Positions 1 to 64,000 of a DNA stretch of 64,000 nt are shown here, piece after piece (the stretch's first letter is position 1; each line of letters starts with the position of its first letter). Under the pieces are notes generated by a model. The model searched no databases. It was not told the DNA's origin and saw only the letters and a program-made list of their open reading frames with translations. Made by a program: the position numbers and the translations under genes. Source of the stretch: Mesorhizobium sp. J428 (GTDB lineage Bacteria > Pseudomonadota > Alphaproteobacteria > Rhizobiales > Rhizobiaceae); contig NZ_JAJOMX010000001.1 of assembly GCF_024699925.1 (NCBI RefSeq), forward strand, positions 1,402,001-1,466,000, in the 5' to 3' direction.

Positions 1-2
1 AC

Positions 3-317
3 ACGCCCTTCGGCACAGGCCGGCCCTATTCGCGCGGCCAGCTCATCAAGACGCTGCGCGAATCAAACTTCACCCCCGGTCCCTTCTCGGAGGCGCTGTT
101 CTTTCCGCCGAGCCATCGCCGGGCGGTCCTGCGTCTGCATCACTATCTCGAGCGGGCCGGACGGCGCTTTTGGCCGATGTTTTCCGGCGTGATCGTCGTC
201 GAGGCGCAGAAGCGGCTCTATCAGGGCATCCCCGTCAGCCGGCGCGCCTCGCGCCGTGTTTTCGTGCCGGTGCTCAGTCCGCAGGGCGCCGGACGCAGTT
301 CGTTAACCGATCGGTAA
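3..317 (+). CDS. C-terminal part of a class I SAM-dependent methyltransferase (gene starts before the window)
   Basis: An open frame runs from the window edge to TAA at 315-317 and gives 104 residues. The visible part contains a segment reading SRGQLIKTLRESNFTPGP, a basic aromatic stretch around LHHYLERAGRRFWP, a GVIVVEAQK strand typical of the last strand of a Rossmann methyltransferase fold, and a basic tail. This resembles the carboxyl end of the methyltransferases found near gloB and metA in Rhizobiales. The SAM-binding motifs lie outside the window, so the substrate cannot be inferred. The assignment rests on general resemblance only. Confidence 0.5.
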   Translation, partial: TPFGTGRPYSRGQLIKTLRESNFTPGPFSEALFFPPSHRRAVLRLHHYLERAGRRFWPMFSGVIVVEAQKRLYQGIPVSRRASRRVFVPVLSPQGAGRSSLTDR

Positions 318-359
318 CCATCTTGTCGCAGCATTCTCCCGGGCAAATCGGGGAATAGC

Positions 360-560
360 ATGCAGATCACCCGCTTCGACGACCGGCGCGTCATAGGTGC
401 CATCATCGCACAGCTTTCGGAGCTGGGCTGGGAGCTCGACGACCTCGACATGCATCTGAGCCTTCACGGCCCGGTCGATCTCGACTTGCTGCAGGAATGC
501 ATCCGGGAAGCCAACGAGGCTCGGACGGATGCATCGCTGCCCTTCGCCCGGGCCGCCTGA
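360..560 (+). CDS. Small hypothetical protein (66 aa)
   Basis: ATG at 360 to TGA at 560. Codons are strongly G/C-ending, as in neighbouring genes, which supports real coding. The protein is soluble and acidic, with a hydrophobic stretch (VIGAIIAQLSELGWELDDLDM) that could form one amphipathic helix, and has no signal peptide or cysteine-rich motif. It lies 42 bases after the methyltransferase on the same strand and could be co-transcribed with it. The downstream metA gene is convergent. No family is recognised and no function is proposed. Confidence 0.55.
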   Translation: MQITRFDDRRVIGAIIAQLSELGWELDDLDMHLSLHGPVDLDLLQECIREANEARTDASLPFARAA

Positions 561-611
561 TTGGATCCTGCGTTCTGCTTCCGCGCGACGGTTGTCGCAC
601 GGAGGCAAAAG

Positions 612-1550
612 TTACGCCGTCACGAGCGCCGGGCGCTGACCGATCTTGTCCAGCTCGAACGATGTCGTCTGGTAGACCTGGTTGATCCAGTTGCCGAACA
701 GAAGATGGGCGTGCGAACGCCAGCGGTTGAGCGGCGGCCGGCTCGGATCGTCGTCCGGATAGTATTCGTGCGGTATCGCGATCGGCGTGCCCGCGGCGAC
801 GTCACGATCATATTCTTCCTTCAGCGACGTCGAGTCGTATTCGATGTGGTTGAACATATAGAGCCGGTTGCCGGTCCGTTCGGCAACGAGGCATGGGCCG
901 GTCGCATCTGATTCCATCAGCAGTTCCAGGCTCGGCGCGGCGGACACGTCGGCACTCTTCACCTCCGTCCAGCGCGAGACCGGAATGGCGAAATCGTCCG
1001 AGAAGCCGGCGAGGTAAGGCGACGCCGGGGCGTTGTTGGTGTGCCTGAAGACCCCGAAGGCCTTCTGGTCCAGCGGATATTTCGGGACGCGATGGAAGTG
1101 CCAGGCGGCCGCCATGGCGCCCCAGCAGATGAAGAAGGACGAGTGCACGTTCGACTTCGTCCAGTCGAGAATACGGGTCAGTTCGTTCCAGTAGGACACC
1201 TGTTCGAACGGCAGCAACTCGATGGGCGCCCCAGTGATGATGAAGCCATCGAACTTGCGCTCCGCGACCTCCTCCCAGGTCTGGTAGAAGGAAATCAGGT
1301 GCTCCTCGGACGTGTTACGAGCCTTGTGGCCGCCGATGCGCACGAGCGACAGCTCGACCTGCAGCGGAGACGCTCCGATCAGGCGCGCGAACTGTGTTTC
1401 GGTGCGGATCTTGTTGGGCATCAGGTTCAGGAGCCCGATCTGCAGCGGACGGATGTCCTGGCGCAGCGCCGTCCGCTCGTCCATCACGGACACACCCTCA
1501 CGGACGAGGATTTCCCGGGCGGGAAGCTGATCGGGTATCTTGATCGGCAT
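612..1550 (-). CDS. metA: Homoserine O-acyltransferase, probably acetyl-CoA specific (MetA family)
   Basis: Acylates L-homoserine in the first committed step of methionine synthesis in the cytoplasm. The product is 312 aa, normal for MetA. The start [10 protein letters not shown] at 1550 is the conserved MetA start and has GGAG six bases upstream; a longer frame to 1655 would run through the leader hairpins and is rejected. The catalytic cysteine is C142 (FICWGAM), and the His/Glu pair lies in MFNHIEYD (H235, E237). Residue 111 is glutamate ([10 protein letters not shown]); in this family Glu111 is associated with acetyl-CoA use and Gly111, as in E. coli, with succinyl-CoA, so homoserine O-acetyltransferase activity is inferred. 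Expression should fall with SAM through the SAM-II leader upstream. Confidence 0.95.
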
Positions 1551-1560
1551 CGCAAACTCC

Positions 1561-1597
1561 AAACAAAAACCGGCCTGCGGGTCGCGCAAAGCCGGTT
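1561..1597 (-). terminator. Intrinsic terminator in the metA leader
   Basis: Read on the minus strand, AACCGGC (1591-1597) pairs perfectly with GCCGGTT (1568-1574); an inner TGCG/CGCA pairing extends the hairpin. The stem is followed by TTTTTGTTT, directly before the metA Shine-Dalgarno. It sits between the SAM-II aptamer and the start codon, so it is positioned to act as the expression platform. The motif GCGAC in the loop region (1581-1585 in plus coordinates reads GTCGC) is complementary to bases 1605-1609 just after the aptamer, a possible antiterminator contact (inference). Confidence 0.75.
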
Positions 1598-1609
1598 GCA
1601 ATCTGCGAC

Positions 1610-1664
1610 GGCCCTTTAGCGACTTGTTTAACGTGGCTGCAAGCCGACCGGCCAAATCACCACG
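1610..1664 (-). promoter_or_regulatory. SAM-II riboswitch aptamer of metA
   Basis: On the minus strand the segment shows the SAM-II (metA/SAM_alpha) signature: P1 CGTGG (1660-1664) with CCACG (1632-1636), the conserved blocks GATTTG, GGCTTGCAGCCACG, GTTAAACAA and GCTAAAGG in order, and a pseudoknot between GGCC at 1650-1653 and GGCC at 1610-1613. This class binds S-adenosylmethionine and lowers expression of methionine genes in alphaproteobacteria. It lies about 60 bases upstream of metA, with a terminator hairpin in between, which points to transcriptional control here. Confidence 0.9.
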
Positions 1665-1676
1665 GGTTCACGCACC

Positions 1677-1705
1677 ACATAGTCCCGCCCGGAGCGGGCG
1701 TCAAT
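1677..1705 (-). promoter_or_regulatory. metA: Predicted sigma-70 promoter of metA
   Basis: On the minus strand ATTGAC (1700-1705) is followed after 17 bases by CTATGT (1677-1682). This resembles the rhizobial housekeeping promoter (CTTGAC, 17 bp, CTATAT). Transcription would start near 1670, only a few bases before the SAM-II aptamer, which fits. The call is by pattern only. Confidence 0.5.
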
Positions 1706-1744
1706 GGGACGGCGAACCGGCACAGCCGGCCCGCCGCGTCCCAT
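1704..1744 (-). terminator. Hairpin downstream of the MFS transporter gene
   Basis: ATGGGAC (1704-1710) pairs with GTCCCAT (1739-1744 region) around an inner CCGGC/GCCGG pair (1717-1721 and 1725-1729). The hairpin begins immediately after the stop codon of the transporter gene. There is no clear run of T, so it may stabilise the transcript end rather than terminate transcription. Confidence 0.4.
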
Positions 1745-1745
1745 C

Positions 1746-3098
1746 TCATGCATCGATGTCGACGTTCCTCGTCTCCTTGCCGACCAGCAACGCGCCCAGG
1801 GTGATGAGCGCCATGACCGACAGGTAGACGCCCACCCAGAAGGGACTGCCCCCGCCCGCGCTCCAGAGCGCCACCGCCACGAAGGGAGCGACGGCAGCAC
1901 CCAGGATGGAGGAGACGTTGTAGGAGACGCCCGAGCCCGTATAGCGCACATTGGCCGGGAACAGCTCCGGCAGCAGCGCGCCCATCGGACCGAAGGTCAT
2001 GCCCATCAGCGTGAAGCCGAGGATCAGCCAGGCCAGCACGCCGGGCGTGCCGAGCGAAAGGAGCGGCACCCAGCACAGGCCGAACAGGGCGATGCCCGTC
2101 GTGACCCAGATGAGTGTCTTGCGGCGGCCCCAGCGATCGGCCCAGGGGCCGGACACCAGCGTGAAGATGCCGAAGAAGACGACGCCCACGATCATCATCA
2201 GCACGAAGGTCCGGTAGTCGTAGCCGAGGCCCGGCACCGCCGCTGTAGTGGCCGCGCGACCGTAGCTGAGCGAGAAAGTCGTCATCAGGTAGAACAGCAC
2301 GTAGGTCGCAAGCATGTAGAGCGTGCCGAGGATCAGCTCCTTCCAATGGTCGCGGAACGCGGCCGCGAGCGGCAGCTTCTGCACCTTGCCCTTCTTCACG
2401 GTGTTCTCGAAGGCCGAGCTCTCGACGAGGTTGAGCCGCACCCACAGGCCCACGGCGACCATAACGATCGAGAACAGGAAGGGAATACGCCAACCCCAGT
2501 TTAGGAAGGCTTCGGAAGGCCGCGAGGGATCGTCCGACGGCATCAGCGCCGCGATAATCAGGAACAGCCCATTGGCGATGATGAAGCCGATCGGCGCGCC
2601 GAGCTGCGGGAAGGTACCGAACACCGCCCGCTTGCCGGCCGGCGCGTTCTCGGTTGCAACCAGCGCTGCGCCGCTCCACTCGCCGCCGAGCGCGAAGCCC
2701 TGTGCGAGGCGCATGATCACCAGCAGCGCGGTGGCAAGCCACCCGGCGGTCTCGTAGGTCGGCAGCGCTCCGATCAGGAAGGTGGCGATGCCCATGGTGA
2801 GCAGCGCGCCGACAAGCGTGATCTTGCGGCCGCGCCGATCGCCGAGATGGCCAAAGAAGATCGCCCCAAGCGGGCGCGCCACCATGGCGGCGCCGAACAC
2901 CGCGAAGGAGGCGAGCAGCGCAGTCGTCTCGTTGCCCGCCGGGAAGAAGAGGTGCGGGAACACGAGCACGGCGGCCGTGGCGTAGACGTAGAAATCGTAG
3001 AACTCGATCGTCGTGCCGACCAGGCTTGCGAGAATGACGCGCGAGCGCGGATTGGCTGGCGCTGCGTGTCCGGCATTGGCCGTCGCGATGGTCGACAT
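1746..3098 (-). CDS. Major facilitator superfamily transporter, metabolite:H+ symporter (MHS) type
   Basis: 450 aa with about twelve hydrophobic segments. The loop 2-3 motif GHLGDRRGRK and its repeat in the second half (ADRWGRRKT) are the MFS signatures. The N-terminal TIEFYDFYVYA motif and the RLAQGFALGGEWSGAALVATE motif in TM4-5 are typical of the MHS subgroup, which includes ShiA, KgtP and ProP-like carriers of organic acids, osmolytes or shikimate. ATG at 3098 has AAGGAG about 8 bases upstream. It is transcribed alone and followed by a hairpin. The substrate cannot be inferred from sequence; adjacency to metA is not known to be meaningful. Confidence 0.9.
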   Translation of the reverse strand: MSTIATANAGHAAPANPRSRVILASLVGTTIEFYDFYVYATAAVLVFPHLFFPAGNETTALLASFAVFGAAMVARPLGAIFFGHLGDRRGRKITLVGALLTMGIATFLIGALPTYETAGWLATALLVIMRLAQGFALGGEWSGAALVATENAPAGKRAVFGTFPQLGAPIGFIIANGLFLIIAALMPSDDPSRPSEAFLNWGWRIPFLFSIVMVAVGLWVRLNLVESSAFENTVKKGKVQKLPLAAAFRDHWKELILGTLYMLATYVLFYLMTTFSLSYGRAATTAAVPGLGYDYRTFVLMMIVGVVFFGIFTLVSGPWADRWGRRKTLIWVTTGIALFGLCWVPLLSLGTPGVLAWLILGFTLMGMTFGPMGALLPELFPANVRYTGSGVSYNVSSILGAAVAPFVAVALWSAGGGSPFWVGVYLSVMALITLGALLVGKETRNVDIDA

Positions 3099-3385
3099 GG
3101 ATATGCTCCTTGGGAGGTCGGCAGAATCTGGCCTGGAGCGCCGCTTGCGCTCCGCTGCTGCCGCACGTCATGGTCCGGGATTGCGGCTGCGCTATCAAAA
3201 TGACGGCCTCTCTTGAAGGTCCGATCCTGCATAGCCGCCATGCATGGTCGCCCGGGCGCGACAGGCGCATCCGCCGAAGAAGGCGGCCTCTGCAACAAGA
3301 TTTCCCTCAAGAGGGAAGTCCGACACACGCGCCGTTCAAAATCGGTTGTCTGATTTTGACATACACCCTTGTGGGGAGGCAGGGG
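3099..3385. other. Intergenic region without a recognised gene
   Basis: Spacer between the divergent MFS gene and the subtilase-like pseudogene. It should hold the MFS promoter, but I see no convincing -35/-10 pair and no strong hairpin. Open frames crossing it are not supported by start sites or codon use. Confidence 0.4.
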
Positions 3386-3895
3386 ATGACACGCAGGTAT
3401 GGAGCTAAGCGGCGTTATGTCGTCCTGCCCGGCGCGGGCGTGACGAGCGAAACCATGCCGTCCTCGGTGGCCGGCATGCGGGCGGGGATCGTCAAAGTCG
3501 CTGCGGACAACATCGGCCGCTACGGGCATTTCAGCGCCAACGCCATGGTGGCGGCCGCCCGCTCGGTCAGCGACGAGCTCGGCGAGGCAGTCGGCAGCAA
3601 CGACTTCGAAGTCGTGTCGCAGCGATTTCCCGACGGCCCCGCCGTGGTCGCGATGACGCATGCGGGCAGACTCGCGCTGGAGGCGGCCAATCCCGACCTT
3701 CGCGTGCTGCCGATCACCAAATACTACCTGCCAGGCCGCAAGCCGCGGCGCGTGCGGCCGGCGCCATGCCGAGCGGCATCAGCGCTGTCGACGGTACTGG
3801 CACGATCTTTTCCGCCGACGCCAAGCAGCATTTCCTGGCTGGAGAGGTCAACGGGCACCAGAACGGCAAGGGCGTGACCGTGGGCATTGTCCATC
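3386..3895 (+). pseudogene. Remnant of a subtilisin-like (S8) serine protease, frameshifted and truncated
   Basis: ATG at 3386 opens a frame that reads as an N-terminal propeptide (MTRRYGAKRRYVVLPGAG through LPITKYYLPG). After about 3740 sensible coding continues in another frame (AAGAMPSGISAVDGTGTIFSADAK) and reaches NGKGVTVGIV near 3870-3890. GKGVTVGIV is the strand that normally leads into the catalytic Asp (DTG) of subtilases; here the next residues are HRH and the similarity stops. So there is one frameshift and the catalytic domain is lost. The S8 identification comes from this short motif and is moderate. Confidence 0.5.
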
Positions 3896-4016
3896 GCCAT
3901 AGGCCCGCAGGGAGGCGAAGGAGCGTCCGATCGCCCCGCCCGGTCGCGCCCCCCCTTCCCCCACCCCACCAAAATCCGCTAAAGGCACGCGTCTTCTCGA
4001 ACAGGAACCGCCCGCC

Positions 4017-5114
4017 ATGTCCGCAACCCTTCGTCCCGAGCCCAAACCCGGCGTGATGGACATCGCGGCCTACGTACCGGGCAAAAGCGCGGCCCCTGCC
4101 GGCGTGAAGCTTCACAAGCTCTCCTCCAACGAAAACCCGCTCGGCGCTTCGCCCGCTGCCAAGGAGGCGGTGAAGGCGCTGGCTGAAAAAATGGAGTTCT
4201 ATCCCGACGGCGCCGCGACGAAGCTGCGCGAGGCAATCGGCGAGGTACACGGGCTGAACCCTGCCAACATCGTCTGCTCGAACGGATCGGACGAGATACT
4301 CGGCCTGCTGGCGCAGACCTATCTCACGGCGGGCGACGAGGCGATCATCACCGAGCACGGCTTCCTCGTCTACAAGATCTACACCCAAGCCGCGGGCGCT
4401 GTGCCCGTGACCGTCCGGGAGAAGGACGCGACCACCGACGTCGACGCGATCCTCGCCGCCGTGACGGACCGAACCCGCATCGTCTTCCTCGCCAATCCGA
4501 ACAACCCGACCGGCACCTATATCCCATTCGACGAGGTGCGCCGCCTGCATGCCGCCCTGCCGAAGAACGTGCTGCTGGTGCTGGACGCGGCCTATGCCGA
4601 ATTCGTGCGCCGTAACGACTATGAGTCCGGCATCGAGCTGGTCTCCTCGACCGAGAACGTCGTGATGACCCGGACCTTCTCCAAGGTGCACGGGCTGGGC
4701 GGCATCCGCCTCGGCTGGGCCTACTGTCCGGCCCACATCGCCGATGCGATGAACCGCATGCGCGGCCCCTTCAACGTCAACGCCGCCGCGATCGAGGCCG
4801 GCATCGCCGCGATCCGCGACCGTTCGCACGTCGAGCGTTCTGTCGCGCACAACGAGCAGTGGCTGGCCTGGACGACGGAAGAACTGACGAAGCTCGGCCT
4901 GACGGTGACGCCGTCGGTCGGCAACTTCATCCTGATCCACTTCCCGGCCGGCGAGGCGCATTCGGCCGCGAAGGCCGACGATTATCTCACCGCCCGCGGC
5001 TATGTGCTGCGCCGGGTCGCGGCCTACGGCTTCCCCAATGCGTTGCGCATGACGATCGGCACCGAGGAGGCCAACCGCGGCGTCGTCGCGGCGCTGAAGG
5101 ACTTCCTCAAATGA
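4017..5114 (+). CDS. hisC: Histidinol-phosphate / aromatic aminotransferase (PLP fold type I)
   Basis: 365 aa. Transaminates histidinol-phosphate in histidine synthesis; members next to tyrosine genes often also act on aromatic keto acids. Visible HisC motifs: SSNENPLG (37-44), the PLP-phosphate region SNGSDE (88-93), NPNNPTG (160-166), DAAYAEF (190-196, D190 and Y193 contact PLP) and the Schiff-base lysine K223 in [15 protein letters not shown]. The stop overlaps the ATG of the downstream dehydrogenase (ATGA), indicating translational coupling and a role in phenylalanine/tyrosine synthesis, possibly in addition to histidine. Confidence 0.9.
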
Positions 5115-6046
5115 CCGAGCCGCAGTTCGAGAAGATCGCGCTGGTCGGCATCGGCCTGATCGGCTCGTCGCTGGCGCGCGTCATCCGCCGCGAGGGGCTG
5201 GCGAAGCATATCGCCATCTCCACGCGCAGCGCCGCGACGCTGAGGCGCGCGGAGGAGCTCGGCCTCGGCGACAGCTATTCGACCGATGCGAAGGAAGCGG
5301 TGCGCGACGCGGACTTGGTCATCGTCTCGGTTCCCGTCGGCTCGTCGGGCGCGGTGGCCGAGGAGATCGCGCCGGCCCTGAGGCAGGGCGCGATCCTGAC
5401 GGACGTCGGCTCGACCAAGGGCTCTGTCATCGCACAGATGGCGCCGCACGTGCCGGCCGGCGTCCACTTCATCCCGGGGCATCCGCTGGCGGGCACGGAG
5501 AAGTCGGGACCGGACGCGGGATTTGCCGACCTGTTCGAGAACCGCTGGTGCATCTTCACGCCTCTGCCCGGCACCGACCCGGCAGCGCTGGAGAAGCTGT
5601 CCTTCTTCTGGCGCGCCTGCGGATCGAATGTCGACGTGATGGACGCCGAGCACCACGACCGCGTGCTGGCGATCGTCTCGCACCTGCCACATATCATCGC
5701 CTACAACATCGTCGGCACGGCGAGCGATCTCGAAGAGGTGGCGGAAGGCGAAGTGATCAAATACGCCGCCTCCGGCTTCCGCGACTTTACCCGCCTCGCC
5801 GCGTCCGACCCGACCATGTGGCGGGACGTGTGCCTGCACAACAGGGACGCGATCCTCGAAATGCTGGCGCGCTTCTCCGAAGACCTTGCCTATCTGCAGA
5901 AGGCGGTGCGATGGGGCGACGGGGAGAAACTGTTCGACCTATTCACCCGCACGCGTGCCGTCCGGCGTTCGATCATCGAAGCCGGCCAGGAAGTGGACGT
6001 GCCCGACTTCGGCCGCCAGGTCGTGGCGCATCCGCCGAAATCCTAG
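5111..6046 (+). CDS. tyrC: Prephenate/arogenate (cyclohexadienyl) dehydrogenase
   Basis: Oxidative decarboxylation of prephenate or arogenate in tyrosine synthesis. 311 aa from ATG 5111, which overlaps the hisC stop by 4 bases; the longer frame to 4859 lies inside hisC and is rejected. The N-terminal Rossmann motif reads [25 protein letters not shown] and [15 protein letters not shown] are the dehydrogenase signatures containing the catalytic histidine, and [17 protein letters not shown] starts the all-helical dimerisation domain. There is no ACT domain, so feedback control would differ from the B. subtilis type. A perfect hairpin (6052-6079) follows the gene. Confidence 0.93.
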
Positions 6047-6051
6047 TGCCC

Positions 6052-6079
6052 CTCTGCCCTTCGCGCGAGAAGGGCAGAG
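6052..6079. repeat. Palindrome between convergent genes
   Basis: CTCTGCCCTT (6052-6061) and AAGGGCAGAG (6070-6079) form a perfect 10-bp inverted repeat around an 8-base loop. It sits exactly between the tyrC stop and the convergent 79-aa gene and could act as a bidirectional terminator, although it lacks T-tracts. Its composition resembles the longer palindromic mosaics at 7.6, 13.7 and 14.6 kb. Confidence 0.6.
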
Positions 6080-6319
6080 CTAAGCTCTCATCTTCTCCAG
6101 CCAATCCTTTCCACATCCGCGATCGTGGATAATCGCCAGCGGGTCCTGGTGGTCGAGGCGGGAGCAGAGCCGGTAGACCTCCAGTGTCTCGGCGTTCATC
6201 AGTCCGCGCTTGTAGAGGGCCATCGCTGCCGCATAGCGCGCCCGGCCGGACCACGTCTCGCCGAGCGGCGTGCGGACCAGCGCCCAGTTCTCCGCGAGTT
6301 CGGCATCGTCGTCCGACAT
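6080..6319 (-). CDS. Small conserved-looking protein coupled to the GcvT-like gene (79 aa)
   Basis: ATG at 6319 overlaps the stop of the upstream GcvT-like gene by one base (TGATG), so the two are translationally coupled. The protein is soluble, with WSGRARYAAAMALYKRGLM and a C-terminal HDQDPLAIIHDRGCGKDWL segment containing one Cys and several His/Asp residues. No domain is recognised. Position and coupling suggest an accessory subunit or helper of the aminomethyltransferase-like enzyme (inference). Confidence 0.65.
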   Translation of the reverse strand: MSDDDAELAENWALVRTPLGETWSGRARYAAAMALYKRGLMNAETLEVYRLCSRLDHQDPLAIIHDRGCGKDWLEKMRA

Positions 6320-7537
6320 CAGAAATCACCTGGCGGCGTCAGCGTGCGTCGCGCGAGCTTGACGAAGGGGCGTTCGACGATCTTCGCGCGCTTCATCAGC
6401 TTCTGGTAGCGCAGCTCGCGCATGGCGTAGATCTCGACCCAGAGATCGTCGACGATCTTCGTGCCGTAGGGCCGTTCCAGACTGGCAATCGCAATATTGC
6501 GCTTGCCCGTCGGCGACCAGACGCCGGCCGTGACGATCCCCGCCTCCTTCGTCTTCCGATGATAGACGATCACGTGTTCGGCCGGGACATTGCCCTCGAT
6601 CTCCAGGCCGACCAGCACATGCTTCAGCGTACCATCGCGCCGCGCGCGCTCAATGGCGCGACGGCCATTGAAATGCGGCTTGTCGAAATCGACCATCCAG
6701 TCGAGCCCGATCTCATCGGGCATCCTGACGCGGTCGGCGCGGACGGCGTGCTCGGCCGTGGTGAAATCGGTATTGGCGACGATGAATCCGGTCTCGATGC
6801 GGGCGCGGTTGAGCGCGGTGTAGCCAATGGCGCGGATGCCGCGCAGCTTTCCCGCGACGAACAGGTGATCCCACAGTGGCAGCGCAAGATTCGCGTCGAC
6901 AAAGAGCTCGTAACCGAGATCACCGGTGAAGCCGGTGCGTGAGATGGTCACCTCGCCTGCGGGGAAGTGAAAGACGCGGATGTCGAACGGCTTCATCGTC
7001 TCGATACCGACGAAGCCCGCATCCTTGAGCGCCGCGCACGACATCGGCCCCTGCACCGCAAGCCCTGCGATTTCCTCGGTCTCCTCGCGCACGCTCACAT
7101 CGAAGCCGATAGCGCTATCGAGCAGCCATGGCAGGTGGCGCTCCTGGCAGCAGAGGCGGAAGCGGGTGGCGGAGAGGCGGAACAGTGTGCCGTCGTCGAG
7201 GACGTGGCCCTCGTCGTCGCACCAGGCGGTACTGCACCTTGCCGGGCTTGAGCTTTGTCACATTGCGCAGTGTAAGCCGGTTGCAGAACACCTCCGCATC
7301 CGGCCCCTCGATGCGGTATTTCACCATCGGCGAGATGTCGAACACCGCCGTCTGCGAGCGGATGGCGAAATACTCCATCTCCTCGTCCCACAACGAATGC
7401 GGCGCCTTGTAGCCGGCCCAGGAATACCAGTCGTTCTGCTGCGACAGGGCGGCGAGGCGGGGATGGAACGGGGATTCGAGGCGCAGGTTCTCGATGTGGG
7501 ATTGCGCGGCGCGGCGAGTGGCGAGAGCGTTCGTCAT
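6319..7537 (-). pseudogene. GcvT-like aminomethyltransferase (folate-dependent), interrupted by a frameshift
   Basis: Two adjoining minus-strand frames together encode one GcvT-family protein of about 405 aa. The N-terminal part starts at ATG 7537 (MTNALATRRAAQSH) and reads well through FDISPMVKYRIEGPDAE to KPGKVQY near 7230. There the frame changes: removing one C (about 7226-7229) restores AWCDDEGHVLDDGTLFRLS and continues through VQGPMSCAALKDAG and TGFTGDLGYELF to PPGDF at 6319. The family binds tetrahydrofolate and moves one-carbon units from aminomethyl or N-methyl donors. Neighbours are two FAD oxidoreductases upstream on the same strand. Either a real mutation or an assembly indel; both halves retain normal codon use, suggesting a recent or artefactual event. 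Confidence 0.8.
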
Positions 7538-7567
7538 GGCGATGTAGAGCTCCTTCGCGCTGATGAC

Positions 7568-7696
7568 GCCCCCTCCACCACTTCGTGGTCCCCCTCCCCC
7601 GTAAACGGGGGAGGATCCAGGTCACACCGGCGGTGCTGCCGCGGATCCTCCCCTGCGAAGCGGGGGAGGGGGACCGCCGAAGGCGGTGGAGGGGGC
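7568..7696. repeat. Large inverted repeat made of nested GC-rich palindromes
   Basis: Outer arms CCCCTCCACC (about 7569-7578) and GGTGGAGGGG (about 7684-7693) enclose smaller palindromes: CCACTTCGTGG, CTCCCCCGTAAACGGGGGAG, and CTCCCCTGCGAAGCGGGGGAG. The whole element can fold as one long hairpin. It lies in the gap between the GcvT-like gene and the upstream FAD oxidoreductase, inside what is otherwise one transcription unit. Elements of this look are common intergenic mosaic repeats in rhizobial genomes. Confidence 0.75.
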
Positions 7697-7724
7697 GCGA
7701 GGTCGACCTGTTGAAACACGGCCA

Positions 7725-9299
7725 TCACCCCCTCCCCTTCAGCAAAGCCCGCGCCGCATTCAGCCCCGGCACGCCCGAAATGCCGCCGCCCGGATGCGAA
7801 CCCGCAGACGCCAGCCATAGCCCGTCAACCGGCGCCGCATAACGCTCCGCCCCATAGAAGGGGCGGTTGACTAGCATCTGGTCGACCTGGAGTTCGCCGT
7901 GGTGCCAGTGACCGCCGGGCATGCGGTAGCGGGCCTCGATGTCGGCGGGGGTGAGCAGTTCTGCATGCTCGACCAGCCCGCCGATGCCCGGCGCATGGCG
8001 CTCCAGCACCGCCATGATCGCGGCAAGGAATGCCGGCCTTCCGGCCTCCCAGCCGCCCTTGAGCGCGTAGGGGGCGAACTGGACGTTGGCCGAGAGCACG
8101 CAGCCGCCGGAGGGCGCGAGCGACGGGTCAGACAGGCTCGGCAGCACGATCTCCATCACCGGCTCGGGCGACAGCTCGCCGTATTTTGCCGGGTTGAAGG
8201 CACGTTCCACCGACTGCGACGACGGCGCGATCACCAGCCGGCCTGCCAGCGCCTCGCGTGGCGCGCGGAAAGCTGGGATGCCGGACAGTGCAAGGTGGAG
8301 CTTCGCGACGTTGCCCTTCATGCGGATAGCCTGCGCCTTGCGCACCACCCCCGTGTCGAGTTCGGCCGGGCCGACCAGATCGACCAGCGTCGTGCGCGGG
8401 TTGATCGCCGAGACGACCGCGCCCGCGCGGATTTCCTCGCCGCCTTCGAGGCGAATGCCAACCACGCGACCTTTCTCTACTAGGATGCGCGAGACGGGTG
8501 CACCGCAACGGATGGTCACGCCCGCAGCCTCCGCTGCTTTGCGCATGGCCGCGACCACCGCGCCCATGCCGCCCCTCGGCATCACCTGCCCGCCCGCCTC
8601 GCCTGCAGTCTCCCCGGTCAGGCGATAGTAGAGGCCGAGCATCGAGGTCGGCGAGCGTGGGCCGAGATGGCTGCCGAGCACGGCCTCGAAGCCCACAAAG
8701 CCTTTCAGCCGGTCATCCGAAAGATGCTCGTCGGCGACGTCGTGGACATTCATCAGCATCATGCGCAGGAAATCGCGCATGTCCTCCTTGCCGAGTCGCT
8801 TCAGCGCAAGCGCGGCACCACCGTAGCCGAGGGCTTCGGTAAGCGGCATGCCGTGGAGGGAGGGCGGGAGTTTGGTGAGGAACGGTTTGAGGATGGCGGC
8901 GTAGCGCACGAGTTGTGCACGCATGGCGAGCCAGGCCTGCCTTTCGGAGACAGACACGTCGCCGCCGATTGTTTCACCCCAGCCGCCGGAGAGGAGGATG
9001 GGGTCGCGGTCGGGGGATATGAGCGCTGTCGGCGCAAGGCTGGGACGGGCGAAGGCGAGACCCTGCCCGGCAAGATCGAGTTCTTTGATCACCTCTGGAT
9101 GCAGGCGGTTGAGGAGATGCGCGGTCGAGGCACGGTAGCCGGGGAAAAACTCTTCCGTCCGCGCCGGCCCGCCCAGTTCCGTATCGGCTTCCACCAGCAG
9201 CACCTTGCGCTCGGCCTTTCCCAGCACGGCCGCCGCCACCAGCCCGTTGTGGCCGCCGCCGACGACGATGACGTCCCAGCTTTTCTCAGATGACGTCAT
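7725..9299 (-). CDS. CrtI-type NAD(P)/FAD-dependent oxidoreductase
   Basis: 524 aa. The N-terminal dinucleotide-binding motif reads DVIVVGGGHNGLVAAAVLGKAERKVLLVEA, followed by GGPARTEEFFPGY. The C-terminal FAD motif GLWLASAGSHPGGGISGVPGLNAARALL is the phytoene-desaturase/amine-oxidase-type end. The ATG at 9299 overlaps the end of the upstream paralogue by 14 bases. No carotenoid genes are present, so a role in carotenoid synthesis is unlikely; the ABC importer, amine oxidase and transaminase nearby suggest oxidation of an amine or related intermediate (inference). Confidence 0.85.
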   Translation of the reverse strand: MTSSEKSWDVIVVGGGHNGLVAAAVLGKAERKVLLVEADTELGGPARTEEFFPGYRASTAHLLNRLHPEVIKELDLAGQGLAFARPSLAPTALISPDRDPILLSGGWGETIGGDVSVSERQAWLAMRAQLVRYAAILKPFLTKLPPSLHGMPLTEALGYGGAALALKRLGKEDMRDFLRMMLMNVHDVADEHLSDDRLKGFVGFEAVLGSHLGPRSPTSMLGLYYRLTGETAGEAGGQVMPRGGMGAVVAAMRKAAEAAGVTIRCGAPVSRILVEKGRVVGIRLEGGEEIRAGAVVSAINPRTTLVDLVGPAELDTGVVRKAQAIRMKGNVAKLHLALSGIPAFRAPREALAGRLVIAPSSQSVERAFNPAKYGELSPEPVMEIVLPSLSDPSLAPSGGCVLSANVQFAPYALKGGWEAGRPAFLAAIMAVLERHAPGIGGLVEHAELLTPADIEARYRMPGGHWHHGELQVDQMLVNRPFYGAERYAAPVDGLWLASAGSHPGGGISGVPGLNAARALLKGRG

Positions 9300-10905
9300 G
9301 GGCGTCGCTCATCTGGCGGTTGGGGCGCTTGAGGTCGCGCAGGATCTCGGCCGCGGCATTCCTGCCCGGCGCACCCATGACGCCGCCGCCGGGGTGGGTG
9401 GACGAGCCGCACATGTATAGGCCGCCGACCGGCGAGCGGTATTGCGCATAGCCCGGCACCGGGCGGTTGAAGAGGAGTTGGTCGAAGGTCAGCTCACCCT
9501 GGAAGATGTTGCCCTCGGTGAGGCCGACCTCGGCCTCGATCTCGCGCGGCGTGCGCACCTCCATGTGGACGATGCGGTCGCGGAAGCCGGGCGAATAATC
9601 GGCGATCTGGGAGATCACCGTCTCGGCGAAGGCGTCGCGGTCGGCGTCGGTCCAGTCGCGTCCGTCGATCTTCGGCGGTGCGTATTGCACGAAGCAGGAC
9701 ATGAAGTGCTTGCCGGCGGACGCCATCGTCGGGTCAAGCGTGGTGGGCAGCACCATGTCGAGGAAGGGGTCGCGCGAGAAGCGGCCCTCCTTCCAGTCGT
9801 CGTAGCCGCGCTCCATCCGCTCCACCGTGTCGGTAAAGTGCATGTCGCCCTTGAGGCAGGGCGAATCCTTCGGCAGCGCCGGGAACTCCGGCATCGAGTC
9901 GAGCGCGATGTTCACCTTGCCGGACGAACCGCGGATCTTGAAGTTCTTGACCCGCCGCAGGAACAGCTCGGGCAGTTCCTTCTCCTCGACCAGCTTGAGA
10001 AAGGTGCGCTTCACGTCGGCGTTGGAGATAACGATTTTTGCGCTCACCTCCTCACCGTTCGCCAGCACCACGCCGGTGGTGCGGCCGCTGCGCACGAGGA
10101 CGTGGTCGACGCCGGCGCCGGTGCGGATGGTGCCGCCCGAGGCCTTGAAGGAGTCCGCCAGCGCTTTCGTCACTGCGCCCATGCCGCCCCGCGCGTAGCC
10201 CCAGGCGCCGATGGAACCGTCGACCTCACCCATATAGTGGTGGAGGAGCACATAGGCGGTGCCGGGCGACATCGGCCCGAGCGCGGTGCCGATGATGCCG
10301 GACAGCGCGAGATTGGCCTTGATCACCGGCGTCTCGAAATACTCGTCGAGAAAGTCGGAGATCGACATCGTCCAGAATCGCAGCGTCAGCGCCATCTCGG
10401 CCGGTGTCAGCCCGCCGAACTTCTTGCCGAGATAGAGCAACTCGCCGAGGTCGCGGGGCCGCAGACTCGTCGGGTCGGGCGCGGTGCGCATCAAGAGCGG
10501 CTGGATGAAGCGGCACTGCCGCGTCACGTCGCGGGCATAGCGGTCATAGGCTTCCGCATCGCGCGGCGACCAGCGGGCGAACTCGCGGCGGTGCGCGTCG
10601 TGGTCGCGGTAGGAGGCGAGATAATCGCCGTCCTGCGTGAACACCGCGCCACCCTCATAGGGGATGACCTGCAGGCCGAAGCGCGGCAGCTCGAGGTCAC
10701 GCATGATCTCAGGCCGGAACAGCGAGCAGACATAGGAGCAGTTGGAATAGAGCCAGCCGGGCGTGAGTTCACGACTGGTGGCGGCACCGCCAACCCAGTC
10801 GTTCTTCTCGACCACCAGCACGTCGAGGCCGGCCCGCTGCAAGTAGCAGGCGTTGACGAGGCCGTTGTGGCCCGCGCCGATCACGATGGCGTCCCAGGTC
10901 TTCAA
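9286..10905 (-). CDS. CrtI-type NAD(P)/FAD-dependent oxidoreductase, first gene of its operon
   Basis: 539 aa from a TTG start at 10905, chosen because AGGGGAG lies just upstream and the FAD motif DAIVIGAGHNGLVNACYLQRAGLDVLVVEK begins four residues later; a longer frame to 10986 would start inside the operator. The C-terminal motif GLYMCGSSTHPGGGVMGAPGRNAAAEIL mirrors that of the downstream paralogue, and GYARGGMGAVTKAL is also conserved between the two. The pair may form a heterodimer or act on successive intermediates (inference). It is divergent from the methyltransferase-TetR unit and shares with it the operator-like palindrome at 10967-10986. Confidence 0.83.
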   Translation of the reverse strand: MKTWDAIVIGAGHNGLVNACYLQRAGLDVLVVEKNDWVGGAATSRELTPGWLYSNCSYVCSLFRPEIMRDLELPRFGLQVIPYEGGAVFTQDGDYLASYRDHDAHRREFARWSPRDAEAYDRYARDVTRQCRFIQPLLMRTAPDPTSLRPRDLGELLYLGKKFGGLTPAEMALTLRFWTMSISDFLDEYFETPVIKANLALSGIIGTALGPMSPGTAYVLLHHYMGEVDGSIGAWGYARGGMGAVTKALADSFKASGGTIRTGAGVDHVLVRSGRTTGVVLANGEEVSAKIVISNADVKRTFLKLVEEKELPELFLRRVKNFKIRGSSGKVNIALDSMPEFPALPKDSPCLKGDMHFTDTVERMERGYDDWKEGRFSRDPFLDMVLPTTLDPTMASAGKHFMSCFVQYAPPKIDGRDWTDADRDAFAETVISQIADYSPGFRDRIVHMEVRTPREIEAEVGLTEGNIFQGELTFDQLLFNRPVPGYAQYRSPVGGLYMCGSSTHPGGGVMGAPGRNAAAEILRDLKRPNRQMSDAHDVI

Positions 10906-10966
10906 GCCGTCTCCCCTCGCGGTCTTTCGCAAGGCTGCCACGGAAAATCCCCACCTGTCCAGCCAT

Positions 10967-10986
10967 ATTGAATGAACGTTCAACAA
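10967..10986. promoter_or_regulatory. BetI/TetR-type operator, site A
   Basis: TTGAATGAACGTTCAA (10968-10983) contains the perfect palindrome TGAACGTTCA (10973-10982). It lies in the 156-base gap between divergent transcription units starting at 10905 and 11062. A closely similar inverted repeat precedes the Rieske oxygenase at 31593-31614. The sequence resembles operators of BetI, the choline-responsive TetR repressor, and the neighbouring gene at 11850 encodes a BetI-like protein, so autoregulation and repression of both units is inferred. Confidence 0.6.
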
Positions 10987-11061
10987 GAGTGCTTGCGATT
11001 TCCTCCAACTGCGCTAGGGTTTCACGACTGTCGACCTATCCGCGCGGGAGAGCTGCGGGCC

Positions 11062-11841
11062 ATGCACGACCAGCCCGAATATGACGACACCGCGATCCGC
11101 TTCCTCGAAGCGCTGTGGGGCGACGGCTGGCTGTCGCCGGGCGGGCCGGAAGAGGTCGACCGGGTGCTCGACGGCGTCGACGTCAAGGGTAAGCGGGTGC
11201 TCGACATCGGCTGCGGCTCGGGCGGCATCGCGGTCCACATCTTCAGGAACCACGGCGCGGCCCACGTCACCGGCTTCGACATCGAGGAGCCGGTGATCCG
11301 CCACGCCATCGACCGCGCCGCGACGTGCGGGCTCGCCAACGTCGTCGAGTTCGTGCAGGCCCCGCCGGGTGCCCTGCCCTTTGCCAACGAGAGCTTCGAC
11401 GTCGTCTTCTCCAAGGACGCGCTGCTGCACGTGCCGGACAAGGACGCGATATTCGCCGAGATCTTCCGCGTGCTGAAGCCCGGCGGCACAATCGCCGCGT
11501 CCAACTGGATGATCAGCCACGACGGCGAGCCGTCGGACGACATGAAGGCCTATATCGCGGCGGAGGGGCTGAGCTTCGCGATGGCCTCGCCGGCGCGCTA
11601 CGCCAAAGCGATGGAGCGCGCCGGCTTCCGCGATGTCGTGATGGTCGACCGCAATCCCTGGTACCGCGAGGTCGCGCGCGGCGAGTTGGAGAAGCTCAAA
11701 GGCCCGATGTTCGAGAAGGCCTCGAACGCGGTCGGCGAGGACTACGTGCGCAAGAACATCAGGACGTGGGAAGCGATGCAGAAGGTGCTTGACTCCGGTG
11801 AGCACCGGCCCACCCATCTGCGCGGACAGAAGCCGGAATAA
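11062..11841 (+). CDS. Class I SAM-dependent methyltransferase, phosphoethanolamine-N-methyltransferase-like
   Basis: 259 aa from ATG 11062 (MHDQPEYDDTAIRFLEALWG), preceded by GGGAGAG; an in-frame ATG at 10972 overlaps the operator palindrome and is less likely. Motif I is VLDIGCGSGGIAVHI, the acidic loop is VTGFDIEE, and motif IV is FDVVFSKDALLHVPD, where the KDALLHVPDK segment is typical of phosphoethanolamine/sarcosine-type N-methyltransferases. Eight bases separate it from the TetR gene. In a catabolic setting the methyltransferase might modify an intermediate or act in the reverse sense of demethylation; the substrate is unknown. Confidence 0.8.
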   Translation: MHDQPEYDDTAIRFLEALWGDGWLSPGGPEEVDRVLDGVDVKGKRVLDIGCGSGGIAVHIFRNHGAAHVTGFDIEEPVIRHAIDRAATCGLANVVEFVQAPPGALPFANESFDVVFSKDALLHVPDKDAIFAEIFRVLKPGGTIAASNWMISHDGEPSDDMKAYIAAEGLSFAMASPARYAKAMERAGFRDVVMVDRNPWYREVARGELEKLKGPMFEKASNAVGEDYVRKNIRTWEAMQKVLDSGEHRPTHLRGQKPE

Positions 11842-11849
11842 TCAGACAG

Positions 11850-12533
11850 ATGCTCAAGACCGCCGAACGTCCGAAATCGGAACAGCCCAAGGAGCCGGAG
11901 GCGGAACGCAAGGGCCGCAAGGCCTCGAAGGAGACGCGGCGGCTGCAGCTGATCGAGGCGACGATCGATTCGCTGGCGAAGCGCGGCTATTCCGAGACGA
12001 CGATGGCCGACGTGGCCGATGGCGCCGGCCTTTCGCGCGGCATCGTCAACTTCCATTTCGAATCCAAGGAAAAGCTGCTGGTGGCGACCCTCCAGCACAT
12101 GTCCGAGGAATATGCCGCCCACTGGCGCGGCGCGCTGGACAAGGCGGGCGACGATCCGGCGAAGCGGTTGGCGGCGGTCGTCGCGGCCGACTTCGACCGC
12201 GCGGTCTGTTCGCGCCGCAAGCTCGCCGCCTGGTGCGCCTTCTGGGGTGAGGCGAAGTCGCGGCCGACCTACCAGGCGCTGTGCGGATCGCGCGACCTCG
12301 CCTACCAGAACACGATGGTGGAGCTGTGCGCGGCGCTTGCGAAGGACGGCGGCTACGCCTTCGATCCGGAGAAGGTCGCGCTTGGCCTCGCGGCGATGCT
12401 GGAAGGCGTGTGGCTGCGGCTGATGATGGGCGGCGAGGAGATCAACCGCGAAAAGGCGCATGAGGCGGCACTCGAACATCTGGCGGTGGTGTTTCCGAAG
12501 CACTTCGCGCAGGCCGGCGCGCGCCGGGCGTAG
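11850..12533 (+). CDS. BetI-like TetR/AcrR family transcriptional regulator
   Basis: 227 aa. After a lysine-rich leader, an N-terminal helix-turn-helix reads RRLQLIEATIDSLAKRGYSETTMADVADGAGLSRGIVNFHFESKEKLL (about 40-87). The following ligand-binding domain with EEYAAHWRGALDKA and a C-terminal LGLAAMLEGVWLRLMMG segment matches the BetI subgroup. It probably represses the divergent promoter at site A and the related sites near 19.95 kb and 31.60 kb, and is relieved by the pathway substrate (inference from operator similarity). It is followed 63 bases later by the periplasmic binding protein gene. Confidence 0.85.
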   Translation: MLKTAERPKSEQPKEPEAERKGRKASKETRRLQLIEATIDSLAKRGYSETTMADVADGAGLSRGIVNFHFESKEKLLVATLQHMSEEYAAHWRGALDKAGDDPAKRLAAVVAADFDRAVCSRRKLAAWCAFWGEAKSRPTYQALCGSRDLAYQNTMVELCAALAKDGGYAFDPEKVALGLAAMLEGVWLRLMMGGEEINREKAHEAALEHLAVVFPKHFAQAGARRA

Positions 12534-12596
12534 TCCGGGAAAAGGGGCGCCCAGATCAAGCATACGGGAACGAAAACGGGACAGGAGAACCCCATC

Positions 12597-13682
12597 ATGA
12601 CAGCATTCGGCAGACGGACATTGCTCACCGCATCCCTTGCCGCCGCGCTCGCCGCGTCGGTGTCGACCGTGTCGCTCGCGGAGGACAGCGAACTCACCGT
12701 GTTCGACTGGTCGGGCTACGAGGACCCGGCCTTCCATCCGAAATATGTCGAGAAATACGGCGACTCGCCGACCTTCACCTTCTTCGGCGACGAGGACGAG
12801 GCCTTTGAGAAGATCCGCGCCGGCTTCAAGACCGACCTCGCACACCCCTGCTCGCAGAGCGTGGTGAAGTGGCGCGAGGCGGGCATCCTGCAGCCGCTCG
12901 ACACGTCGAAGATCCGCGGCTGGAACGACCTGAACCCCGGCATCATGGCGATGAAGAACCTCGCCACGGACGCCGAGGGCAAGGCCTGGTTCATGCCCTG
13001 GGACTGGGGCAACACGGCGCTGACCTACAACACCGAGAAGATCAAGGCGGAGGAGGTGACCTCGCTGAAAGCCTTCGCCGACCCGAAGTTCAAGGGCCGC
13101 GTCTCGATCGGCGACAATGTCGACGACGCCTATGCGCTGGCGAGCCTCGTCATCGGGCTGAAGGACTGGACGGCGATGACTGACGAGCAGTTCAAGCAGG
13201 CGTCCGATTTCCTGCGCGAGGTGCACAAGAACGTGCGGCTCTACTGGACCGATTCCACCGAGATCGTGCAGGCGCTGGGCGGCGGCGAGGTCGATCTCGC
13301 CTGGGCGTGGAACGACGCCGGCACGCAGCTCGCCAACGAAGGCAAGCCCTTCGCCATCAACCGCGACACGGCCGAGGGCCTGACCACCTGGGTCTGCGGC
13401 TACGTGATGCTGAAGGACGCGCCCGGCAACACGGACAAGGCCTACGAATTCCTGTCCGACGTCAACGACGACCCGGAGGTCGCCAAATACATCGTGAACG
13501 ACTGGGGCTACGGCCACGCCAACGCCAAGGCGATGGAGGCGGTCGATCCCGAAGTGCTGAAGGCCAAGGGCTATGCCGACGTGGCGAAATTCGTCGACAA
13601 GACGCTGTTCCAGTCGCCCGTGCCGGCCGAGCTCAAGGGCAAGATGATCGCCGAGTTCGAGAAGATCAAATCGGGGTATTGA
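12597..13682 (+). CDS. Periplasmic polyamine-type substrate-binding protein of an ABC importer
   Basis: 361 aa with a Sec signal peptide (MTAFGRRTLLTASLAAALAASVSTVSLA, cleavage near residue 28). The mature start ELTVFDWSGYED and the later FMPWDWGNTALTYN, GDNVDDAYALASL and EVDLAWAWNDAG segments are those of PotD/PotF-type (COG0687) binding proteins. Acidic and tryptophan residues in these stretches usually bind polyamine nitrogens. RBS AGGAG lies 10 bases upstream of ATG. The matching ATPase and two permeases are encoded 3-6 kb away on the opposite strand, so the importer is split over two units. Confidence 0.9.
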   Translation: MTAFGRRTLLTASLAAALAASVSTVSLAEDSELTVFDWSGYEDPAFHPKYVEKYGDSPTFTFFGDEDEAFEKIRAGFKTDLAHPCSQSVVKWREAGILQPLDTSKIRGWNDLNPGIMAMKNLATDAEGKAWFMPWDWGNTALTYNTEKIKAEEVTSLKAFADPKFKGRVSIGDNVDDAYALASLVIGLKDWTAMTDEQFKQASDFLREVHKNVRLYWTDSTEIVQALGGGEVDLAWAWNDAGTQLANEGKPFAINRDTAEGLTTWVCGYVMLKDAPGNTDKAYEFLSDVNDDPEVAKYIVNDWGYGHANAKAMEAVDPEVLKAKGYADVAKFVDKTLFQSPVPAELKGKMIAEFEKIKSGY

Positions 13683-13711
13683 AGGGCGGTTGAGCGGCGG
13701 CGCGGCCCTTT

Positions 13712-13834
13712 CCTTCTCCCCGTTCACGGGGAGAAGGTGCCCGAAGGGCGGATGAGGGGCATGGTGACAGCTTTCGGGAGTTGACGCCGCCCCTCACTGT
13801 CCTGCCGGACATCTCTCCCCGTGAACGGGGAGAG
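13712..13834. repeat. Paired palindromic repeat element
   Basis: CCTTCTCCCCGTTCACGGGG begins a perfect hairpin at 13712-13737, and CTCTCCCCGTGAACGGGGAG begins a second one at about 13812-13834. They are near mirror images separated by about 75 bases that contain a further GAGGGGC/GCCCCTC pairing (about 13754-13795). The element follows directly after the binding-protein gene and could terminate or stabilise its transcript. It belongs to the same kind of mosaic repeat as at 7.6 and 14.6 kb. Confidence 0.7.
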
Positions 13835-13948
13835 AGACGCTGCTCTTCGGCCGCGCGAAGTCGCCGACCGCAGCGCATTTTTCGCGGAAGCAAGCAGAAT
13901 CGGTCTGGAGCACTCACCTGTCCTGCAAGGGTGCAGAACAAGTGCCTC

Positions 13949-14354
13949 TCAGGACGTGTCGTGCAGCTCGACCGGGATGGAGGCGGCTATGGCAAGTCTC
14001 TCGATGAAGGCGTCGAGGCCGTGGATCGCGTTGCCCTCGTTGCCGGCCTCGTCGGAGGCCTGCCCTTGGTGCAGGAACGACAGGCGGCAGAGCTGTGCCG
14101 CGATGGCCTGCATGTAGAGCCCGAATGCTCTGAGCAGAATCGGCAATGTCCTCCGCATCGAAGGGATTGCTGCCGAAGCCGGCCGGCATCAGGACGGGCG
14201 TCCAGGGCCTGCGGGCGGAACTGCGCAGCGTGCCCTCGACATAGGCGCTAAGCAGCGCATTGGCCTGCCAGGCGGCCCACAGCACGCACCAGCGGACCCA
14301 GAACGAGCGGCTGGCGGCCTGTTCGGCCATGTCGGCGATCGAGAACAGGCGCAT
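13949..14354 (-). pseudogene. Small hypothetical gene split by a frameshift
   Basis: Read from ATG 14354, MRLFSIADMAEQAASRSFWVRWCVLWAAWQANALLSAYVEGTLR continues to SNPFDAEDI near 14150. Sensible residues then continue in a second frame as LPILLRAFGLYMQAIAAQLCRLSFLHQG and end at VELHDTS (13949). Joined, this is about 135 aa, helical and rich in W, A and Q, loosely phasin-like in composition, but I do not recognise a family. It is flanked on both sides by palindromic mosaics and has no evident partner. It may be a decayed gene; the frameshift rests on reading continuity only. Confidence 0.4.
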
Positions 14355-14562
14355 GACGATCCTCGCCTTTAACGCCTGTTCCCTCCCCGCCTTCGCCCTC
14401 CAGCCCATCGCCGGCTCCCGTTTGACCGGGCACAAGTGTGGTGCCTTCTCGAAGGGCGGGGATAGAAAAAGTTGGCGGTTGTGAGAATCTCGAAGCCGGG
14501 CAAGAGGTTGGCGACGGAAGGGGCGGAAATCGATCAACGGGGTGCAGGCAACCGCGCTCAAT

Positions 14563-14738
14563 CTCTCCCCTTGAGGGAGAGAAAGCGATTTCAAGACCTT
14601 AGCCGCAGGCTAAGTCTTAGAAATCGCAAGTGAGGGGGTTACCGCCACGCTGGCAACTGCCCCCTCTCTTGCAAATTCCAAGGACTTGGCTTCGCCAAGC
14701 CCAGGAATTTGCTTTCTCCCCCTCCAGGGGGGAGATAG
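14563..14738. repeat. Intergenic mosaic of four palindromes
   Basis: In order: CTCTCCCCTTGAGGGAGAG (14563-14581); a long hairpin 14585-14627 with arms GCGATTTC and GAAATCGC around TTAGCC/GGCTAA; a hairpin 14671-14712 with arms GCAAATTCC and GGAATTTGC around CTTGGC/GCCAAG; and TCTCCCCCTCC/GGGGGGAGA (14715-14735). This is the layout of rhizobial mosaic elements. The 208 bases before it (14355-14562) and the 214 bases after it (14739-14952) hold no gene I can support; the latter has further short GC palindromes. Confidence 0.7.
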
Positions 14739-14952
14739 CCTGAGCCGCCGGGCCGATCCTCTGTATTCTGGGTTCAGCTGCGCGCCAGGAGTGACGACCG
14801 CACCGGACGAGCGATACAAGTATCTCGTCCCGGCGAGGAGCATGCGCGGCATGGGGGAGGGCAGCGCGAGAGGGCGCTGAGAGATGCCCGCCATCCCCAC
14901 TCTCGCCCGCACCTCCGAACCGGTGTAGACGGACGGCGAGGGACGATCTTCA

Positions 14953-16209
14953 ATGCATGATGTCATCATCATCGGCGCCGGCTTCACCGGTCTTTCCGCG
15001 GCGCTCGAGCTCGCGCGGCAGGGCAAGGATGTCGTTGTGCTGGAGGCGCGGGACAGGGTGGGCGGGCGGGTTGAATCGCAGGTGAATGCGCTTGGCGAGC
15101 GTGTCGACACCGGCGGGCAGTTCGCCTGCGACGACATGGTGAACGTGATGGCGCTGCTGCGTGAGCACGGGCACAGACTGGTCAGCCCCGCCTTCGAGGG
15201 ACGGGACGTGTCGGTGCCGCCGCTGCCGTCAGACAGCCTCGACCGGGCGCGACAGGGCGCGATGGAGCTGCGTGACCGCTACGTCGCAATGGACCCGGAC
15301 GATCCCGCGATCGCCGGCCTCACCGTCGCCGCCTGGCTGGCGCGCCAACCGGAGGATGCGAACCAGAAGGCCGCCTTCCGCTCGATGCTGGAGGGCCTGT
15401 GGTGCCAGCCGATCGACGACGTGCCGCTGTGGTACATGATCGACAACGACCGGCGCATCACCAACGAAGAGTTCGAGCTGCAGCATTTTCCCGCGCGCAC
15501 GATGCATGCGCTGGCGGAGGATCTCGCGGCGGAGCTCGGCGATCGCGTGCGGCTCTCGACGCCAGCGCGCGGGATCGTCTGGAGCGAAGGCGACGTGAGC
15601 GTCGCCACGCCCTCCGGAACGATCGAGGCCCTCGCGGCGATCGTGGCCCTGCCGCCCTCGATGGCCGCGCGAATCGACTACGCCCCTGCCCTGCCGGCAC
15701 CTCTGGCGCATGCGCTGTCGGTGTGGCGCAGCGGTTTCGTGATCAAGCTGTTCATCCGCTACAGCCGCGCCTTCTGGCTCGACAAAGGGCTGTCGGGCGT
15801 CGTGATGTTCCGCGAACCCGCTGGACTGTTCGCCTGCGACACCGGCACGCCCGAGAGGCCGGCGCTGACCGGCTTCATCGGCGGGCCGAGCGCGCTCGCA
15901 TGGCGAGAGCGGGGAGAAAGCGGCATCCGCGAGGATTTCCTCGCTTTTCTCACCGACGCGCTGGGACCCGAAGCCGCCGCGCCGCTGGATATGCTGGTGC
16001 GCGACTGGTCCTACGACCAATGGTCGGGCGGCGCCTACAGCGACCTGATCATGGACATGAATGCCCGGGACGCGGAGGCGGTGATCAGCGCCGGCATCGG
16101 GCCGCTGCATTTCGCCTGCTCGGAGATTTCGCCAGAGTATCCGGGATATGTGGAGGGGGCGATCGTGGCGGGGCGGCGGGCGGCGGGTGCCGCCCGAGAC
16201 ATAGGCTGA
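14953..16209 (+). CDS. Flavin-containing monoamine oxidase family protein
   Basis: 418 aa. FAD-dependent oxidation of an amine. The N-terminal motif is DVIIIGAGFTGLSAALELARQGKDVVVLEARDRVGGRVES (3-42), with DTGGQF contacting the flavin. The C-terminal part has DWSYDQWSGGAYSD and HFACSEISPEYPGYVEGAIVAGRRAA, the typical last FAD-binding block of MAO/polyamine oxidases. ATG at 14953 gives a start two residues before the nucleotide-binding strand; no signal peptide, so it is cytoplasmic. Its place between the binding protein and the importer genes supports oxidation of the imported amine (inference). Confidence 0.88.
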   Translation: MHDVIIIGAGFTGLSAALELARQGKDVVVLEARDRVGGRVESQVNALGERVDTGGQFACDDMVNVMALLREHGHRLVSPAFEGRDVSVPPLPSDSLDRARQGAMELRDRYVAMDPDDPAIAGLTVAAWLARQPEDANQKAAFRSMLEGLWCQPIDDVPLWYMIDNDRRITNEEFELQHFPARTMHALAEDLAAELGDRVRLSTPARGIVWSEGDVSVATPSGTIEALAAIVALPPSMAARIDYAPALPAPLAHALSVWRSGFVIKLFIRYSRAFWLDKGLSGVVMFREPAGLFACDTGTPERPALTGFIGGPSALAWRERGESGIREDFLAFLTDALGPEAAAPLDMLVRDWSYDQWSGGAYSDLIMDMNARDAEAVISAGIGPLHFACSEISPEYPGYVEGAIVAGRRAAGAARDIG

Positions 16210-16362
16210 TTTTCCGCTGACGCCGTATCGACAGCCTCAAGGCGGGAACTGCCCTCGCAGGGCTTATCGGCTCTTGTGAATATATATGCAACCTATCATT
16301 GCAATATTTCCTCAATTCTGCAATTCTCGATAGCAAGACGGACGCAACCGGCGGAGGAGACG

Positions 16363-16941
16363 ATGACCACGGAAAAAGTGCTTGGTACTGCTGAATACAG
16401 GGCGGTTCGCTCGCCGCTCGAGGGGACGGTCACGTTAACCGCTGCCGGAATTCTTCCCTGCATGAACTATTCCGCGCAGCTGGAGATGAGGCCGGAGCGG
16501 ATCATGCCGCCGATGTGGGACATGGTGTTCTTCGTCCAGCCACTCTGTCTCACGGCTATGAAGCCGTTCGAGATTTCGGTGGTGATCGCGGGCAACGCCG
16601 CCAAGTTCGACGTCATCCGCGTAATGGATGCGACGGGGTGGGTCGAGGTTCCCGTGGTCGACCCGTTCGTTCCGGTCAATTTCGCGGAAGCCCAGGCGGA
16701 AGCGGCCAGGTTCCTGGTCTACGCCCGGCTACCCTTCCCGCCCGGGTCCACCCACAGCGGCTGCATCGTGGTTCCCGAAGGGACCCTTGTGCCGGCGATC
16801 TACTATCGCGCATTCGGCCCCGCCTCGCGGCAGGAATGCGACGCTTGGCTGTTGAAGAACTGCGGCGCGTTCAAGGCCGCGCCGGCCGGGACGCCGGGGG
16901 GTGACGTTCCCTGGCCGCGGGCGCCGCAGCCTGCCGAGTGA
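16363..16941 (+). CDS. Hypothetical protein (192 aa)
   Basis: ATG 16363 (MTTEKVLGTAEYRAVRSPLEG) follows GGAGGAG with a 4-base gap; the longer frame to 16276 lacks a ribosome site. The protein is soluble, with no signal peptide or membrane span and few charged repeats. It has two cysteines in LPCMNYSAQ and SGCIVVPEG, a proline-rich tail (GGDVPWPRAPQPAE) and a DPFVPVNFAEAQAEAARFLVYARLPFPPG segment. I recognise no family. The AT-rich upstream stretch (16270-16340) differs from its neighbours. It is convergent with the ABC ATPase gene and may or may not belong to the amine cluster. Confidence 0.65.
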   Translation: MTTEKVLGTAEYRAVRSPLEGTVTLTAAGILPCMNYSAQLEMRPERIMPPMWDMVFFVQPLCLTAMKPFEISVVIAGNAAKFDVIRVMDATGWVEVPVVDPFVPVNFAEAQAEAARFLVYARLPFPPGSTHSGCIVVPEGTLVPAIYYRAFGPASRQECDAWLLKNCGAFKAAPAGTPGGDVPWPRAPQPAE

Positions 16942-16974
16942 TCGGCAGGGGCGGATTGGAGTCTCAAACAGGCT

Positions 16975-18048
16975 TCAATCCGCCAGCGCCACCAGCGCGT
17001 CTGGATCATATCCCAGCCTGATCTTCGCCCCCAGCGGCAGGTCGTCGGCGCCGAAATCGTTGGTCTCGGTGACGGAGAGCGGCTTCTCCATGCCCGGGAC
17101 GTCGACGACGAGATGGGTGATCTCGCCGAAATAGTGCCGCTCGACCACCGTGCCGGCGATCTCGTGCTTCGCGGTTGCGTCGTCCCACAGGACGCGCAGG
17201 CGCTCGGGGCGGATGCCGAGGGTGGCCTCGCGGCCGGTGGCGACGAAGGCGCGCGGCTTGTCCGTCTTGACCCGGCCGAAGGCTGCGGTGTCGACGACGA
17301 TGCTGTCGCCGGTCTCCTCGACCAACTCGGCCCGGATAAAATTCATGCCGCCGAGGAAGTCGGCGACCTGGCGGTTGACGGGTTTCTGGTAGATTTCCTT
17401 CGGCGTCGAGACCTGGGCGATGCGGCCGCCGAACATGACGGCGATGCGGTCGGACATGGCGAGCGCCTCGTACTGGTCGTGCGTGACCAGGATGAAGGTG
17501 ATGCCGACGGCCTGCTGCAGCTTGCGCAGCTCAACCTGCATCTGCTCGCGCAGCTTCTTGTCGAGGGCCGACAGCGGCTCGTCGAGCAAGAGCACCTTCG
17601 GCCGCATGACCAGCGCACGCGCCAGCGCCACGCGCTGGCGCTGGCCGCCCGAAAGCTCGGTCGCGCCGCGGTTCTGCAGACCGGCGAGCGAGACCATGGC
17701 GAGCGCCTCGTCCACCCGGCGCTTCTCCTCCGCCGCACCAAGCTTCATCTTCTTCAGGCCGTAGGCAACGTTCTCGCCCACCTTGAGATGCGGGAAGATG
17801 GCGTAGGACTGGAACACCATGTTGGTCGGCCGCGCATTTGCCGGGATGCCGGCCATCGGCTGGCCGTCGATAGCGATCGTGCCGGAAGTCGGCTGGTCGA
17901 AGCCGGCGATGAGCCGGAGCAGCGTGGTCTTGCCGCAGCCGGAGGGGCCGAGCAGCGAGAAGAACTCGCCCTCGCGGATGGTCAGCGTCGCGCGGTCGAG
18001 GGCGTGAAAGTCGGCATAGCTGCGCGTCACCGTATCGATCTGGATCAT
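16975..18048 (-). CDS. Polyamine-type ABC importer ATP-binding subunit (PotA family)
   Basis: 357 aa from ATG 18048; a TTG start at 18072 is also possible. Walker A is GPSGCGKTT, the Q-loop region reads NMVFQSYAIFPHL, the signature is LSGGQRQR, Walker B is VLLLDEPLSALD, and the switch histidine is in LVTHDQYEAL. A C-terminal TOBE domain follows (NFIRAELVEE; LGIRPERLRV). It energises import through the permeases encoded immediately upstream. Its solute-binding protein is most likely the 12.6-kb gene. Confidence 0.92.
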   Translation of the reverse strand: MIQIDTVTRSYADFHALDRATLTIREGEFFSLLGPSGCGKTTLLRLIAGFDQPTSGTIAIDGQPMAGIPANARPTNMVFQSYAIFPHLKVGENVAYGLKKMKLGAAEEKRRVDEALAMVSLAGLQNRGATELSGGQRQRVALARALVMRPKVLLLDEPLSALDKKLREQMQVELRKLQQAVGITFILVTHDQYEALAMSDRIAVMFGGRIAQVSTPKEIYQKPVNRQVADFLGGMNFIRAELVEETGDSIVVDTAAFGRVKTDKPRAFVATGREATLGIRPERLRVLWDDATAKHEIAGTVVERHYFGEITHLVVDVPGMEKPLSVTETNDFGADDLPLGAKIRLGYDPDALVALAD

Positions 18049-18064
18049 TGGGCGTGTCGCGCGT

Positions 18065-18886
18065 TCAGGCAAGCAGGCCTCCGGTCGTCTGGGTGCGCTC
18101 CTGCGCGCGGCGGCGCATGAGTTCGGCGATGGTGAGAAGAAGGATGGACGCGACCAGCAGCAGCGTGCCGAGCGCCAGCACGCCCGGCAGCCGCGCGGCG
18201 AAGCGAAGCTGGCCCCAGATGTAGACCGGCAGCGTCACGTCGTTGCCGCCGAGGAAGAAGGCCATCATGAAATCGTCGAGCGAGATGGTGAAGCCGACCA
18301 GCAGGCTGGAGATGATCGCCGGCGTCATCATCGGCAGGGTCACGCGTCGGAACGTGCCGAACGCGGTCTCGCCGAGATCGGCCGAGGCCTCCTCCAGGCT
18401 GCGATCGAAGCCCTCGAAGCCGGAGATCAGCACCGAGATCGAATAGGGCAGGCAGACGAGCACGTGGCCGAGCGTGACGGTGAAGAGCGTCAGCGGCATG
18501 CCGAGCGCGAGCACGATGATCAGGATCGACACGGCGACGATGATCTCGGGCATGACCAGCGGCGCCATGATCAGCCCCTGCATGGCGCGCTGGCCGCGGA
18601 AGCGGTAGCGGGTGAGCGCACGCGCGGCGCAGATGCCAAGCACCGTGGAGAGAAGGGCGGCCGCCACGCCGACCAGAAGGCTGTTCCAGGCGGCGTCGAG
18701 GAGTGCCGGGGTTCGCGGCAGGCCGGCATACCATTTGAGCGTGAAGCCGGAGAGCGGAAACTGCGGCGACGGCGAAGCGTTGAGCGAGAAGACCGGCAGC
18801 AGCAGCACGGGCAGGTAGAGGAACAGGATGAACAGCACCGCATAGGCCGGCAGCCAGCTTCCGGCGAAACGGCGCAACGGGTTCAT
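18065..18886 (-). CDS. ABC importer permease, PotC/YdcV-like
   Basis: 273 aa inner-membrane protein with about six TM helices. The EAA loop reads EEASADLGETAFGTFRRVTLPMMTP, which docks to the ATPase. The TM1 region VLFILFLYLPVLLLPVFSLN and FTLKWYAGL are typical of the second permease of polyamine importers. The ATG at 18886 overlaps the stop of the upstream permease by 4 bases, and the ATPase gene follows closely, so the three genes form an operon. Confidence 0.92.
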   Translation of the reverse strand: MNPLRRFAGSWLPAYAVLFILFLYLPVLLLPVFSLNASPSPQFPLSGFTLKWYAGLPRTPALLDAAWNSLLVGVAAALLSTVLGICAARALTRYRFRGQRAMQGLIMAPLVMPEIIVAVSILIIVLALGMPLTLFTVTLGHVLVCLPYSISVLISGFEGFDRSLEEASADLGETAFGTFRRVTLPMMTPAIISSLLVGFTISLDDFMMAFFLGGNDVTLPVYIWGQLRFAARLPGVLALGTLLLVASILLLTIAELMRRRAQERTQTTGGLLA

Positions 18887-19803
18887 CGCATCGCCCTCAC
18901 CGCCGCGCGCAGCGCCAGCACCGCGCCGCCGGCCATCAGGCAGACGGCGATCATGGTGGTGACCGAGAGCGCCGCGCCGAGCGGCTTGTTCATCGCCCGG
19001 CCGAACTGGGCCTGGATGGCGTTGGCGATCATCACCCCGTCGGTGCCGCCGACCATCTTCGGCGTGACATAGTCGCCGACGGTCGGGATCATGACGATCA
19101 GCAGCGCCGAGATGACGCCCGGCAGCGACAGCGGCAGCGTGACGCGCAGGAAGGAGCGGATCGGTCCGTCGCCGAGATCGGTCGCCGCCTCGATCAGGGT
19201 GCGGTCGACCTTCTCCAGCGAGACGAAGATCGGCAGGATGGCGAAGGCCACCCAGGCATGGGTGAGCGTGATCAGCACGGCGGTCGAATTGTAGAGGAAG
19301 GCGTCTGACGGTTCAGCCGTGATGCCGAGACCCATCAGCGCGGAGTTGATGACGCCGTTGTAGCCGAGCACGACCTTCCAGGCCATGACGCGCAAAAGAT
19401 AGCTAGTCCAGAACGGCACGGTGATGACGAACAGCCAGATGTTCTTGTGCCTGCCGCCGTGGAACGAGATGAAATAGGCCACCGGATAGGCGAGCGCGAC
19501 GGTGAGCACGCTGACGGTGAGCGAGATCCAGAGCGAGCGGAACAGGAGGTCCTGGTAGATCGGCTCGAAGATCGCCTGCCGGTAGTTCTCCAGCGTGAAG
19601 GTGCGGTCGACGGTGAGATAGGTCTGCGTCCAGAAGGAATGCGCGATGACGACGACCACCGGCAGACCGAGCATGGCCAGCGCATAGAGGAACGGCGCGG
19701 AGATGAGCGTGTAGCCCTTGGCTTCGTCGGACTGCAGATAGGATCCGGTTCGCGTGCGCGGCGCAGGCCCTGCCGAAACCCCTTCCGCAGCCGCAGCCAT
19801 CAT
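18883..19803 (-). CDS. ABC importer permease, PotB/YdcU-like
   Basis: 306 aa with an N-terminal cytoplasmic extension of about 35 residues and six predicted TM helices. The EAA loop reads IEAATDLGDGPIRSFLRVTLPLSLPG; GDYVTPKMVGG is a conserved feature of PotB/SpuG-type subunits. It is the first gene of the permease-permease-ATPase operon and is transcribed away from the transaminase gene; the shared intergenic region holds operator-like site B. Confidence 0.92.
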   Translation of the reverse strand: MMAAAAEGVSAGPAPRTRTGSYLQSDEAKGYTLISAPFLYALAMLGLPVVVVIAHSFWTQTYLTVDRTFTLENYRQAIFEPIYQDLLFRSLWISLTVSVLTVALAYPVAYFISFHGGRHKNIWLFVITVPFWTSYLLRVMAWKVVLGYNGVINSALMGLGITAEPSDAFLYNSTAVLITLTHAWVAFAILPIFVSLEKVDRTLIEAATDLGDGPIRSFLRVTLPLSLPGVISALLIVMIPTVGDYVTPKMVGGTDGVMIANAIQAQFGRAMNKPLGAALSVTTMIAVCLMAGGAVLALRAAVRAMR

Positions 19804-19947
19804 CTGGCTCCGTACCTACTGATGGGTCGCAAGAGGGGCGTGGGTGCCATTCGCTCTTCCCGACGCGGATCGGTTCCGCGTGCGTATCAACCGGCTTTCC
19901 GGCATCATGCGCAAGTCCCAATTGAAATCAAGCGCTATTTCTGCGAT

Positions 19948-19970
19948 ATTGACTGAACGGATATTCAAAA
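19948..19970. promoter_or_regulatory. Possible BetI/TetR-type operator, site B (imperfect)
   Basis: ATTGACTGAACGG followed by ATATTCAAAA (19948-19970) resembles site A (ATTGAATGAACG) in the left half and has a TTCAA right half displaced by three bases. It lies between divergent genes of the same cluster (19803 and 20051). The match is clearly weaker than sites A and C, so this is a candidate only. Confidence 0.35.
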
Positions 19971-20050
19971 CAGGACGAATTTCCTTTTGATTTCCGTTGT
20001 TTTGGCTTTCATATGCCGTGACTGACGGCATCGATCGGTGGGAGCAGCAG

Positions 20051-21460
20051 ATGGCCGCACTCGAAAAGCTCGACGCCATGGACGGGGCCGGTGACCGGAC
20101 CACGGAGCGTGCGGCGCGGCATCTCGTCCAGCCCTGGCCGACGGCGGGCCAGATCGGTGCGGAGGCGCGCACCTATATCGCCTCGGGCGACGGCATCTAC
20201 ATCACCGGCGCGGACGGCGAGCGGCTGATCGACGGCCCGGCCGGCATGTGGTGCGTCAATGTCGGGCACCGCCGCGCCGAACTGGCCGACGTGATGCGCG
20301 ACCAGGCGATGGAGCTGTCCTACAACACGCCCTGGTACACGATGAACGAGCCGTCTGTGGCGCTGTCCGAGCGGCTGGCCGCACATGCTCCCGGCGACCT
20401 CAACCACGTCTTTTACACGACCGGCGGCTCGTCGGCGGTGGAGACGGCGCTGCGCTTCATGCAGTTCTACAACAATGTGCGCGGCCGGCCGGAGAAGAAG
20501 ATGGTCCTGTCGCGCCAGGGCGCCTATCACGGCTCGACCTATCTCTCCGGCTCGCTCAACGGTCGCCCGCGCGACCGCGACTGGATGGACGGCGCCGACG
20601 GCATGGTGGTCAAGCTCTCCTCGCCCAATCCGTTCCGGCGGCCGGCGGGCACGAGCGTCGCGGCGTTTTCGGACTTTCTCGTCGAGGAGTTCCGCGAGAC
20701 GGTCGCGCGCATTGGCGCGGAGCGGATCGGCGCATTTATCGCCGAGCCGATCCAGGCCTCGGGCGGCGTGATCGTGCCGCCGGACGACTACCTGCCGCGC
20801 ATCGCGCAAATCTGCCGCGACAACGACATCCTCTACATCTCGGACGAAGTGGTGACGGCGTTCGGACGCGTCGGCGAAGTGTTCGCCTCGCAGGACGTGT
20901 TCGGCGTCGAGCCGGACATGATCACCTTCGCTAAGGGCGTGACCTCAGGCTACTTCCCGCTCGGCGGCGTGATGATGTCGGACCGGCTGTTCGAGACGCT
21001 GCGTCGCTCGAACCATCCCGACGCGATGTTCGCGCACGGGCTGACCTATTCCAGCCATCCGGTCGGCTGCGCCGTGGCGCTGAAGAACCTCGACCTGCTG
21101 GAAGGCGGCATTCTCGATCATGCGCGTGAGGTCGGACCCTACTTCCAGCAGCGGCTGAAGACGCTGGAGGAGCTGCCGCTGGTGGGCGAGGTGCGCGGGC
21201 TCGGCCTGATGGCCTGCATCGAATGCGTCGCGGACCGCGACAGCATGAACCCGCTGAAGCTCGACAACGAGGTCGGCAAGCGCATCGACCGGCACTGCCA
21301 GGAGCTCGGCCTGCTGGTGCGGCCGCTGATCAACATGTGCGTGATGTCGCCGCCGCTGGTGATCAGCCGGGAGCAGATCGACGACATGGTCGTGATCCTG
21401 CGCGAAGGCATCTCGCGCACCATGGACGACCTGCGCCGCGAAGGGCTATGGAAGGGGTGA
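20051..21460 (+). CDS. Class III PLP aminotransferase (omega-amino acid/putrescine:pyruvate type)
   Basis: 469 aa from ATG 20051, preceded by GGGAG; an upstream in-frame start at 19997 is less well supported. Family marks: GMWCVNVGHRRAE near residue 75, FYTTGGSSAVETALRF (PLP phosphate site), YHGSTYLSGSL, AEPIQASGGVIVPP, ISDEVVTAFGRVG (Asp to the PLP pyridine N) and TFAKGVTSGYFPLGG with the Schiff-base lysine. It transfers a terminal amino group, commonly to pyruvate. Within this cluster it would deaminate the imported amine or an intermediate after demethylation (inference). Confidence 0.9.
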   Translation: MAALEKLDAMDGAGDRTTERAARHLVQPWPTAGQIGAEARTYIASGDGIYITGADGERLIDGPAGMWCVNVGHRRAELADVMRDQAMELSYNTPWYTMNEPSVALSERLAAHAPGDLNHVFYTTGGSSAVETALRFMQFYNNVRGRPEKKMVLSRQGAYHGSTYLSGSLNGRPRDRDWMDGADGMVVKLSSPNPFRRPAGTSVAAFSDFLVEEFRETVARIGAERIGAFIAEPIQASGGVIVPPDDYLPRIAQICRDNDILYISDEVVTAFGRVGEVFASQDVFGVEPDMITFAKGVTSGYFPLGGVMMSDRLFETLRRSNHPDAMFAHGLTYSSHPVGCAVALKNLDLLEGGILDHAREVGPYFQQRLKTLEELPLVGEVRGLGLMACIECVADRDSMNPLKLDNEVGKRIDRHCQELGLLVRPLINMCVMSPPLVISREQIDDMVVILREGISRTMDDLRREGLWKG

Positions 21461-21514
21461 GAACCCTTCACCTGCGCGATTGCCGCACCGTCAGTCCGCC
21501 GACAATCACGATAA

Positions 21515-21543
21515 CTTGACTGACGAACTCTAGAAATCTAAGA
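21515..21543 (+). promoter_or_regulatory. Candidate promoter of the siderophore-uptake operon
   Basis: CTTGAC (21515-21520) is followed after 17 bases by CTAAGA (21538-21543), close to the rhizobial sigma-70 pattern. The transcription start would fall about 60 bases before the receptor gene. The stretch TCTAGAAATCTAAGA overlapping the -10 has partial dyad symmetry and loosely recalls an Irr-type iron box; this is weak. Confidence 0.35.
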
Positions 21544-21610
21544 GCGGGCTGTTTGGAAGCCAGCCTCCCGCATAGCCACCGAACAGCAGAGTCACAGTTC
21601 GGGGGCGTGC

Positions 21611-23707
21611 ATGCTGTCAGAAAAGTCGTTCATCCGCATCGCAATCCTGAGCACGGCGCTCGTTCCGGCGGCCGTGCAGCAGGCGAATGCGCAGGCTACC
21701 CAACTCGAGAGGCTGGAGCTGGAAGCCGAAAGCGACGACATCCTCGTCCAGGACGGGTACGTCGCCAAGCAGGATCGCATCGGCACGAAGGTCGACACGC
21801 CGATCTCCGAGATACCGCAGGCGATCTCGGTCGTCACACAGGACCAGATCGAGGACCAGAAGCCACGCACGCTCAACGAGACGCTCGGCTATACGGCGAG
21901 CGCCAATCCGAACAGTTTCGGTTTCGATGCACGCTATGACGCCTTCTACCTGCGCGGCTTTCCGGCCTTTTACACCGGCTTCTTCCGTGACGGCCTGAGG
22001 CAGTACAACGGCCCGTCGGCCTGGTTCAAGACGGAGCCCTACGGCATCGAAGGCCTGACGGTCCTGAAGGGGCCGGCTTCGTCGCTATATGGCATCAGCG
22101 GCCCCGGCGGCATGGTGAATCTTGTCACCAAGCGGCCCAAGGACGAAACCTATCGCGAGGTCGAGGTGCTGGGCGGCACGCATGACCGCGTTCAGGCGGC
22201 ATTCGATCTGTCGGGCCCAGCCAATGAGGACGGCACGCTGCTCTACCGTATGACGGGCCTCGGCCGCATCGCCGATACCGAATTGCCCGGCTTCCCGGAC
22301 GACAAGTTCTATTTCGCTCCCGCCGTCACCTACAAGCCGGACGAGGACACCAAGCTGACCGTGCTGGCCGAGGTCTCGCGCGCGGTCAACGGTGGGACAG
22401 CCTTCTTCTACAATCCGTCCTACGGCGAAGTGTCGGACATCTACAGCGGCGACCCCGACTGGAACGACTTTGTCAGCCTGCAGGGCCGCATCGGCTACGA
22501 GTTCGAGCACCGGTTCAGCGATCTCCTGACCGTTCGCCAAAACGTGCGGCTGAACGGCGTGGACGCCGACCTGCAGTACAGCGGCCTCTACAACACTGGT
22601 GCACCGGATCTCGCCCGCTACTGGGGCCACTACACCGAGACGATGAAGAGCTTCGTCGCCGACAACATGGCGCAGTTCGAGTTCGACACGGGCCCGGTCA
22701 AACATGTCGCGGTTGCCGGCGTCGACTACGGCTGGACCGACTACGACGCCTACAACGCGACCTCCTACGTCTCGATCGAGGACATCGCCGGCATGACGCC
22801 GTCCTTCTCCGGCAGCCAGCAGATGCATCAGGTCGGCGCCTATATCCATGACCAGATGCAGTGGAACGGCTTCACGCTGTTTGCGAGCGGGCGGCACGAC
22901 TGGGTGTCGAGCCGCAGCAAGGACTACACCTCGACGGAAACCAGCCAGGACGACCAAGCCTTCTCCGGGCGGATCGGCCTCTCCTACCGCACGGATTGGG
23001 GGATTATCCCCTACGCGAACTATTCGACATCCTTCGCACCCAATCTCGGCTTCGTCTACGACTACGGCACGAACACGCGCCGCGTCGCGCGCCCGACCAA
23101 GGGCGAACAGGTCGAAGTCGGCGTCAAATACGAAGTTCCCGACCGGAACATCACCCTGGGCGCGGCCTTCTTCAACATCGATCAGACCGACGGCGTGGTC
23201 TATGACGGCACGTTCGACGACGCCGGCAACCAGATTCAGCGACAGCTCGATCTCAATTCCCGCGGGCTCGAACTGGAGGCGGCCGCCTCCTTCGACAACG
23301 GCTTCGACCTGCTCGCCTCCTACACCTACATGCGCATGGAAATCGTCAAGGGCGTGGCCGGCACCGAGGGCAACGAACTCTCTTCGTCGCCAAATCACGT
23401 CTTCTCGATCTGGGGCAACTACACGTTCAACTCCGGCGCCTTGCAAGGGCTGGGGCTCGGCGCGGGCTTGCGCTATGTCGGCGAGAGCTTCGGCGACGAC
23501 GCCAACACGTTCAAGAACGACGACCGCGCCTTTGTCGATCTCGCAATGTCCTACGATTTCGGCGCTCGCAGCCCGAAGCTCGACGGAGTGAAGTTCCAGG
23601 TCAACGTCAAGAACCTCTTCGACGAGCGCAAGCCGGTCTGCACCGCCGCCAACTGCTACTGGGACGAGGGCCGCTCGATCATGGGCAGCCTGCGCCGCAG
23701 GTTCTGA
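21611..23707 (+). CDS. TonB-dependent siderophore receptor (FhuA/FoxA-like outer-membrane protein)
   Basis: 698 aa with a signal peptide (cleavage after about residue 27, QQANAQA). The plug domain reads [33 protein letters not shown] and contains FYLRGFPAF and [27 protein letters not shown] long beta-barrel with alternating hydrophobic strands follows and ends in the outer-membrane-type terminal phenylalanine (GSLRRRF). It imports a ferric siderophore, probably of the hydroxamate type given the subfamily; the ligand is not certain. The stop overlaps the next start (TGATG), giving an operon with the permease and reductase. Confidence 0.93.
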
Positions 23708-24963
23708 TGACTGCCGAGGCGAGGGCCGAAACGCTGCCGACCCACCGCGTCGTGCTCGCGGTGGGCGGGCTCTATGTCGCCCAGAGCGTGATTGGCGGCA
23801 TCACCTGGACCGGCCTGCCGGCCGTGATGCGCGATCAAGGCGTGTCGCTGGAACATGTCGGCCTGCTGTCCCTCATCGCCCTGCCCTGGGCGCTCAAGTT
23901 CCTCTGGTCCCCGTGGATCGAGCGCTACCGTCTGCCTTTGTCCGGCGGAAACCGGTCCGCCTCGCTTGCAGTCGCGGGCAGTCTCGTCTGCCTTGCCGGC
24001 CTCGCGGCTGTTGCCGTCGCCGGCGTGCAATCGTTGCCCTTCGTTCTTGCCTGCCTGACATTGGTGGCCTTCGCCGCTTCGACTGTCGACATCGTCTGCG
24101 ACGGTTATGCCGTGGAGAGCTTCGCTCCTAAGGAGCAGGGCTGGGGCAATGCCGCCCAGGTCGGCGGCGCCTATCTCGGATCGGCGATCGGCGGCGGAAT
24201 CTTCCTCGTCATCGTCGCGATGACGGGCTGGAGCATCGGCGTCTGGTCGATGATCGCGCTTCTGGTCGCGCTCGGCCTGCCCTTCGCCTTCATTGCCTCC
24301 TCGACCCGCCGTGGCGCGGAACGCACACATGTTCCCTCGCTCCGTTCCGCCCTGGCGCGGCCCGAGCTTCGCCGCGGCCTGCTCGTCGCGGCCCTCTATG
24401 TCGTGGCGCAGAAGATGGGGCTTGCGATGCTCGCTCCCTTCCTCGTCGACGCCGGCATGGACCTCGGCACGATCGGACTTGTGAACGGCGCCGGCAGCCT
24501 TCTTATCGGCTTCGCGGCGGCGATCGCGGGTGGCGCCCTCGTCAGGCGTTACGGCACAACAACGGTGATGATCGCAGCGGTGGTGCTCCAGGCCGGCGCA
24601 CTCGCCTTCTTCGCGGCCAGCCACTATCTCCCGCCGGTGCCGATGCCGCTGCTGGCCGCGGTAGCGATCGCCAGTTCCTCCGGCATCCTCGCGCTCGGCT
24701 TCGTCGCGCTCTACGCGCAGTTCATGCGCTGGTCGGACCCGCGCCAGGGGGGCGTCGACTTCACCCTGTTCCAGTCGATGGACGCACTGGTGAGCATCAT
24801 CGGCGGCGTGGTCGCAGGCCAGGTGGCCGGCAAGCTCGGCTATGGCATCTTCTTCGGGGCCGCTGCGCTCATTGCCGTGGCGACGATCCCGGCGATCATC
24901 GCGACGGTCGAAAAGCGAAGCCCCGCCATGCGCGCAGCCAGCCCCACCCGCCAGGAGGCCTGA
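23707..24963 (+). CDS. RhtX/FptX-like single-protein siderophore permease (MFS)
   Basis: 418 aa with about twelve TM helices. The N-terminal [25 protein letters not shown] and [19 protein letters not shown] segments are those of the RhtX/FptX permeases, which move ferric siderophores (rhizobactin, pyochelin) across the inner membrane without an ABC transporter. Further marks are [10 protein letters not shown] and [20 protein letters not shown]. It is coupled to both neighbours (1-base overlap upstream, 1-base gap downstream). Confidence 0.88.
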
Positions 24964-24964
24964 C

Positions 24965-26032
24965 ATGCCGATCGCCGATACCGTCATACGCCTGCAGTCG
25001 CCGCAGACGGTCATGGCCGCGCTGCTCGACCATCTCGGCGAACATGGTTCCGTCACGGGCAGCGAGGCAGCATGGTCGGTGGCCTTCGAGATCGGCACGG
25101 CGTCCGCCCGTCTCCTCGACGGATCCATCGCCTTCCGTGTCGAGGCGCCCGACGACACGTCTCTGTCCTTCCTTCAGTGGGGCGTGGTCGAGCATGTGCA
25201 CGAGTTCGCGCCGGCAGAGCGCCCCGAAGTCTCATGGCGCGGCGGGTTGGCGGCAGGAACGCGCCCACCCTATTTCCGCGAGATGCAGGTGGTATCGGCG
25301 CGGAACATCACGCCGCGCATGAGGCGGCTGACGCTCGCGGGCGACAATCTCGAACGTTTCGCGCAGCACGGCATACATATCCGCCTGCTGCTGCGTCCGC
25401 GGCACGACGCTCCGGTCGTGTGGCCGGTGATGGCCGCCGACGGACGCCAGGCATGGCCGGAGGGCGAACGCCCCGTGATGCGTATCTATACAATCCGCAG
25501 CATCGATGTTGCGGCCGGCACGATGGATGTCGATTTCGTCCTGCACGAGGGCGACGACATGCCTGGCGCGCGATTCGGCGCAGAGGCGAAACCGGGGGAC
25601 CTTGTCGGCATGACAGGACCGGGCGGCGGCACCCTGAAGGTCGCGCCGAGCTACCTCTTCCTCGGCGACGAGACCGCCTTGCCGGCGATCGGGCGGCTGC
25701 TCGAGGAACTGCCGGACGACGCGAAGGCCAAGGCGTATGTGGAGATCGCGGACGACGCCGAGCGGCAGGACATCGCCGTGAAGCCGGGGGTGGATCTCGT
25801 ATGGCTATCCCGTGGCGGCAAGCCCGCCGGCAGCACCGATGGTCTTTTGCAGGCGCTGCGCGACGTCCCGGGCGCGTTCTGGGGGGACGACCCCTATGTC
25901 TGGGCGGGATGCGAGCAGAGCACCGCACGAGCGATCAAGGCCCATCTGGCGGACACTGTCCGGCTCAAGAAGGGCCGCAGCGTCGTCGGCAGCTACTGGA
26001 AGCTGGGTGCGGCTGGCGAGGTGGACGAGTAG
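24965..26032 (+). CDS. Siderophore-interacting protein (ferric-siderophore reductase, FAD_binding_9/SIP)
   Basis: 355 aa from ATG 24965, one base after the permease stop. An N-terminal region of about 100 residues resembling a DUF2218 domain (SAAWSVAFEIGTASARLLDG-like acidic fold) precedes the flavin reductase module. That module shows RRLTLAGDNLERF, the FAD site MRIYTIRS and GDLVGMTGPGGG. The C-terminal NAD-binding part contains FLGDETALPAIGRLLEEL and DPYVWAGCEQSTARAIKAHL. It reduces the imported ferric siderophore in the cytoplasm to release Fe(II). The last 40 bases overlap the convergent histidine kinase gene. Confidence 0.92.
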   Translation: MPIADTVIRLQSPQTVMAALLDHLGEHGSVTGSEAAWSVAFEIGTASARLLDGSIAFRVEAPDDTSLSFLQWGVVEHVHEFAPAERPEVSWRGGLAAGTRPPYFREMQVVSARNITPRMRRLTLAGDNLERFAQHGIHIRLLLRPRHDAPVVWPVMAADGRQAWPEGERPVMRIYTIRSIDVAAGTMDVDFVLHEGDDMPGARFGAEAKPGDLVGMTGPGGGTLKVAPSYLFLGDETALPAIGRLLEELPDDAKAKAYVEIADDAERQDIAVKPGVDLVWLSRGGKPAGSTDGLLQALRDVPGAFWGDDPYVWAGCEQSTARAIKAHLADTVRLKKGRSVVGSYWKLGAAGEVDE

Positions 26033-27390
26033 CGAGGCGGGTTGGCGTTTGGCAGCGTCACAGTCACAGACAGGCCGCCGAGGTCCGAGCGGCCGAGGCT
26101 GACCGAGCCGCCATAGGCTTCGGCTATATCGCGGACGATCGCGAGGCCAAGGCCGGTGCCGCCGCTGCGGTCCAGCCTGCCGCCGCGCGCGAGCGCGACC
26201 GCGCGTTCGTCTTCCGCAAGGCCCGGGCCGTCGTCCTCGACCAGCAGCGAGACCGTCCCGGCAGCACTCTCCCATCCGACCCGGATGCGGGAGCGCGCAT
26301 GGCGCGCGGCATTGTCGAGCAGGTTGCCGAGCATCTCGTTGAGATCATCGCCGTCGACGGGAAAGACGATGTTGTCCGGGACGTCCACCGCGATGGCCTT
26401 GCCCTCCGCCGCCGGAATGCGCTCGACCACGCGCGCGATGCGTCGCGCTGCGTCCGCAAGCGGCGTCGCGGCACGGCTGGTGCCGTGGCGCAGCCGGGTG
26501 CGGGCGAGCTCGCGGTCGACATGCCGGCGCATCGAATCGGCCAGCGCTTCGAGATTGTCCGCGATCTCGCGGTCGCCGCGCTCTCGCAGCCTGCGTATGT
26601 CGGCGGCGATCGCGGTAAGCGGCGTCTTGAGGCCGTGCGCGAGATCCGCGGCGCGATCGCGCGCGCGGACGAGCTCGCGCTCCTGCGTATCGAGAAGCGA
26701 GTTCATCTCGGTGACCAGCGGCTCGACCTCGCGCGGCACCTGGGTCGAGAGCCTGCGCACCCTGCCGGCGCGCACCTCGCCGACGGCTTCAGCGACGGCG
26801 GCGAGCGGCCGCAGGCCCGAAACGATCTGGATCCATATCCCGGCGGCGAGCACCAGTCCGAGGGCGGCCAGCACATAACCGGTATCGCGTGCAAAGCCGC
26901 TCCGCAGCTCGGCAAGCTGGGACCGGTCGATGCCGACCGTCACGCGCAGGCGATGGTCGACGCCGCCGACCGACACGACCAGGCTGCGCTCGTGCAGAAG
27001 CAGGACGGCATCCTGCGGACCCGCCGCGTCGCGGGTCAGCTCCGCACCTGGAGCGATCTCCGCCCCGCGGGGGATGACGAAATCCCAGAGCGAACGCGAG
27101 GCGAGCCGCTCCGCGGACGTCTCGTCCTCGACCTGCCAGTAGAACCCGCCGAACGGGCGCGAGAAACGGGGATCGGCAGGCTCGCGGGCGAGGCTGAGCG
27201 TGCCTGCCGGATCGATCCGGAGCGTGCCGGCGATCGACTGGAGATGGGTGTCGAGCTCCTGCCCGACGCGGCGGTCGAGGTGACGCGAGAACAGGGCGGA
27301 CAGGCCGATGCCCGTGACGACGAGCGCGACCGCCAGCAGGCCGAGGCCGAGCGCGAAGAAGCGCAGCCGGAGCGAACGGGCCGACGTCAC
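25993..27390 (-). CDS. Two-component sensor histidine kinase (PhoQ/QseC-like)
   Basis: 465 aa from a GTG start at 27390 that overlaps the stop of the response regulator gene. Two TM helices (about 9-34 and 171-190) bracket a periplasmic sensor of about 135 residues. A HAMP-like linker is followed by the phospho-acceptor H252 in AADLAHGLKTPLTAIAADIRRL, the N box NEMLGNLLDNAARH (N360), and the G boxes VEDDGPGLAEDE and GGTGLGLAIVRDIAEAYGG. It phosphorylates the regulator encoded just upstream. The signal is unknown; iron or membrane redox state is suggested by the neighbours (inference). Confidence 0.92.
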   Translation of the reverse strand: MTSARSLRLRFFALGLGLLAVALVVTGIGLSALFSRHLDRRVGQELDTHLQSIAGTLRIDPAGTLSLAREPADPRFSRPFGGFYWQVEDETSAERLASRSLWDFVIPRGAEIAPGAELTRDAAGPQDAVLLLHERSLVVSVGGVDHRLRVTVGIDRSQLAELRSGFARDTGYVLAALGLVLAAGIWIQIVSGLRPLAAVAEAVGEVRAGRVRRLSTQVPREVEPLVTEMNSLLDTQERELVRARDRAADLAHGLKTPLTAIAADIRRLRERGDREIADNLEALADSMRRHVDRELARTRLRHGTSRAATPLADAARRIARVVERIPAAEGKAIAVDVPDNIVFPVDGDDLNEMLGNLLDNAARHARSRIRVGWESAAGTVSLLVEDDGPGLAEDERAVALARGGRLDRSGGTGLGLAIVRDIAEAYGGSVSLGRSDLGGLSVTVTLPNANPPRYSSTSPAAPSFQ

Positions 27391-28058
27391 TATGGCACCG
27401 CCTCGTCCCGAACGAGGTAGCCGAAGCCGCGACGGGTCTCGATCATTGCCGCCGGCAGCTTGCGCCGCACGCGCCCGACCAGCACCTCGACGGCGTTGGA
27501 TTCGCGCTCGAAATGCTGCGCCTGCAGATGCTCCGCGAGCTCCTGCTGCGGCACGACCCGCCCGCGGTTGAGCATCAGATAGGCGACCAGCCGATACTCC
27601 TGCGGCGACAGCGCGACGGGCACGCCGCGCACCGTCAGCCGCATCTGGCGCGTGTCGAGTTCGGCCTCGCCGATGCGGATGAGCGCGGAGGAATGGCCGG
27701 CGGAGCGGCGGATAATCGCCCTCAGCCGCGCGAGAAGCTCCTCCATGCGGAAGGGCTTGGGCAGGTAGTCGTCGGCGCCGGCATCGATGCCCTCGACGCG
27801 CTCGCTCCAGGTTCCGCGCGCGGTCAGCACCAGCACGGGAAAGTCACGGCCGGCCTCGCGCCATCGCTTGAGGATGGCAAGCCCGTCCATGCCCGGCAGG
27901 CCGAGGTCGAGGACACAGGCGCCGTAGGATTCGGTGTCGCCCTGGAACCAGCCGTCCTCGCCATCAGCCACCGCGTCGACGACGAAGCCGCTGGCCTCCA
28001 ACGCGGCGGCGACGTCTTCACGGATGCGCCGGTCGTCTTCGATGAGCAGCACGCGCAT
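27390..28058 (-). CDS. OmpR/PhoP-family response regulator
   Basis: 222 aa from ATG 28058. The receiver domain has acidic residues E7-D8-D9, the phospho-acceptor D51 in CVLDLGLPGMDGL, the conserved T/S in VLVLTARGTW and K in YLPKPFRMEEL. The C-terminal winged-helix DNA-binding domain contains LSPQEYRLVAYLMLNRGRVV and SNAVEVLVGRVRRKL. It lies between the PepSY gene upstream (1-base gap) and the kinase gene downstream, forming a three-gene unit that is probably autoregulated from the promoter region 28381-28503. Confidence 0.94.
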   Translation of the reverse strand: MRVLLIEDDRRIREDVAAALEASGFVVDAVADGEDGWFQGDTESYGACVLDLGLPGMDGLAILKRWREAGRDFPVLVLTARGTWSERVEGIDAGADDYLPKPFRMEELLARLRAIIRRSAGHSSALIRIGEAELDTRQMRLTVRGVPVALSPQEYRLVAYLMLNRGRVVPQQELAEHLQAQHFERESNAVEVLVGRVRRKLPAAMIETRRGFGYLVRDEAVP

Positions 28059-28059
28059 C

Positions 28060-28380
28060 TCAGTCCTCGTCCACGGACAGGATCCGCCCGGTTGCAGGAT
28101 CCACCGTGAGCTCCCGGCGCCGGCCGTCGGAGCCGAGCACGTAGATCTCGTAGACGAAGCCCTCGTCTTCGTCCTCGAGCTCCACCTCCAGGACGTCGCC
28201 CGCGACGCCCTGCGCACGCAGCAGCTCGAGGATGCGCGCAAGCGGCAGGACCTCCCCGCGCTCGCGGGCGCGTTCGAGCGTTCGGCGGTCGTCGTGATCC
28301 TCCCGCCCGCCCTTGTCGGCGGATGCGGGCGCCGCGGCGGCAAGCAGGGCCGCAAGGAGGACGGGAACGAGGGCGCGCAT
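28060..28380 (-). CDS. Exported PepSY-domain protein
   Basis: 106 aa with a signal peptide (MRALVPVLLAALLAAAAPASA, about 21 residues). The mature part carries one PepSY domain (ARILELLRAQGVAGDVLEVELEDEDEGFVYEIYVLGSDGRRRELTVDPATGRIL). PepSY proteins bind or inhibit partners at the cell envelope. It is the first gene of the unit with the response regulator and kinase, so it may act as a periplasmic modulator of the kinase (inference). Confidence 0.88.
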   Translation of the reverse strand: MRALVPVLLAALLAAAAPASADKGGREDHDDRRTLERARERGEVLPLARILELLRAQGVAGDVLEVELEDEDEGFVYEIYVLGSDGRRRELTVDPATGRILSVDED

Positions 28381-28503
28381 CGTTTTCTCCTAGCACATCC
28401 GAAGATGACAATTCGCTGACATCTCCACTCAGCGGCCTGTCATGCGGAACCTGCGAAGACCGCTCCGTCCAAGGGCGACAGCCCGAACCAGAAGGAGACA
28501 GAC

Positions 28504-28779
28504 ATGAACCGCATCGCATTCATCCTCACCCTCGCCGCAGCTCCGTTCGTCGCCTCCGCCGCGATGGCCTCGCCGTCGTGCGGAAACCAGCCGCAGTCGA
28601 GCTGGAAAAGCCTCGCCGAGATCGAGGCGAAGGCGACCGAGATGGGCTACAAGGTGCGCGAGATCGACATCGAGGACGGCTGCTACGAGATCTATGCGAT
28701 CGACAAGGACGGCAAGCGCGTCGAGGCCTATCTCAATCCGGTGACCGCCGAGGTCGTCGAAGCCAAGATCGACGACTGA
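28504..28779 (+). CDS. Exported PepSY-domain protein, second copy type
   Basis: 91 aa with a signal peptide (MNRIAFILTLAAAPFVASAAMA). The mature protein has a PepSY_2-like fold: SLAEIEAKATEMGYKVREIDIEDGCYEIYAIDKDGKRVEAYLNPVTAEVV. Two cysteines (in SPSCGNQ and DGCYE) could form a disulfide. RBS AAGGAG lies upstream. The stop overlaps the start of the cytochrome b561 gene, pointing to a joint function. It is divergent from the regulator unit and is a likely target of it. Confidence 0.87.
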   Translation: MNRIAFILTLAAAPFVASAAMASPSCGNQPQSSWKSLAEIEAKATEMGYKVREIDIEDGCYEIYAIDKDGKRVEAYLNPVTAEVVEAKIDD

Positions 28780-29360
28780 TGAGCGCGGAACCGGTCAGAC
28801 CGGATGCCGGCGGCGCGATGCCGCCGGCCACGGTCAAGGTGTGGGACCCGTTCGTGCGGGTCTTCCACTGGTCTCTGGTCGCCCTGTTCGTCTTCGCCTT
28901 CCTGACCGGAGACGAGTGGCAGGGCCCACACGAAATCGCCGGCTACGTCATTGCCGGCCTCGTCGCCGCGCGCGTGATCTGGGGGCTTGTCGGCAGCCGC
29001 AATGCCCGGTTCGCCAGCTTCGTGCGCAGCCCCGCGGAGGTGATCCGCTTCCTCGGCAAGACGGCCCGCTTCTCGGCGCCGCGCCATCTCGGCCATAACC
29101 CGGCCGGCGGGGCAATGATCCTGGTGCTGCTGGTCGCGATCGGCGCCATTGCGACGACCGGATACATGATGACGACCGACGCCTATTGGGGCGTGCGGTG
29201 GGTCAAGGAAGCGCATGAGGCGGTGGTCTATTCGACGCTCGGCCTCGTGGCGCTGCACGTCGCGGGCGTGGTGCTGGCGAGCGTCGAGCATCGCGAGAAC
29301 CTCGTGCGGGCGATGTTCACCGGGCGCAAGCGGGCTCCGGGACCCGACGATCTGGCCTGA
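28779..29360 (+). CDS. Cytochrome b561-type di-heme membrane protein
   Basis: 193 aa with four TM helices. Histidines lie at VFHWSLVALFVFAF (TM1), GPHEIAGYVIAGLVAARVIWGLVG (TM2) and KEAHEAVVYSTLGLVALHVAGVVL (TM3-4), as expected for b-type heme ligation in the Ni-hydrogenase/b561 family (COG3658). It passes electrons across the inner membrane. With PepSY partners, such proteins are often thought to serve redox reactions of envelope substrates; in this context ferric reduction is possible (inference). Confidence 0.9.
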   Translation: MSAEPVRPDAGGAMPPATVKVWDPFVRVFHWSLVALFVFAFLTGDEWQGPHEIAGYVIAGLVAARVIWGLVGSRNARFASFVRSPAEVIRFLGKTARFSAPRHLGHNPAGGAMILVLLVAIGAIATTGYMMTTDAYWGVRWVKEAHEAVVYSTLGLVALHVAGVVLASVEHRENLVRAMFTGRKRAPGPDDLA

Positions 29361-29455
29361 CGAGGGCGGTTGTGCCGGCGGGCGAACTGCGACCGCCGGT
29401 GCTCACCGGCAGTGGGTCGCGGATGGCGTGGTCCCTGGAGCGGGGCGTCTCCCCG

Positions 29456-30202
29456 TCACGTCACGCTCAGTCCGGTCGTCACAACCATCGGTGCGCGCTC
29501 CGGCACGCGGTCGTAGAGGTCGATGATATCCTGGTGCATCAGCCGCACGCATCCCGACGACACGGACTTGCCGATCGACGCCCATTCCGGCGAGCCGTGC
29601 AGACGGTAGAGCGTGTCCTCACCATTCTGGAAGATGTAAAGCGCGCGCGCCCCGAGCGGGTTGCTGACGCCCGCCTCCATGCCGCCTTCCCACTCATTCG
29701 TGCCCGGAATCTGCCGGGCACGGTATTTCTCCAGCTCTGGCTGGCGGGCGATCATCTCCTCAGGCGGAAACCAGCGCGGCCATTTCTGCTTCCACTCGAT
29801 CACCCCACGGCCCGACCACTCGAAGCCCTGGCGGCCGAGACCGACGCCGTAGCGAAGCGCTGCGCCGCTGTGGACGACGAGATAGAGGAAGTGGTTCGCC
29901 GTATCGACGACGACGGTGCCCGGCGCCTCGCCTGTCGGATCCGGAACGATCTGGCGGTAGAATCTCGGATCAATCTTCTCGATCGGAACGGCCGGGATAG
30001 CATGGCCTTCATCGAAGGCGGCAGCATACATCACGCGAGGGTCGCCGACGGCCGGAGTGGGCATCGGGAGGGGGAGCGGTTCGGGCACAGCGGCGGCCGC
30101 CCCCGCCGCTCGCTCACGGCCGCCTGCGCAGGCCGACAGGCCGGCTGATGCGACGCTCGCGGCGGCCCCTGCAAGGAGCCCACGGCGGCTGAGTTTCGAC
30201 AT
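29456..30202 (-). CDS. L,D-transpeptidase (YkuD domain), probable lipoprotein
   Basis: 248 aa from ATG 30202. The N-terminus combines twin arginines (SRRGLLAG) with a lipobox-like LSAC ending at C25. After a proline-rich linker the YkuD catalytic domain shows VVDTANHFLYLVV and the active-site motif HGS (H202) with SSGCVRL (C218). It forms 3-3 peptidoglycan cross-links or attaches proteins to peptidoglycan in the periplasm. Transcribed on its own. Confidence 0.92.
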   Translation of the reverse strand: MSKLSRRGLLAGAAASVASAGLSACAGGRERAAGAAAAVPEPLPLPMPTPAVGDPRVMYAAAFDEGHAIPAVPIEKIDPRFYRQIVPDPTGEAPGTVVVDTANHFLYLVVHSGAALRYGVGLGRQGFEWSGRGVIEWKQKWPRWFPPEEMIARQPELEKYRARQIPGTNEWEGGMEAGVSNPLGARALYIFQNGEDTLYRLHGSPEWASIGKSVSSGCVRLMHQDIIDLYDRVPERAPMVVTTGLSVT

Positions 30203-30378
30203 CGGACTCCGAATCAGTTCCACACGGGCTCCCAACACGCGGAGAGCCTGCGCGTTCCTCCTGTATCTGCCGGGCCGCGTGCCTGCAACCCATGAACAAA
30301 CAGGCCGTTCATCGGGATGATCGCTCCGTCTTGTCGCGATGCGCATCCAAAGGCCCTGCGCAGTGTGTGCGGCACGAT

Positions 30379-31578
30379 TTACTTGCGGCTCGCCAGCGCC
30401 TCGTTCAGGCCGGCGACGTCCTTCTCCTCGGGCGCGGATTCGAGGTTGACCACCGGCAGCACAGCACGGATGTGGTCGTGATGCGTGCGCACGCCGTATT
30501 CGAGGTCTGAGAGGTAGAAACCTTCGAAGCCGTTCGACGTCATCGACTCGTTCGACCACTCGGACAGCTGCACGTCCTCCGCCATCGTGTCGCGGTCGAT
30601 GCGGAAGGCGAGATAGCGCGCGGCGGCCTGCTCGCGGCTCTCGTCGGCATAGCGATAGATCGCGCCGCGCAGCAGCGTCTGGCCGGTGGAGAGAGGAAAT
30701 TCCTGGTAGAACTGGACCGTCTCCGGCGTCATCGCGATCACCGCATTCGGGAACAGCCCGTAATAGATCCAGGCACGACGAAGCGGTTGCGGCAGGCGCT
30801 CCGGCTGCGGCGCGATTTTGACGTAGTTGCGCACGCTCCAGCGCCGGCCGGCATGCGGGTTGTAGGTGGCGAAGGAACGCGAGACGCCGTTGACGAAGGG
30901 CTCGTCGTAATAGGTCGAGCCATAGAGATCCTGCAGCGCAGGGTGCGCCATCGCGACGTGGTAGCCTTCGTTGTCGACGTCACGCACCGACTTCCAGTTG
31001 ACATTCGACACGCTCGACCAGATGCCCCAGGAAGGCACCATCTCCTCGATGCGGTAGGGCGCGATCTCGGCCTCGTGCGGCTGCATCAGCTCGGCCACGG
31101 AGGGCTGCGGACCGGGGCGGAAGCGGATGAAGATGAACCCCATCCAGATTTCGAGGTCGAGCTGCTTCAGGCCGAACTCGACCTTGTCGAGATCCGGAAA
31201 CGAGCGCGGCCGCGCGGCCCCGCGCAGCGTGCCGTCGAGATTGTAGACCCAGCCGTGGAACGGGCAGACCAGCGCATTGCGGCAATTGCCCTGGTTGTCG
31301 GCGACAACGCGCGAGCCCCGATGGCGGCACATGTTGAGGAAGGCGCGCACGACGCCATCCTTGCCGCGCACGGCGAGCGCCCGCTCGCCCACCACGTCCA
31401 TCGCCAGGTAGTCGCCCGGATTCGGCACGTCGGACACGTGGCCGACGATCTGCCAGTGGGTGCGGAACAGGTGCTCCTTCTCCAGTTCGAGGAGCGCCGG
31501 ACTGTGATAGGTCCAGCCCGGAAGGCCACTGCGATCCCAGTCGTTCGGAATAGCCACATTGCCCGCGCGGCGGTTCAT
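30379..31578 (-). CDS. Rieske non-heme iron oxygenase, alpha subunit
   Basis: 399 aa from ATG 31578; the longer frame to 31629 crosses the operator. The Rieske [2Fe-2S] ligands are C84-x-H86 and C105-xx-H108 (NMCRHRGSR; VCPFHGW). The mononuclear iron site is DNEGYHVAMAH with H207 and H212. This architecture is shared by ring-hydroxylating dioxygenases and by N-demethylating oxygenases of betaines and choline-type compounds. No ferredoxin or reductase gene lies nearby, so electrons must come from elsewhere. A BetI-type inverted repeat sits just upstream of the start, linking it to the 6-21 kb amine cluster. Confidence 0.9.
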   Translation of the reverse strand: MNRRAGNVAIPNDWDRSGLPGWTYHSPALLELEKEHLFRTHWQIVGHVSDVPNPGDYLAMDVVGERALAVRGKDGVVRAFLNMCRHRGSRVVADNQGNCRNALVCPFHGWVYNLDGTLRGAARPRSFPDLDKVEFGLKQLDLEIWMGFIFIRFRPGPQPSVAELMQPHEAEIAPYRIEEMVPSWGIWSSVSNVNWKSVRDVDNEGYHVAMAHPALQDLYGSTYYDEPFVNGVSRSFATYNPHAGRRWSVRNYVKIAPQPERLPQPLRRAWIYYGLFPNAVIAMTPETVQFYQEFPLSTGQTLLRGAIYRYADESREQAAARYLAFRIDRDTMAEDVQLSEWSNESMTSNGFEGFYLSDLEYGVRTHHDHIRAVLPVVNLESAPEEKDVAGLNEALASRK

Positions 31579-31592
31579 GAAAGCCCCCGTTC

Positions 31593-31614
31593 TTATTGAA
31601 TGTTCATTCAATAA
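31593..31614. promoter_or_regulatory. BetI/TetR-type operator, site C
   Basis: TTATTGAATG (31593-31602) and CATTCAATAA (31605-31614) form a perfect 10-bp inverted repeat with a 2-base spacer, 15 bases upstream of the Rieske oxygenase start. Aligned to site A at 10967-10986 it agrees at about 16 of 20 positions. This is the strongest operator-like palindrome in the window. Confidence 0.65.
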
Positions 31615-31845
31615 AATCACATTTATCATTATAATGCAATGGTTTGCTGGATTAAGGCTAAATTCTGCCTTTCGAAGGCGCCTAGTTTTCGAACAGATCG
31701 GAGAGCTGCGCCGCCGGATTTCCTTCGAGAAAACGGGACGTTAATCGCGGATAGCCCGTACGCACCCGCAACGCCTGCTGGGGGCTGTTGAAAAGCCTGG
31801 AAACCGGTGAGGGATTTGACCGCCGGCCGTGCGGCTGATGCCAGC
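31615..31845. other. Intergenic region without a recognised gene
   Basis: An AT-richer spacer that should carry the Rieske oxygenase promoter near its start. A stretch GGGCTGTTGAAAAGCC near 31783 recalls the ends of some insertion sequences, but no transposase fragment or repeat pair is present. No supported gene. Confidence 0.35.
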
Positions 31846-32739
31846 CTATTCGACTGATTTCACACGCAGGCGCATGATGCGGTTCCTCTCGCGCTTCAGC
31901 ACCACGAAGCGCTTGCCGTGGAACGTGAAGGCCTGCTTCTCGTCGGGGATGGTCTGCGCCTCGTGGATAACGAGGCCGGCGATCGTCACCGCCTCGTCGT
32001 CCGGCAAGGCCCAGTCGAGCGCGCGGTTCAGGTCGCGGATCGGCACCGAGCCGTCGACCAGCACCGAGCCGTCCGCCTGCTGGCGCACGCCCTGGATGTC
32101 GATGTCGTGCTCGTCAGCGATGTCGCCGACGATCTCCTCGATGATGTCTTCCAGCGTGACGAGGCCCTCGACCTCGCCGTACTCGTCCACGACGATCGCG
32201 ATATGCGCCTTGCGGCGCAGGAAGGCGTTGAGCTGGTCGCGCAGGCTGGTCGTGTCGGGCACGAACCAGGGCCTGGAGGCGACCTGGGCGATGTCGACCT
32301 TGGAAGGATCGTTGCCCGCCTCGTTGAGCGCGCGCAGCAAGTCCTTGGCGTGGATGACGCCGACGATGTTGTCGGTCGTTCCGCGCCAGACCGGCATGCG
32401 GGTGTAGGGGCTCTGGAGGATGTCGCGCACCACCGCCTCCGGCGCGCCGCCGGCGTCGACCATGCGCATGGCGGTGCGGTGGACCATGATGTCGGAGACT
32501 TCGAGGTCGGCGAGGTCGAGCAGGCCGCCGACCCGGTCGCCGTCGGCCTTGACCAGATCGCCCTGGCGCCGCAGCGCCTCCAGCGTCTCGCGCAGCTCCT
32601 CCTCCGGGCTTCTCTGAGGGACGATCCGCGAGACGGTGAAGCCGAACAGGCCGAGGATGCGCTGGCCGAAGATCGCCGCGACGACGCCGGCCGCAAGCAG
32701 CGTCGCAAGCGCGACCAGGGGCCAGGGCGCGGTCGTCAT
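31846..32739 (-). CDS. CorC/HlyC-type CBS-pair protein lacking the CNNM membrane domain
   Basis: 297 aa from ATG 32739, overlapping the aroB stop by 4 bases. One TM helix ([21 protein letters not shown]) is followed by [10 protein letters not shown], which in full-length family members is the end of the multi-span CNNM (DUF21) domain. Two CBS motifs follow ([18 protein letters not shown]-type [24 protein letters not shown]) and then a CorC_HlyC transporter-associated domain ([13 protein letters not shown] to MRLRVKS). Usual length is about 430 aa, so about 130 N-terminal residues are missing without loss of frame. Full-length relatives are linked to magnesium export; this form may be regulatory or non-functional. 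Confidence 0.85.
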
Positions 32740-33869
32740 CCCGGGTGGTTCTCGCGCAAAAAGGCCAGCACTTCCGAGGCCGGCACGTCTTTGGCGATGA
32801 AGGACTGGCCGATGCCGCGCGTGAGGATGAAGGTGAGCGCGCCGCGCGACACCTTCTTGTCCTGCGAGATGTATTCGAGCAGCCGCTCGGCGCCGGGCAG
32901 CTCGCCTGGGATGTCCGACATGCGCCACGGCAGGCCGACGTCGCGCAGGTGCCGCTCGACGCGCTCGGCGTCGTCGGGGCTGGCGAGGTTCATCCGCGCG
33001 GAAAAGCGGTGCGCCAGCGCCATGCCGATCGCGACGCCTTCGCCATGGACGAGCCGGGCGGAATCGTAGGCGGTGGCGGCTTCGAGCGCGTGGCCGAAGG
33101 TGTGGCCGAGATTGAGGAGCGCCCGATCGCCGGTCTCGAACTCGTCGCGGGCGACCACGTCGGCCTTGGCCTGGCAGGACACGGCGATCGCGCGGGTGCG
33201 GGCGGGTCCGCCGGAGAAGACTTCCTGCCAATTGGCCTCCAGCCAGGCAAAGAAGTCGGGCCGGTCGATCAGGCCGTATTTCGCCACCTCGGCATAGCCG
33301 GCGCGGAACTCGCGCGCGGAGAGCGTGTCAAGCGTGCCCGTGTCGGCGATCACCAGCTTCGGCTGCATGAACACGCCGACGAGGTTCTTGCCGCGCGGCG
33401 TGTTGATGCCGGTCTTGCCGCCGACGGAGGAATCGACCTGCGCCAGAAGCGAGGTCGGCACCTGGACGAAATTCATGCCGCGGCGGACGATGCCTGCCGC
33501 GAAGCCGGTGAGGTCGCCGATCACGCCGCCGCCCAGCGCGATAACCGCGTCGCGCCGCTCGAGCCTGGCGCCGAGCACGCCGTCGACCACCTGTTCGAGA
33601 TGGTCGAAGCTCTTGGTCTTTTCGCCCGGGGGAAGCGTGATCGCCACCGTCTCGATGCCGGCCTTCGACAGGCTGTCAGTCAGCGCAGGAAGCCAGGCGG
33701 CGGCGACGTTGCCGTCCGTGACGATGGCCGCCCTGACGCCGGGCAGCCGCGCCGCGATCTCGGCGCCAGCGCGCTCGATCAGGCCGCTGCCGATGAGGAT
33801 GTGGTAGCTGCGCTCGCCGAGGCCGACGGTGACGACCTCGGGCGCGCCGGTCGCGCCCATCGCATTCAT
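32736..33869 (-). CDS. aroB: 3-dehydroquinate synthase
   Basis: 377 aa. Converts DAHP to 3-dehydroquinate in the shikimate pathway using NAD and a divalent metal. Visible blocks are [48 protein letters not shown] (NAD-binding glycine-rich region), [19 protein letters not shown], and the metal ligands E in YAEVAKYG and the histidines in [14 protein letters not shown] and [10 protein letters not shown]. It overlaps aroK by 4 bases, forming the aroK-aroB operon with the CBS protein downstream. Confidence 0.97.
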
Positions 33870-34468
33870 GCAGCACCCTCCTTCGACCGCTCCTCGCGGT
33901 CCAGCCAGGACGACAGGGCTTCGAGCACTTCGGCCATGATCTCCTCGCGCCGCACGTCGCGGGTGGTGACCGTGATGTCGGCGAGCCCGTAGACGGGATA
34001 GCGCTCGGCCATCAGCTTCTCCATCACCGCGCGCGGGTCGGATGCCTTGAGCAGCGGCCGGTTGGGCTTCTTGGCGACGCGGGTCATCAGCGTATCGAGA
34101 TCGGCCTTGAGCCAGATGGAAATGCCGTCGCGGGCGATCGCCTCGCGGGTATGTGCGTTCATGAAGGCGCCGCCGCCGGTCGAAACCACCTGCGGGCCGT
34201 CCTTGACGAGGCGGCCGACGACGCGCTCCTCCAGCGCGCGGAACTCCGGCTCGCCGTAGCGCTCGAACAGTTCCGGGATCGTCATGCGCGACACGGTCTC
34301 GATCTCATGGTCGCTGTCGACGAAGGCAAGGCCGAGCGCCTGCGCCAGCTTGCGCCCGATCGCCGTCTTGCCGGCGCCCATCAGCCCGACGAAGACGACC
34401 GAGCGTCCGCCGAGCCTGTCCTTCAGCCCGGCATGCGCGGGATCCACCGTCTCCATTTCCTGAATCAT
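33866..34468 (-). CDS. aroK: Shikimate kinase
   Basis: 200 aa. Phosphorylates shikimate with ATP. Walker A is [15 protein letters not shown], the shikimate-binding DSDHEIE and [14 protein letters not shown] motifs follow, and GGGAFMN is the Walker-B-like block. A C-terminal [12 protein letters not shown] helix is common to alphaproteobacterial forms. It is the first gene of the aroK-aroB operon; the overlap with aroB implies coupled translation. Confidence 0.96.
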
Positions 34469-34625
34469 CGGATTTCCGGGCGATTGCCAGTGTCGGGGCG
34501 TATCGACATCAAAAGGCCTATCGCGTCAAGCATGGCCGGTCCTGCGCCGGCGTCTTGAATTGACACAGGCGCCGCCCCATAACGGACGGGGGCGGGCGAC
34601 AGGACAATCAAGGCAGATCGGGGTA

Positions 34626-34775
34626 ATGCCGACACTCTTCAGGCTTCTGACGATCATCGCGGTCATCGTCGGGATCGTCTACGGCGCGATGCATGCCCTG
34701 GTCTTCTTCGTCAGGCCGAACAAGGGCGAGATGACCGAGCGCGTGCCGGTCGAGCGCCTGATGCGCGACAAATGA
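34626..34775 (+). CDS. Small single-pass membrane protein (49 aa)
   Basis: ATG 34626 gives [20 protein letters not shown], i.e. one TM helix, followed by a short cytoplasmic or periplasmic tail with [21 protein letters not shown]. It lies 13 bases before xerD and divergent from aroK. No known family can be named, but the clear TM-plus-basic-tail layout and tight spacing to xerD support a real gene. Confidence 0.6.
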
Positions 34776-34788
34776 CGGGCGAAAGCGG

Positions 34789-35697
34789 ATGAACAGCGCA
34801 TCGCTGGTCGAGTCCTTCCTGGAAATGATGAGCGCCGAGCGCGGCGCGGCCGAGAACACGCTCGCCTCCTACCGCCGCGACCTCGACGACGCGCGCGAGC
34901 AGCTGTCGGGCGAGCCAGGCGGTCTGGCCGGCGCTTCGTCGGCGGCGATCCGCGGCTATCTCGACAGCATCGCGCAACGTGGCTTCGCGGCGTCGAGCCA
35001 GGCGCGCAAGCTGTCGACGCTGCGGCAGTTCTACAAGTTCCTCTATTCGGAAGGGCTGCGGGCCGACGATCCCTCGGGCCCCGTGGACAGTCCGCGCAAG
35101 GCACGCCCGCTGCCGAAGGTGCTGAACGAGGCGGAGACGGGGCGGCTGCTCGACCGGGCGGCGGAGGCGGCCGCGACGCGCGAGACCGGCGCCGTGCGCA
35201 TGCTGGCACTGGTGGAGGTGCTCTACGCCACCGGGCTTCGCGTCTCCGAGCTCGTCTCGCTGCCGGTCGGCGTCGCCACGCGCGACGAGCGCTTCTTCAT
35301 CATCCGTGGCAAGGGCGGCAAGGAGCGCATGGTGCCGCTGTCGCCGAAGGCGCGCGCGGCGATGCGCGACTGGCTGGCGCTACGCAACGCCGAGCCGAAA
35401 TTCGCCGACAGCCCCTGGCTCTTCCCGTCCCATTCCGAGCAGGGTTACCTGCCCCGGCAGGTCTTCGCCCGCGACCTGAAAACCCTCGCGGCCGGCGCGG
35501 GGATCGGCGCCAACCGCGTCTCGCCGCATGTCATCCGCCATGCCTTCGCCAGCCACCTGCTGCAGAACGGCGCCGATCTGCGCGCGGTGCAGGAATTGCT
35601 CGGCCATTCAGACATATCCACGACGCAAATCTATACGCATGTGCTGGAGGAAAGGCTCGTGCGTCTCGTCCACGACCATCACCCGCTTGCCGATTAG
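34789..35697 (+). CDS. xerD: Site-specific tyrosine recombinase XerD
   Basis: 302 aa, normal for XerD. With XerC it resolves chromosome dimers at dif. The N-terminal SAM-like core-binding domain covers about residues 1-95. The catalytic residues are R151 (ATGLRVSEL), K175 (RGKGGKER), H247 and R250 ([12 protein letters not shown]), H273 ([14 protein letters not shown]) and nucleophile Y282. Its place next to accA and aroK is the conserved rhizobial position of the chromosomal xerD, which argues against an integrase of a mobile element. Confidence 0.95.
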
Positions 35698-35801
35698 CAT
35701 GCGTGACGGTATGTGGAGGCTCGATTTCGCGCGCCGCAGACCCCATCTGGGGGCGATGCGCCGCCTATCCTACCTGTTACCGGCGCGTGGTTCGCGAACG
35801 T

Positions 35802-36749
35802 ATGTTTAATTACCTCGATTTCGAAAAGCAGCTTGCCGACATCGAAGCGAAGATCGCCGAGTTGCGTAAGCTTTCCGCCGACGGCAGCGTCGACTTCGCC
35901 GACGAGATCGCCCGGCTGGAGAAGCGGTCGCAGGATCTGCTGCGCGATCTCTATAAGGCGCTGACGCCCTGGCAGAAGGCGCAGGTCGCCCGCCATCCCG
36001 ACCGGCCGCACTGCCTGGACTATGTGCGCGCGCTGTTCACCGATTTCACGCCGCTGGCCGGCGACCGCAGCTTCGGCGACGACCACGCCATCATCGGTGG
36101 CTTCGCCCGCTTCCGCGGCGAGCCGGTCGCGATCCTCGGCCAGGAGAAGGGCGCCGACACCAAGTCGCGCCTGAAGCACAATTTCGGCATGGCCCGGCCC
36201 GAGGGCTACCGCAAGGCCGTGCGCATCATGGAACTCGCCGACCGGTTCAAGGTGCCGGTGGTGACGCTGGTCGACACGGCCGGCGCCTATCCCGGCATCA
36301 ACGCGGAGGAGCGCGGCCAGGCCGAGGCGATTGCGCGCTCGACCGCCGCCTGCCTGAACCTGCGCAGCCCGAGCGTCTCGATCGTCATCGGCGAAGGCGG
36401 GTCGGGCGGGGCGATCGCGATCGCCACCGCCAACCGCGTCTACATGCTGGAGCACTCGATCTATTCGGTCATCTCGCCTGAGGGCGCGGCCTCTATCCTG
36501 TGGCACGATTCGACCCGGGCGAAGGATGCTGCGACCAACATGAAGATCACCGCCCAGGACCTCCTGGAGATGAAGGTGATCGACGGCATCATCGCCGAGC
36601 CGCTGGGCGGCGCACATCGCGCACCTGAGGCGGTGATCAACGCCACGGGCGAGCGGATCGAGACCGCTCTTGCCGAACTGCGGCAATCCAACGCGGACTA
36701 CCGCGAACAGCGCCGCGAGAAGTTTCTGGCGATCGGCCGCAATCTCTGA
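35802..36749 (+). CDS. accA: Acetyl-CoA carboxylase carboxyltransferase subunit alpha
   Basis: 315 aa. Forms malonyl-CoA with AccD in fatty-acid synthesis. The start [22 protein letters not shown] at 35802 is the conserved coiled N-terminus; the longer frame is rejected. Typical blocks are [22 protein letters not shown]-like [43 protein letters not shown] and [38 protein letters not shown]. It follows xerD by about 105 bases. Confidence 0.97.
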
Positions 36750-36958
36750 CGGCGGTTTCAGTCGGCGCGCGCCACAAATTCGCCGCTCGGTTGCGCTGAA
36801 TGAACTCTGCGTGACTTAAGGGGTCACGGGGACGCGCAACCCTTGCGGTAATGATTTTTCAAGGTTAACCGGACTAGCGTCAGGGTGATCCGACAGAAGA
36901 CATCCGCAAGCCGGTCGTCGTCGGGGATGATCAGCGGGACGAAAGACAGCGCCGAGTG

Positions 36959-38212
36959 ATGAGTTCTAGCCTATTCCGCGCAGGTGCGCTCATTGCCTTG
37001 CTCGCAGTGGCGGGTTGCAACGGTTCGCTCGAGGAGATCGCGCCGAAATCCGAGCGCGCCCTCTCTGCGAAGATGACCGAACTCGTCCGGTCAAAGGGCA
37101 TGCAGAAGAACTCGCCGATCATGGTGCGGATCTTCAAGGAAGAGAACGTCCTCGAGGTCTGGAAGCAGAAGTCGAACGGCCGCTACGACCTCGTCACCAG
37201 CTATAATATCTGCAAATGGTCCGGAAAGCTCGGCCCGAAGTTCACCGAAGGCGACCGCCAGGCGCCGGAGGGCTTCTATGCCGTCGGTCCGGGGCAGATG
37301 AACCCGAATTCCAATTATTACCTCGCCTTCAACACCGGCTATCCGAACGCCTATGACCGCGCGCAGGGCCGCACCGGCACGCACCTGATGGTGCATGGCG
37401 CCTGCTCGTCGTCGGGCTGCTACTCGCTGACCGATGCGCAGATGCAGGAGGTCTATGCCTTCGCCCGCGACGCCTTCGCCGGCGGCCAGACGGCGTTCCA
37501 GCTCCAGGCGTTTCCCTTCCGCATGACGGGCGCCAACATGGCCCGCTACAAGGACGACCCGAACTTCGCATTCTGGAAGATGCTGAAGGAAGGCTACGAC
37601 CACTTCGAGATCACCAAGGTGCCGCCGAAGGTCGACGTCTGCGAAAAGCGCTATGTCTTCAACCGCGCCACCGACGGGCAGACGCCCTTCTCGCCCACCG
37701 GCGCGTGCCCGGCTGCAACCATGCCCGACACGCTGGCGACGGCGTTCCAGTCGCACCAGTCGAAGGAGACGGCCGCGTTCTCGGCAGCGCTCAGCAAGTC
37801 CGCGCCGCCGCCGAAGGCCTCCATCCTGGGCATCAAGGAGGCGAGCCTTGTCGCCGACTGGAGCAAGAAGCGGTCGCGCGGCGAGCGCGTGCCGATGGAG
37901 CCGCCGTCGATGCAGAAGGATGGCAGCGTCGTAGCATCCTCGACCATGGGTCGCATCGATTCGCCGCTCGGCCGCAAGATGGCGGCAATCGAGGCGGCCG
38001 AAGCCGCCAAGAAACGCGCCGAGGAAGAAAAGAAGCTTGCCGCCGAACGCGCCAAGGCGGACGCCGAAGCCAAGCGCATTGCGCTGGAAGAGGCCAGGAA
38101 GGCGCCGAAGCCGGAAACAACCGCCGAAGCCAAGGTCGAGCAGGCCGCGGCCGAGCCGGAGAGCAGCGTCACCGCGGTTCGCAAGCGCATCCGGAACCTG
38201 TTCGGCGGTTGA
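36959..38212 (+). CDS. Lipoprotein L,D-transpeptidase (YkuD) with charged C-terminal coiled coil
   Basis: 417 aa from ATG 36959 (a GTG three bases earlier is possible). Lipobox LLAVAGC ends at C20, so the protein is probably membrane-anchored. The YkuD domain has THLMVHGACSSSGCYSL with H146 and C154 as catalytic pair. After residue about 225 there is a non-catalytic region and then an Ala/Lys/Glu-rich helix (about 335-385, AAEAAKKRAEEEKKLAAERA) likely to reach through or along peptidoglycan. It is coupled by a 1-base overlap (TGATG) to the TusA gene. Confidence 0.9.
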   Translation: MSSSLFRAGALIALLAVAGCNGSLEEIAPKSERALSAKMTELVRSKGMQKNSPIMVRIFKEENVLEVWKQKSNGRYDLVTSYNICKWSGKLGPKFTEGDRQAPEGFYAVGPGQMNPNSNYYLAFNTGYPNAYDRAQGRTGTHLMVHGACSSSGCYSLTDAQMQEVYAFARDAFAGGQTAFQLQAFPFRMTGANMARYKDDPNFAFWKMLKEGYDHFEITKVPPKVDVCEKRYVFNRATDGQTPFSPTGACPAATMPDTLATAFQSHQSKETAAFSAALSKSAPPPKASILGIKEASLVADWSKKRSRGERVPMEPPSMQKDGSVVASSTMGRIDSPLGRKMAAIEAAEAAKKRAEEEKKLAAERAKADAEAKRIALEEARKAPKPETTAEAKVEQAAAEPESSVTAVRKRIRNLFGG

Positions 38213-38463
38213 TGAGCCGTCCGATCGCGGTCTATGACCTCAGGGGGCTGAACTGCCCCCTCCCCGTGCTCAAGGCCCGCAAGCGGCTGTCGAAGATGCG
38301 CCCCGGCGCGCGCATCTGGCTGGAGACCACCGACCCGCTGGCCGCGATCGACATCCCGGCCTTCTGCAACGAAACGGGCCACGAGCTGATCGAGACGCAG
38401 AAGGCGGACTACGGGCACCGTTTCCTGGTGAGCCGGCGACCGGCTCGCCCGGTCAGGCCTTGA
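38212..38463 (+). CDS. TusA-family sulfur carrier protein
   Basis: 83 aa. [19 protein letters not shown] carries the TusA signature CPxP with the active cysteine at C15. TusA proteins relay persulfide sulfur for tRNA thiolation or molybdenum-cofactor enzymes. The ATG overlaps the stop of the L,D-transpeptidase gene, and the last 11 bases overlap the convergent COG0523 GTPase gene. A linkage to envelope enzymes is unexplained. Confidence 0.9.
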
Positions 38464-39547
38464 AGCCCGCGATCGCCAGCGGATTATCCTCGATCGCCGC
38501 GCGGTCGGGCACGCCGACGGCGACCTGGCCGGTGATGGCCGTGAACAGCCGCCGGACATAGTCTTCCGGCAGGCCGTCGCCGATGACAACGAGACGCACG
38601 CCGCGCGGACCTTCCGGCCAGAAAGGCAGCCTCGCCGGCGGATGCAGCATCGACTGCACGCCGTGGATGACCAGCGGGCGCGACGGGTCCTCCGCCAGCT
38701 CGATCACGCCCTTCATGCGCAGCAGGCGCTCGCCCTGGGTGGAGCGGAGCAGGTCGAGGAAGGTCTCGATGGCAGAGTAAGGCACCGGCCGGTCGTGGAC
38801 GAGCGAAAAGCTGCGGATATGGTCGTGGCGGTGGTGATCGTGATCATGGTGATGATCGTGGTCGTGGTCGTGATGCTCGGCCTGGTGGATTGCCTCGTCG
38901 CGCAGCCAACGGCCGACATCGGCGGTCTTGGTGGCGGGATCGTAGAGACCGCAGTTGAACAGGTCCGACACGCTTGCCGTCGCCGCCGACGGCACGATCG
39001 GCGCGCCGGGGTTGAGGCGCCTGATCGTCGCGAGCAGGTCGGCCGGAGGCTCGGCCATGTCCGTCTTGGTCAGCACGATGCGGTCGGCCACGGCGATCTG
39101 GCGGGCGGCCTCGGCATGGCGGTCGATCGTGGCAAGGCCGTTGACGGCATCGACCGTGGCGATCACGCCGTCGAGCCGGAACGCCTGCATGAGCGCCGGA
39201 TGCCCCATCAGCGAGAGCAGCACTGGGACCGGGTCGGCGAGCCCTGTGGTCTCGATGATCACGCGCTTGAGCGAGGGCGTGCGCCCGGTCTGGATGCTGT
39301 CGACGATGCCCGCCAGCGTGTCGACTAGGTCGCCGCGCACCGTGCAGCAGATACAGCCGCCGGAGAGCTCGATCACCCCGTCGCTCGAGCTCTCGACCAG
39401 GAGATGGTCGATCGCCACCTCGCCGAACTCGTTGACGATGACGGCGGTATCGGAGAGTGCCGGATCCTTGAGAAGCCGGTTGAGCAGGGTCGTCTTGCCG
39501 GATCCGAGGAAGCCGGTGAGCACGGAAACGGGGAGTGGCAGGTTCAT
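38453..39547 (-). CDS. COG0523 (CobW/ZigA-type) metal-handling GTPase
   Basis: 364 aa. Walker [10 protein letters not shown] lies at 12-20, the metal-binding CxCC motif GCICC at 64-68, and the guanine motif TKTD at 160-163. A histidine-rich tract occupies about 221-243 (HH-D-H repeats) before the C-terminal CobW_C domain. Such GTPases deliver zinc or cobalt to client enzymes. The His-rich stretch suggests zinc or nickel buffering. Gene neighbours do not define the client; the D,D-carboxypeptidase next door is a possibility but is not known to be one. Confidence 0.92.
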
Positions 39548-39554
39548 ATGCGCT

Positions 39555-40706
39555 CTACTGCGTCACGCCGTTGGACGGCGCCTGCGCGCTTTCCTCGACC
39601 GGGGGCGTGTAGTCCGGGCGCGGCAGCGGCACCGGGATGTTGCCGACCATCGCCGGGCGCTCGAACTTCGGCATGAAGGGCGAGGCGGGGCCGGTCGCGT
39701 TGCCGATCGAGATGGCGGTGACCCGCGGCGTCGGCAGCTCGCCGCCGGTCAGATGCGCGGAATGGAAGACGAGCTGGCCCTTCTCGTCCAGCGCGTCGAG
39801 GCGCTCCTTCGCAGCGGCCTTGGTGCAGACCGTGTCGCGCATGTTGATCGCCGGAGCGGTCTCCTCGCCTGGATTGGCCTTCACCTCCCAGAGCTTCGGG
39901 CTCCGGGCCGCGGGCAGCGAGAAGCCCTTGGCGAGAAGGTCGGCGGCCTTGTCGGCGCGGGTGGCAACGGAAGTGGCGCCGATTACCACCGCGAGCATCG
40001 TGCGGCCATTGCGCGTCGCCGAGGCGACGAGGTTGTAGCCAGCCGGGCAGGTGTAGCCCGTCTTCATGCCGTCGGCCCCGGTGAAGCGGCCGATCAGCGT
40101 ATTGTGGTTCTCGATCACGTCCTTGCCCGAGCCCAGCGCCTCGATGGTGAAGTAGGAGGCGTATTGCGGGAACTGGGCGCGTAGCGCGAGCGCGAGCACG
40201 GCGAGGTCGTGCGCCGTGGTGTACTGGCGGTCGTCGTGCAGGCCGTGCGGATTGACGAAATTGGAGTTCGTCATGCCGAGCCGCTTCGCCTCGCTGTTCA
40301 TGCGCGCGGCGAACGCCTCCTGCGAGCCACCGAGGCTCTCGCCAATCGCGGTGGCGACGTCGTTGGCCGACTTGACCATGATGATCTTGAGCGCGGCATC
40401 GAGGGTGAGGACCGTGCCGGCGGGGTAGCCCATCTTGCTGGGCGGCTCCTTGGTCGCCCTCTCGCTGATTCGTACCGGCGATTCGAGCGTCACCTCGCCG
40501 AGCTGGATCGCGCGGAACGCCACATAGGCGGTCATCAGCTTGGTCAGCGATGCGGGATACCAGTGCTGGAACGCCTGCTCGCTGTCGAGCACGGCGCCGG
40601 TGTTCGCGTCGAGCAGCAGCGAGGGACCGGCGGCGGCCGGCATTGCAGCGCCGAAAACGATCGACGCCACTGTCGCTGCCCACAGGAATCCGTTCGGTCT
40701 TCTCAT
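39555..40706 (-). CDS. D-alanyl-D-alanine carboxypeptidase (DacC/DacF-like PBP)
   Basis: 383 aa with a signal peptide (cleavage near AAAG, residue 26). Class-A low-molecular-mass PBP motifs are present: SLTK (S53, K56), SAN (112-114) and KTG (214-216). It trims pentapeptide stems in the periplasm. The C-terminal region with repeated prolines ([10 protein letters not shown]) is not the usual amphipathic anchor. It lies 7 bases upstream of the COG0523 GTPase gene, so the two are probably co-transcribed. Confidence 0.92.
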
Positions 40707-40898
40707 TCGCGGAACTCGCCCCTTGCAGGTTCTTACCTGGTGTCCTTAAGCTTTGGCGGCAATGGGACGCGCCGCCCGGATCAGGGTGTCAGTGCGGACT
40801 AGTTAGCCTATGTGACGCCAAGATGGCAAAGGGCCGCCTGGCCGCAGCGATGTCAATCGCTTGCGCCAGGACGCCATGCCGCCGGAGACGAAGTCGAT

Positions 40899-42062
40899 AT
40901 GCCGATCCTCAACCGTGCCGCCGAACTCCAGGATGAGGTCGCCGCCTGGCGGCAGGAGATCCATCGAAACCCTGAACTGCAATTCGACGTCTTCAAGACG
41001 GCGGCATTCGTGAAGCAGAGGCTGGAGGAATTCGGCTGCGACGAGATCGTGACCGGGCTTGGCAAGACGGGCGTCGTGGGCATCATTCAGGGCCGGCTCG
41101 GCCCGGGCGAGACGATCGGGCTGCGCGCCGACATGGACGCCCTGCCGCTCAACGAGATCACCGGCAAGCCCTATGCCTCGACCACGCCGGGCAAGATGCA
41201 CGCCTGCGGCCATGACGGCCACACCGCTATGCTGCTGGGCGCGGCGAAATATCTCGCCGAGACGCGCAATTTCGCCGGGCGGGTCGCTGTCATCTTCCAG
41301 CCGGCCGAGGAAGGCGGCGGCGGCGGCAACGAGATGGTCAAGGAAGGGATGATGGATCGTTTCGGCATCTCCCGCGTCTTCGGCATGCACAACATGCCCG
41401 GCATGCCGGTGGGCAGGTTCGCGATCCGGCCGGGCCCGATCATGGCCGCGACGGCCGAGTTCACCATCACGGTGTCGGGACGCGGCGGACATGCGGCGAT
41501 GCCGCACGTCTCGGTCGACCCGATCGTGGCCGGGGCGGCGATGGTCGGCGCGCTGCAGACCATCGTCTCGCGCACCGCCGATCCGATCGAGGCGCTGGTC
41601 GTTTCGGTGACCAAGTTCCACGCCGGCGACGCCTACAACATCATCCCGGAAAAGGTCGAGATCGCCGGCACGGTGCGGACGCTGAAGAAGGAGATGGCGG
41701 CGATTGCCGAACGGCGCATTCGCGAGATCTGCGAGGGCGTGGCGGCCGCGCACGGGGCGAAGGTCCACATCGACTACGATTCCAACTATCCCGTCACCGT
41801 CAACGATCCGCAGCAGGCCGCCTTCGCAACCGAAGTGGCACGCGAGGTTGCCGGCGAACCGAACGTCGAGGCGGCGACGCCGCCGGTGATGGGCGGCGAG
41901 GATTTCTCCTACATGCTGGAAGCCCGGCCGGGCGCCTTCATCTTCATCGGCAACGGCAACTCCGCCGGCCTGCACCATCCGGCCTACGACTTCAACGACG
42001 AAGCCATCCCGCATGGCATCAGCTACTGGGTGCGGCTGACCGAGCAGGCGCTGGCGCGCTGA
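40899..42062 (+). CDS. M20-family amidohydrolase (hippurate/N-acyl-amino-acid hydrolase type)
   Basis: 387 aa from ATG 40899; the longer frame to 40812 has poor codon use at its start. Family motifs: WRQEIHRNPEL, GLRADMDALPL, the metal-binding MHACGHDGHTAMLLGAA, the catalytic glutamate in FQPAEEGGGGG, FGMHNMPGMPVG, GRGGHAAMPH in the lid domain, and PVMGGEDFSYML near the end. It hydrolyses N-acyl amino acids in the cytoplasm. Transcribed alone. Confidence 0.93.
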   Translation: MPILNRAAELQDEVAAWRQEIHRNPELQFDVFKTAAFVKQRLEEFGCDEIVTGLGKTGVVGIIQGRLGPGETIGLRADMDALPLNEITGKPYASTTPGKMHACGHDGHTAMLLGAAKYLAETRNFAGRVAVIFQPAEEGGGGGNEMVKEGMMDRFGISRVFGMHNMPGMPVGRFAIRPGPIMAATAEFTITVSGRGGHAAMPHVSVDPIVAGAAMVGALQTIVSRTADPIEALVVSVTKFHAGDAYNIIPEKVEIAGTVRTLKKEMAAIAERRIREICEGVAAAHGAKVHIDYDSNYPVTVNDPQQAAFATEVAREVAGEPNVEAATPPVMGGEDFSYMLEARPGAFIFIGNGNSAGLHHPAYDFNDEAIPHGISYWVRLTEQALAR

Positions 42063-42083
42063 GGCGCAGATCCGGACGACGGG

Positions 42084-42926
42084 TCAGAGATTGAAATTTC
42101 CCTGATCGACTTCACATCCAATGAACCCCGTGGCGAAATTCGACGCGACGTTGTCGACGCAGATATGGGAAACCCCGTTTGCGAAGATGCCGGCGTCACC
42201 TGGGCTCGAGTTGCCGATCGCATTGTCCTGAAGGATGACATCCGGTGAGGTCTGGACGCTTATTCCGAACGAGGAATTGGCGGAGATGTCGTGAACCTGA
42301 TTGCCTCGGACGATCGCTCCAGGCGCGGTGGAGAGGAGGATACCCGCCGCCTCGCCGGTCTCGGTCACCCCGGACACGACGTTTCCGGTGACCGTATGTC
42401 CCGGGCCGGATTGGACAAAGATGCCGCGCGCAATCGCGAACGATCCGTTCCCTGTATCGAACACGAAATTGTTCCTGACGATCGAGTGCCGTCCCTCGAT
42501 GTGGATGCCGTGGCTTCGCGCCGCTTCGATGCGCATGTCCTCGACGATATGCCCCTTGCTTGCGCCGCTGCTTCCGTCGCCCGTTGCATCGAGGTAGACG
42601 TTTTCGCCGAACCCGCGCACCGAGCCGTTGCGGACCGTGATGTTCTGACGGTCCAGGGTATAGATCCCGATGGCTGTCGTCGCGGTCCCTCCGGCCAATC
42701 CCCCCAGCTTGTAACCGTTCATCTCGATGATGACGTTGTGCGCGTTGATGGTGATCGCATTGCCGGTCGTGATGTTGGTCGACAGGTCCTTCTTGAAGCA
42801 ATGGACCCCCTGCTGGGTGATGACGGTCGGGACCGCGACGATCTCGATGCAGTCCTGCACCTCGGCGCGGGCGGCCGAAGATAGAAGCGCGCAGGCGAGG
42901 CCTGCGAAAGCGAGCATGCACTTCAT
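42084..42926 (-). CDS. Exported right-handed beta-helix (pectate-lyase-like) repeat protein
   Basis: 280 aa with a signal peptide (MKCMLAFAGLACALLSSAARA). The mature chain shows short repeating strands such as AITINAHNVIIEMNGYKLGG, GIYTLDRQNITVRNGSVRGF, GIHIEGRHSIVRNNFVFDTG and GIFANGVSHICVDNVASNF, the pattern of parallel beta-helix proteins of the NosD/pectate-lyase fold. Pairs of cysteines at both ends (DCIEI, HCFKK, HICVD, IGCEVD) may cap the helix. No catalytic residues can be assigned. It may be an adhesin or carbohydrate-active protein. Confidence 0.8.
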   Translation of the reverse strand: MKCMLAFAGLACALLSSAARAEVQDCIEIVAVPTVITQQGVHCFKKDLSTNITTGNAITINAHNVIIEMNGYKLGGLAGGTATTAIGIYTLDRQNITVRNGSVRGFGENVYLDATGDGSSGASKGHIVEDMRIEAARSHGIHIEGRHSIVRNNFVFDTGNGSFAIARGIFVQSGPGHTVTGNVVSGVTETGEAAGILLSTAPGAIVRGNQVHDISANSSFGISVQTSPDVILQDNAIGNSSPGDAGIFANGVSHICVDNVASNFATGFIGCEVDQGNFNL

Positions 42927-43140
42927 GACGTTCCCCCACGATGAATTGACGCAAGGGAAAGGAGAACACCGGCTTTTGCCCGCTGTCCATGAAATTCGTC
43001 ACACGCGACCGGACAATGCCGCCGACTCCGACGCGGCGCCTGGACCGCGGACGTTTCGGCGAGCGCTTGTCCCCGCGAGGCAAACATGCCGTCGCGGACC
43101 TTGGCGCACGCGTCGGAAGCGGCTATGTGTCTCTCCGCGT

Positions 43141-43217
43141 GGTCCCGTAGCTCAGTAGGATAGAGCATCAGATTCCTAATCTGAGGGTCACAGGTTCGAA
43201 TCCTGTCGGGATCACCA
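43141..43217 (+). tRNA. tRNA-Arg, anticodon CCT
   Basis: 77 bases including an encoded CCA. The acceptor GGTCCCG pairs with CGGGATC (one G-T). The D-loop region TAGCTCAGTAGGATAGAGCA, the anticodon arm TCAGA-TTCCTAA-TCTGA with anticodon CCT, and the T arm ACAGG-TTCGAAT-CCTGT are all intact. It decodes AGG. Confidence 0.96.
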
Positions 43218-43253
43218 TATCGCCGTTGCGAGACAAGACCGGGGGAATGATCG

Positions 43254-44552
43254 ATGCCGCGGTATCTGGCCGGTGCCCTCGCCCTCCTCGCGCTGACGAT
43301 TCTGCCCGGCGCATCCGGCGCGCAGACGGGTCCGGGAGAGACGAGGCCCGACCTGCCGCCCAAGGTGGTGAAGTCCGCGCCTGTCAACCTCGTCTTCCAC
43401 CGAGAATCCGGCGCCTACGAGCTTTCCTACAGCATGGTTCCGCGCGAGCAGGTGTTCGGCCGCGTCTTCACCGAGGCCGGCGTCTCGGTCGAGTGGCGCG
43501 ACCGCTCGGCCGCAGCGGAAGTGATCTCCGGCAGGCACAGGGGTTCGCTCGATGCCATCGCCGGCGAACTGCTCTCCGGCCGTAACTTCGTGGCGACCTA
43601 CCAGCCGGCGAATCCGGTTCCGCGCATGGAGCATCTCGTCGTGCTGGGACGCTCCGGCGCGGGCGGCCAGGCGACCGAGGTGGGCGTCGGCGCGGCCGCG
43701 CCGATCACCGCCGAGGAACCGGGAAAACAACAGCCCGCCGCACGGCAGGACAGTTGCCAGCCGCCCGCGGCGACGTCGGAAGACATGCCCGAGCCTTTCA
43801 TCTCCGCCGCGGCCGCGTCCGGGGCCAGCGGCGCCGGCCTGAGCGAGCGCGGGCAGATCGTGCTGAAAGACAACAGGATCCTGCTCGCCGGCGGGTTCGA
43901 CGATTGCACCGGCCGTCCGTCCGACCAGGCCGACCTCCTCGACCAAGCCACGGGCAAGATCACGCCAACCGGACGCATGCGCACCGCGCGCGCCGGCGCA
44001 TCGCTTCAGCTGCTGCCGTCGGGCGACGTGCTGGCCATCGGCGGAGACACGGGCGGCGGCATGGCCGGCGCGACCGACAAGATCGAACGCTACGAGGTGG
44101 CGAGCGGCCAATGGAAGGCGGCGGGCCTCTTGTCGATGCGCAAGGACGGCATCGTGACCTGCGGGCTGAAGGACGGCTCCGTGCTGATCGTCGGGGGAAA
44201 GCCCGTCGCCGGAAACCCGGACCTTGCGCGCCAGGCGGAAATCTACGACCCGGCAGCCCAGAAGGCACAATCGCTGCCGGCCAAGGCAACCCATGCGCAC
44301 AGCGCCGGCGCAAAGACGCTCACGCTGGAAGACGGCCGGTGCCTGATCGCCAGCGACGGGCCGGGGGCCAATCTGGAAATCTACGATCCCGCTCAGCGGG
44401 CGTTCACGTCCGTCACGGTGCCGGCGGAGATCGCGGAAAACCTCGTCGGCGCCGTTCAGCTGGGATTGCTGCCGGACGCGACTGTCCTGCTCGTCTCCGA
44501 CCGGTCCTACGTCTTCAATCCGAAGACCGGGCGCTTCAGATCGATCCCCTGA
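43254..44552 (+). CDS. Exported protein: STN-like domain plus kelch-type beta-propeller
   Basis: 432 aa with a signal peptide (cleavage after about SGAQ, residue 24). Residues about 65-125 (EQVFGRVFTEAGVSVEWRD through GSLDAIAGELLSGRNFVATY) resemble the secretin/TonB short N-terminal (STN) fold. From about residue 205 onwards kelch/galactose-oxidase-like blades recur: ILLAGGFDD, GDVLAIGGDTGG, SVLIVGGKP, CLIASDGPG, each followed by a YDP or YEV turn. The combination is unusual. It starts 36 bases after tRNA-Arg. Function unknown; surface or periplasmic binding is likely. Confidence 0.7.
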   Translation: MPRYLAGALALLALTILPGASGAQTGPGETRPDLPPKVVKSAPVNLVFHRESGAYELSYSMVPREQVFGRVFTEAGVSVEWRDRSAAAEVISGRHRGSLDAIAGELLSGRNFVATYQPANPVPRMEHLVVLGRSGAGGQATEVGVGAAAPITAEEPGKQQPAARQDSCQPPAATSEDMPEPFISAAAASGASGAGLSERGQIVLKDNRILLAGGFDDCTGRPSDQADLLDQATGKITPTGRMRTARAGASLQLLPSGDVLAIGGDTGGGMAGATDKIERYEVASGQWKAAGLLSMRKDGIVTCGLKDGSVLIVGGKPVAGNPDLARQAEIYDPAAQKAQSLPAKATHAHSAGAKTLTLEDGRCLIASDGPGANLEIYDPAQRAFTSVTVPAEIAENLVGAVQLGLLPDATVLLVSDRSYVFNPKTGRFRSIP

Positions 44553-44556
44553 ACGC

Positions 44557-45168
44557 TCAGTGCAGTGACGGCCAAATCCCGTAGAGGGATACGCAAACCC
44601 GCATCGTCAGGTAGGGATCCTGAGCTTCAACGGGAAGGCTGTTGCCGGTCAGTCCGAGCATCCCTGATTTCATCAGCTTGTTGGCCGCACTCTCGCTGTA
44701 TCGGTATTGACCAGTGTTGCCGGAAGCCAGGATTTTGCCGCCGGGGCCGCCCATGCCACCTAAAGTGTTGGTTGCCAGCACTTGGTGATTGTGAGGCGGA
44801 AGATTGCCGATGGTGAGGGTGAACGATTCGGCCCCGCCGGTCTGGCCCACCAGCTTGTTCTGCAATCCCGGTCCTGCGCCCGCGTGGATAGGCAGTCGCC
44901 CCCGAAAATCTGGGAGGCCAAAGGTGTTCTCGCCATCGCCGCCGAATGTCGTGCCGCATAAGGTGAACAGCGCCTCGTTCTCACTGATCGACCGCAAGGC
45001 GCCATTCGCCTCCGCCCAGCCCAACGGACAGAAATTGTAAGGAACAATGATCACTTCCCCGATGTAAGGGCTGCCATCTGCAAAAGCCTGTCGCGGAGCG
45101 GCCATCAAAGCGAATGCTCCTACTGCAAGCGCCGAAACGGCGGCCCCGAAGAAACGAAATCCCGACAT
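44557..45168 (-). CDS. Exported phage tail collar-domain protein (MdpB/microcystin-dependent-like), copy 1
   Basis: 203 aa with a signal peptide (cleavage near QAFADG, residue 31). The Collar domain is marked by YIGEVIIVPYNFCPLGWAEANGALRSIS, LFTLCGTTFGGDGENTFGLPDFRGRLPIHAG and GGAESFTLTIGNLPPHNH. It ends in YLTMRVCVSLYGIWPS. Such domains form trimeric tips of phage fibres; chromosomal secreted forms are known but poorly understood. It is a paralogue of the next gene upstream, on the same strand, and has lower GC in parts than its surroundings. Confidence 0.85.
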   Translation of the reverse strand: MSGFRFFGAAVSALAVGAFALMAAPRQAFADGSPYIGEVIIVPYNFCPLGWAEANGALRSISENEALFTLCGTTFGGDGENTFGLPDFRGRLPIHAGAGPGLQNKLVGQTGGAESFTLTIGNLPPHNHQVLATNTLGGMGGPGGKILASGNTGQYRYSESAANKLMKSGMLGLTGNSLPVEAQDPYLTMRVCVSLYGIWPSLH

Positions 45169-45231
45169 CTCAACCCCCTACCGATCGCGAGCCCCCCATC
45201 CATAGATGGCAGCTGAACGCCAACCAAACCA

Positions 45232-45834
45232 TCAATCGCGCGGCGGATAAATGCCCAGGAGCGCGATGCACCATGTCATTGTGAGATAGGGCCCACGATG
45301 ACCGACCGGCTGCCCGCTGCCGGTCATTCCAATCATGGCGGAGTTCATGGTGCGGTTGGGAGCCGCGTCGGAATACGGTCTGAGCTCGCTGGCCGCCAGG
45401 AGCTTGTCGCCTGGGCCGCCCTTGTCCGCAATGACGTTCGTCGCATTCACGACGTGATTGTGCGCAGGCATCTGGGCCGTGGTGAGCGTGAAGCTCTCCT
45501 GCCCGCCCGTCTGACCGAGAAAGTAGTTCGAGAGCCCCGGCCCCTGACCCTGGCCGATGGGAGCACGGCCCCTCAGATCGGGAAGAGCAAACGTCGTCTG
45601 GCCGTTGCCGCCGAACGTTGTTCCAAGAAGCGAGAAAAGCGCGGTATTCTGCGCGATTGGAAGGAGTTGGCCGTTCGCTTGGGCGAAAGAGCGCGGACAG
45701 AAGTTGTAGCCTGTCAGCATCAACTCGCCGATGAACGGCTCGGACCCCGCATGGGCCGGCGCGGCGGCGCCGACGGCGGTTCCGGCAATGCCGGCAGCGG
45801 CTGCAATGCGCACCAGGCGCGATGAAACGGACAT
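45232..45834 (-). CDS. Exported phage tail collar-domain protein, copy 2
   Basis: 200 aa from ATG 45834 (AGGTGGGG upstream; a TTG at 45864 is less likely). Signal peptide up to PAHAGS. The Collar features parallel copy 1: FIGELMLTGYNFCPRSFAQANGQLLPI, LFSLLGTTFGGNGQTTFALPDLRGRAPIG, GGQESFTLTTAQMPAHNH and a YLTMTWCIALLGIYPP end. The two proteins are clearly related but diverged, indicating an old tandem duplication. No phage genes lie nearby. Confidence 0.85.
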   Translation of the reverse strand: MSVSSRLVRIAAAAGIAGTAVGAAAPAHAGSEPFIGELMLTGYNFCPRSFAQANGQLLPIAQNTALFSLLGTTFGGNGQTTFALPDLRGRAPIGQGQGPGLSNYFLGQTGGQESFTLTTAQMPAHNHVVNATNVIADKGGPGDKLLAASELRPYSDAAPNRTMNSAMIGMTGSGQPVGHRGPYLTMTWCIALLGIYPPRD

Positions 45835-46030
45835 TCTGGACCCCACCTTTGAAATGCCAACCAAAAGACTGACGTTACGTTACCTTAGTGGCTCGCTCCA
45901 CTTTCGAGAAGCAATTTTTTCTATCGGTGGAGAACCTCCGACACAATCCCGTGTTCAGTCGACCGCCCCGGCAAATCCAGGATCGCTCACCATCTGGGAC
46001 GCTGGGCCATTCTCTGACCCGGCCGGCGCC

Positions 46031-47065
46031 TCACAGCGTCCGCAGCGCGGCGACCAGAGCCTGCATGTCGGCGGGCAGCGGCGCCTCGAACTCCATCACC
46101 TCGCCGCTGACCGGATGGGCGAAAGCAAGCAGGCCGGCATGCAGGGCCTGGCGCGGAAAGGCGTCGACCACCTGGCGGACGACATCGGGGAGGCGATTGG
46201 ATTTTGTCCGGAAGCCCGCGCCGTAGTCGCGATCGCCGACCAGCGGATGGCCGATATGGGCCATATGCACGCGGATCTGGTGGGTGCGCCCCGTCTCCAG
46301 CCGGCACTCCACCAGGCTCGCGACCGGACCGTCGGGCCGCTTCGCGCCGAATGTCTCCAGGACCTCGAAATGGGTGATTGCGTGGCGCGCATCGGGCCGC
46401 CTCTCCGGCACGACGGCCTGGCGGGTGCGATCCTTGGTCGAGCGGCCGAGATGCGCGTCGATCATGCCCGACTTGCGCGGCGGCGCGCCCCAGACGACGG
46501 CGAGGTAGGCCCGCTCGAGCTCGCCCTCGTGTCCGTGGTCGGCAAAGGCCTCCGACAGTTCGCGGTGCGCGAGATCGGTCTTGGCGGCGACCATCACGCC
46601 GCTGGTGTCCTTGTCGAGACGGTGCACGATGCCTGGCCGCGCCACCCCGCCGATGCCCGACAGCGAGGCGCCGCAATGATGGATCAGCGCGTTGACCAGC
46701 GTACCGGTCCAGTTGCCTGCGCCCTGGTGGACAACGAGACCGGCCGGCTTGTCGATGACGATGAGCTGGTCGTCTTCAAAGAGGATGTCGAGGGCGATGT
46801 CCTCGCCCTGCGGCTCGGCCGGCGCGGGTGCGGGCATGTCGATCACGACGTCCTCGCCGCCGGCCAGCTTGTGCTTCGGTTCGCCGACGGCAGCGCCCGA
46901 GACGGTGACGGCGCCGGCCTTGATCAGCGCCTGGACGCGGCTACGCGACAGGTCAGGCCCGGCGACGCCGGCCAGCCACTGGTCGAGCCGCTGGCCCGCG
47001 GCGTCCGGCCCGGCGTGATACGCTTTCCTTGCCGGGCCGCCTTCGCTATCAGGGGCGTTCATCAT
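46031..47065 (-). CDS. rluD: RluA-family pseudouridine synthase (RluD-like)
   Basis: 344 aa (second ATG at 47062 is an alternative start). N-terminal S4 RNA-binding domain (RLDQWLAGVAGPDLSRSRVQALIKAGAVTVSG), then the synthase core with the catalytic motif HRLDKDTSG (D151) and ECRLETGRTHQIRVHM. RluD modifies helix 69 of 23S rRNA; RluC-type specificity cannot be excluded. It is divergent from the membrane protein at 47090 with only 24 bases between start codons. Confidence 0.9.
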   Translation of the reverse strand: MMNAPDSEGGPARKAYHAGPDAAGQRLDQWLAGVAGPDLSRSRVQALIKAGAVTVSGAAVGEPKHKLAGGEDVVIDMPAPAPAEPQGEDIALDILFEDDQLIVIDKPAGLVVHQGAGNWTGTLVNALIHHCGASLSGIGGVARPGIVHRLDKDTSGVMVAAKTDLAHRELSEAFADHGHEGELERAYLAVVWGAPPRKSGMIDAHLGRSTKDRTRQAVVPERRPDARHAITHFEVLETFGAKRPDGPVASLVECRLETGRTHQIRVHMAHIGHPLVGDRDYGAGFRTKSNRLPDVVRQVVDAFPRQALHAGLLAFAHPVSGEVMEFEAPLPADMQALVAALRTL

Positions 47066-47089
47066 CGACGGGACCAGGCTGGGCAGGAC

Positions 47090-47467
47090 ATGGCGGGACG
47101 CAATACCGATCTAGAGCAGGACGAGAAGCCGCTCGACCCGGCCGCCGAGCGCGTGCGGCAAAAGCTCGTGCGCTTCATGGCGATCAATCTCGGCATCCTG
47201 TTCTTCGCGGTTATGGTGGTGATCGCCGCCGTTGTCTACAGAAACTGGACCACCACCGAAACGCCGGCGGAAGCGTCGGCCCCGCCGATCGGCGAGACGA
47301 CCAAGGCGCCGCTGGTCATTCCGGCGGGCGCCCGCGTCATCTCGCAAAGCCTCTCGGCAGGCCGCCTGTCGCTCCATGTCGCGCTCGACCCGCAGGGCGA
47401 GGCGATCCTGATCTACGACCTGCCCGCCGGCCGGCTGATCGGCCAATACGACATCGTGCGGCCATGA
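47090..47467 (+). CDS. Conserved-looking single-TM protein (125 aa)
   Basis: ATG 47090. A charged N-terminus (EQDEKPLDPAAERVRQKLVRF) is followed by one TM helix (MAINLGILFFAVMVVIAAVVY) and a beta-rich C-terminal part (VIPAGARVISQSLSAGRLSLHVALDPQGEAILIYDLPAGRLIGQ) that would face the periplasm. This layout matches the DUF6476-type proteins found beside rluD genes in Rhizobiales, recalled rather than verified. Its stop overlaps the VOC gene start (ATGA). Confidence 0.75.
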   Translation: MAGRNTDLEQDEKPLDPAAERVRQKLVRFMAINLGILFFAVMVVIAAVVYRNWTTTETPAEASAPPIGETTKAPLVIPAGARVISQSLSAGRLSLHVALDPQGEAILIYDLPAGRLIGQYDIVRP

Positions 47468-47862
47468 GCGGCAGGCGGATCGGCGCGGTTACTTTCCTCG
47501 TCCGCGACTATGACGAGGCGATCGCATGGTTCCGCGACGCGCTCAGCTTCCGGTTGTCCGAAGACACGCCGCTCGGCGACGGCAAGCGCTGGGTGCTGGT
47601 CGCGCCCGGCGCGGATGCGACCCCTCTCCTCCTGGCGGAGGCCTCGACGGATGAGCAACGGGCGCGGATCGGCGACCAGACCGGCGGCCGCGTCGGCTTC
47701 TTCCTGCATACAGACGACTTCGCCCGCGACCATGCGCGGATGACCGCCGCTGGCGTGCGTTTCCACGAAGAGCCGCGCCATGAGGCCTACGGGACGGTGG
47801 CGGTCTTCGAGGATCTCTACGGCAATCTCTGGGATTTGATCGAGCAGAAGGCTAGTTCGTGA
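47464..47862 (+). CDS. VOC-superfamily (glyoxalase/bleomycin-resistance-like) protein
   Basis: 132 aa, one pair of beta-alpha-beta-beta-beta modules: GAVTFLVRDYDEAIAWFRDALSFRLSED and GFFLHTDDFARDHARMTAAGVRFHEEP ending in YGTVAVFEDLYGNLWDLIEQ. The terminal glutamate in DLIE and the early histidine-equivalent position (here Thr/Phe rather than His) suggest an incomplete metal site compared with glyoxalase I, so the activity is uncertain. Coupled to the upstream membrane-protein gene. Confidence 0.9.
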   Translation: MSGRRIGAVTFLVRDYDEAIAWFRDALSFRLSEDTPLGDGKRWVLVAPGADATPLLLAEASTDEQRARIGDQTGGRVGFFLHTDDFARDHARMTAAGVRFHEEPRHEAYGTVAVFEDLYGNLWDLIEQKASS

Positions 47863-48024
47863 CAATCGTGCGTCAGTTTTGTCTGCTGCAAAACTTGACG
47901 CTCCCGCGAAATGCCACTATGGGAACGCCGACTTTCCAAGAGGCCGCCTGACATCGACCGCGCGCCGCCCCGATTTGGTGCGCTCATGTCGATATGGCCC
48001 GGATGAAGAACAAGGGTAAGAACG

Positions 48025-48327
48025 ATGTCCCGCGAATGCGAACTCACCGGCAAGGGCGTGCAGTACGGCAATAATGTCAGCCACGCCAACAACAAGACCA
48101 AGCGCCGCTTCCTGCCGAACCTGGTGCGCGTGTCGCTGATCTCCGAGGCGCTGAACCAGACCGTTCGCCTGCGCATCTCGGCGAATGCGCTGCGCTCGGT
48201 CGAGCACCGCGGCGGCCTCGACGCCTTCCTGGTCAAGTCGTCTGCGGACGATCTGTCGCAGCGCGCGCGCCTGTTGAAGAAGCAGGTTGCCAAGAAGCTC
48301 GCGGAGCAGGCCTCCGAAGCGGCCTGA
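48025..48327 (+). CDS. rpmB: 50S ribosomal protein L28
   Basis: 100 aa. [33 protein letters not shown] is the L28 N-terminus, of the form without the four-cysteine zinc site (only C5 is present). The C-terminal extension [22 protein letters not shown] is typical of alphaproteobacterial L28. Transcribed alone with an intrinsic terminator at 48342-48363. Confidence 0.97.
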
Positions 48328-48341
48328 TTTCCGCTTTACCG

Positions 48342-48363
48342 GGCCGCTTTCGGGCGGCCTTTT
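48342..48363 (+). terminator. Intrinsic terminator of rpmB
   Basis: GGCCGC (48342-48347) pairs with GCGGCC (48354-48359) around the loop TTTCGG, followed by TTTT (48360-48363). It lies 15 bases after the rpmB stop and directly before the preQ1 riboswitch. Confidence 0.85.
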
Positions 48364-48365
48364 CG

Positions 48366-48395
48366 CTGGTGCCATCACCCAGGATAAAAAAATGG
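48366..48395 (+). promoter_or_regulatory. preQ1-I riboswitch overlapping the start codon of the YhhQ transporter gene
   Basis: P1 is CTGG (48366-48369) with CCAG (48379-48382). The loop contains CCAT (48372-48375), which is perfectly complementary to ATGG (48392-48395) in the tail, giving the H-type pseudoknot. Between them lies the diagnostic A-rich run GATAAAAAA. The ATGG includes the ATG of the downstream gene, so preQ1 binding would hide the start codon. The downstream gene encodes a queuosine-precursor transporter, as expected for this class. Confidence 0.85.
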
Positions 48396-49069
48396 TTCCG
48401 TTCTCAAGATACCTGCCTTTCGTGGCCGCGATGGCGATCGTCGTCGTAGCATCCAACGTGCTCGTCCAGTTTCCCGTCCAGGGACATCTCGGCCCGGTCT
48501 CGCTCGCCGACATCCTGACCTGGGGCGCGTTCACCTATCCCTTCGCCTTCCTGGTCACCGATCTCGCCAACCGCCGCTATGGACCGGCGATGGCGCGGCG
48601 CGTCGTCTTCTTCGGCTTCGTGGTCGCCGTGACCTGCTCGATCATCTTTCCGCCGCTGCTGTTCCGCTGGGGCCTGATCGAATTCGAGACGGCCGCCGAC
48701 CGGCTGGTGCGGATCGCGACGGCCTCCGGCCTCGCCTTCCTTGCCGCGCAGCTGCTGGACGTCACGGTGTTCAACTGGCTGCGCCGCCAGTCCTGGTGGC
48801 GGGCGCCGATCATCGGCACGCTCGCCGGCTCGATCGTCGACACGGCGGTGTTCTTCTCGGTCGCCTTCGCAAGCGTCTTTGCCTTCATCGGCCCGGACGA
48901 CGGCTTCGCGCTCGAGGCAGCCCCCCTGCTCGGCGTCGGCAGCATGGAAGTCGCCCGCTGGATGTCCTGGGCGCTCGGCGACCTGTCGGTGAAGCTGCTG
49001 ATCGCCGTCTTCGCGCTGATCCCTTACCGGATGATCGCGTGGCGCTGGGCCCAGCCGGCAGCCGCCTGA
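48392..49069 (+). CDS. Queuosine precursor transporter (YhhQ/VUT family)
   Basis: 225 aa with about six TM helices. Family blocks: ASNVLVQFPVQGHLG, DILTWGAFTYPFAFLVTDLANRRYG, LDVTVFNWLRRQSWWRAPIIGTLAGSIVDTAVFFSVAF and the C-terminal GDLSVKLLIAVFALIPYRMI. It imports preQ0/preQ1 for tRNA queuosine modification at the inner membrane. ATG 48392 is inside the preQ1 riboswitch pseudoknot, which explains its regulation and supports this start over the longer frame. Confidence 0.93.
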   Translation: MVPFSRYLPFVAAMAIVVVASNVLVQFPVQGHLGPVSLADILTWGAFTYPFAFLVTDLANRRYGPAMARRVVFFGFVVAVTCSIIFPPLLFRWGLIEFETAADRLVRIATASGLAFLAAQLLDVTVFNWLRRQSWWRAPIIGTLAGSIVDTAVFFSVAFASVFAFIGPDDGFALEAAPLLGVGSMEVARWMSWALGDLSVKLLIAVFALIPYRMIAWRWAQPAAA

Positions 49070-49241
49070 ACGCAACGTCTTCGCAAGCACAAGCGTTGGG
49101 CAATCCGAACGCACTGCTGAAGCTTTCGGCAGAGCGCCTAAATCATATGCAAAATCAACGTATTGGTTTATTTAGAACTTTATGAGACCGTGCCGCTCGG
49201 ATTTAAGAGGCAGATAGCCTATCCGGGGCATCGGGCGGCAG

Positions 49242-51352
49242 ATGGACACAAGGCAAGACAGGCTCGGCGGCGGTCTGGGAGCAGCCGTAGACGACGATTT
49301 CCGCACGCTCTTCGTCACCCATCCCACACCCATGTGGGTCTACGATCCCGAGACACTGCGTTTCCTGACCGTCAACGAATCGGCGATACGGCTCTACGGC
49401 TATAGCCGCGAAGACTATGCCCGCATGACGGTGCTCGACATCCGTCCCGAAAGCGAGCGGGAGCGGATGCGCGCCGCGGTAAAGTCGCGCTCGGATCTCG
49501 GCAGGCCGGAACGCTGGCAGCACCTCAAGGCGAGCGGCGAGGTAATGGAGGTGCTGACCTACGGCCGCCACGTCCGTTTCGAGGGGCGCGACGCGATCCT
49601 CGCCATCGTCACCGACCGCACCGAGGTCAACCGCGCCTACAGACAGGCCAGCGATACGCGATCCCTGCTCGACAGCATCGTGTCCAGCCTGCCCATCGGC
49701 GTGTTCGTGAAGGACATGGAGGATGGCGGCCGCTACATCCTCTATAACGCGGCCTGCGGCGAGATCGTCGGCTTCGACCCGGCCTTCATCGTCGGCAAGA
49801 GCGACGAATATGTCTTCGCGCCCGAGCAGGCGGAGGTGTTCCGCAACCAGGACCATCGGGCCATGGAAACCGGAGGCGTCTATGCCTTCGAGGAAGCGGT
49901 CGAGCGCTCCGACCTGACGAGGCGCACCATCCGGACGGTGAAGCGGGCCATACCCACCATAGACGGCAGCCCCTCGCGCTATCTCGTCGGCATCTCACAG
50001 GACATCACCGAGCGCCGTACTATGAGGAACGCATCGCCCACATCGCGATGCACGACGCCCTGACCGGCCTGCCGAACCGCAGCTATTTCACGCAGCACAT
50101 CACCCTGCTGCTCTCCGATCCGCATGTCGCGCGTCCGTTTGCGCTGATGTATATCGACATCGACCACTTCAAGCACGTCAACGACAGCATGGGCCATCCG
50201 GCCGGCGACGCGCTGCTGGTGGAGGTGGCCAAGCGGCTGAAGCTCATCCTGCGGCCATGCGACATGGTCGCCCGGCTCGGGGGCGACGAATTCGCGCTGA
50301 TCCTCATGCTGGACGAGGTCGGGCGGGCGGACCTTTCGAAGCTTGCCGGCGACGTGATGCAGGCATTCTCGGACCCGTTCCATCTCGAAGGCGTGCAGGA
50401 GCATGTCGATTGCAGCGTCGGCATCGCTCTTGCGCCGCACGACGGCGACGACGTCAACACCCTGCTGCGCAATGCCGACCTCGCGCTCTACGCCGCCAAG
50501 GGCGACGGGCGCTCGACCTTCCGGTTCTACGAGAGCGCCATGCGGCTGCATGCCGAGCGCCGGCACGACCTGACGCTTGAACTGCGCCAAGGGCTGGCGG
50601 CCGACGAATTCGAGCTGCATTTCCAGCCGCTGCTCTCGCTGACGGACGATCGCATCTCCGGCTTCGAGGCTCTGGTTCGGTGGCGCCATCCGCAGCGCGG
50701 CCTGCTCGGCCCGGCCGAGTTCATCCCCGTCGCGGAGGAGACCGGACTGATCGGCGCGCTTGGCGAGTGGGTGCTGCGCGAAGCCTGCCGCATCGCCGCC
50801 GGCTGGCCGAGCGAGATCAAGGTCGCGGTCAACCTGTCGCCGTGCCAGTTCCGGCAGGTGGGCCTGCTGGCGACGGTGGTCGCCGCCCTCGACGATGCGG
50901 GGCTGCATCCGAGCAGGCTGGAGCTCGAGATCACCGAGTCTGTGCTGCTCGCCGAGAGCGGCCAGAACCTGCAATTGCTGCATGCGCTGCGGAATCTCGG
51001 CGTGCGCATCGCCATGGACGATTTCGGCACCGGCTATTCCTCGCTCAGCTACCTGCGCTCCTTCCCCTTCGACAAGATCAAGATGGACCGCAGCTTCGTC
51101 TCGGGCATAGGCACCGACCCGGGCAGCCTCGCCATCGTCAAGGCCGTCACCGGCCTCGGCTCCGGCTTCAACCTGACCACGACGGCCGAAGGGGTCGAGA
51201 CGCCCGAGCAGCTCGCACGGCTGCGCCGGGAAGGGTTCGGCGAGATCCAAGGATATCTGTTCGCCAAGCCGATGCCGGCCGACGAGGCGCTCGCCTTCAT
51301 CGAAATCCATCAGCGCGACGACGATGCGAGGCCGCTGGCGAAGGCGTCGTAG
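49242..51352 (+). pseudogene. PAS-PAS-GGDEF-EAL cyclic-di-GMP protein, split by a frameshift
   Basis: Two overlapping frames (49242-50063 and 50048-51352) make one gene of about 700 codons. The first gives two PAS domains (VTHPTPMWVYDPETLRFLTVN; SIVSSLPIGVFVKDMEDGGRYILYN) and ends in GISQDITERR. The second resumes with the linker YEERIAHIAMHDALTGLPNR in another frame; inserting one base near 50021 joins them. The GGDEF domain has an intact GGDEF (78-82 of the second part) with an I-site RPCD five residues before it. The EAL domain has EALVRW, NLSPCQF, LEITES and DDFGTGYSS. Both catalytic halves look intact, so the second part might still be made from the ATG at 50048; otherwise the frameshift is an assembly error. 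Confidence 0.8.
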
Positions 51353-51368
51353 CCGCAGCCGCTGCGCC

Positions 51369-52391
51369 TCACTCCCCGCGCAGGACGAATTCCAAGTAGA
51401 CGTTGCGCTGCAGGATCGAGTGGTTGTCGTCGGACATCAGCGACACGATCAGCGCGCCGTCGTCGCGCCGCCAGACGTCGATGCCTTCCATATTGTCGAT
51501 CTGGTAGCTCATGTCGGCTTCCAGGAGCACCGGCCCGTCGGCGAGCGCGCCCTTGCGCACCGACTCACCATAGATGCGCCGCAGGCGCATGGCGACGCCG
51601 CGCGCGATCGAGAACGAACGCTCCAGCAGGAGGAGATCGCCATTGGGCAGGAACGCGCCGTCGGTGACGTCGAACTCTCCGTTGCGCTTGACCTTGAAGA
51701 TGCCCTTGTCCGGTCCCTCGATGATCGCAGCGAAGATGTTGCCGTCCTTGTCGAGGCTCTTTTCCGAGACCACCACGCGCCCGCCCTCATGGATGCCGTG
51801 CGGATGGGCATGCGCGATCGTCTCCATGCCGCGGTTCTGGCGCAGTTCCTGGGACGGGATCACGAAATCGAGGTCGCGCAGCGCGACGCGCATATTATCC
51901 GGATCGATGCGGAACTCGGAGACGCGGTGGCCGCGCTCGAAGCTGACGGTCGCGATGTCGCCCTTGATGGCGAGGCCCTCGGCATCGGTGTGCCACTTCT
52001 CGCGGATCGGCTTGCCGTCGGCATCGACCATCTCGATCATGCGGAAATCGGAGACGCCCGACGGCCGCCCTTCGCCGTCATGCTCCATCCGTCCGAAGAA
52101 CCAGAAACCGGTATCGGCGACGCCGATGAAATCGGAACCGGGCTTGCGGAAGCGGAACGCCGACATCGACCCGAAATTGCGGCCGCGCGAGGTCATCTCC
52201 AGCCCGCCGACGAACTCTAGCGCGCCGAAGCGCCTTTCCGACGCCCCGATGCGGAACTGGGTGATCTGCCGCGTGCGGATCTCCATCCGCTCGACATTGG
52301 CGTCGGCGCCGAGAGAAGATGGCGCGAGCAGCGTCGCCAGCGTCAACGCCAGCGCCGAGGCGAGCCGTGCGATCGGGCGCAAGCCGTTCAC
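51369..52391 (-). CDS. Exported esterase-like phytase-domain protein
   Basis: 340 aa with a signal peptide (cleavage near SLGAD, residue 29). The mature part has beta-propeller repeats of the phytase-like/esterase-like domain: [92 protein letters not shown] and [24 protein letters not shown]. This family (PF13449-type) often sits beside cobT in Rhizobiales. The ATG overlaps the cobT stop by 4 bases. True substrate unknown. Confidence 0.85.
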
Positions 52392-54295
52392 GCGGCGCGA
52401 CCGCGCCGGTGCGGCGCGCCCGGCATGCGGCGGACCTCGCGGACCGTCTCTTCGGAGAACAGCGAGGCGAGCTGCTCTGTCATCGCACCCGCGAGCTCCT
52501 CGGCATCGACGATGGTCACGGCGCGGCGATAATAGCGGGTCACGTCATGGCCGATGCCGATGGCGAGCAGCTCGACCGGCGAGCGCGTCTCGATCAGGTC
52601 GATGACGGCGCGCAGGTGGCGCTCCAGGTAATTGCCCGGATTGACGGACAGCGTCGAGTCGTCGACCGGCGCGCCGTCCGAGATCATCATCAGGATCTTG
52701 CGCTGCTCGGGCCGGCCGATCAGCCGCTGATGCGCCCACAGCAGCGCTTCGCCGTCGATGTTCTCCTTGAGCAGGCCCTCGCGCATCATCAGGCCGAGAT
52801 TGCGCCGCGCGCGCCGCCAGGGCGCGTCCGCCGACTTGTAGACGATGTGGCGCAGGTCGTTGAGGCGGCCGGGCGACGGCGGCTTGCCGTCCTTCAGCCA
52901 CTTCTCGCGCGCCTGGCCGCCCTTCCATGCCTTGGTGGTGAAACCGAGGATTTCGACCGAGACGCCGCAGCGCTCCAGCGTGCGCGCAAGAATGTCGGCG
53001 CAGGTGGCGGCGACCGTGATCGGCCGGCCGCGCATCGAGCCGGAATTGTCGAGCAGCAGCGTGACGACCGTGTCGCGGAACTTGGTGTCGCGCTCCTGCT
53101 TGAAGGAGAGCGGCTGCATCGGATCGATGACGACGCGCACGAGCCGCGCCGGATCGAGATAGCCCTCTTCCAGGTCAAAGTCCCAGGAGCGGTTCTGCTG
53201 CGCCATCAGGCGGCGCTGCAGCCGGTTGGCGAGGCGGCCGACGACGCCGGACAGGTTTGCGAGCTGCTTGTCGAGGAAGGCGCGCAACCGGTCGAGCTCC
53301 TCCTCGTCACAGAGGTCTTCCGCGCCGACGGTCTCGTCGAACTGCGTGGTGAAGACCTTGTAGTCGAAGTCGGGTGGCAGATTGGTGAGCGAAGGATCAG
53401 GCCGGCGCGATTCGCCCGGCGTTTCCGATTCGGTGTCGTCGTCGGATTGATCCTCTGAGGTCGCGTCGGCGGCCTCCATCTCGCCGGCTTCCTGTTCCTC
53501 GCCGGAGGATTCGGTCTCTTCGCTCTGCGACTGCTCGCCGCCGGAATCGTCCTCGCCGCCTTCCTCGCTCTGGTCCTCGCCCTCGGGCTGGTCCTCGTCG
53601 TCCTGGCTGTCCTCGGACTGCTGGTCCTCTCCCAGCTCGTCGGCCATCTCCATGGAGACGAGCATGTCGCGCACGACACGGGCGAAGGCGTTCTGGTCCT
53701 CCAGCGCCGCTTCCAGCCCCTCGAAATCCGCACCCGCCTTCTCGGTGATCCAGTCGCGCCACAGCGAGACGACCTTCTCGCCGCTGTTCGGGACCGGCCG
53801 GCCGGTGAGCCGCTCGCGCACCATGAGCGCGATGGCGTCCTCCAGCGGCGCGTCGGCGCGGTCGGTGACGCCGGCGAGATTGGCCTTCAGGAACCGGTCC
53901 TCGAGCATATAGGCAAGGTTGTCGCCGACGCCGGTCATGGCGCGGGCGCCGATCGCCTCGACGCGCGCCTGCTCGACCGCGTCGAACACCGCGCGAGCCT
54001 GCTTGCCGTCGGGCGCGAGCCGCGCATGCATCGCAGTGTCGTGGCAGGCGCGGCGCAGCGCCATCGAATCGCCGAGGCCGCGCGTGACCGCGATGTCGGC
54101 CCTGGACGGCTTCTTGCCGATCTCCGGGAGTCTCGCCCGGTTCGCCGCCAGCGCCGGCTTGTCCTTGGCGAAGCTGACTTCCAGCGTCGGGTCGCCGGAG
54201 ATCGCGCGCATGCATACCGAGATGGCGCGCTTCATCACCTCGCCGTCATTGGCGGCCTTGGGTTTGCCCCTCGTATTGTCGCCGGGTCCGGCCAT
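52388..54295 (-). CDS. cobT: Aerobic cobaltochelatase subunit CobT
   Basis: 635 aa. With CobN and CobS it inserts cobalt into hydrogenobyrinic acid a,c-diamide in vitamin B12 synthesis. A central very acidic segment (about 219-300, runs of D and E) is the hallmark of CobT. A C-terminal von Willebrand A domain carries the MIDAS motif DNSGS (416-420). It forms an AAA+-type complex with CobS, encoded 9 bases upstream. Confidence 0.96.
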
Positions 54296-54304
54296 GTCGC
54301 TCCG

Positions 54305-55291
54305 TCAGCCCAGCACCACGTTGACCGCGCTTTCCTTCAGCTCCTCGCCGAAGGCGCGCTGGTAGAACTCGGCGACCACGGTGCGCTCCAATTCGTCGCA
54401 CTTGTTGAGGAAGGTGAGCCTGAACGCCATGCCGACATTGCCGAAGATCTCGGCATTTTCCGCCCAGGTGATGACCGTGCGGGGGCTCATCACGGTCGAC
54501 AGGTCGCCGTTGATGAAGGCCTGACGCGTCATGTCGGCGACGCGGACCATCTTGTTGACGGTGTCGCGGCCCTTGTCGGTGCGGAAGTGCTTCGCCTTGG
54601 CGAGCACGATAGCAACCTCGTTGTCGTGCGGCAGGTAGTTAAGCGTCGTGACGATCGACCAGCGGTCCATCTGGGCCTGGTTGATCTGCTGCGTGCCGTG
54701 GTAGAGGCCGGTCGTGTCGCCGAGGCCGACCGTGTTGGCGGTGGCGAACAGGCGGAAGGCCGGATGCGGGCGGATGACCCTCGACTGGTCGAGCAGCGTC
54801 AGGCGGCCTGAGGATTCAAGCACGCGCTGGATGACGAACATCACGTCCGGACGTCCGGCATCGTATTCGTCGAAGACGAGCGCGACATTGTGCTGGTAGG
54901 CCCAGGGCAGGATGCCGTCGCGGAATTCGGTGACTTGCATGCCTTCCTTGACCACGATCGCGTCCTTGCCGACGAGATCGATACGGCTGACATGGCTGTC
55001 GAGGTTGACGCGCACGCAGGGCCAGTTGAGACGGGCGGCGACCTGCTCGATGTGAGTCGACTTGCCGGTGCCGTGATAGCCGGAGACCATGACGCGGCGG
55101 TTGAAGGCGAAGCCGGCGAGGATGGCCAGCGTCGTCGCCTCGTCGAAGATGTAGTCGGGATCGACGTCCGGCACGTGCTCGGTGGCGATCGAGTAGGCCG
55201 GCACGACCATCTTGGAATCGAAGCCGAATGTCTGTTGGACCGGCACCGTTGTGTCCGGCAGGTTGGCAATGTCGCGATCGACCCTGTTCAT
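54305..55291 (-). CDS. cobS: Aerobic cobaltochelatase subunit CobS (AAA+ ATPase)
   Basis: 328 aa from the ATG at 55291, chosen because GGAGG lies four bases upstream (an ATG at 55294 is nearly adjacent). Walker A is GYHGTGKST (71-79), Walker B is [10 protein letters not shown] (137-146), and sensor and arginine-finger regions include [11 protein letters not shown] and MDRWSIV. It hydrolyses ATP to drive cobalt insertion with CobT and CobN. It follows the DnaJ-domain gene with about 140 bases between. Confidence 0.96.
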
Positions 55292-55430
55292 CATGCCTCC
55301 AGCGCGAGCGGCGAGACGCCCCGCGCAGCCTTTTAAACCGAATTTTCGGGCTGTCTTTAGACCAAATCGGGACCCGGTGGAAACACCGGAGTCCAAAATG
55401 TTGCCCGGCTTCGGAACAGGCAATCCGTGG

Positions 55431-56057
55431 TCAGCAGAAGCCCGACTGTTTCAAGAGCCGATATGCCTGGATCACGTCCCGAAATCGATCTTCAGAACCC
55501 CGGTTGCCGCCATTGGCGTCCGGATGGTGCTGCTTCACAAGCTGTTTATATCGCGCCTTTATGGCTTCGCCAGTCGCATTTGCGGCAAGTCCAAGCGTTT
55601 CAAGCGCCTTGGCCTCAAGCGGGCGCGCCTTGCGCGAGCGCTCGGGCGGCTGATATCCGCCGGTGCCGCCGAACAGATTGAAGGGATCGCGCATCCGGTT
55701 GTAGTAGCCGGCACGGCCGGACCGCTTCGCCGCGAACTCCGGGACCGACCGAGCGCTCGCATTGACGCCCATCGTCCAGGTCGGCCTGTGGCCCGTCAGC
55801 GCCTCCTTCTGGAAGCGCGCGATGTCGGTGTCGCGCAGGCCGGAGAAGTAGTTGTAGCCCTTGTTGTATTCCCGCACGTGATCGATGCAGAAGCGGAAAT
55901 ACTCGCCCTCGCGCATTCGCCCGACCGGCGCCTTGTGCGTGCCCGCCTCGCTGCACCCGTCCCACTGGCACGTCGGCGCATGGGTAGCCGTCTCCGCCCC
56001 GTCCTTGGAGTCGGGTCGGACCTTGATGCGTTCGAAATATTTCGAATAGGCGGTCAT
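55431..56057 (-). CDS. DnaJ-domain protein with C-terminal J domain
   Basis: 208 aa. The J domain is at the C-terminus (about 147-205): [54 protein letters not shown], with the essential HPD motif. The N-terminal half has two cysteines and a histidine in [15 protein letters not shown] and [15 protein letters not shown], possibly a small metal site. The position beside cobS and bolA is a conserved rhizobial arrangement. It should stimulate an Hsp70; the client is unknown. Confidence 0.9.
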
Positions 56058-56180
56058 TCGCGGATTATGGGTGCTTCGCGGATGGATACAAGAATTGACT
56101 TTCGCGCGGCGTTGGACCTATCGCGTGAATCGGACCTTAATGTCGGGGCTTCGCTCCCTATATGGTCCCGGAGGTGCGAG

Positions 56181-56483
56181 ATGTCCATGCAGAAGACGAT
56201 CGAAACGAAGCTCAACGCAGCCTTTGCGCCGGAGCGGCTGTCCGTCCTCAACGAGAGCCACCTGCACGCGGGCCATCACCACACAGCCTCGGGCCACCAC
56301 GAGACCTTCGACGGGACCGGCGAGACCCATTTCCGCGTCCGGATCGTCGCCCCGGCCTTCGCGACGATGAGCCGGGTCGAACGCCATCGTGCGGTCAACA
56401 CGCTCCTGGCGGACGAGCTGGCGGGTAGCGTGCACGCGCTGGCGATCGAGCCCGCCGCGCCGGGCGAAAAGACGCGGTGGTGA
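56181..56483 (+). CDS. BolA family protein
   Basis: 100 aa from ATG 56181 with GGAGG upstream. LNAAFAPERLSVLNESHLHAGHHH, ETHFRVRIVAPAFATMSRVERHRAVNTLLADEL and a final VHALAIEPAAPGE are the BolA/YrbA core. The HAGHH stretch includes histidines that can bind [2Fe-2S] clusters with a monothiol glutaredoxin. Divergent from the DnaJ gene. Confidence 0.94.
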   Translation: MSMQKTIETKLNAAFAPERLSVLNESHLHAGHHHTASGHHETFDGTGETHFRVRIVAPAFATMSRVERHRAVNTLLADELAGSVHALAIEPAAPGEKTRW

Positions 56484-56682
56484 CACCTCCCGCTCGCGGA
56501 AACCGGCGTCCGGTTACGTCATTGTTCACTTGTGTGTGACAGTGAGTAGGTTTCTAAAAGAGACCATGTATTTGCCTTGATCGTTCCTATATAAGGGTGA
56601 CGTCCGCAGGGCGCGTTTTGGCTCGCGGAGGGAGCGCCTGCCTAGATCAGGGGGCGCCATTCTTAGAGAGGGAGGGCGCTAC

Positions 56683-57594
56683 ATGGCCCAGACACTACCA
56701 AGCATCGTTTCCGGCGAAGGCGGTCTTTCGCGGTATCTCGAGGAGATCCGCCGCTTTCCGATGCTGCTGCCGGAAGAAGAATATATGCTCGCCAAGCGCT
56801 ATGCCGAGCACGGCGACACCAACGCCGCGCACAAGCTGGTGACGAGCCACCTGCGTCTCGTCGCGAAGATCGCGATGGGCTATCGCGGCTATGGTCTGCC
56901 GATCGGCGAAGTGATCTCGGAAGGCAATGTCGGCCTGATGCAGGCCGTAAAGAAATTCGAGCCGGAACGCGGCTTCCGCCTGGCGACCTACGCCATGTGG
57001 TGGATCAAGGCGTCGATCCAGGAATATATTCTGCGCTCGTGGAGCCTCGTGAAGATGGGCACCACCGCGAACCAGAAACGGCTGTTCTTCAACCTGCGCA
57101 AGGTGAAGAGCAAGATCCAGGCTCTGGACGACGGTGACCTCAATCCCGAGCAGGTCCAGGAGATCGCCACCCGCCTCAACGTGTCCCAGGAAGAGGTGGT
57201 GTCGATGAACCGCCGCCTCTCCGGCGACGCGTCGCTCAACGCGCCGATCCGGGCTTCGGAAGGCGAATCGGGCGAATGGCAGGACTGGCTGGTCGACGAC
57301 CATGCCAACCAGGAAGAGATGCTGGTCGAGCAGGACGAGCTGGACAATCGCCGGTCGATGCTGGCGGGAGCCCTGTCGGTTCTCAACGACCGCGAGCGCC
57401 GTATCTTCGAGGCGCGCCGCCTTGCCGACGAGCCGATGACTCTCGAGGAGCTGTCGGCCGAGTTCGACATCAGCCGCGAGCGCGTTCGCCAGATCGAAGT
57501 GCGCGCCTTCGAGAAGGTGCAGGATGCGGTCAAGGCCGCCGCCAAGCGGCAGATGCAGGCGCTGCGCACCGTCGAGGCGGCTCCCGCGCACTGA
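56683..57594 (+). CDS. rpoH: RNA polymerase heat-shock sigma factor RpoH
   Basis: 303 aa. Region 2 contains HLRLVAKIAMGYRGYGLPIGEVISEGNVGLMQAVKKFEPERGFRLATYAMWWIKASIQEYILRSWSL in separate blocks, with the RpoH box QKRLFFNLR at 131-139. The C-terminal region 4 HTH is LEELSAEFDISRERVRQIEVRAFEK. It directs RNA polymerase to heat-shock promoters. The preceding 190 bases contain a TATA-rich stretch (TATATAAG near 56589) but no unambiguous promoter. An intrinsic terminator follows at 57618. Confidence 0.96.
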   Translation: MAQTLPSIVSGEGGLSRYLEEIRRFPMLLPEEEYMLAKRYAEHGDTNAAHKLVTSHLRLVAKIAMGYRGYGLPIGEVISEGNVGLMQAVKKFEPERGFRLATYAMWWIKASIQEYILRSWSLVKMGTTANQKRLFFNLRKVKSKIQALDDGDLNPEQVQEIATRLNVSQEEVVSMNRRLSGDASLNAPIRASEGESGEWQDWLVDDHANQEEMLVEQDELDNRRSMLAGALSVLNDRERRIFEARRLADEPMTLEELSAEFDISRERVRQIEVRAFEKVQDAVKAAAKRQMQALRTVEAAPAH

Positions 57595-57617
57595 CGGGAC
57601 GATGTTTTGAAAAGCAA

Positions 57618-57649
57618 ACGGCGCGGAGTTTCCACTCCGCGCCGTTTTT
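57618..57649 (+). terminator. Intrinsic terminator between rpoH and a convergent gene
   Basis: ACGGCGCGGAGT (57618-57629) pairs perfectly over 12 bp with ACTCCGCGCCGT (57634-57645) around a 4-base loop, followed by TTTTT. It terminates rpoH and, with the A-rich 5' flank, may also act weakly for the convergent gene. Confidence 0.92.
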
Positions 57650-57670
57650 CCATCCGGATTACTGCGGGGA

Positions 57671-59197
57671 TCAGCCGTTCGGCTGGCTCCACGCCTTAAG
57701 CGCCTCCTCGAAGACCTTGTCGCCCGGCACGCCGCGCTCCAGCGTCATCAGCGCCCGGCGGCCCGAACGGTAGACGATCGGGATGTCGACCCACTTCATG
57801 CGGCGGAAGAGCTGCATGTTCGCGTCAGTCTCCGCCTTGCCGTCCGACAGCGCGATCAGGAAGAAGCCGTCGCCGATCTTCGCCGGCACGCCGAGCAGCG
57901 GATTGCCGGTCGCCTCCTCGGTCTCCTTCATCGTCATGCGCAGGAGATTGTCGATCGTCCCGCCCTCGAAATTGTCCGGGGTGAGGAAGATCAGCTCGAC
58001 GATATGGCTGGCTGGCAACGTCTTGTCGCCGTTGCGGCGGATCGTCAGCCGAAGCTGGACGTCCTTGCCGGGGATCGTCGCATCGGCGCGGATCGCGGGC
58101 TCGGCGGGCAGACCGTCGCCCGGAGACTCCTGCACGAGCGACCAGACCGTGTTTCCGGCCTCGGCCGAGCCGCCGCTTGCGCTGGTGCGCTCTTCATAGA
58201 AGATCGCGCGCTGGCCGACGGGAACGGCGGCAGGCTGCTCTGCCTGCGGCGCCTCGGCCGGCGGCGGGGTCGTCGCCTGCGCGGTCTCGGCGCCGGCAGG
58301 CGTCTCGGGAGCCGCGGGGGTCTGATCGGCCGCGGGCGGCGCGGCAGGCACCGTGGCCGGGGGCTGGACGGTGAGCGCCGCGACCGACGTGCCCTCGCCC
58401 ACACCCGGCGCGCCGCCAGCGGGGCCCTGGTCAGTCTCGGTCCCATCCGCATTCAGCTTCTGGGTGAATTTCTGGACGGCAGGCTGCTCCGCCGCAGGCG
58501 CCGGCGCTTCCGGCTCAGCCTTGGCAACGTCCTGCGCGGGCTCCGGCGTGGCGGGGGTGGTAGGCGCTGACGCCTCGCCCTGCGGAGCAGGTTGCGACGC
58601 CGGCGTTGCAAGGCCCAGCATCTGCGAGACCTCGGTGCGGTTGAGCCAGACGGCATATCCGGCAGCACCTGCGAAGACGAGCACGATCAGCCCGGCGACT
58701 GCCAGGCCCAGCCGGCCGCGCGACGCCTTGCGCGGCGGCATGCCGGCAAGCGGCTCCGACGCCAGGCGATCCTCGGCGCGTGAAGGCGATGCCGACGCGA
58801 TCTCGTCCTCGGCGTCCGGAGCCGGCGCTGCCACCGAAGCGGACGCCAGAGGGCTCGCCTTCGGCGGCTCCCGGGAGACGGCCGGCGCAGCGGGCTGCGG
58901 CTTCGAGGGCGGAGGAGGCGCGACCTTGACCGTCGCTTCGAGGGTCTTCATGACCTCGTCGAGATCGTCCACGGGCGGCGGAGGAGGAGCGGCATATTCC
59001 GCCTCCACGGTCTTGATGGCCTGTTCGAGAGCTGCCTTCTGCCGCTCGACGACCGTGGGCGCAGGCGGCGGCGTGATGGCGGCAAGCTTCGCGGAAATCG
59101 TCGCACGGGCCTTGTCGTAGACACGCGCGCGCATCTCCGGGCTGTTGTCACCCAGGCCGTCGAGCGTCTTCTTCAGAACCGCGACGAAATCTGCCAT
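57671..59197 (-). CDS. Large proline/alanine-rich single-pass membrane protein (508 aa)
   Basis: Residues 1-45 form a helical segment (MADFVAVLKKTLDGLGDNSPEMRARVYDKARATISAKL). A Pro/Ala-rich linker leads to a TM helix at about 165-185 (GRLGLAVAGLIVLVFAGAAGYAVWL), followed by another long Pro/Ala linker and a C-terminal beta-rich domain of about 175 residues (VGQRAIFYEERTS to KVFEEALKAWSQ). This suggests a cytoplasmic N-terminus, periplasmic C-terminal domain and flexible spacer. It lies between rpoH and purA in the same way as in other Rhizobiales, as I recall; function unknown. Confidence 0.85.
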   Translation of the reverse strand: MADFVAVLKKTLDGLGDNSPEMRARVYDKARATISAKLAAITPPPAPTVVERQKAALEQAIKTVEAEYAAPPPPPVDDLDEVMKTLEATVKVAPPPPSKPQPAAPAVSREPPKASPLASASVAAPAPDAEDEIASASPSRAEDRLASEPLAGMPPRKASRGRLGLAVAGLIVLVFAGAAGYAVWLNRTEVSQMLGLATPASQPAPQGEASAPTTPATPEPAQDVAKAEPEAPAPAAEQPAVQKFTQKLNADGTETDQGPAGGAPGVGEGTSVAALTVQPPATVPAAPPAADQTPAAPETPAGAETAQATTPPPAEAPQAEQPAAVPVGQRAIFYEERTSASGGSAEAGNTVWSLVQESPGDGLPAEPAIRADATIPGKDVQLRLTIRRNGDKTLPASHIVELIFLTPDNFEGGTIDNLLRMTMKETEEATGNPLLGVPAKIGDGFFLIALSDGKAETDANMQLFRRMKWVDIPIVYRSGRRALMTLERGVPGDKVFEEALKAWSQPNG

Positions 59198-59288
59198 TCA
59201 GGATACTTCCACTTTGCCGAGCGTGGCCCCTCTGGCCCCTCTTTTTGTCCAGATGATGGTGCGCACGGCGATGATTGTCACAAATGCT

Positions 59289-60578
<1,290 letters not shown>

Positions 60579-60780
60579 GTTGCCTTCCCCGGATGCACTC
60601 GCCTGACGAGGCGTTTTTCGTCGCCTCTATAACGACAAGTCCGCCGTCGCGCGACCCTTGATTGCGAGATTACTGGCCCAAGCACGAGACCGCGCTTGCG
60701 ATTGCCGGACAGGGCCCGGGCGTCGTAACCCCGTCCGTCGCATCCTTCCGACGCGACGGGCCGCACTACGAGACGCAAGC

Positions 60781-61671
60781 ATGCAAAGACAGGCCTATCT
60801 CCTGCTGATCCTGACCGCGCTTTTCTGGGCCGGCAACGCCATCGGCGGCAAGCTCGCCGTCGGCCATGTCTCCCCGATGCTCCTGTCGGCGCTGCGCTGG
60901 CTGATCGCCTGCGCGATTTTGCTTGCCGTCGGGCACCGGCACGTCCGCGCGGACTGGCTCGTCATACGCCGCAACGCCATGCTGCTGACCTTCCTCGGCT
61001 TCTTCGGCTTCACCCTGTTCAGCGTCGCCCTCTATTCGGCGCTGATGTTCACGACGGCGATCAACGCCTCGGTGCTGCAGGCCGGAATGCCGGCGATCAT
61101 CTTCGTCGCGAATTTCTGGCTGTTTCGCCTGCGCACGACCACCGGCCAGGTGTTCGGCTTCCTGCTCTCGCTGGTCGGCGTGGCGATCGCCGCGACGCAG
61201 GGCGAGCCGTCACGGCTGCTGGCGCTCGACGTCAATATCGGCGACGCGCTGGTCCTCGTCGCAGCGATCGTCTACGCGCTCTACACGACGGTGCTGAGAC
61301 GCAAGCCGGACATGCACTGGATCAGCTTCATGGTGGCGCTGACCGCGGCGGGATTCGTCACGTCCGTGCCCTTCGCACTCGCCGAATATGCGCACGGCAC
61401 CATGATCGCGCCCGACGCGACGGGTTGGGCGATCATCGCCTACACGGCGCTGTTCCCTTCGACGCTGGCGCAGGCGTTCTACATCAGGGGCGTCAACCTG
61501 ATCGGCGGCAACCGCGCCGGGCTATTCATTAATCTCGTGCCGATCTTCGGGACACTGCTGTCGATCGCACTGCTCGGCGAGGAGGTGCACGTCTACCACG
61601 CCGCCGCACTCGCCCTCGTGCTGGGCGGCATCGCTATTGCGGAGTGGAGTGGTCGGAATGCCGGCGGATAG
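60781..61671 (+). CDS. EamA-family (DMT) permease
   Basis: 296 aa from ATG 60781, ten predicted TM helices in two EamA repeats: LLILTALFWAGNAIGGKLAVGHVSPMLLSALRW and LVLVAAIVYALYTTVLRRKPDMHWISFM. The end of the second repeat reads AQAFYIRGVNLIGGNRAGLFINLVPIFGTLLSI. Such carriers export metabolites or amino acids. The substrate is unknown. It is convergent with serA, 41 bases away. Confidence 0.92.
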   Translation: MQRQAYLLLILTALFWAGNAIGGKLAVGHVSPMLLSALRWLIACAILLAVGHRHVRADWLVIRRNAMLLTFLGFFGFTLFSVALYSALMFTTAINASVLQAGMPAIIFVANFWLFRLRTTTGQVFGFLLSLVGVAIAATQGEPSRLLALDVNIGDALVLVAAIVYALYTTVLRRKPDMHWISFMVALTAAGFVTSVPFALAEYAHGTMIAPDATGWAIIAYTALFPSTLAQAFYIRGVNLIGGNRAGLFINLVPIFGTLLSIALLGEEVHVYHAAALALVLGGIAIAEWSGRNAGG

Positions 61672-61712
61672 ACCGCCGACATTCCAGTCTTTAGCGATTG
61701 TCTGATCGGCCT

Positions 61713-63311
61713 TCAGGCAGCCGCGACGTCGAACTTGAGCGGCTTGGCCGAGGCGATCTTGGGGTTGGCCCTGAGTTCTGCCAGCACCTTCTCGGGGAAA
61801 GGCGCGTCGAGATAGAGCAGCGCGATCGCGTCGCCGCCCGGCTTGTTGCGGCCGAGCTGGAAGTTGGCGATGTTGACGCCATTCTGGCCGCAGATCGTGC
61901 CGAGCAGGCCGATGATGCCGGGCGCATCCGGATTGGTGGTGTAGAGCATGTGCTGCCCCACCTCGGCGTCGAGATTGATGCCCTTGATCTGGATGAAGCG
62001 CGGCTTGCCGTCCGAGAAGACGGTGCCGGCGATGGAGCGGGTCTGCTTCTCCGTCTTCACCGTCAGCTTGATGTAGCCGTCGAACACGCCCGACTTGTCG
62101 CGCTTGACCTCGGAGAGCACGATGCCGCGCTCCTTCACCATGATCGGCGCCGACACCATGTTGACGTCGGACACCTGCGGCCGGATGAGGCCGGCGAGCG
62201 CGGCGGAGATCAGCGCGCGGGTATTCATCGAGGCGGTGACGCCGTCGAACAGGATCTCGACCTCCTTGATCGGCTCCTCGGTCACCTGGCCGACGAAGGC
62301 GCCGAGCACTTCCGCCAGCTTGACGAACGGCTTCAGCTTCGGCGCTTCCTCGGCCGTGATCGACGGCATGTTGATGGCATTCGAGACCGCGCCCTTGATC
62401 AGGTAGTCCGACATCTGCTCGGCGACCTGCAGCGCGACGTTCTCCTGCGCCTCGCTGGTGGACGCGCCGAGATGCGGCGTGGCGATGACGTTCTCCAGGC
62501 CGAAGAACGGGCTCTCGGTGGCCGGCTCGACCTCGAACACGTCGAGCGCGGCACCCGCGACCTTGCCACTCTTCAGGCCTTCGAGCAGGTCCTGCTCCAC
62601 GATGAGGCCGCCGCGGGCGCAGTTGATGATGCGCACGCCCTTCTTCATCTTGGCGATCGCCTCTGCGTTGATCATGCCCCTGGTCTTGTCGGTCATCGGC
62701 GTATGCAGCGTGATGAAATCGGCCCGGGCGAGCAGTTCGTCGAGTTCCACCTTCTCCACGCCGAGCTCCTGGGCGCGGCTGTCGGAGAGGAACGGATCGA
62801 AGGCGATGACATGCATCTTGAGGCCGACGCCGCGCGTGGCGACGATGGAGCCGATGTTGCCGCAACCGACGACGCCGAGCGTCTTGCCGGTGATCTCGAC
62901 GCCCATGAAGCGGTTCTTCTCCCACTTGCCGGCCTTGGTCGAGGCGCTGGCCTCCGGCAGCTCGCGGGCGAGCGCGAACATCATCGCGATGGCGTGCTCG
63001 GCCGTCGTGATCGAATTGCCGAAGGGCGTGTTCATCACGATGATGCCCTTGCGGCTCGCAGCCGGGATGTCGACATTGTCGACGCCGATGCCGGCGCGGC
63101 CGATGACCTTCAGATTGGTCGCGGCGTTGATCAGCTTCTCGGTGACCTTGGTGGCCGAGCGGATGGCGAGGCCGTCATACTGGCCGATCACCTCGAGCAG
63201 CTTGTCCTTGTCCTTGCCGAGATCGGGCAGGTAGTCGACCTCGACGCCGCGATCCTTGAAGATCTGCACGGCTGTGGGGGAGAGTTTGTCGGAAACGAGA
63301 ACGCGGGGCAT
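61713..63311 (-). CDS. serA: D-3-phosphoglycerate dehydrogenase (long form with ACT domain)
   Basis: 532 aa. First step of serine synthesis. NAD-binding GKTLGVVGCGNIGSIVATRGVGL, the catalytic Arg in INCARGGLIVEQDLL, Glu in ALDVFEVEPATE and His in NVIATPHLGASTSEAQENVA are present. An intervening ASB domain (about 315-450) and a C-terminal ACT domain (RFIQIKGINLDAEVGQHMLYTTNPDAPGIIGLLGTICG) mark the serine-sensing long form. It lies downstream of serC with about 70 bases between, so the two are probably one operon. Confidence 0.97.
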   Translation of the reverse strand: MPRVLVSDKLSPTAVQIFKDRGVEVDYLPDLGKDKDKLLEVIGQYDGLAIRSATKVTEKLINAATNLKVIGRAGIGVDNVDIPAASRKGIIVMNTPFGNSITTAEHAIAMMFALARELPEASASTKAGKWEKNRFMGVEITGKTLGVVGCGNIGSIVATRGVGLKMHVIAFDPFLSDSRAQELGVEKVELDELLARADFITLHTPMTDKTRGMINAEAIAKMKKGVRIINCARGGLIVEQDLLEGLKSGKVAGAALDVFEVEPATESPFFGLENVIATPHLGASTSEAQENVALQVAEQMSDYLIKGAVSNAINMPSITAEEAPKLKPFVKLAEVLGAFVGQVTEEPIKEVEILFDGVTASMNTRALISAALAGLIRPQVSDVNMVSAPIMVKERGIVLSEVKRDKSGVFDGYIKLTVKTEKQTRSIAGTVFSDGKPRFIQIKGINLDAEVGQHMLYTTNPDAPGIIGLLGTICGQNGVNIANFQLGRNKPGGDAIALLYLDAPFPEKVLAELRANPKIASAKPLKFDVAAA

Positions 63312-63381
63312 GAAAGTGCCTCCTGGATAGGGTCGATCGGGATGGGGATGAGCGGCGCAGCGAACTGCGCCGCGAAACGGA

Positions 63382-64000
63382 TCAGGCCGCGGCCTTCAGC
63401 GCCGCTTTCTGCTGCGCGAACGCCCAGTCGAGCCAAGGCATCAGCGCTTCAAGATCGGGGGTCTCGACGGTGGCACCGCACCAGATGCGGAAGCCGACCG
63501 GCGCGTCGCGGTAGTGGCCGATGTCGTAGGCGACGCCCGCCTTGTCGAGCGAAGACACGATCGCCTTGGCGAAGGCCTCCTGTGCCTTGGCGTCGAGCGC
63601 GGTGACGTCGGGATCGGTGATCGTCAGGCAGACCGAGGTGTTGGAGCGGCTCGCCGGATCGGTCGCGAGGTGGCCGAGCCAGGGAGACGACTGGACGAAG
63701 CGGTCGATGACCGCCGCGTTGGCGTCGGCGCGTGCAACCAGCGCGTCGAGCCCGCCGATGCCCTTCGCCCAGGCAAGCGCATCAAGATAGTCCTCGACGC
63801 AGAGCATGGACGGCGTGTTGATCGTCTCGCCCTTGAAGACGCCCTCGATCAGCTTGCCGCCCGAGGTGAGGCGGAAGATCTTCGGCAGCGGCCAGGCCGG
63901 CTTGTAGCTTTCCAGACGCTCGACGGCGCGCGGGCTGAGGATCAGCATGCCGTGTGCGCCCTCGCCGCCCAGAACCTTCTGCCAGGAGAAGGTGACGACA
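63382..64000 (-). CDS. serC: Phosphoserine aminotransferase, 5' part outside the window
   Basis: About 206 C-terminal residues are visible; the frame stays open to the right edge, so the start is missing. The PLP lysine lies in [27 protein letters not shown]. The domain continues through [33 protein letters not shown] and [25 protein letters not shown] to [32 protein letters not shown]. It converts 3-phosphohydroxypyruvate to phosphoserine and matches the 'long' rhizobial SerC subgroup. Adjacent to serA on the same strand. Confidence 0.95.

Follow-up and report, generated by a model that had tools for sequence, protein, structure and literature searches.

The locus, from a Mesorhizobium-related soil bacterium, raises the question of whether a GcvT-like protein, two flavoenzymes, a Rieske oxygenase, an importer and a transaminase that lie near one another form one system, and what compound that system might serve. 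An earlier note had read them as a catabolic set for a methylated amine, and every gene that it named is present in the window (the whole 64-kb stretch of DNA analyzed here), with Pfam and NCBIfam matches that agree with the families it stated. A row of crtA-crtB-gcvT-p79 lies opposite the genes for a methyltransferase, a BetI-family repressor and a Pot-type binding protein, and PotABC-like, transaminase and Rieske genes complete the set; CrtA and CrtB are our labels for the two FAD enzymes of CrtI/CrtO type. The computation shows this gene content, an operator common to its parts, and the joint inheritance of CrtA, GcvT and the Rieske oxygenase, and the block is a real, single system. We give slightly better than an even chance to its being a catabolic regulon under the BetI-family repressor, with a full multi-step route for an N-methylated, probably quaternary, amine.

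Gene block and shared operator

The features are, by position:

6080..6319, minus strand: p79, a 79-aa protein, last gene of its row
6319..7098, minus strand: gcvT, C-terminal part (GCV_T and GCV_T_C); open frame extends to about 7257 (312 aa)
7115..7537, minus strand: gcvT, N-terminal part, in another frame (GCV_T profile positions 10-83)
7725..9299, minus strand: CrtB, FAD oxidoreductase of the CrtI/CrtO kind (Amino_oxidase and DAO domains)
9286..10986, minus strand: CrtA, FAD oxidoreductase of the CrtI/CrtO kind, possibly PYROXD2-like (Amino_oxidase and DAO domains)
10967..10986, no strand: operator 1, ATTGAATGAACGTTCAACAA, 0 mismatches to the 20-mer, between the crtA and methyltransferase starts
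10972..11841, plus strand: SAM methyltransferase, phosphoethanolamine N-methyltransferase-like (methyltransferase domains)
11850..12533, plus strand: BetI-family TetR repressor (TetR_N and TetR_C_6)
12597..13682, plus strand: Pot-type periplasmic binding protein (SBP_bac_6)
14953..16209, plus strand: flavin amine oxidase, accessory (Amino_oxidase)
16975..18072, minus strand: PotA-like ABC ATPase (ABC_tran and TOBE_2)
18065..18886, minus strand: PotC-like ABC permease (BPD_transp_1)
18883..19803, minus strand: PotB-like ABC permease (BPD_transp_1)
19953..19968, no strand: operator 3, weaker, CTGAACGGATATTCAA, which differs from TTGAAYGNNYRTTCAA at one position; it separates potB from the transaminase gene
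19997..21460, plus strand: class III transaminase (NF005447, 721 bits, over the cut-off of 618)
21.6-30.5 kb, between transaminase and Rieske genes: ferrioxamine receptor, MFS, siderophore-interacting protein, two-component system, cytochrome b561 and YkuD genes
30379..31629, minus strand: Rieske oxygenase (Rieske and Ring_hydroxyl_A)
31593..31614, no strand: operator 2, TTATTGAATGTTCATTCAATAA, a perfect palindrome of 10-base arms separated by 2 bases, in front of the Rieske gene

The true start of CrtA is probably near 10908, that of the methyltransferase probably downstream of its listed start, and that of the Rieske oxygenase probably the in-frame ATG at 31578. We take the iron-type genes at 21.6-30.5 kb as bystanders; none of the 80 named cluster loci contains a match to them that exceeds 45% identity.

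The core TTGAATGNNCNTTCAA occurs at two sites in the 5.88-Mb genome, operators 1 and 2 only (reversed-pattern control, 0), and the chance expectation for the 20-mer at these operators is 0.00, operator 2 matching it at 31593-31612 with 1 mismatch. The claim that the cluster and the Rieske gene share an operator is thus confirmed; operator 3 was absent from the earlier note's finding. Upstream of crtA, a match of at least 12/16 is found in 90 of 93 loci, against 8 of 279 random stretches of the same loci, and the transaminase/potB promoter reaches this level in 72/72 loci (random stretches, 9/216). Upstream of the Rieske gene, the best match is at least 13/16 in all 15 testable relatives, while 3 of 45 random stretches of the same loci reach the threshold of 12/16. 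Independent expression of the oxygenase, which the earlier note named as part of an outcome that would refute its proposal, is not what these sequence sites indicate, here or in relatives. The repressor, matched in 91/93 cluster loci, passes one BetI model (NF001978, 126 bits, cut-off 118) and falls under another (TIGR03384, 129.6 against 201.3); without inducer, it would occupy the palindrome at the three promoters.

Co-inheritance across genomes

We sampled 199 genomes of the family; 45 of them encode CrtA, and the same 45 encode GcvT, in each case 2.7-3.4 kb from CrtA. The Rieske oxygenase accompanies CrtA in 45/45 genomes, compared with 6/154 of the others (Fisher 1.7e-38, uncorrected for relatedness), so the co-occurrence that the earlier note had asked about is found. 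Where at least 1 kb of sequence was available past the transaminase gene, the Rieske gene lies beyond it in 22 of 31 loci. One genome (G016) has p79, methyltransferase, BetI, transaminase and Rieske genes without CrtA, CrtB and GcvT, and five further genomes have the Rieske oxygenase without CrtA. Of 13 distant loci retrieved, 11 have the crtA-crtB-gcvT trio together, and three of these also have a Rieske gene in the vicinity; in seven trio-bearing distant loci (L181, L183-L187 and L189), the sequence examined gave no match to Rieske or Pot genes.

CrtB is matched in 92/93 cluster loci and p79 in 86/93. The latter has no Pfam or NCBIfam match; its AlphaFold model consists of five helices (mean pLDDT 86.6, pTM 0.77) and matched no PDB fold at E<=0.001. 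The methyltransferase has 5wp5 as its best solved relative (1.8e-38); it reads YIAAEGL where phosphoethanolamine N-methyltransferase has YIKQRGY, the segment that would hold the phosphobase-binding Arg/Tyr pair.

Proposed route and competing explanations

The best reading, in our view as in the earlier note, is that the compound is imported and demethylated by the Rieske oxygenase, that folate captures the one-carbon unit, and that the rest is transaminated. Co-inheritance, the shared operator and a GcvT nearest to the folate part of TMAO demethylase support methylated-amine catabolism; the catalytic steps we infer. Uptake would proceed through the Pot-type binding protein and PotABC. The importer genes and the transaminase are similar to those of PotFGHI/PotABCD uptake and putrescine catabolism, but the binding protein (85 bits against PotD/PotF cut-offs of 582/636) and the permeases (PotC model, 190 against 326; PotB model, 189.5 against 348) score below the Pot cut-offs. 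Gly and Cys replace two PotF aspartates in the binding protein (templates, PotF variants). Its best solved relative is Lmo0810 (4gl0, 7e-22), followed by PotF variants, and the ATPase passes TIGR01187 potA (364.8 bits, cut-off 355.6) and misses NF006987 (380 against 482).

The Rieske oxygenase shares its Rieske and catalytic domains with GbcA, CntA and the stachydrine demethylase Stc2, but is surrounded by other genes and misses the GbcA cut-off (NF058607, 131 bits against 670, still the best NCBIfam model). With the N-demethylation chemistry of GbcA and Stc2 as a model, it would hydroxylate one N-methyl group, which would leave as formaldehyde. CrtA and CrtB, encoded by adjacent genes and perhaps forming one complex, would oxidize the remaining N-methyls, and GcvT might then move the N-methyl carbon to tetrahydrofolate to give methylene-THF, as judged from the TMAO demethylase folate part and T-protein. 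A GcvT profile built from 19 relatives matches that folate part best among solved structures (2.9e-79), with T-protein, sarcosine oxidase and DMGDH ranking behind (1pj5, 4p9s and 1vrq among the further matches). The Tdm segment DDGTLFR aligns with this profile; the second Asp of DDGT, which we take to be the catalytic Asp region, is kept in most of the 19 rows, with D122 nearly invariant. The class III transaminase would handle the primary amine, and in some genomes the amine oxidase (matched in 66/93 loci) would assist it.

Importer, amine oxidase and transaminase all resemble polyamine families, with the best solved match of each bearing another name or none. The amine oxidase is closest to monoamine oxidase (8p84, 1.5e-44) and then putrescine oxidase (2yg7, 2.3e-40), and the transaminase, whose NF005447 model is named simply 'aminotransferase', to 3i5t and 6io1 and then putrescine aminotransferase (6gwi). 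An N-methylated diamine or N-epsilon-methylated lysine is our guess at the substrate, held with low confidence.

In this assembly gcvT is frameshifted: the window is two bases shorter than close relatives near 7218, and the N and C parts, separate here, share one frame in relatives; 44 of the 45 sampled genomes with gcvT match the profile almost completely in a single frame. The 259-aa GcvT of the earlier note is the C-terminal part only, and because of the frameshift the full demethylation route may not run in this genome.

Several further observations sit uneasily with the preferred route. The methyltransferase gene, present in 79/93 loci, is ill-suited to pure demethylation. The genes annotated in this window do not include a Rieske reductase. 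The frameshift, the replaced PotF aspartates, the genomes with a Rieske oxygenase and no CrtA, the seven trio loci without Rieske or Pot matches, the C-N bond-splitting chemistry of CntA and one PYROXD2 trait link (below) also count against it.

The locus might instead encode a variant of the carnitine, gamma-butyrobetaine or glycine-betaine routes, in which the Rieske oxygenase acts on the betaine and CrtA, CrtB and GcvT replace DMGDH or sarcosine dehydrogenase. CntA and GbcA are nearest to the oxygenase, the repressor is of the BetI family, and in some distant relatives the trio has a PuuC/betaine-aldehyde-dehydrogenase-like ALDH, a CoA ligase or an acyl-CoA dehydrogenase as a neighbor. We nevertheless consider this unlikely, given the GbcA score, permeases and an ATPase that score best with Pot-type models, well above ProV and choline models, and seven other GcvT-domain matches in the genome whose long frames (747-1134 aa) have, by length, the size of DMGDH/sarcosine-oxidase fusions.

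Carnitine monooxygenase CntA, the best solved match of the Rieske oxygenase (6y9c, 2.9e-30), cleaves the carnitine C-N bond and releases trimethylamine, with no methyl removal. A CntA-like oxygenase could thus split the chain from the nitrogen, leaving a methylated amine for CrtA, CrtB and GcvT to demethylate and the rest for the transaminase or amine oxidase. Such a scheme agrees with the trio-only loci and trio-free G016, and with the nearness of GcvT to a small-methylamine enzyme, TMAO demethylase; it is quite unlikely, as the family matches of the cluster include no gene for trimethylamine monooxygenase and none of the methylamine (gma/mgs) or TMAO kind. The same two kinds of loci would also fit two activities that share a regulator, one a route through the Pot importer, Rieske oxygenase and transaminase, the other a CrtA/CrtB/GcvT module that has a substrate of its own, but the oxygenase in 45/45 family genomes with trio markers and an operator joining both parts make this improbable. 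A role of CrtA and CrtB in carotenoid or lipid desaturation, as the family names phytoene desaturase or dehydrogenase would have it, with neighbors that are accidental, is very improbable, since every carotenoid model is under its cut-off (CrtO NF045689, 304 and 197 bits for CrtA and CrtB against 1000; crtI_fam TIGR02734, 137 and 115 against 238.1) and CrtA is constantly paired with GcvT and the Rieske oxygenase.

CrtA, CrtB and human PYROXD2

Within the preferred N-demethylation route, the flavoenzymes resemble known systems in part. DMGDH and sarcosine oxidase couple FAD-dependent N-methyl oxidation to a GcvT folate domain, with flavin and folate parts fused and the flavin part of DAO type; unlike these, the flavin parts here are two separate CrtI/CrtO-type proteins. 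DmmDABC (dimethylamine monooxygenase) and Tdm (TMAO demethylase) likewise use a GcvT-type folate protein or domain in N-demethylation; we know of no CrtI/CrtO-type flavoenzymes, BetI operator, Pot importer or transaminase in those systems. The operon that encodes the Dmm oxygenase also encodes DmmD, as a GcvT-domain protein of its own (PMC5520151).

CrtA is possibly a member of the PYROXD2 family: the UniRef name of a 98% relative begins 'Pyridine nucleotide-d'. Human PYROXD2 variants are associated with N-methyl-lysines and N-methylpipecolate (PMC8109053, PMC11988406). Another trait link, to hydroxyhexadecanoylcarnitine, does not suit the N-methyl reading. We tentatively suggest, at somewhat less than an even chance, that PYROXD2-type flavoenzymes are folate-coupled N-methyl-amine dehydrogenases, CrtA and CrtB forming a two-flavin N-demethylase that passes methylene to a separate GcvT; human PYROXD2 variants would then control N-methyl-lysines and N-methylpipecolate because the enzyme is of this type. 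If so, CrtA/CrtB with a separate GcvT would add a third architecture to those of DMGDH/sarcosine oxidase and Tdm/Dmm. Should the N-demethylation reading hold, the bacterial operon would offer a direct biochemical test of human PYROXD2, alphaproteobacteria would possess an undescribed route for methylated-amine use, and the present names of CrtA-family proteins, phytoene desaturase family protein among them, would be misleading. The gene set is common, with CrtA relatives in at least 586 stretches of one public collection.

Gene content and a proposed route

The earlier note proposed that this block is a candidate catabolic system for a methylated amine or betaine-like compound. Genes were placed by codon-position composition and by family searches (Pfam, NCBIfam), and the names crtA and crtB are labels only.

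Genes of the cluster, with window coordinates, strand and, where applicable, placement by family search
6080-6319, minus: p79, a 79-aa protein
7115-7537 and 6319-7098, minus: gcvT in two parts (family search)
7725-9299, minus: crtB, FAD oxidoreductase (family search)
9286-10986, minus: crtA, FAD oxidoreductase (family search)
10972-11841, plus: SAM methyltransferase (family search)
11850-12533, plus: BetI-like repressor (family search)
12597-13682, plus: Pot-type binding protein (family search)
14953-16209, plus: flavin amine oxidase (family search)
16276-16941, plus: 221-aa orphan ORF
16975-19803, minus: PotABC-like genes (family search)
19997-21460, plus: class III transaminase (family search)
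30379-31629, minus: Rieske oxygenase (family search)

We propose that a methylated amine would be imported, that the Rieske oxygenase might take off one methyl group, that CrtA, CrtB and GcvT could move the remaining methyls onto folate, and that transamination might follow demethylation, the whole route lying under one BetI-type repressor. On balance this scheme is probably right, all of its catalytic steps being predicted from the protein families. The nearest solved structure to the Rieske protein is carnitine monooxygenase (CntA, 6y9c), which cleaves a C-N bond and does not demethylate, and the proposed route is weakened because this best solved relative is no demethylase. Each gene family in the cluster is already known. 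In searches of the open-access literature, no listed paper describes, judged by title and abstract, two CrtI/CrtO-type flavoenzymes combined with a separate GcvT, or this regulon, and we file the system under folate-coupled N-demethylation, as a new form.

The two parts of gcvT sit in different frames, and the window is 2 bases shorter than its close relatives near 7218. Among 199 sampled family genomes, gcvT is present in 45; 44 of these match the profile nearly whole within one open frame, and the window copy is the only one cut (profile positions 103-406). The broken gene reflects either a recent loss of GcvT in this isolate or an assembly error. The gap between crtB and gcvT (7545-7700) holds a REP-like, palindromic, G+C-rich element with inverted CCCCCTCCACC arms and hairpin cores. 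The 1.2 kb separating the binding-protein gene from the amine oxidase gene (13700-14950) has short inverted repeats and no convincing gene. The 221-aa ORF had no match in Pfam or NCBIfam; a 68% relative occupies the same position in one locus (L041) of the 20 compared. The Rieske gene lies 9 kb past the transaminase gene, beyond iron-uptake, two-component, cytochrome b561 and YkuD genes. The iron block (21611-28355) encodes an MFS transporter, a siderophore-interacting protein with DUF2218, a histidine kinase, a response regulator and a ferrioxamine B receptor (NF010650, 1068 bits against a cut-off of 904).

Protein relationships and candidate substrates

A carotenoid role for CrtA and CrtB was rejected, since both fall far below the NCBIfam cut-offs for CrtO and CrtI and the genomic context argues against it. 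A profile built from 19 GcvT relatives matched the folate part of trimethylamine N-oxide demethylase first (2.9e-79), followed by T-proteins, sarcosine oxidase and dimethylglycine dehydrogenase. The binding protein is nearest to Lmo0810 and PotF variants, and carries Gly and Cys at two positions that are aspartate in PotF. Nearest to the transaminase is 3i5t, then putrescine aminotransferase among others; the amine oxidase is closest to a monoamine oxidase and then to putrescine oxidase. The methyltransferase is nearest to phosphoethanolamine N-methyltransferases and differs from them in the segment that we take to bind phosphate. For p79, neither the Pfam and NCBIfam libraries nor a fold search of its predicted model in the PDB returned a relative. 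A separate GcvT protein, DmmD of dimethylamine monooxygenase, is described inside an N-demethylation operon (PMC5520151), and the present cluster likewise carries its GcvT as a separate protein.

A protein 97% identical to CrtA bears the name M. australicum, and the near relatives are Mesorhizobium among the matches listed (the 80 top-ranking ones, out of at least 586). A 98% relative of CrtA has a UniRef name beginning 'Pyridine nucleotide-d', which we read as a PYROXD2-type name. According to PMC8109053, a PYROXD2 variant accounts for 50% of the variance in N6-methyllysine in blood, and the same locus is listed with dimethyl- and trimethyllysine, N-methylpipecolate and N-acetyl-isoputreanine. 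Two further sources list SDMA (PMC11988406) and hydroxyhexadecanoylcarnitine (PMC9320943) with PYROXD2, the latter terming it a predicted oxidoreductase. We tentatively entertain the idea that PYROXD2-type flavoenzymes might be folate-coupled N-methyl-amine dehydrogenases, a reading that is also weakened because CntA is no demethylase. A methylated diamine or methyl-lysine as the substrate is a guess that we regard as rather unlikely to be correct.

Several neighboring genes were weighed as substrate clues and left unused because they are confined to some loci: in genome G049 (L190), a gene resembling diaminopimelate decarboxylase that lies near its Rieske relative, and C45 hydrolase and M19 dipeptidase genes near some clusters. 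The M19 gene lies near p79 in 46 of 92 clustered loci (for example L043, 6946-8208), and in L045 a C45-family hydrolase gene and a second importer of the Pot type (1600-7018) separate the Rieske gene from p79. FMN oxidoreductases beside the Rieske genes of L177 and L180 were first taken for kin of trimethylamine dehydrogenase; their NCBIfam matches are only of OYE/FadH type and below cut-offs, and they were given no weight.

Co-inheritance of the cluster genes

The earlier note had suggested searching other genomes for the same gene set, and such a set was found: CrtA and GcvT occur in the same 45 of 199 family genomes, 2.7-3.4 kb apart, and all 45 carry the Rieske gene, which is found in six more (Fisher 1.7e-38, kinship ignored). 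The Rieske gene shares a contig with CrtA in 39 of the 45; the two are no more than 15 kb apart in 28 genomes, and in one the distance is 343 kb. One of the six, G016, lacks CrtA, CrtB and GcvT, and its cluster (L209, 5127-9680) retains a second Pot importer along with p79, the methyltransferase, BetI, the transaminase and the Rieske gene; p79 may there serve something other than GcvT, or be a remnant.

A CrtA match at E<=1e-60 was present in 19 of 61 genomes, own genome included. Of 20 stretches fetched, twelve show the gene order crtA-crtB-gcvT, one of them truncated where its contig stops; another is a contig end bearing crtA, and the remaining seven contain only a 27-40% CrtA relative. Those seven, L052-L058, were excluded from cluster counts as paralogs. 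L055 (8690-11920) blurs this split, its 40% CrtA relative lying beside 38% Rieske and 31% BetI relatives; it is perhaps a sister system.

Among 80 named loci (the best 80 of at least 586), genes counted at 45% identity or more were CrtA and CrtB (80 each), BetI (79), the N and C parts of GcvT (79 and 77), the binding protein and p79 (77 each), PotA (72), PotC (71), PotB (70), the methyltransferase and transaminase (69 each), the amine oxidase (56) and the Rieske gene (22, a count limited by the 10-kb flanks). Over the full set of 93 loci, the transaminase match is missing from 21, and another 41 extend less than 1 kb past that gene; in 22 of the 31 usable loci, with at least 1 kb there, the Rieske gene follows within 1.3 kb. 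L040 and L075 are apparently one contig (equal in length and alike in genes), so counts over the 93 include at least one duplicate.

At E<=1e-190, CrtA was matched in 13 of 337 genomes of a class sample and 11 of 349 of a phylum sample, own genome included in each. Thirteen distant loci were fetched, leaving out G225 and seven close relatives. The three genes are adjacent in 11, the other two being short contigs, and GcvT identity falls to about 30-36% in L185-L187. Rieske relatives lie near the trio in L177 (34%), L180 (24% and 32%) and L188 (60% and 23%), and some distant loci have an aldehyde dehydrogenase, CoA ligase, acyl-CoA dehydrogenase or GSAM-like transaminase beside it. A search with the window's genes and eight others, which other importers would escape, matched no Rieske or Pot gene in the stretches examined of L181, L183-L187 and L189. 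The trio forms a core around which the partner genes vary.

A shared operator

A 20-mer, ATTGAATGAACGTTCAAYAA, is matched at 10967-10986 and, on each strand, at 31593-31614, against 0.00 matches expected by chance. The operator that the earlier note saw as common to the cluster and the Rieske gene is borne out genome-wide: its core, TTGAATGNNCNTTCAA, occurs at these two places only in the 5.88-Mb genome (reversed control 0), with counterparts in relatives. Allowing 1 mismatch, a degenerate pattern gave 4 distinct sites: the two operators, C1:3265319, and positions 19953-19968, which lie in the gap from potB to the transaminase gene. As a count this is near chance, because in the own genome the reversed pattern gave 3 forward and 2 reverse hits against 4 forward and 3 reverse for the real one; the placing of three of the four within the cluster is not near chance.

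In relatives, the best match within about 260 bases upstream reached at least 12/16 at crtA in 90 of 93 loci, at the transaminase/potB promoter in all 72 loci and at the Rieske gene in 15 of 15 testable loci, compared with 8 of 279, 9 of 216 and 3 of 45 random stretches, respectively, drawn from the same loci and possibly containing true operators. For the Rieske gene, 10 of 25 loci had been dropped for too little upstream sequence. The crtA misses are L048, L049 and L050; L048 and L050 have a 13/16 match farther upstream, past an inserted transaminase gene. The fourth site (C1:3265319-3265334, about 1501-1516 of the fetched stretch L207), also present in G003, follows an amidohydrolase gene and directly precedes a PotA-like ABC ATPase ORF (from 1544), which perhaps belongs to a second importer of the regulon.
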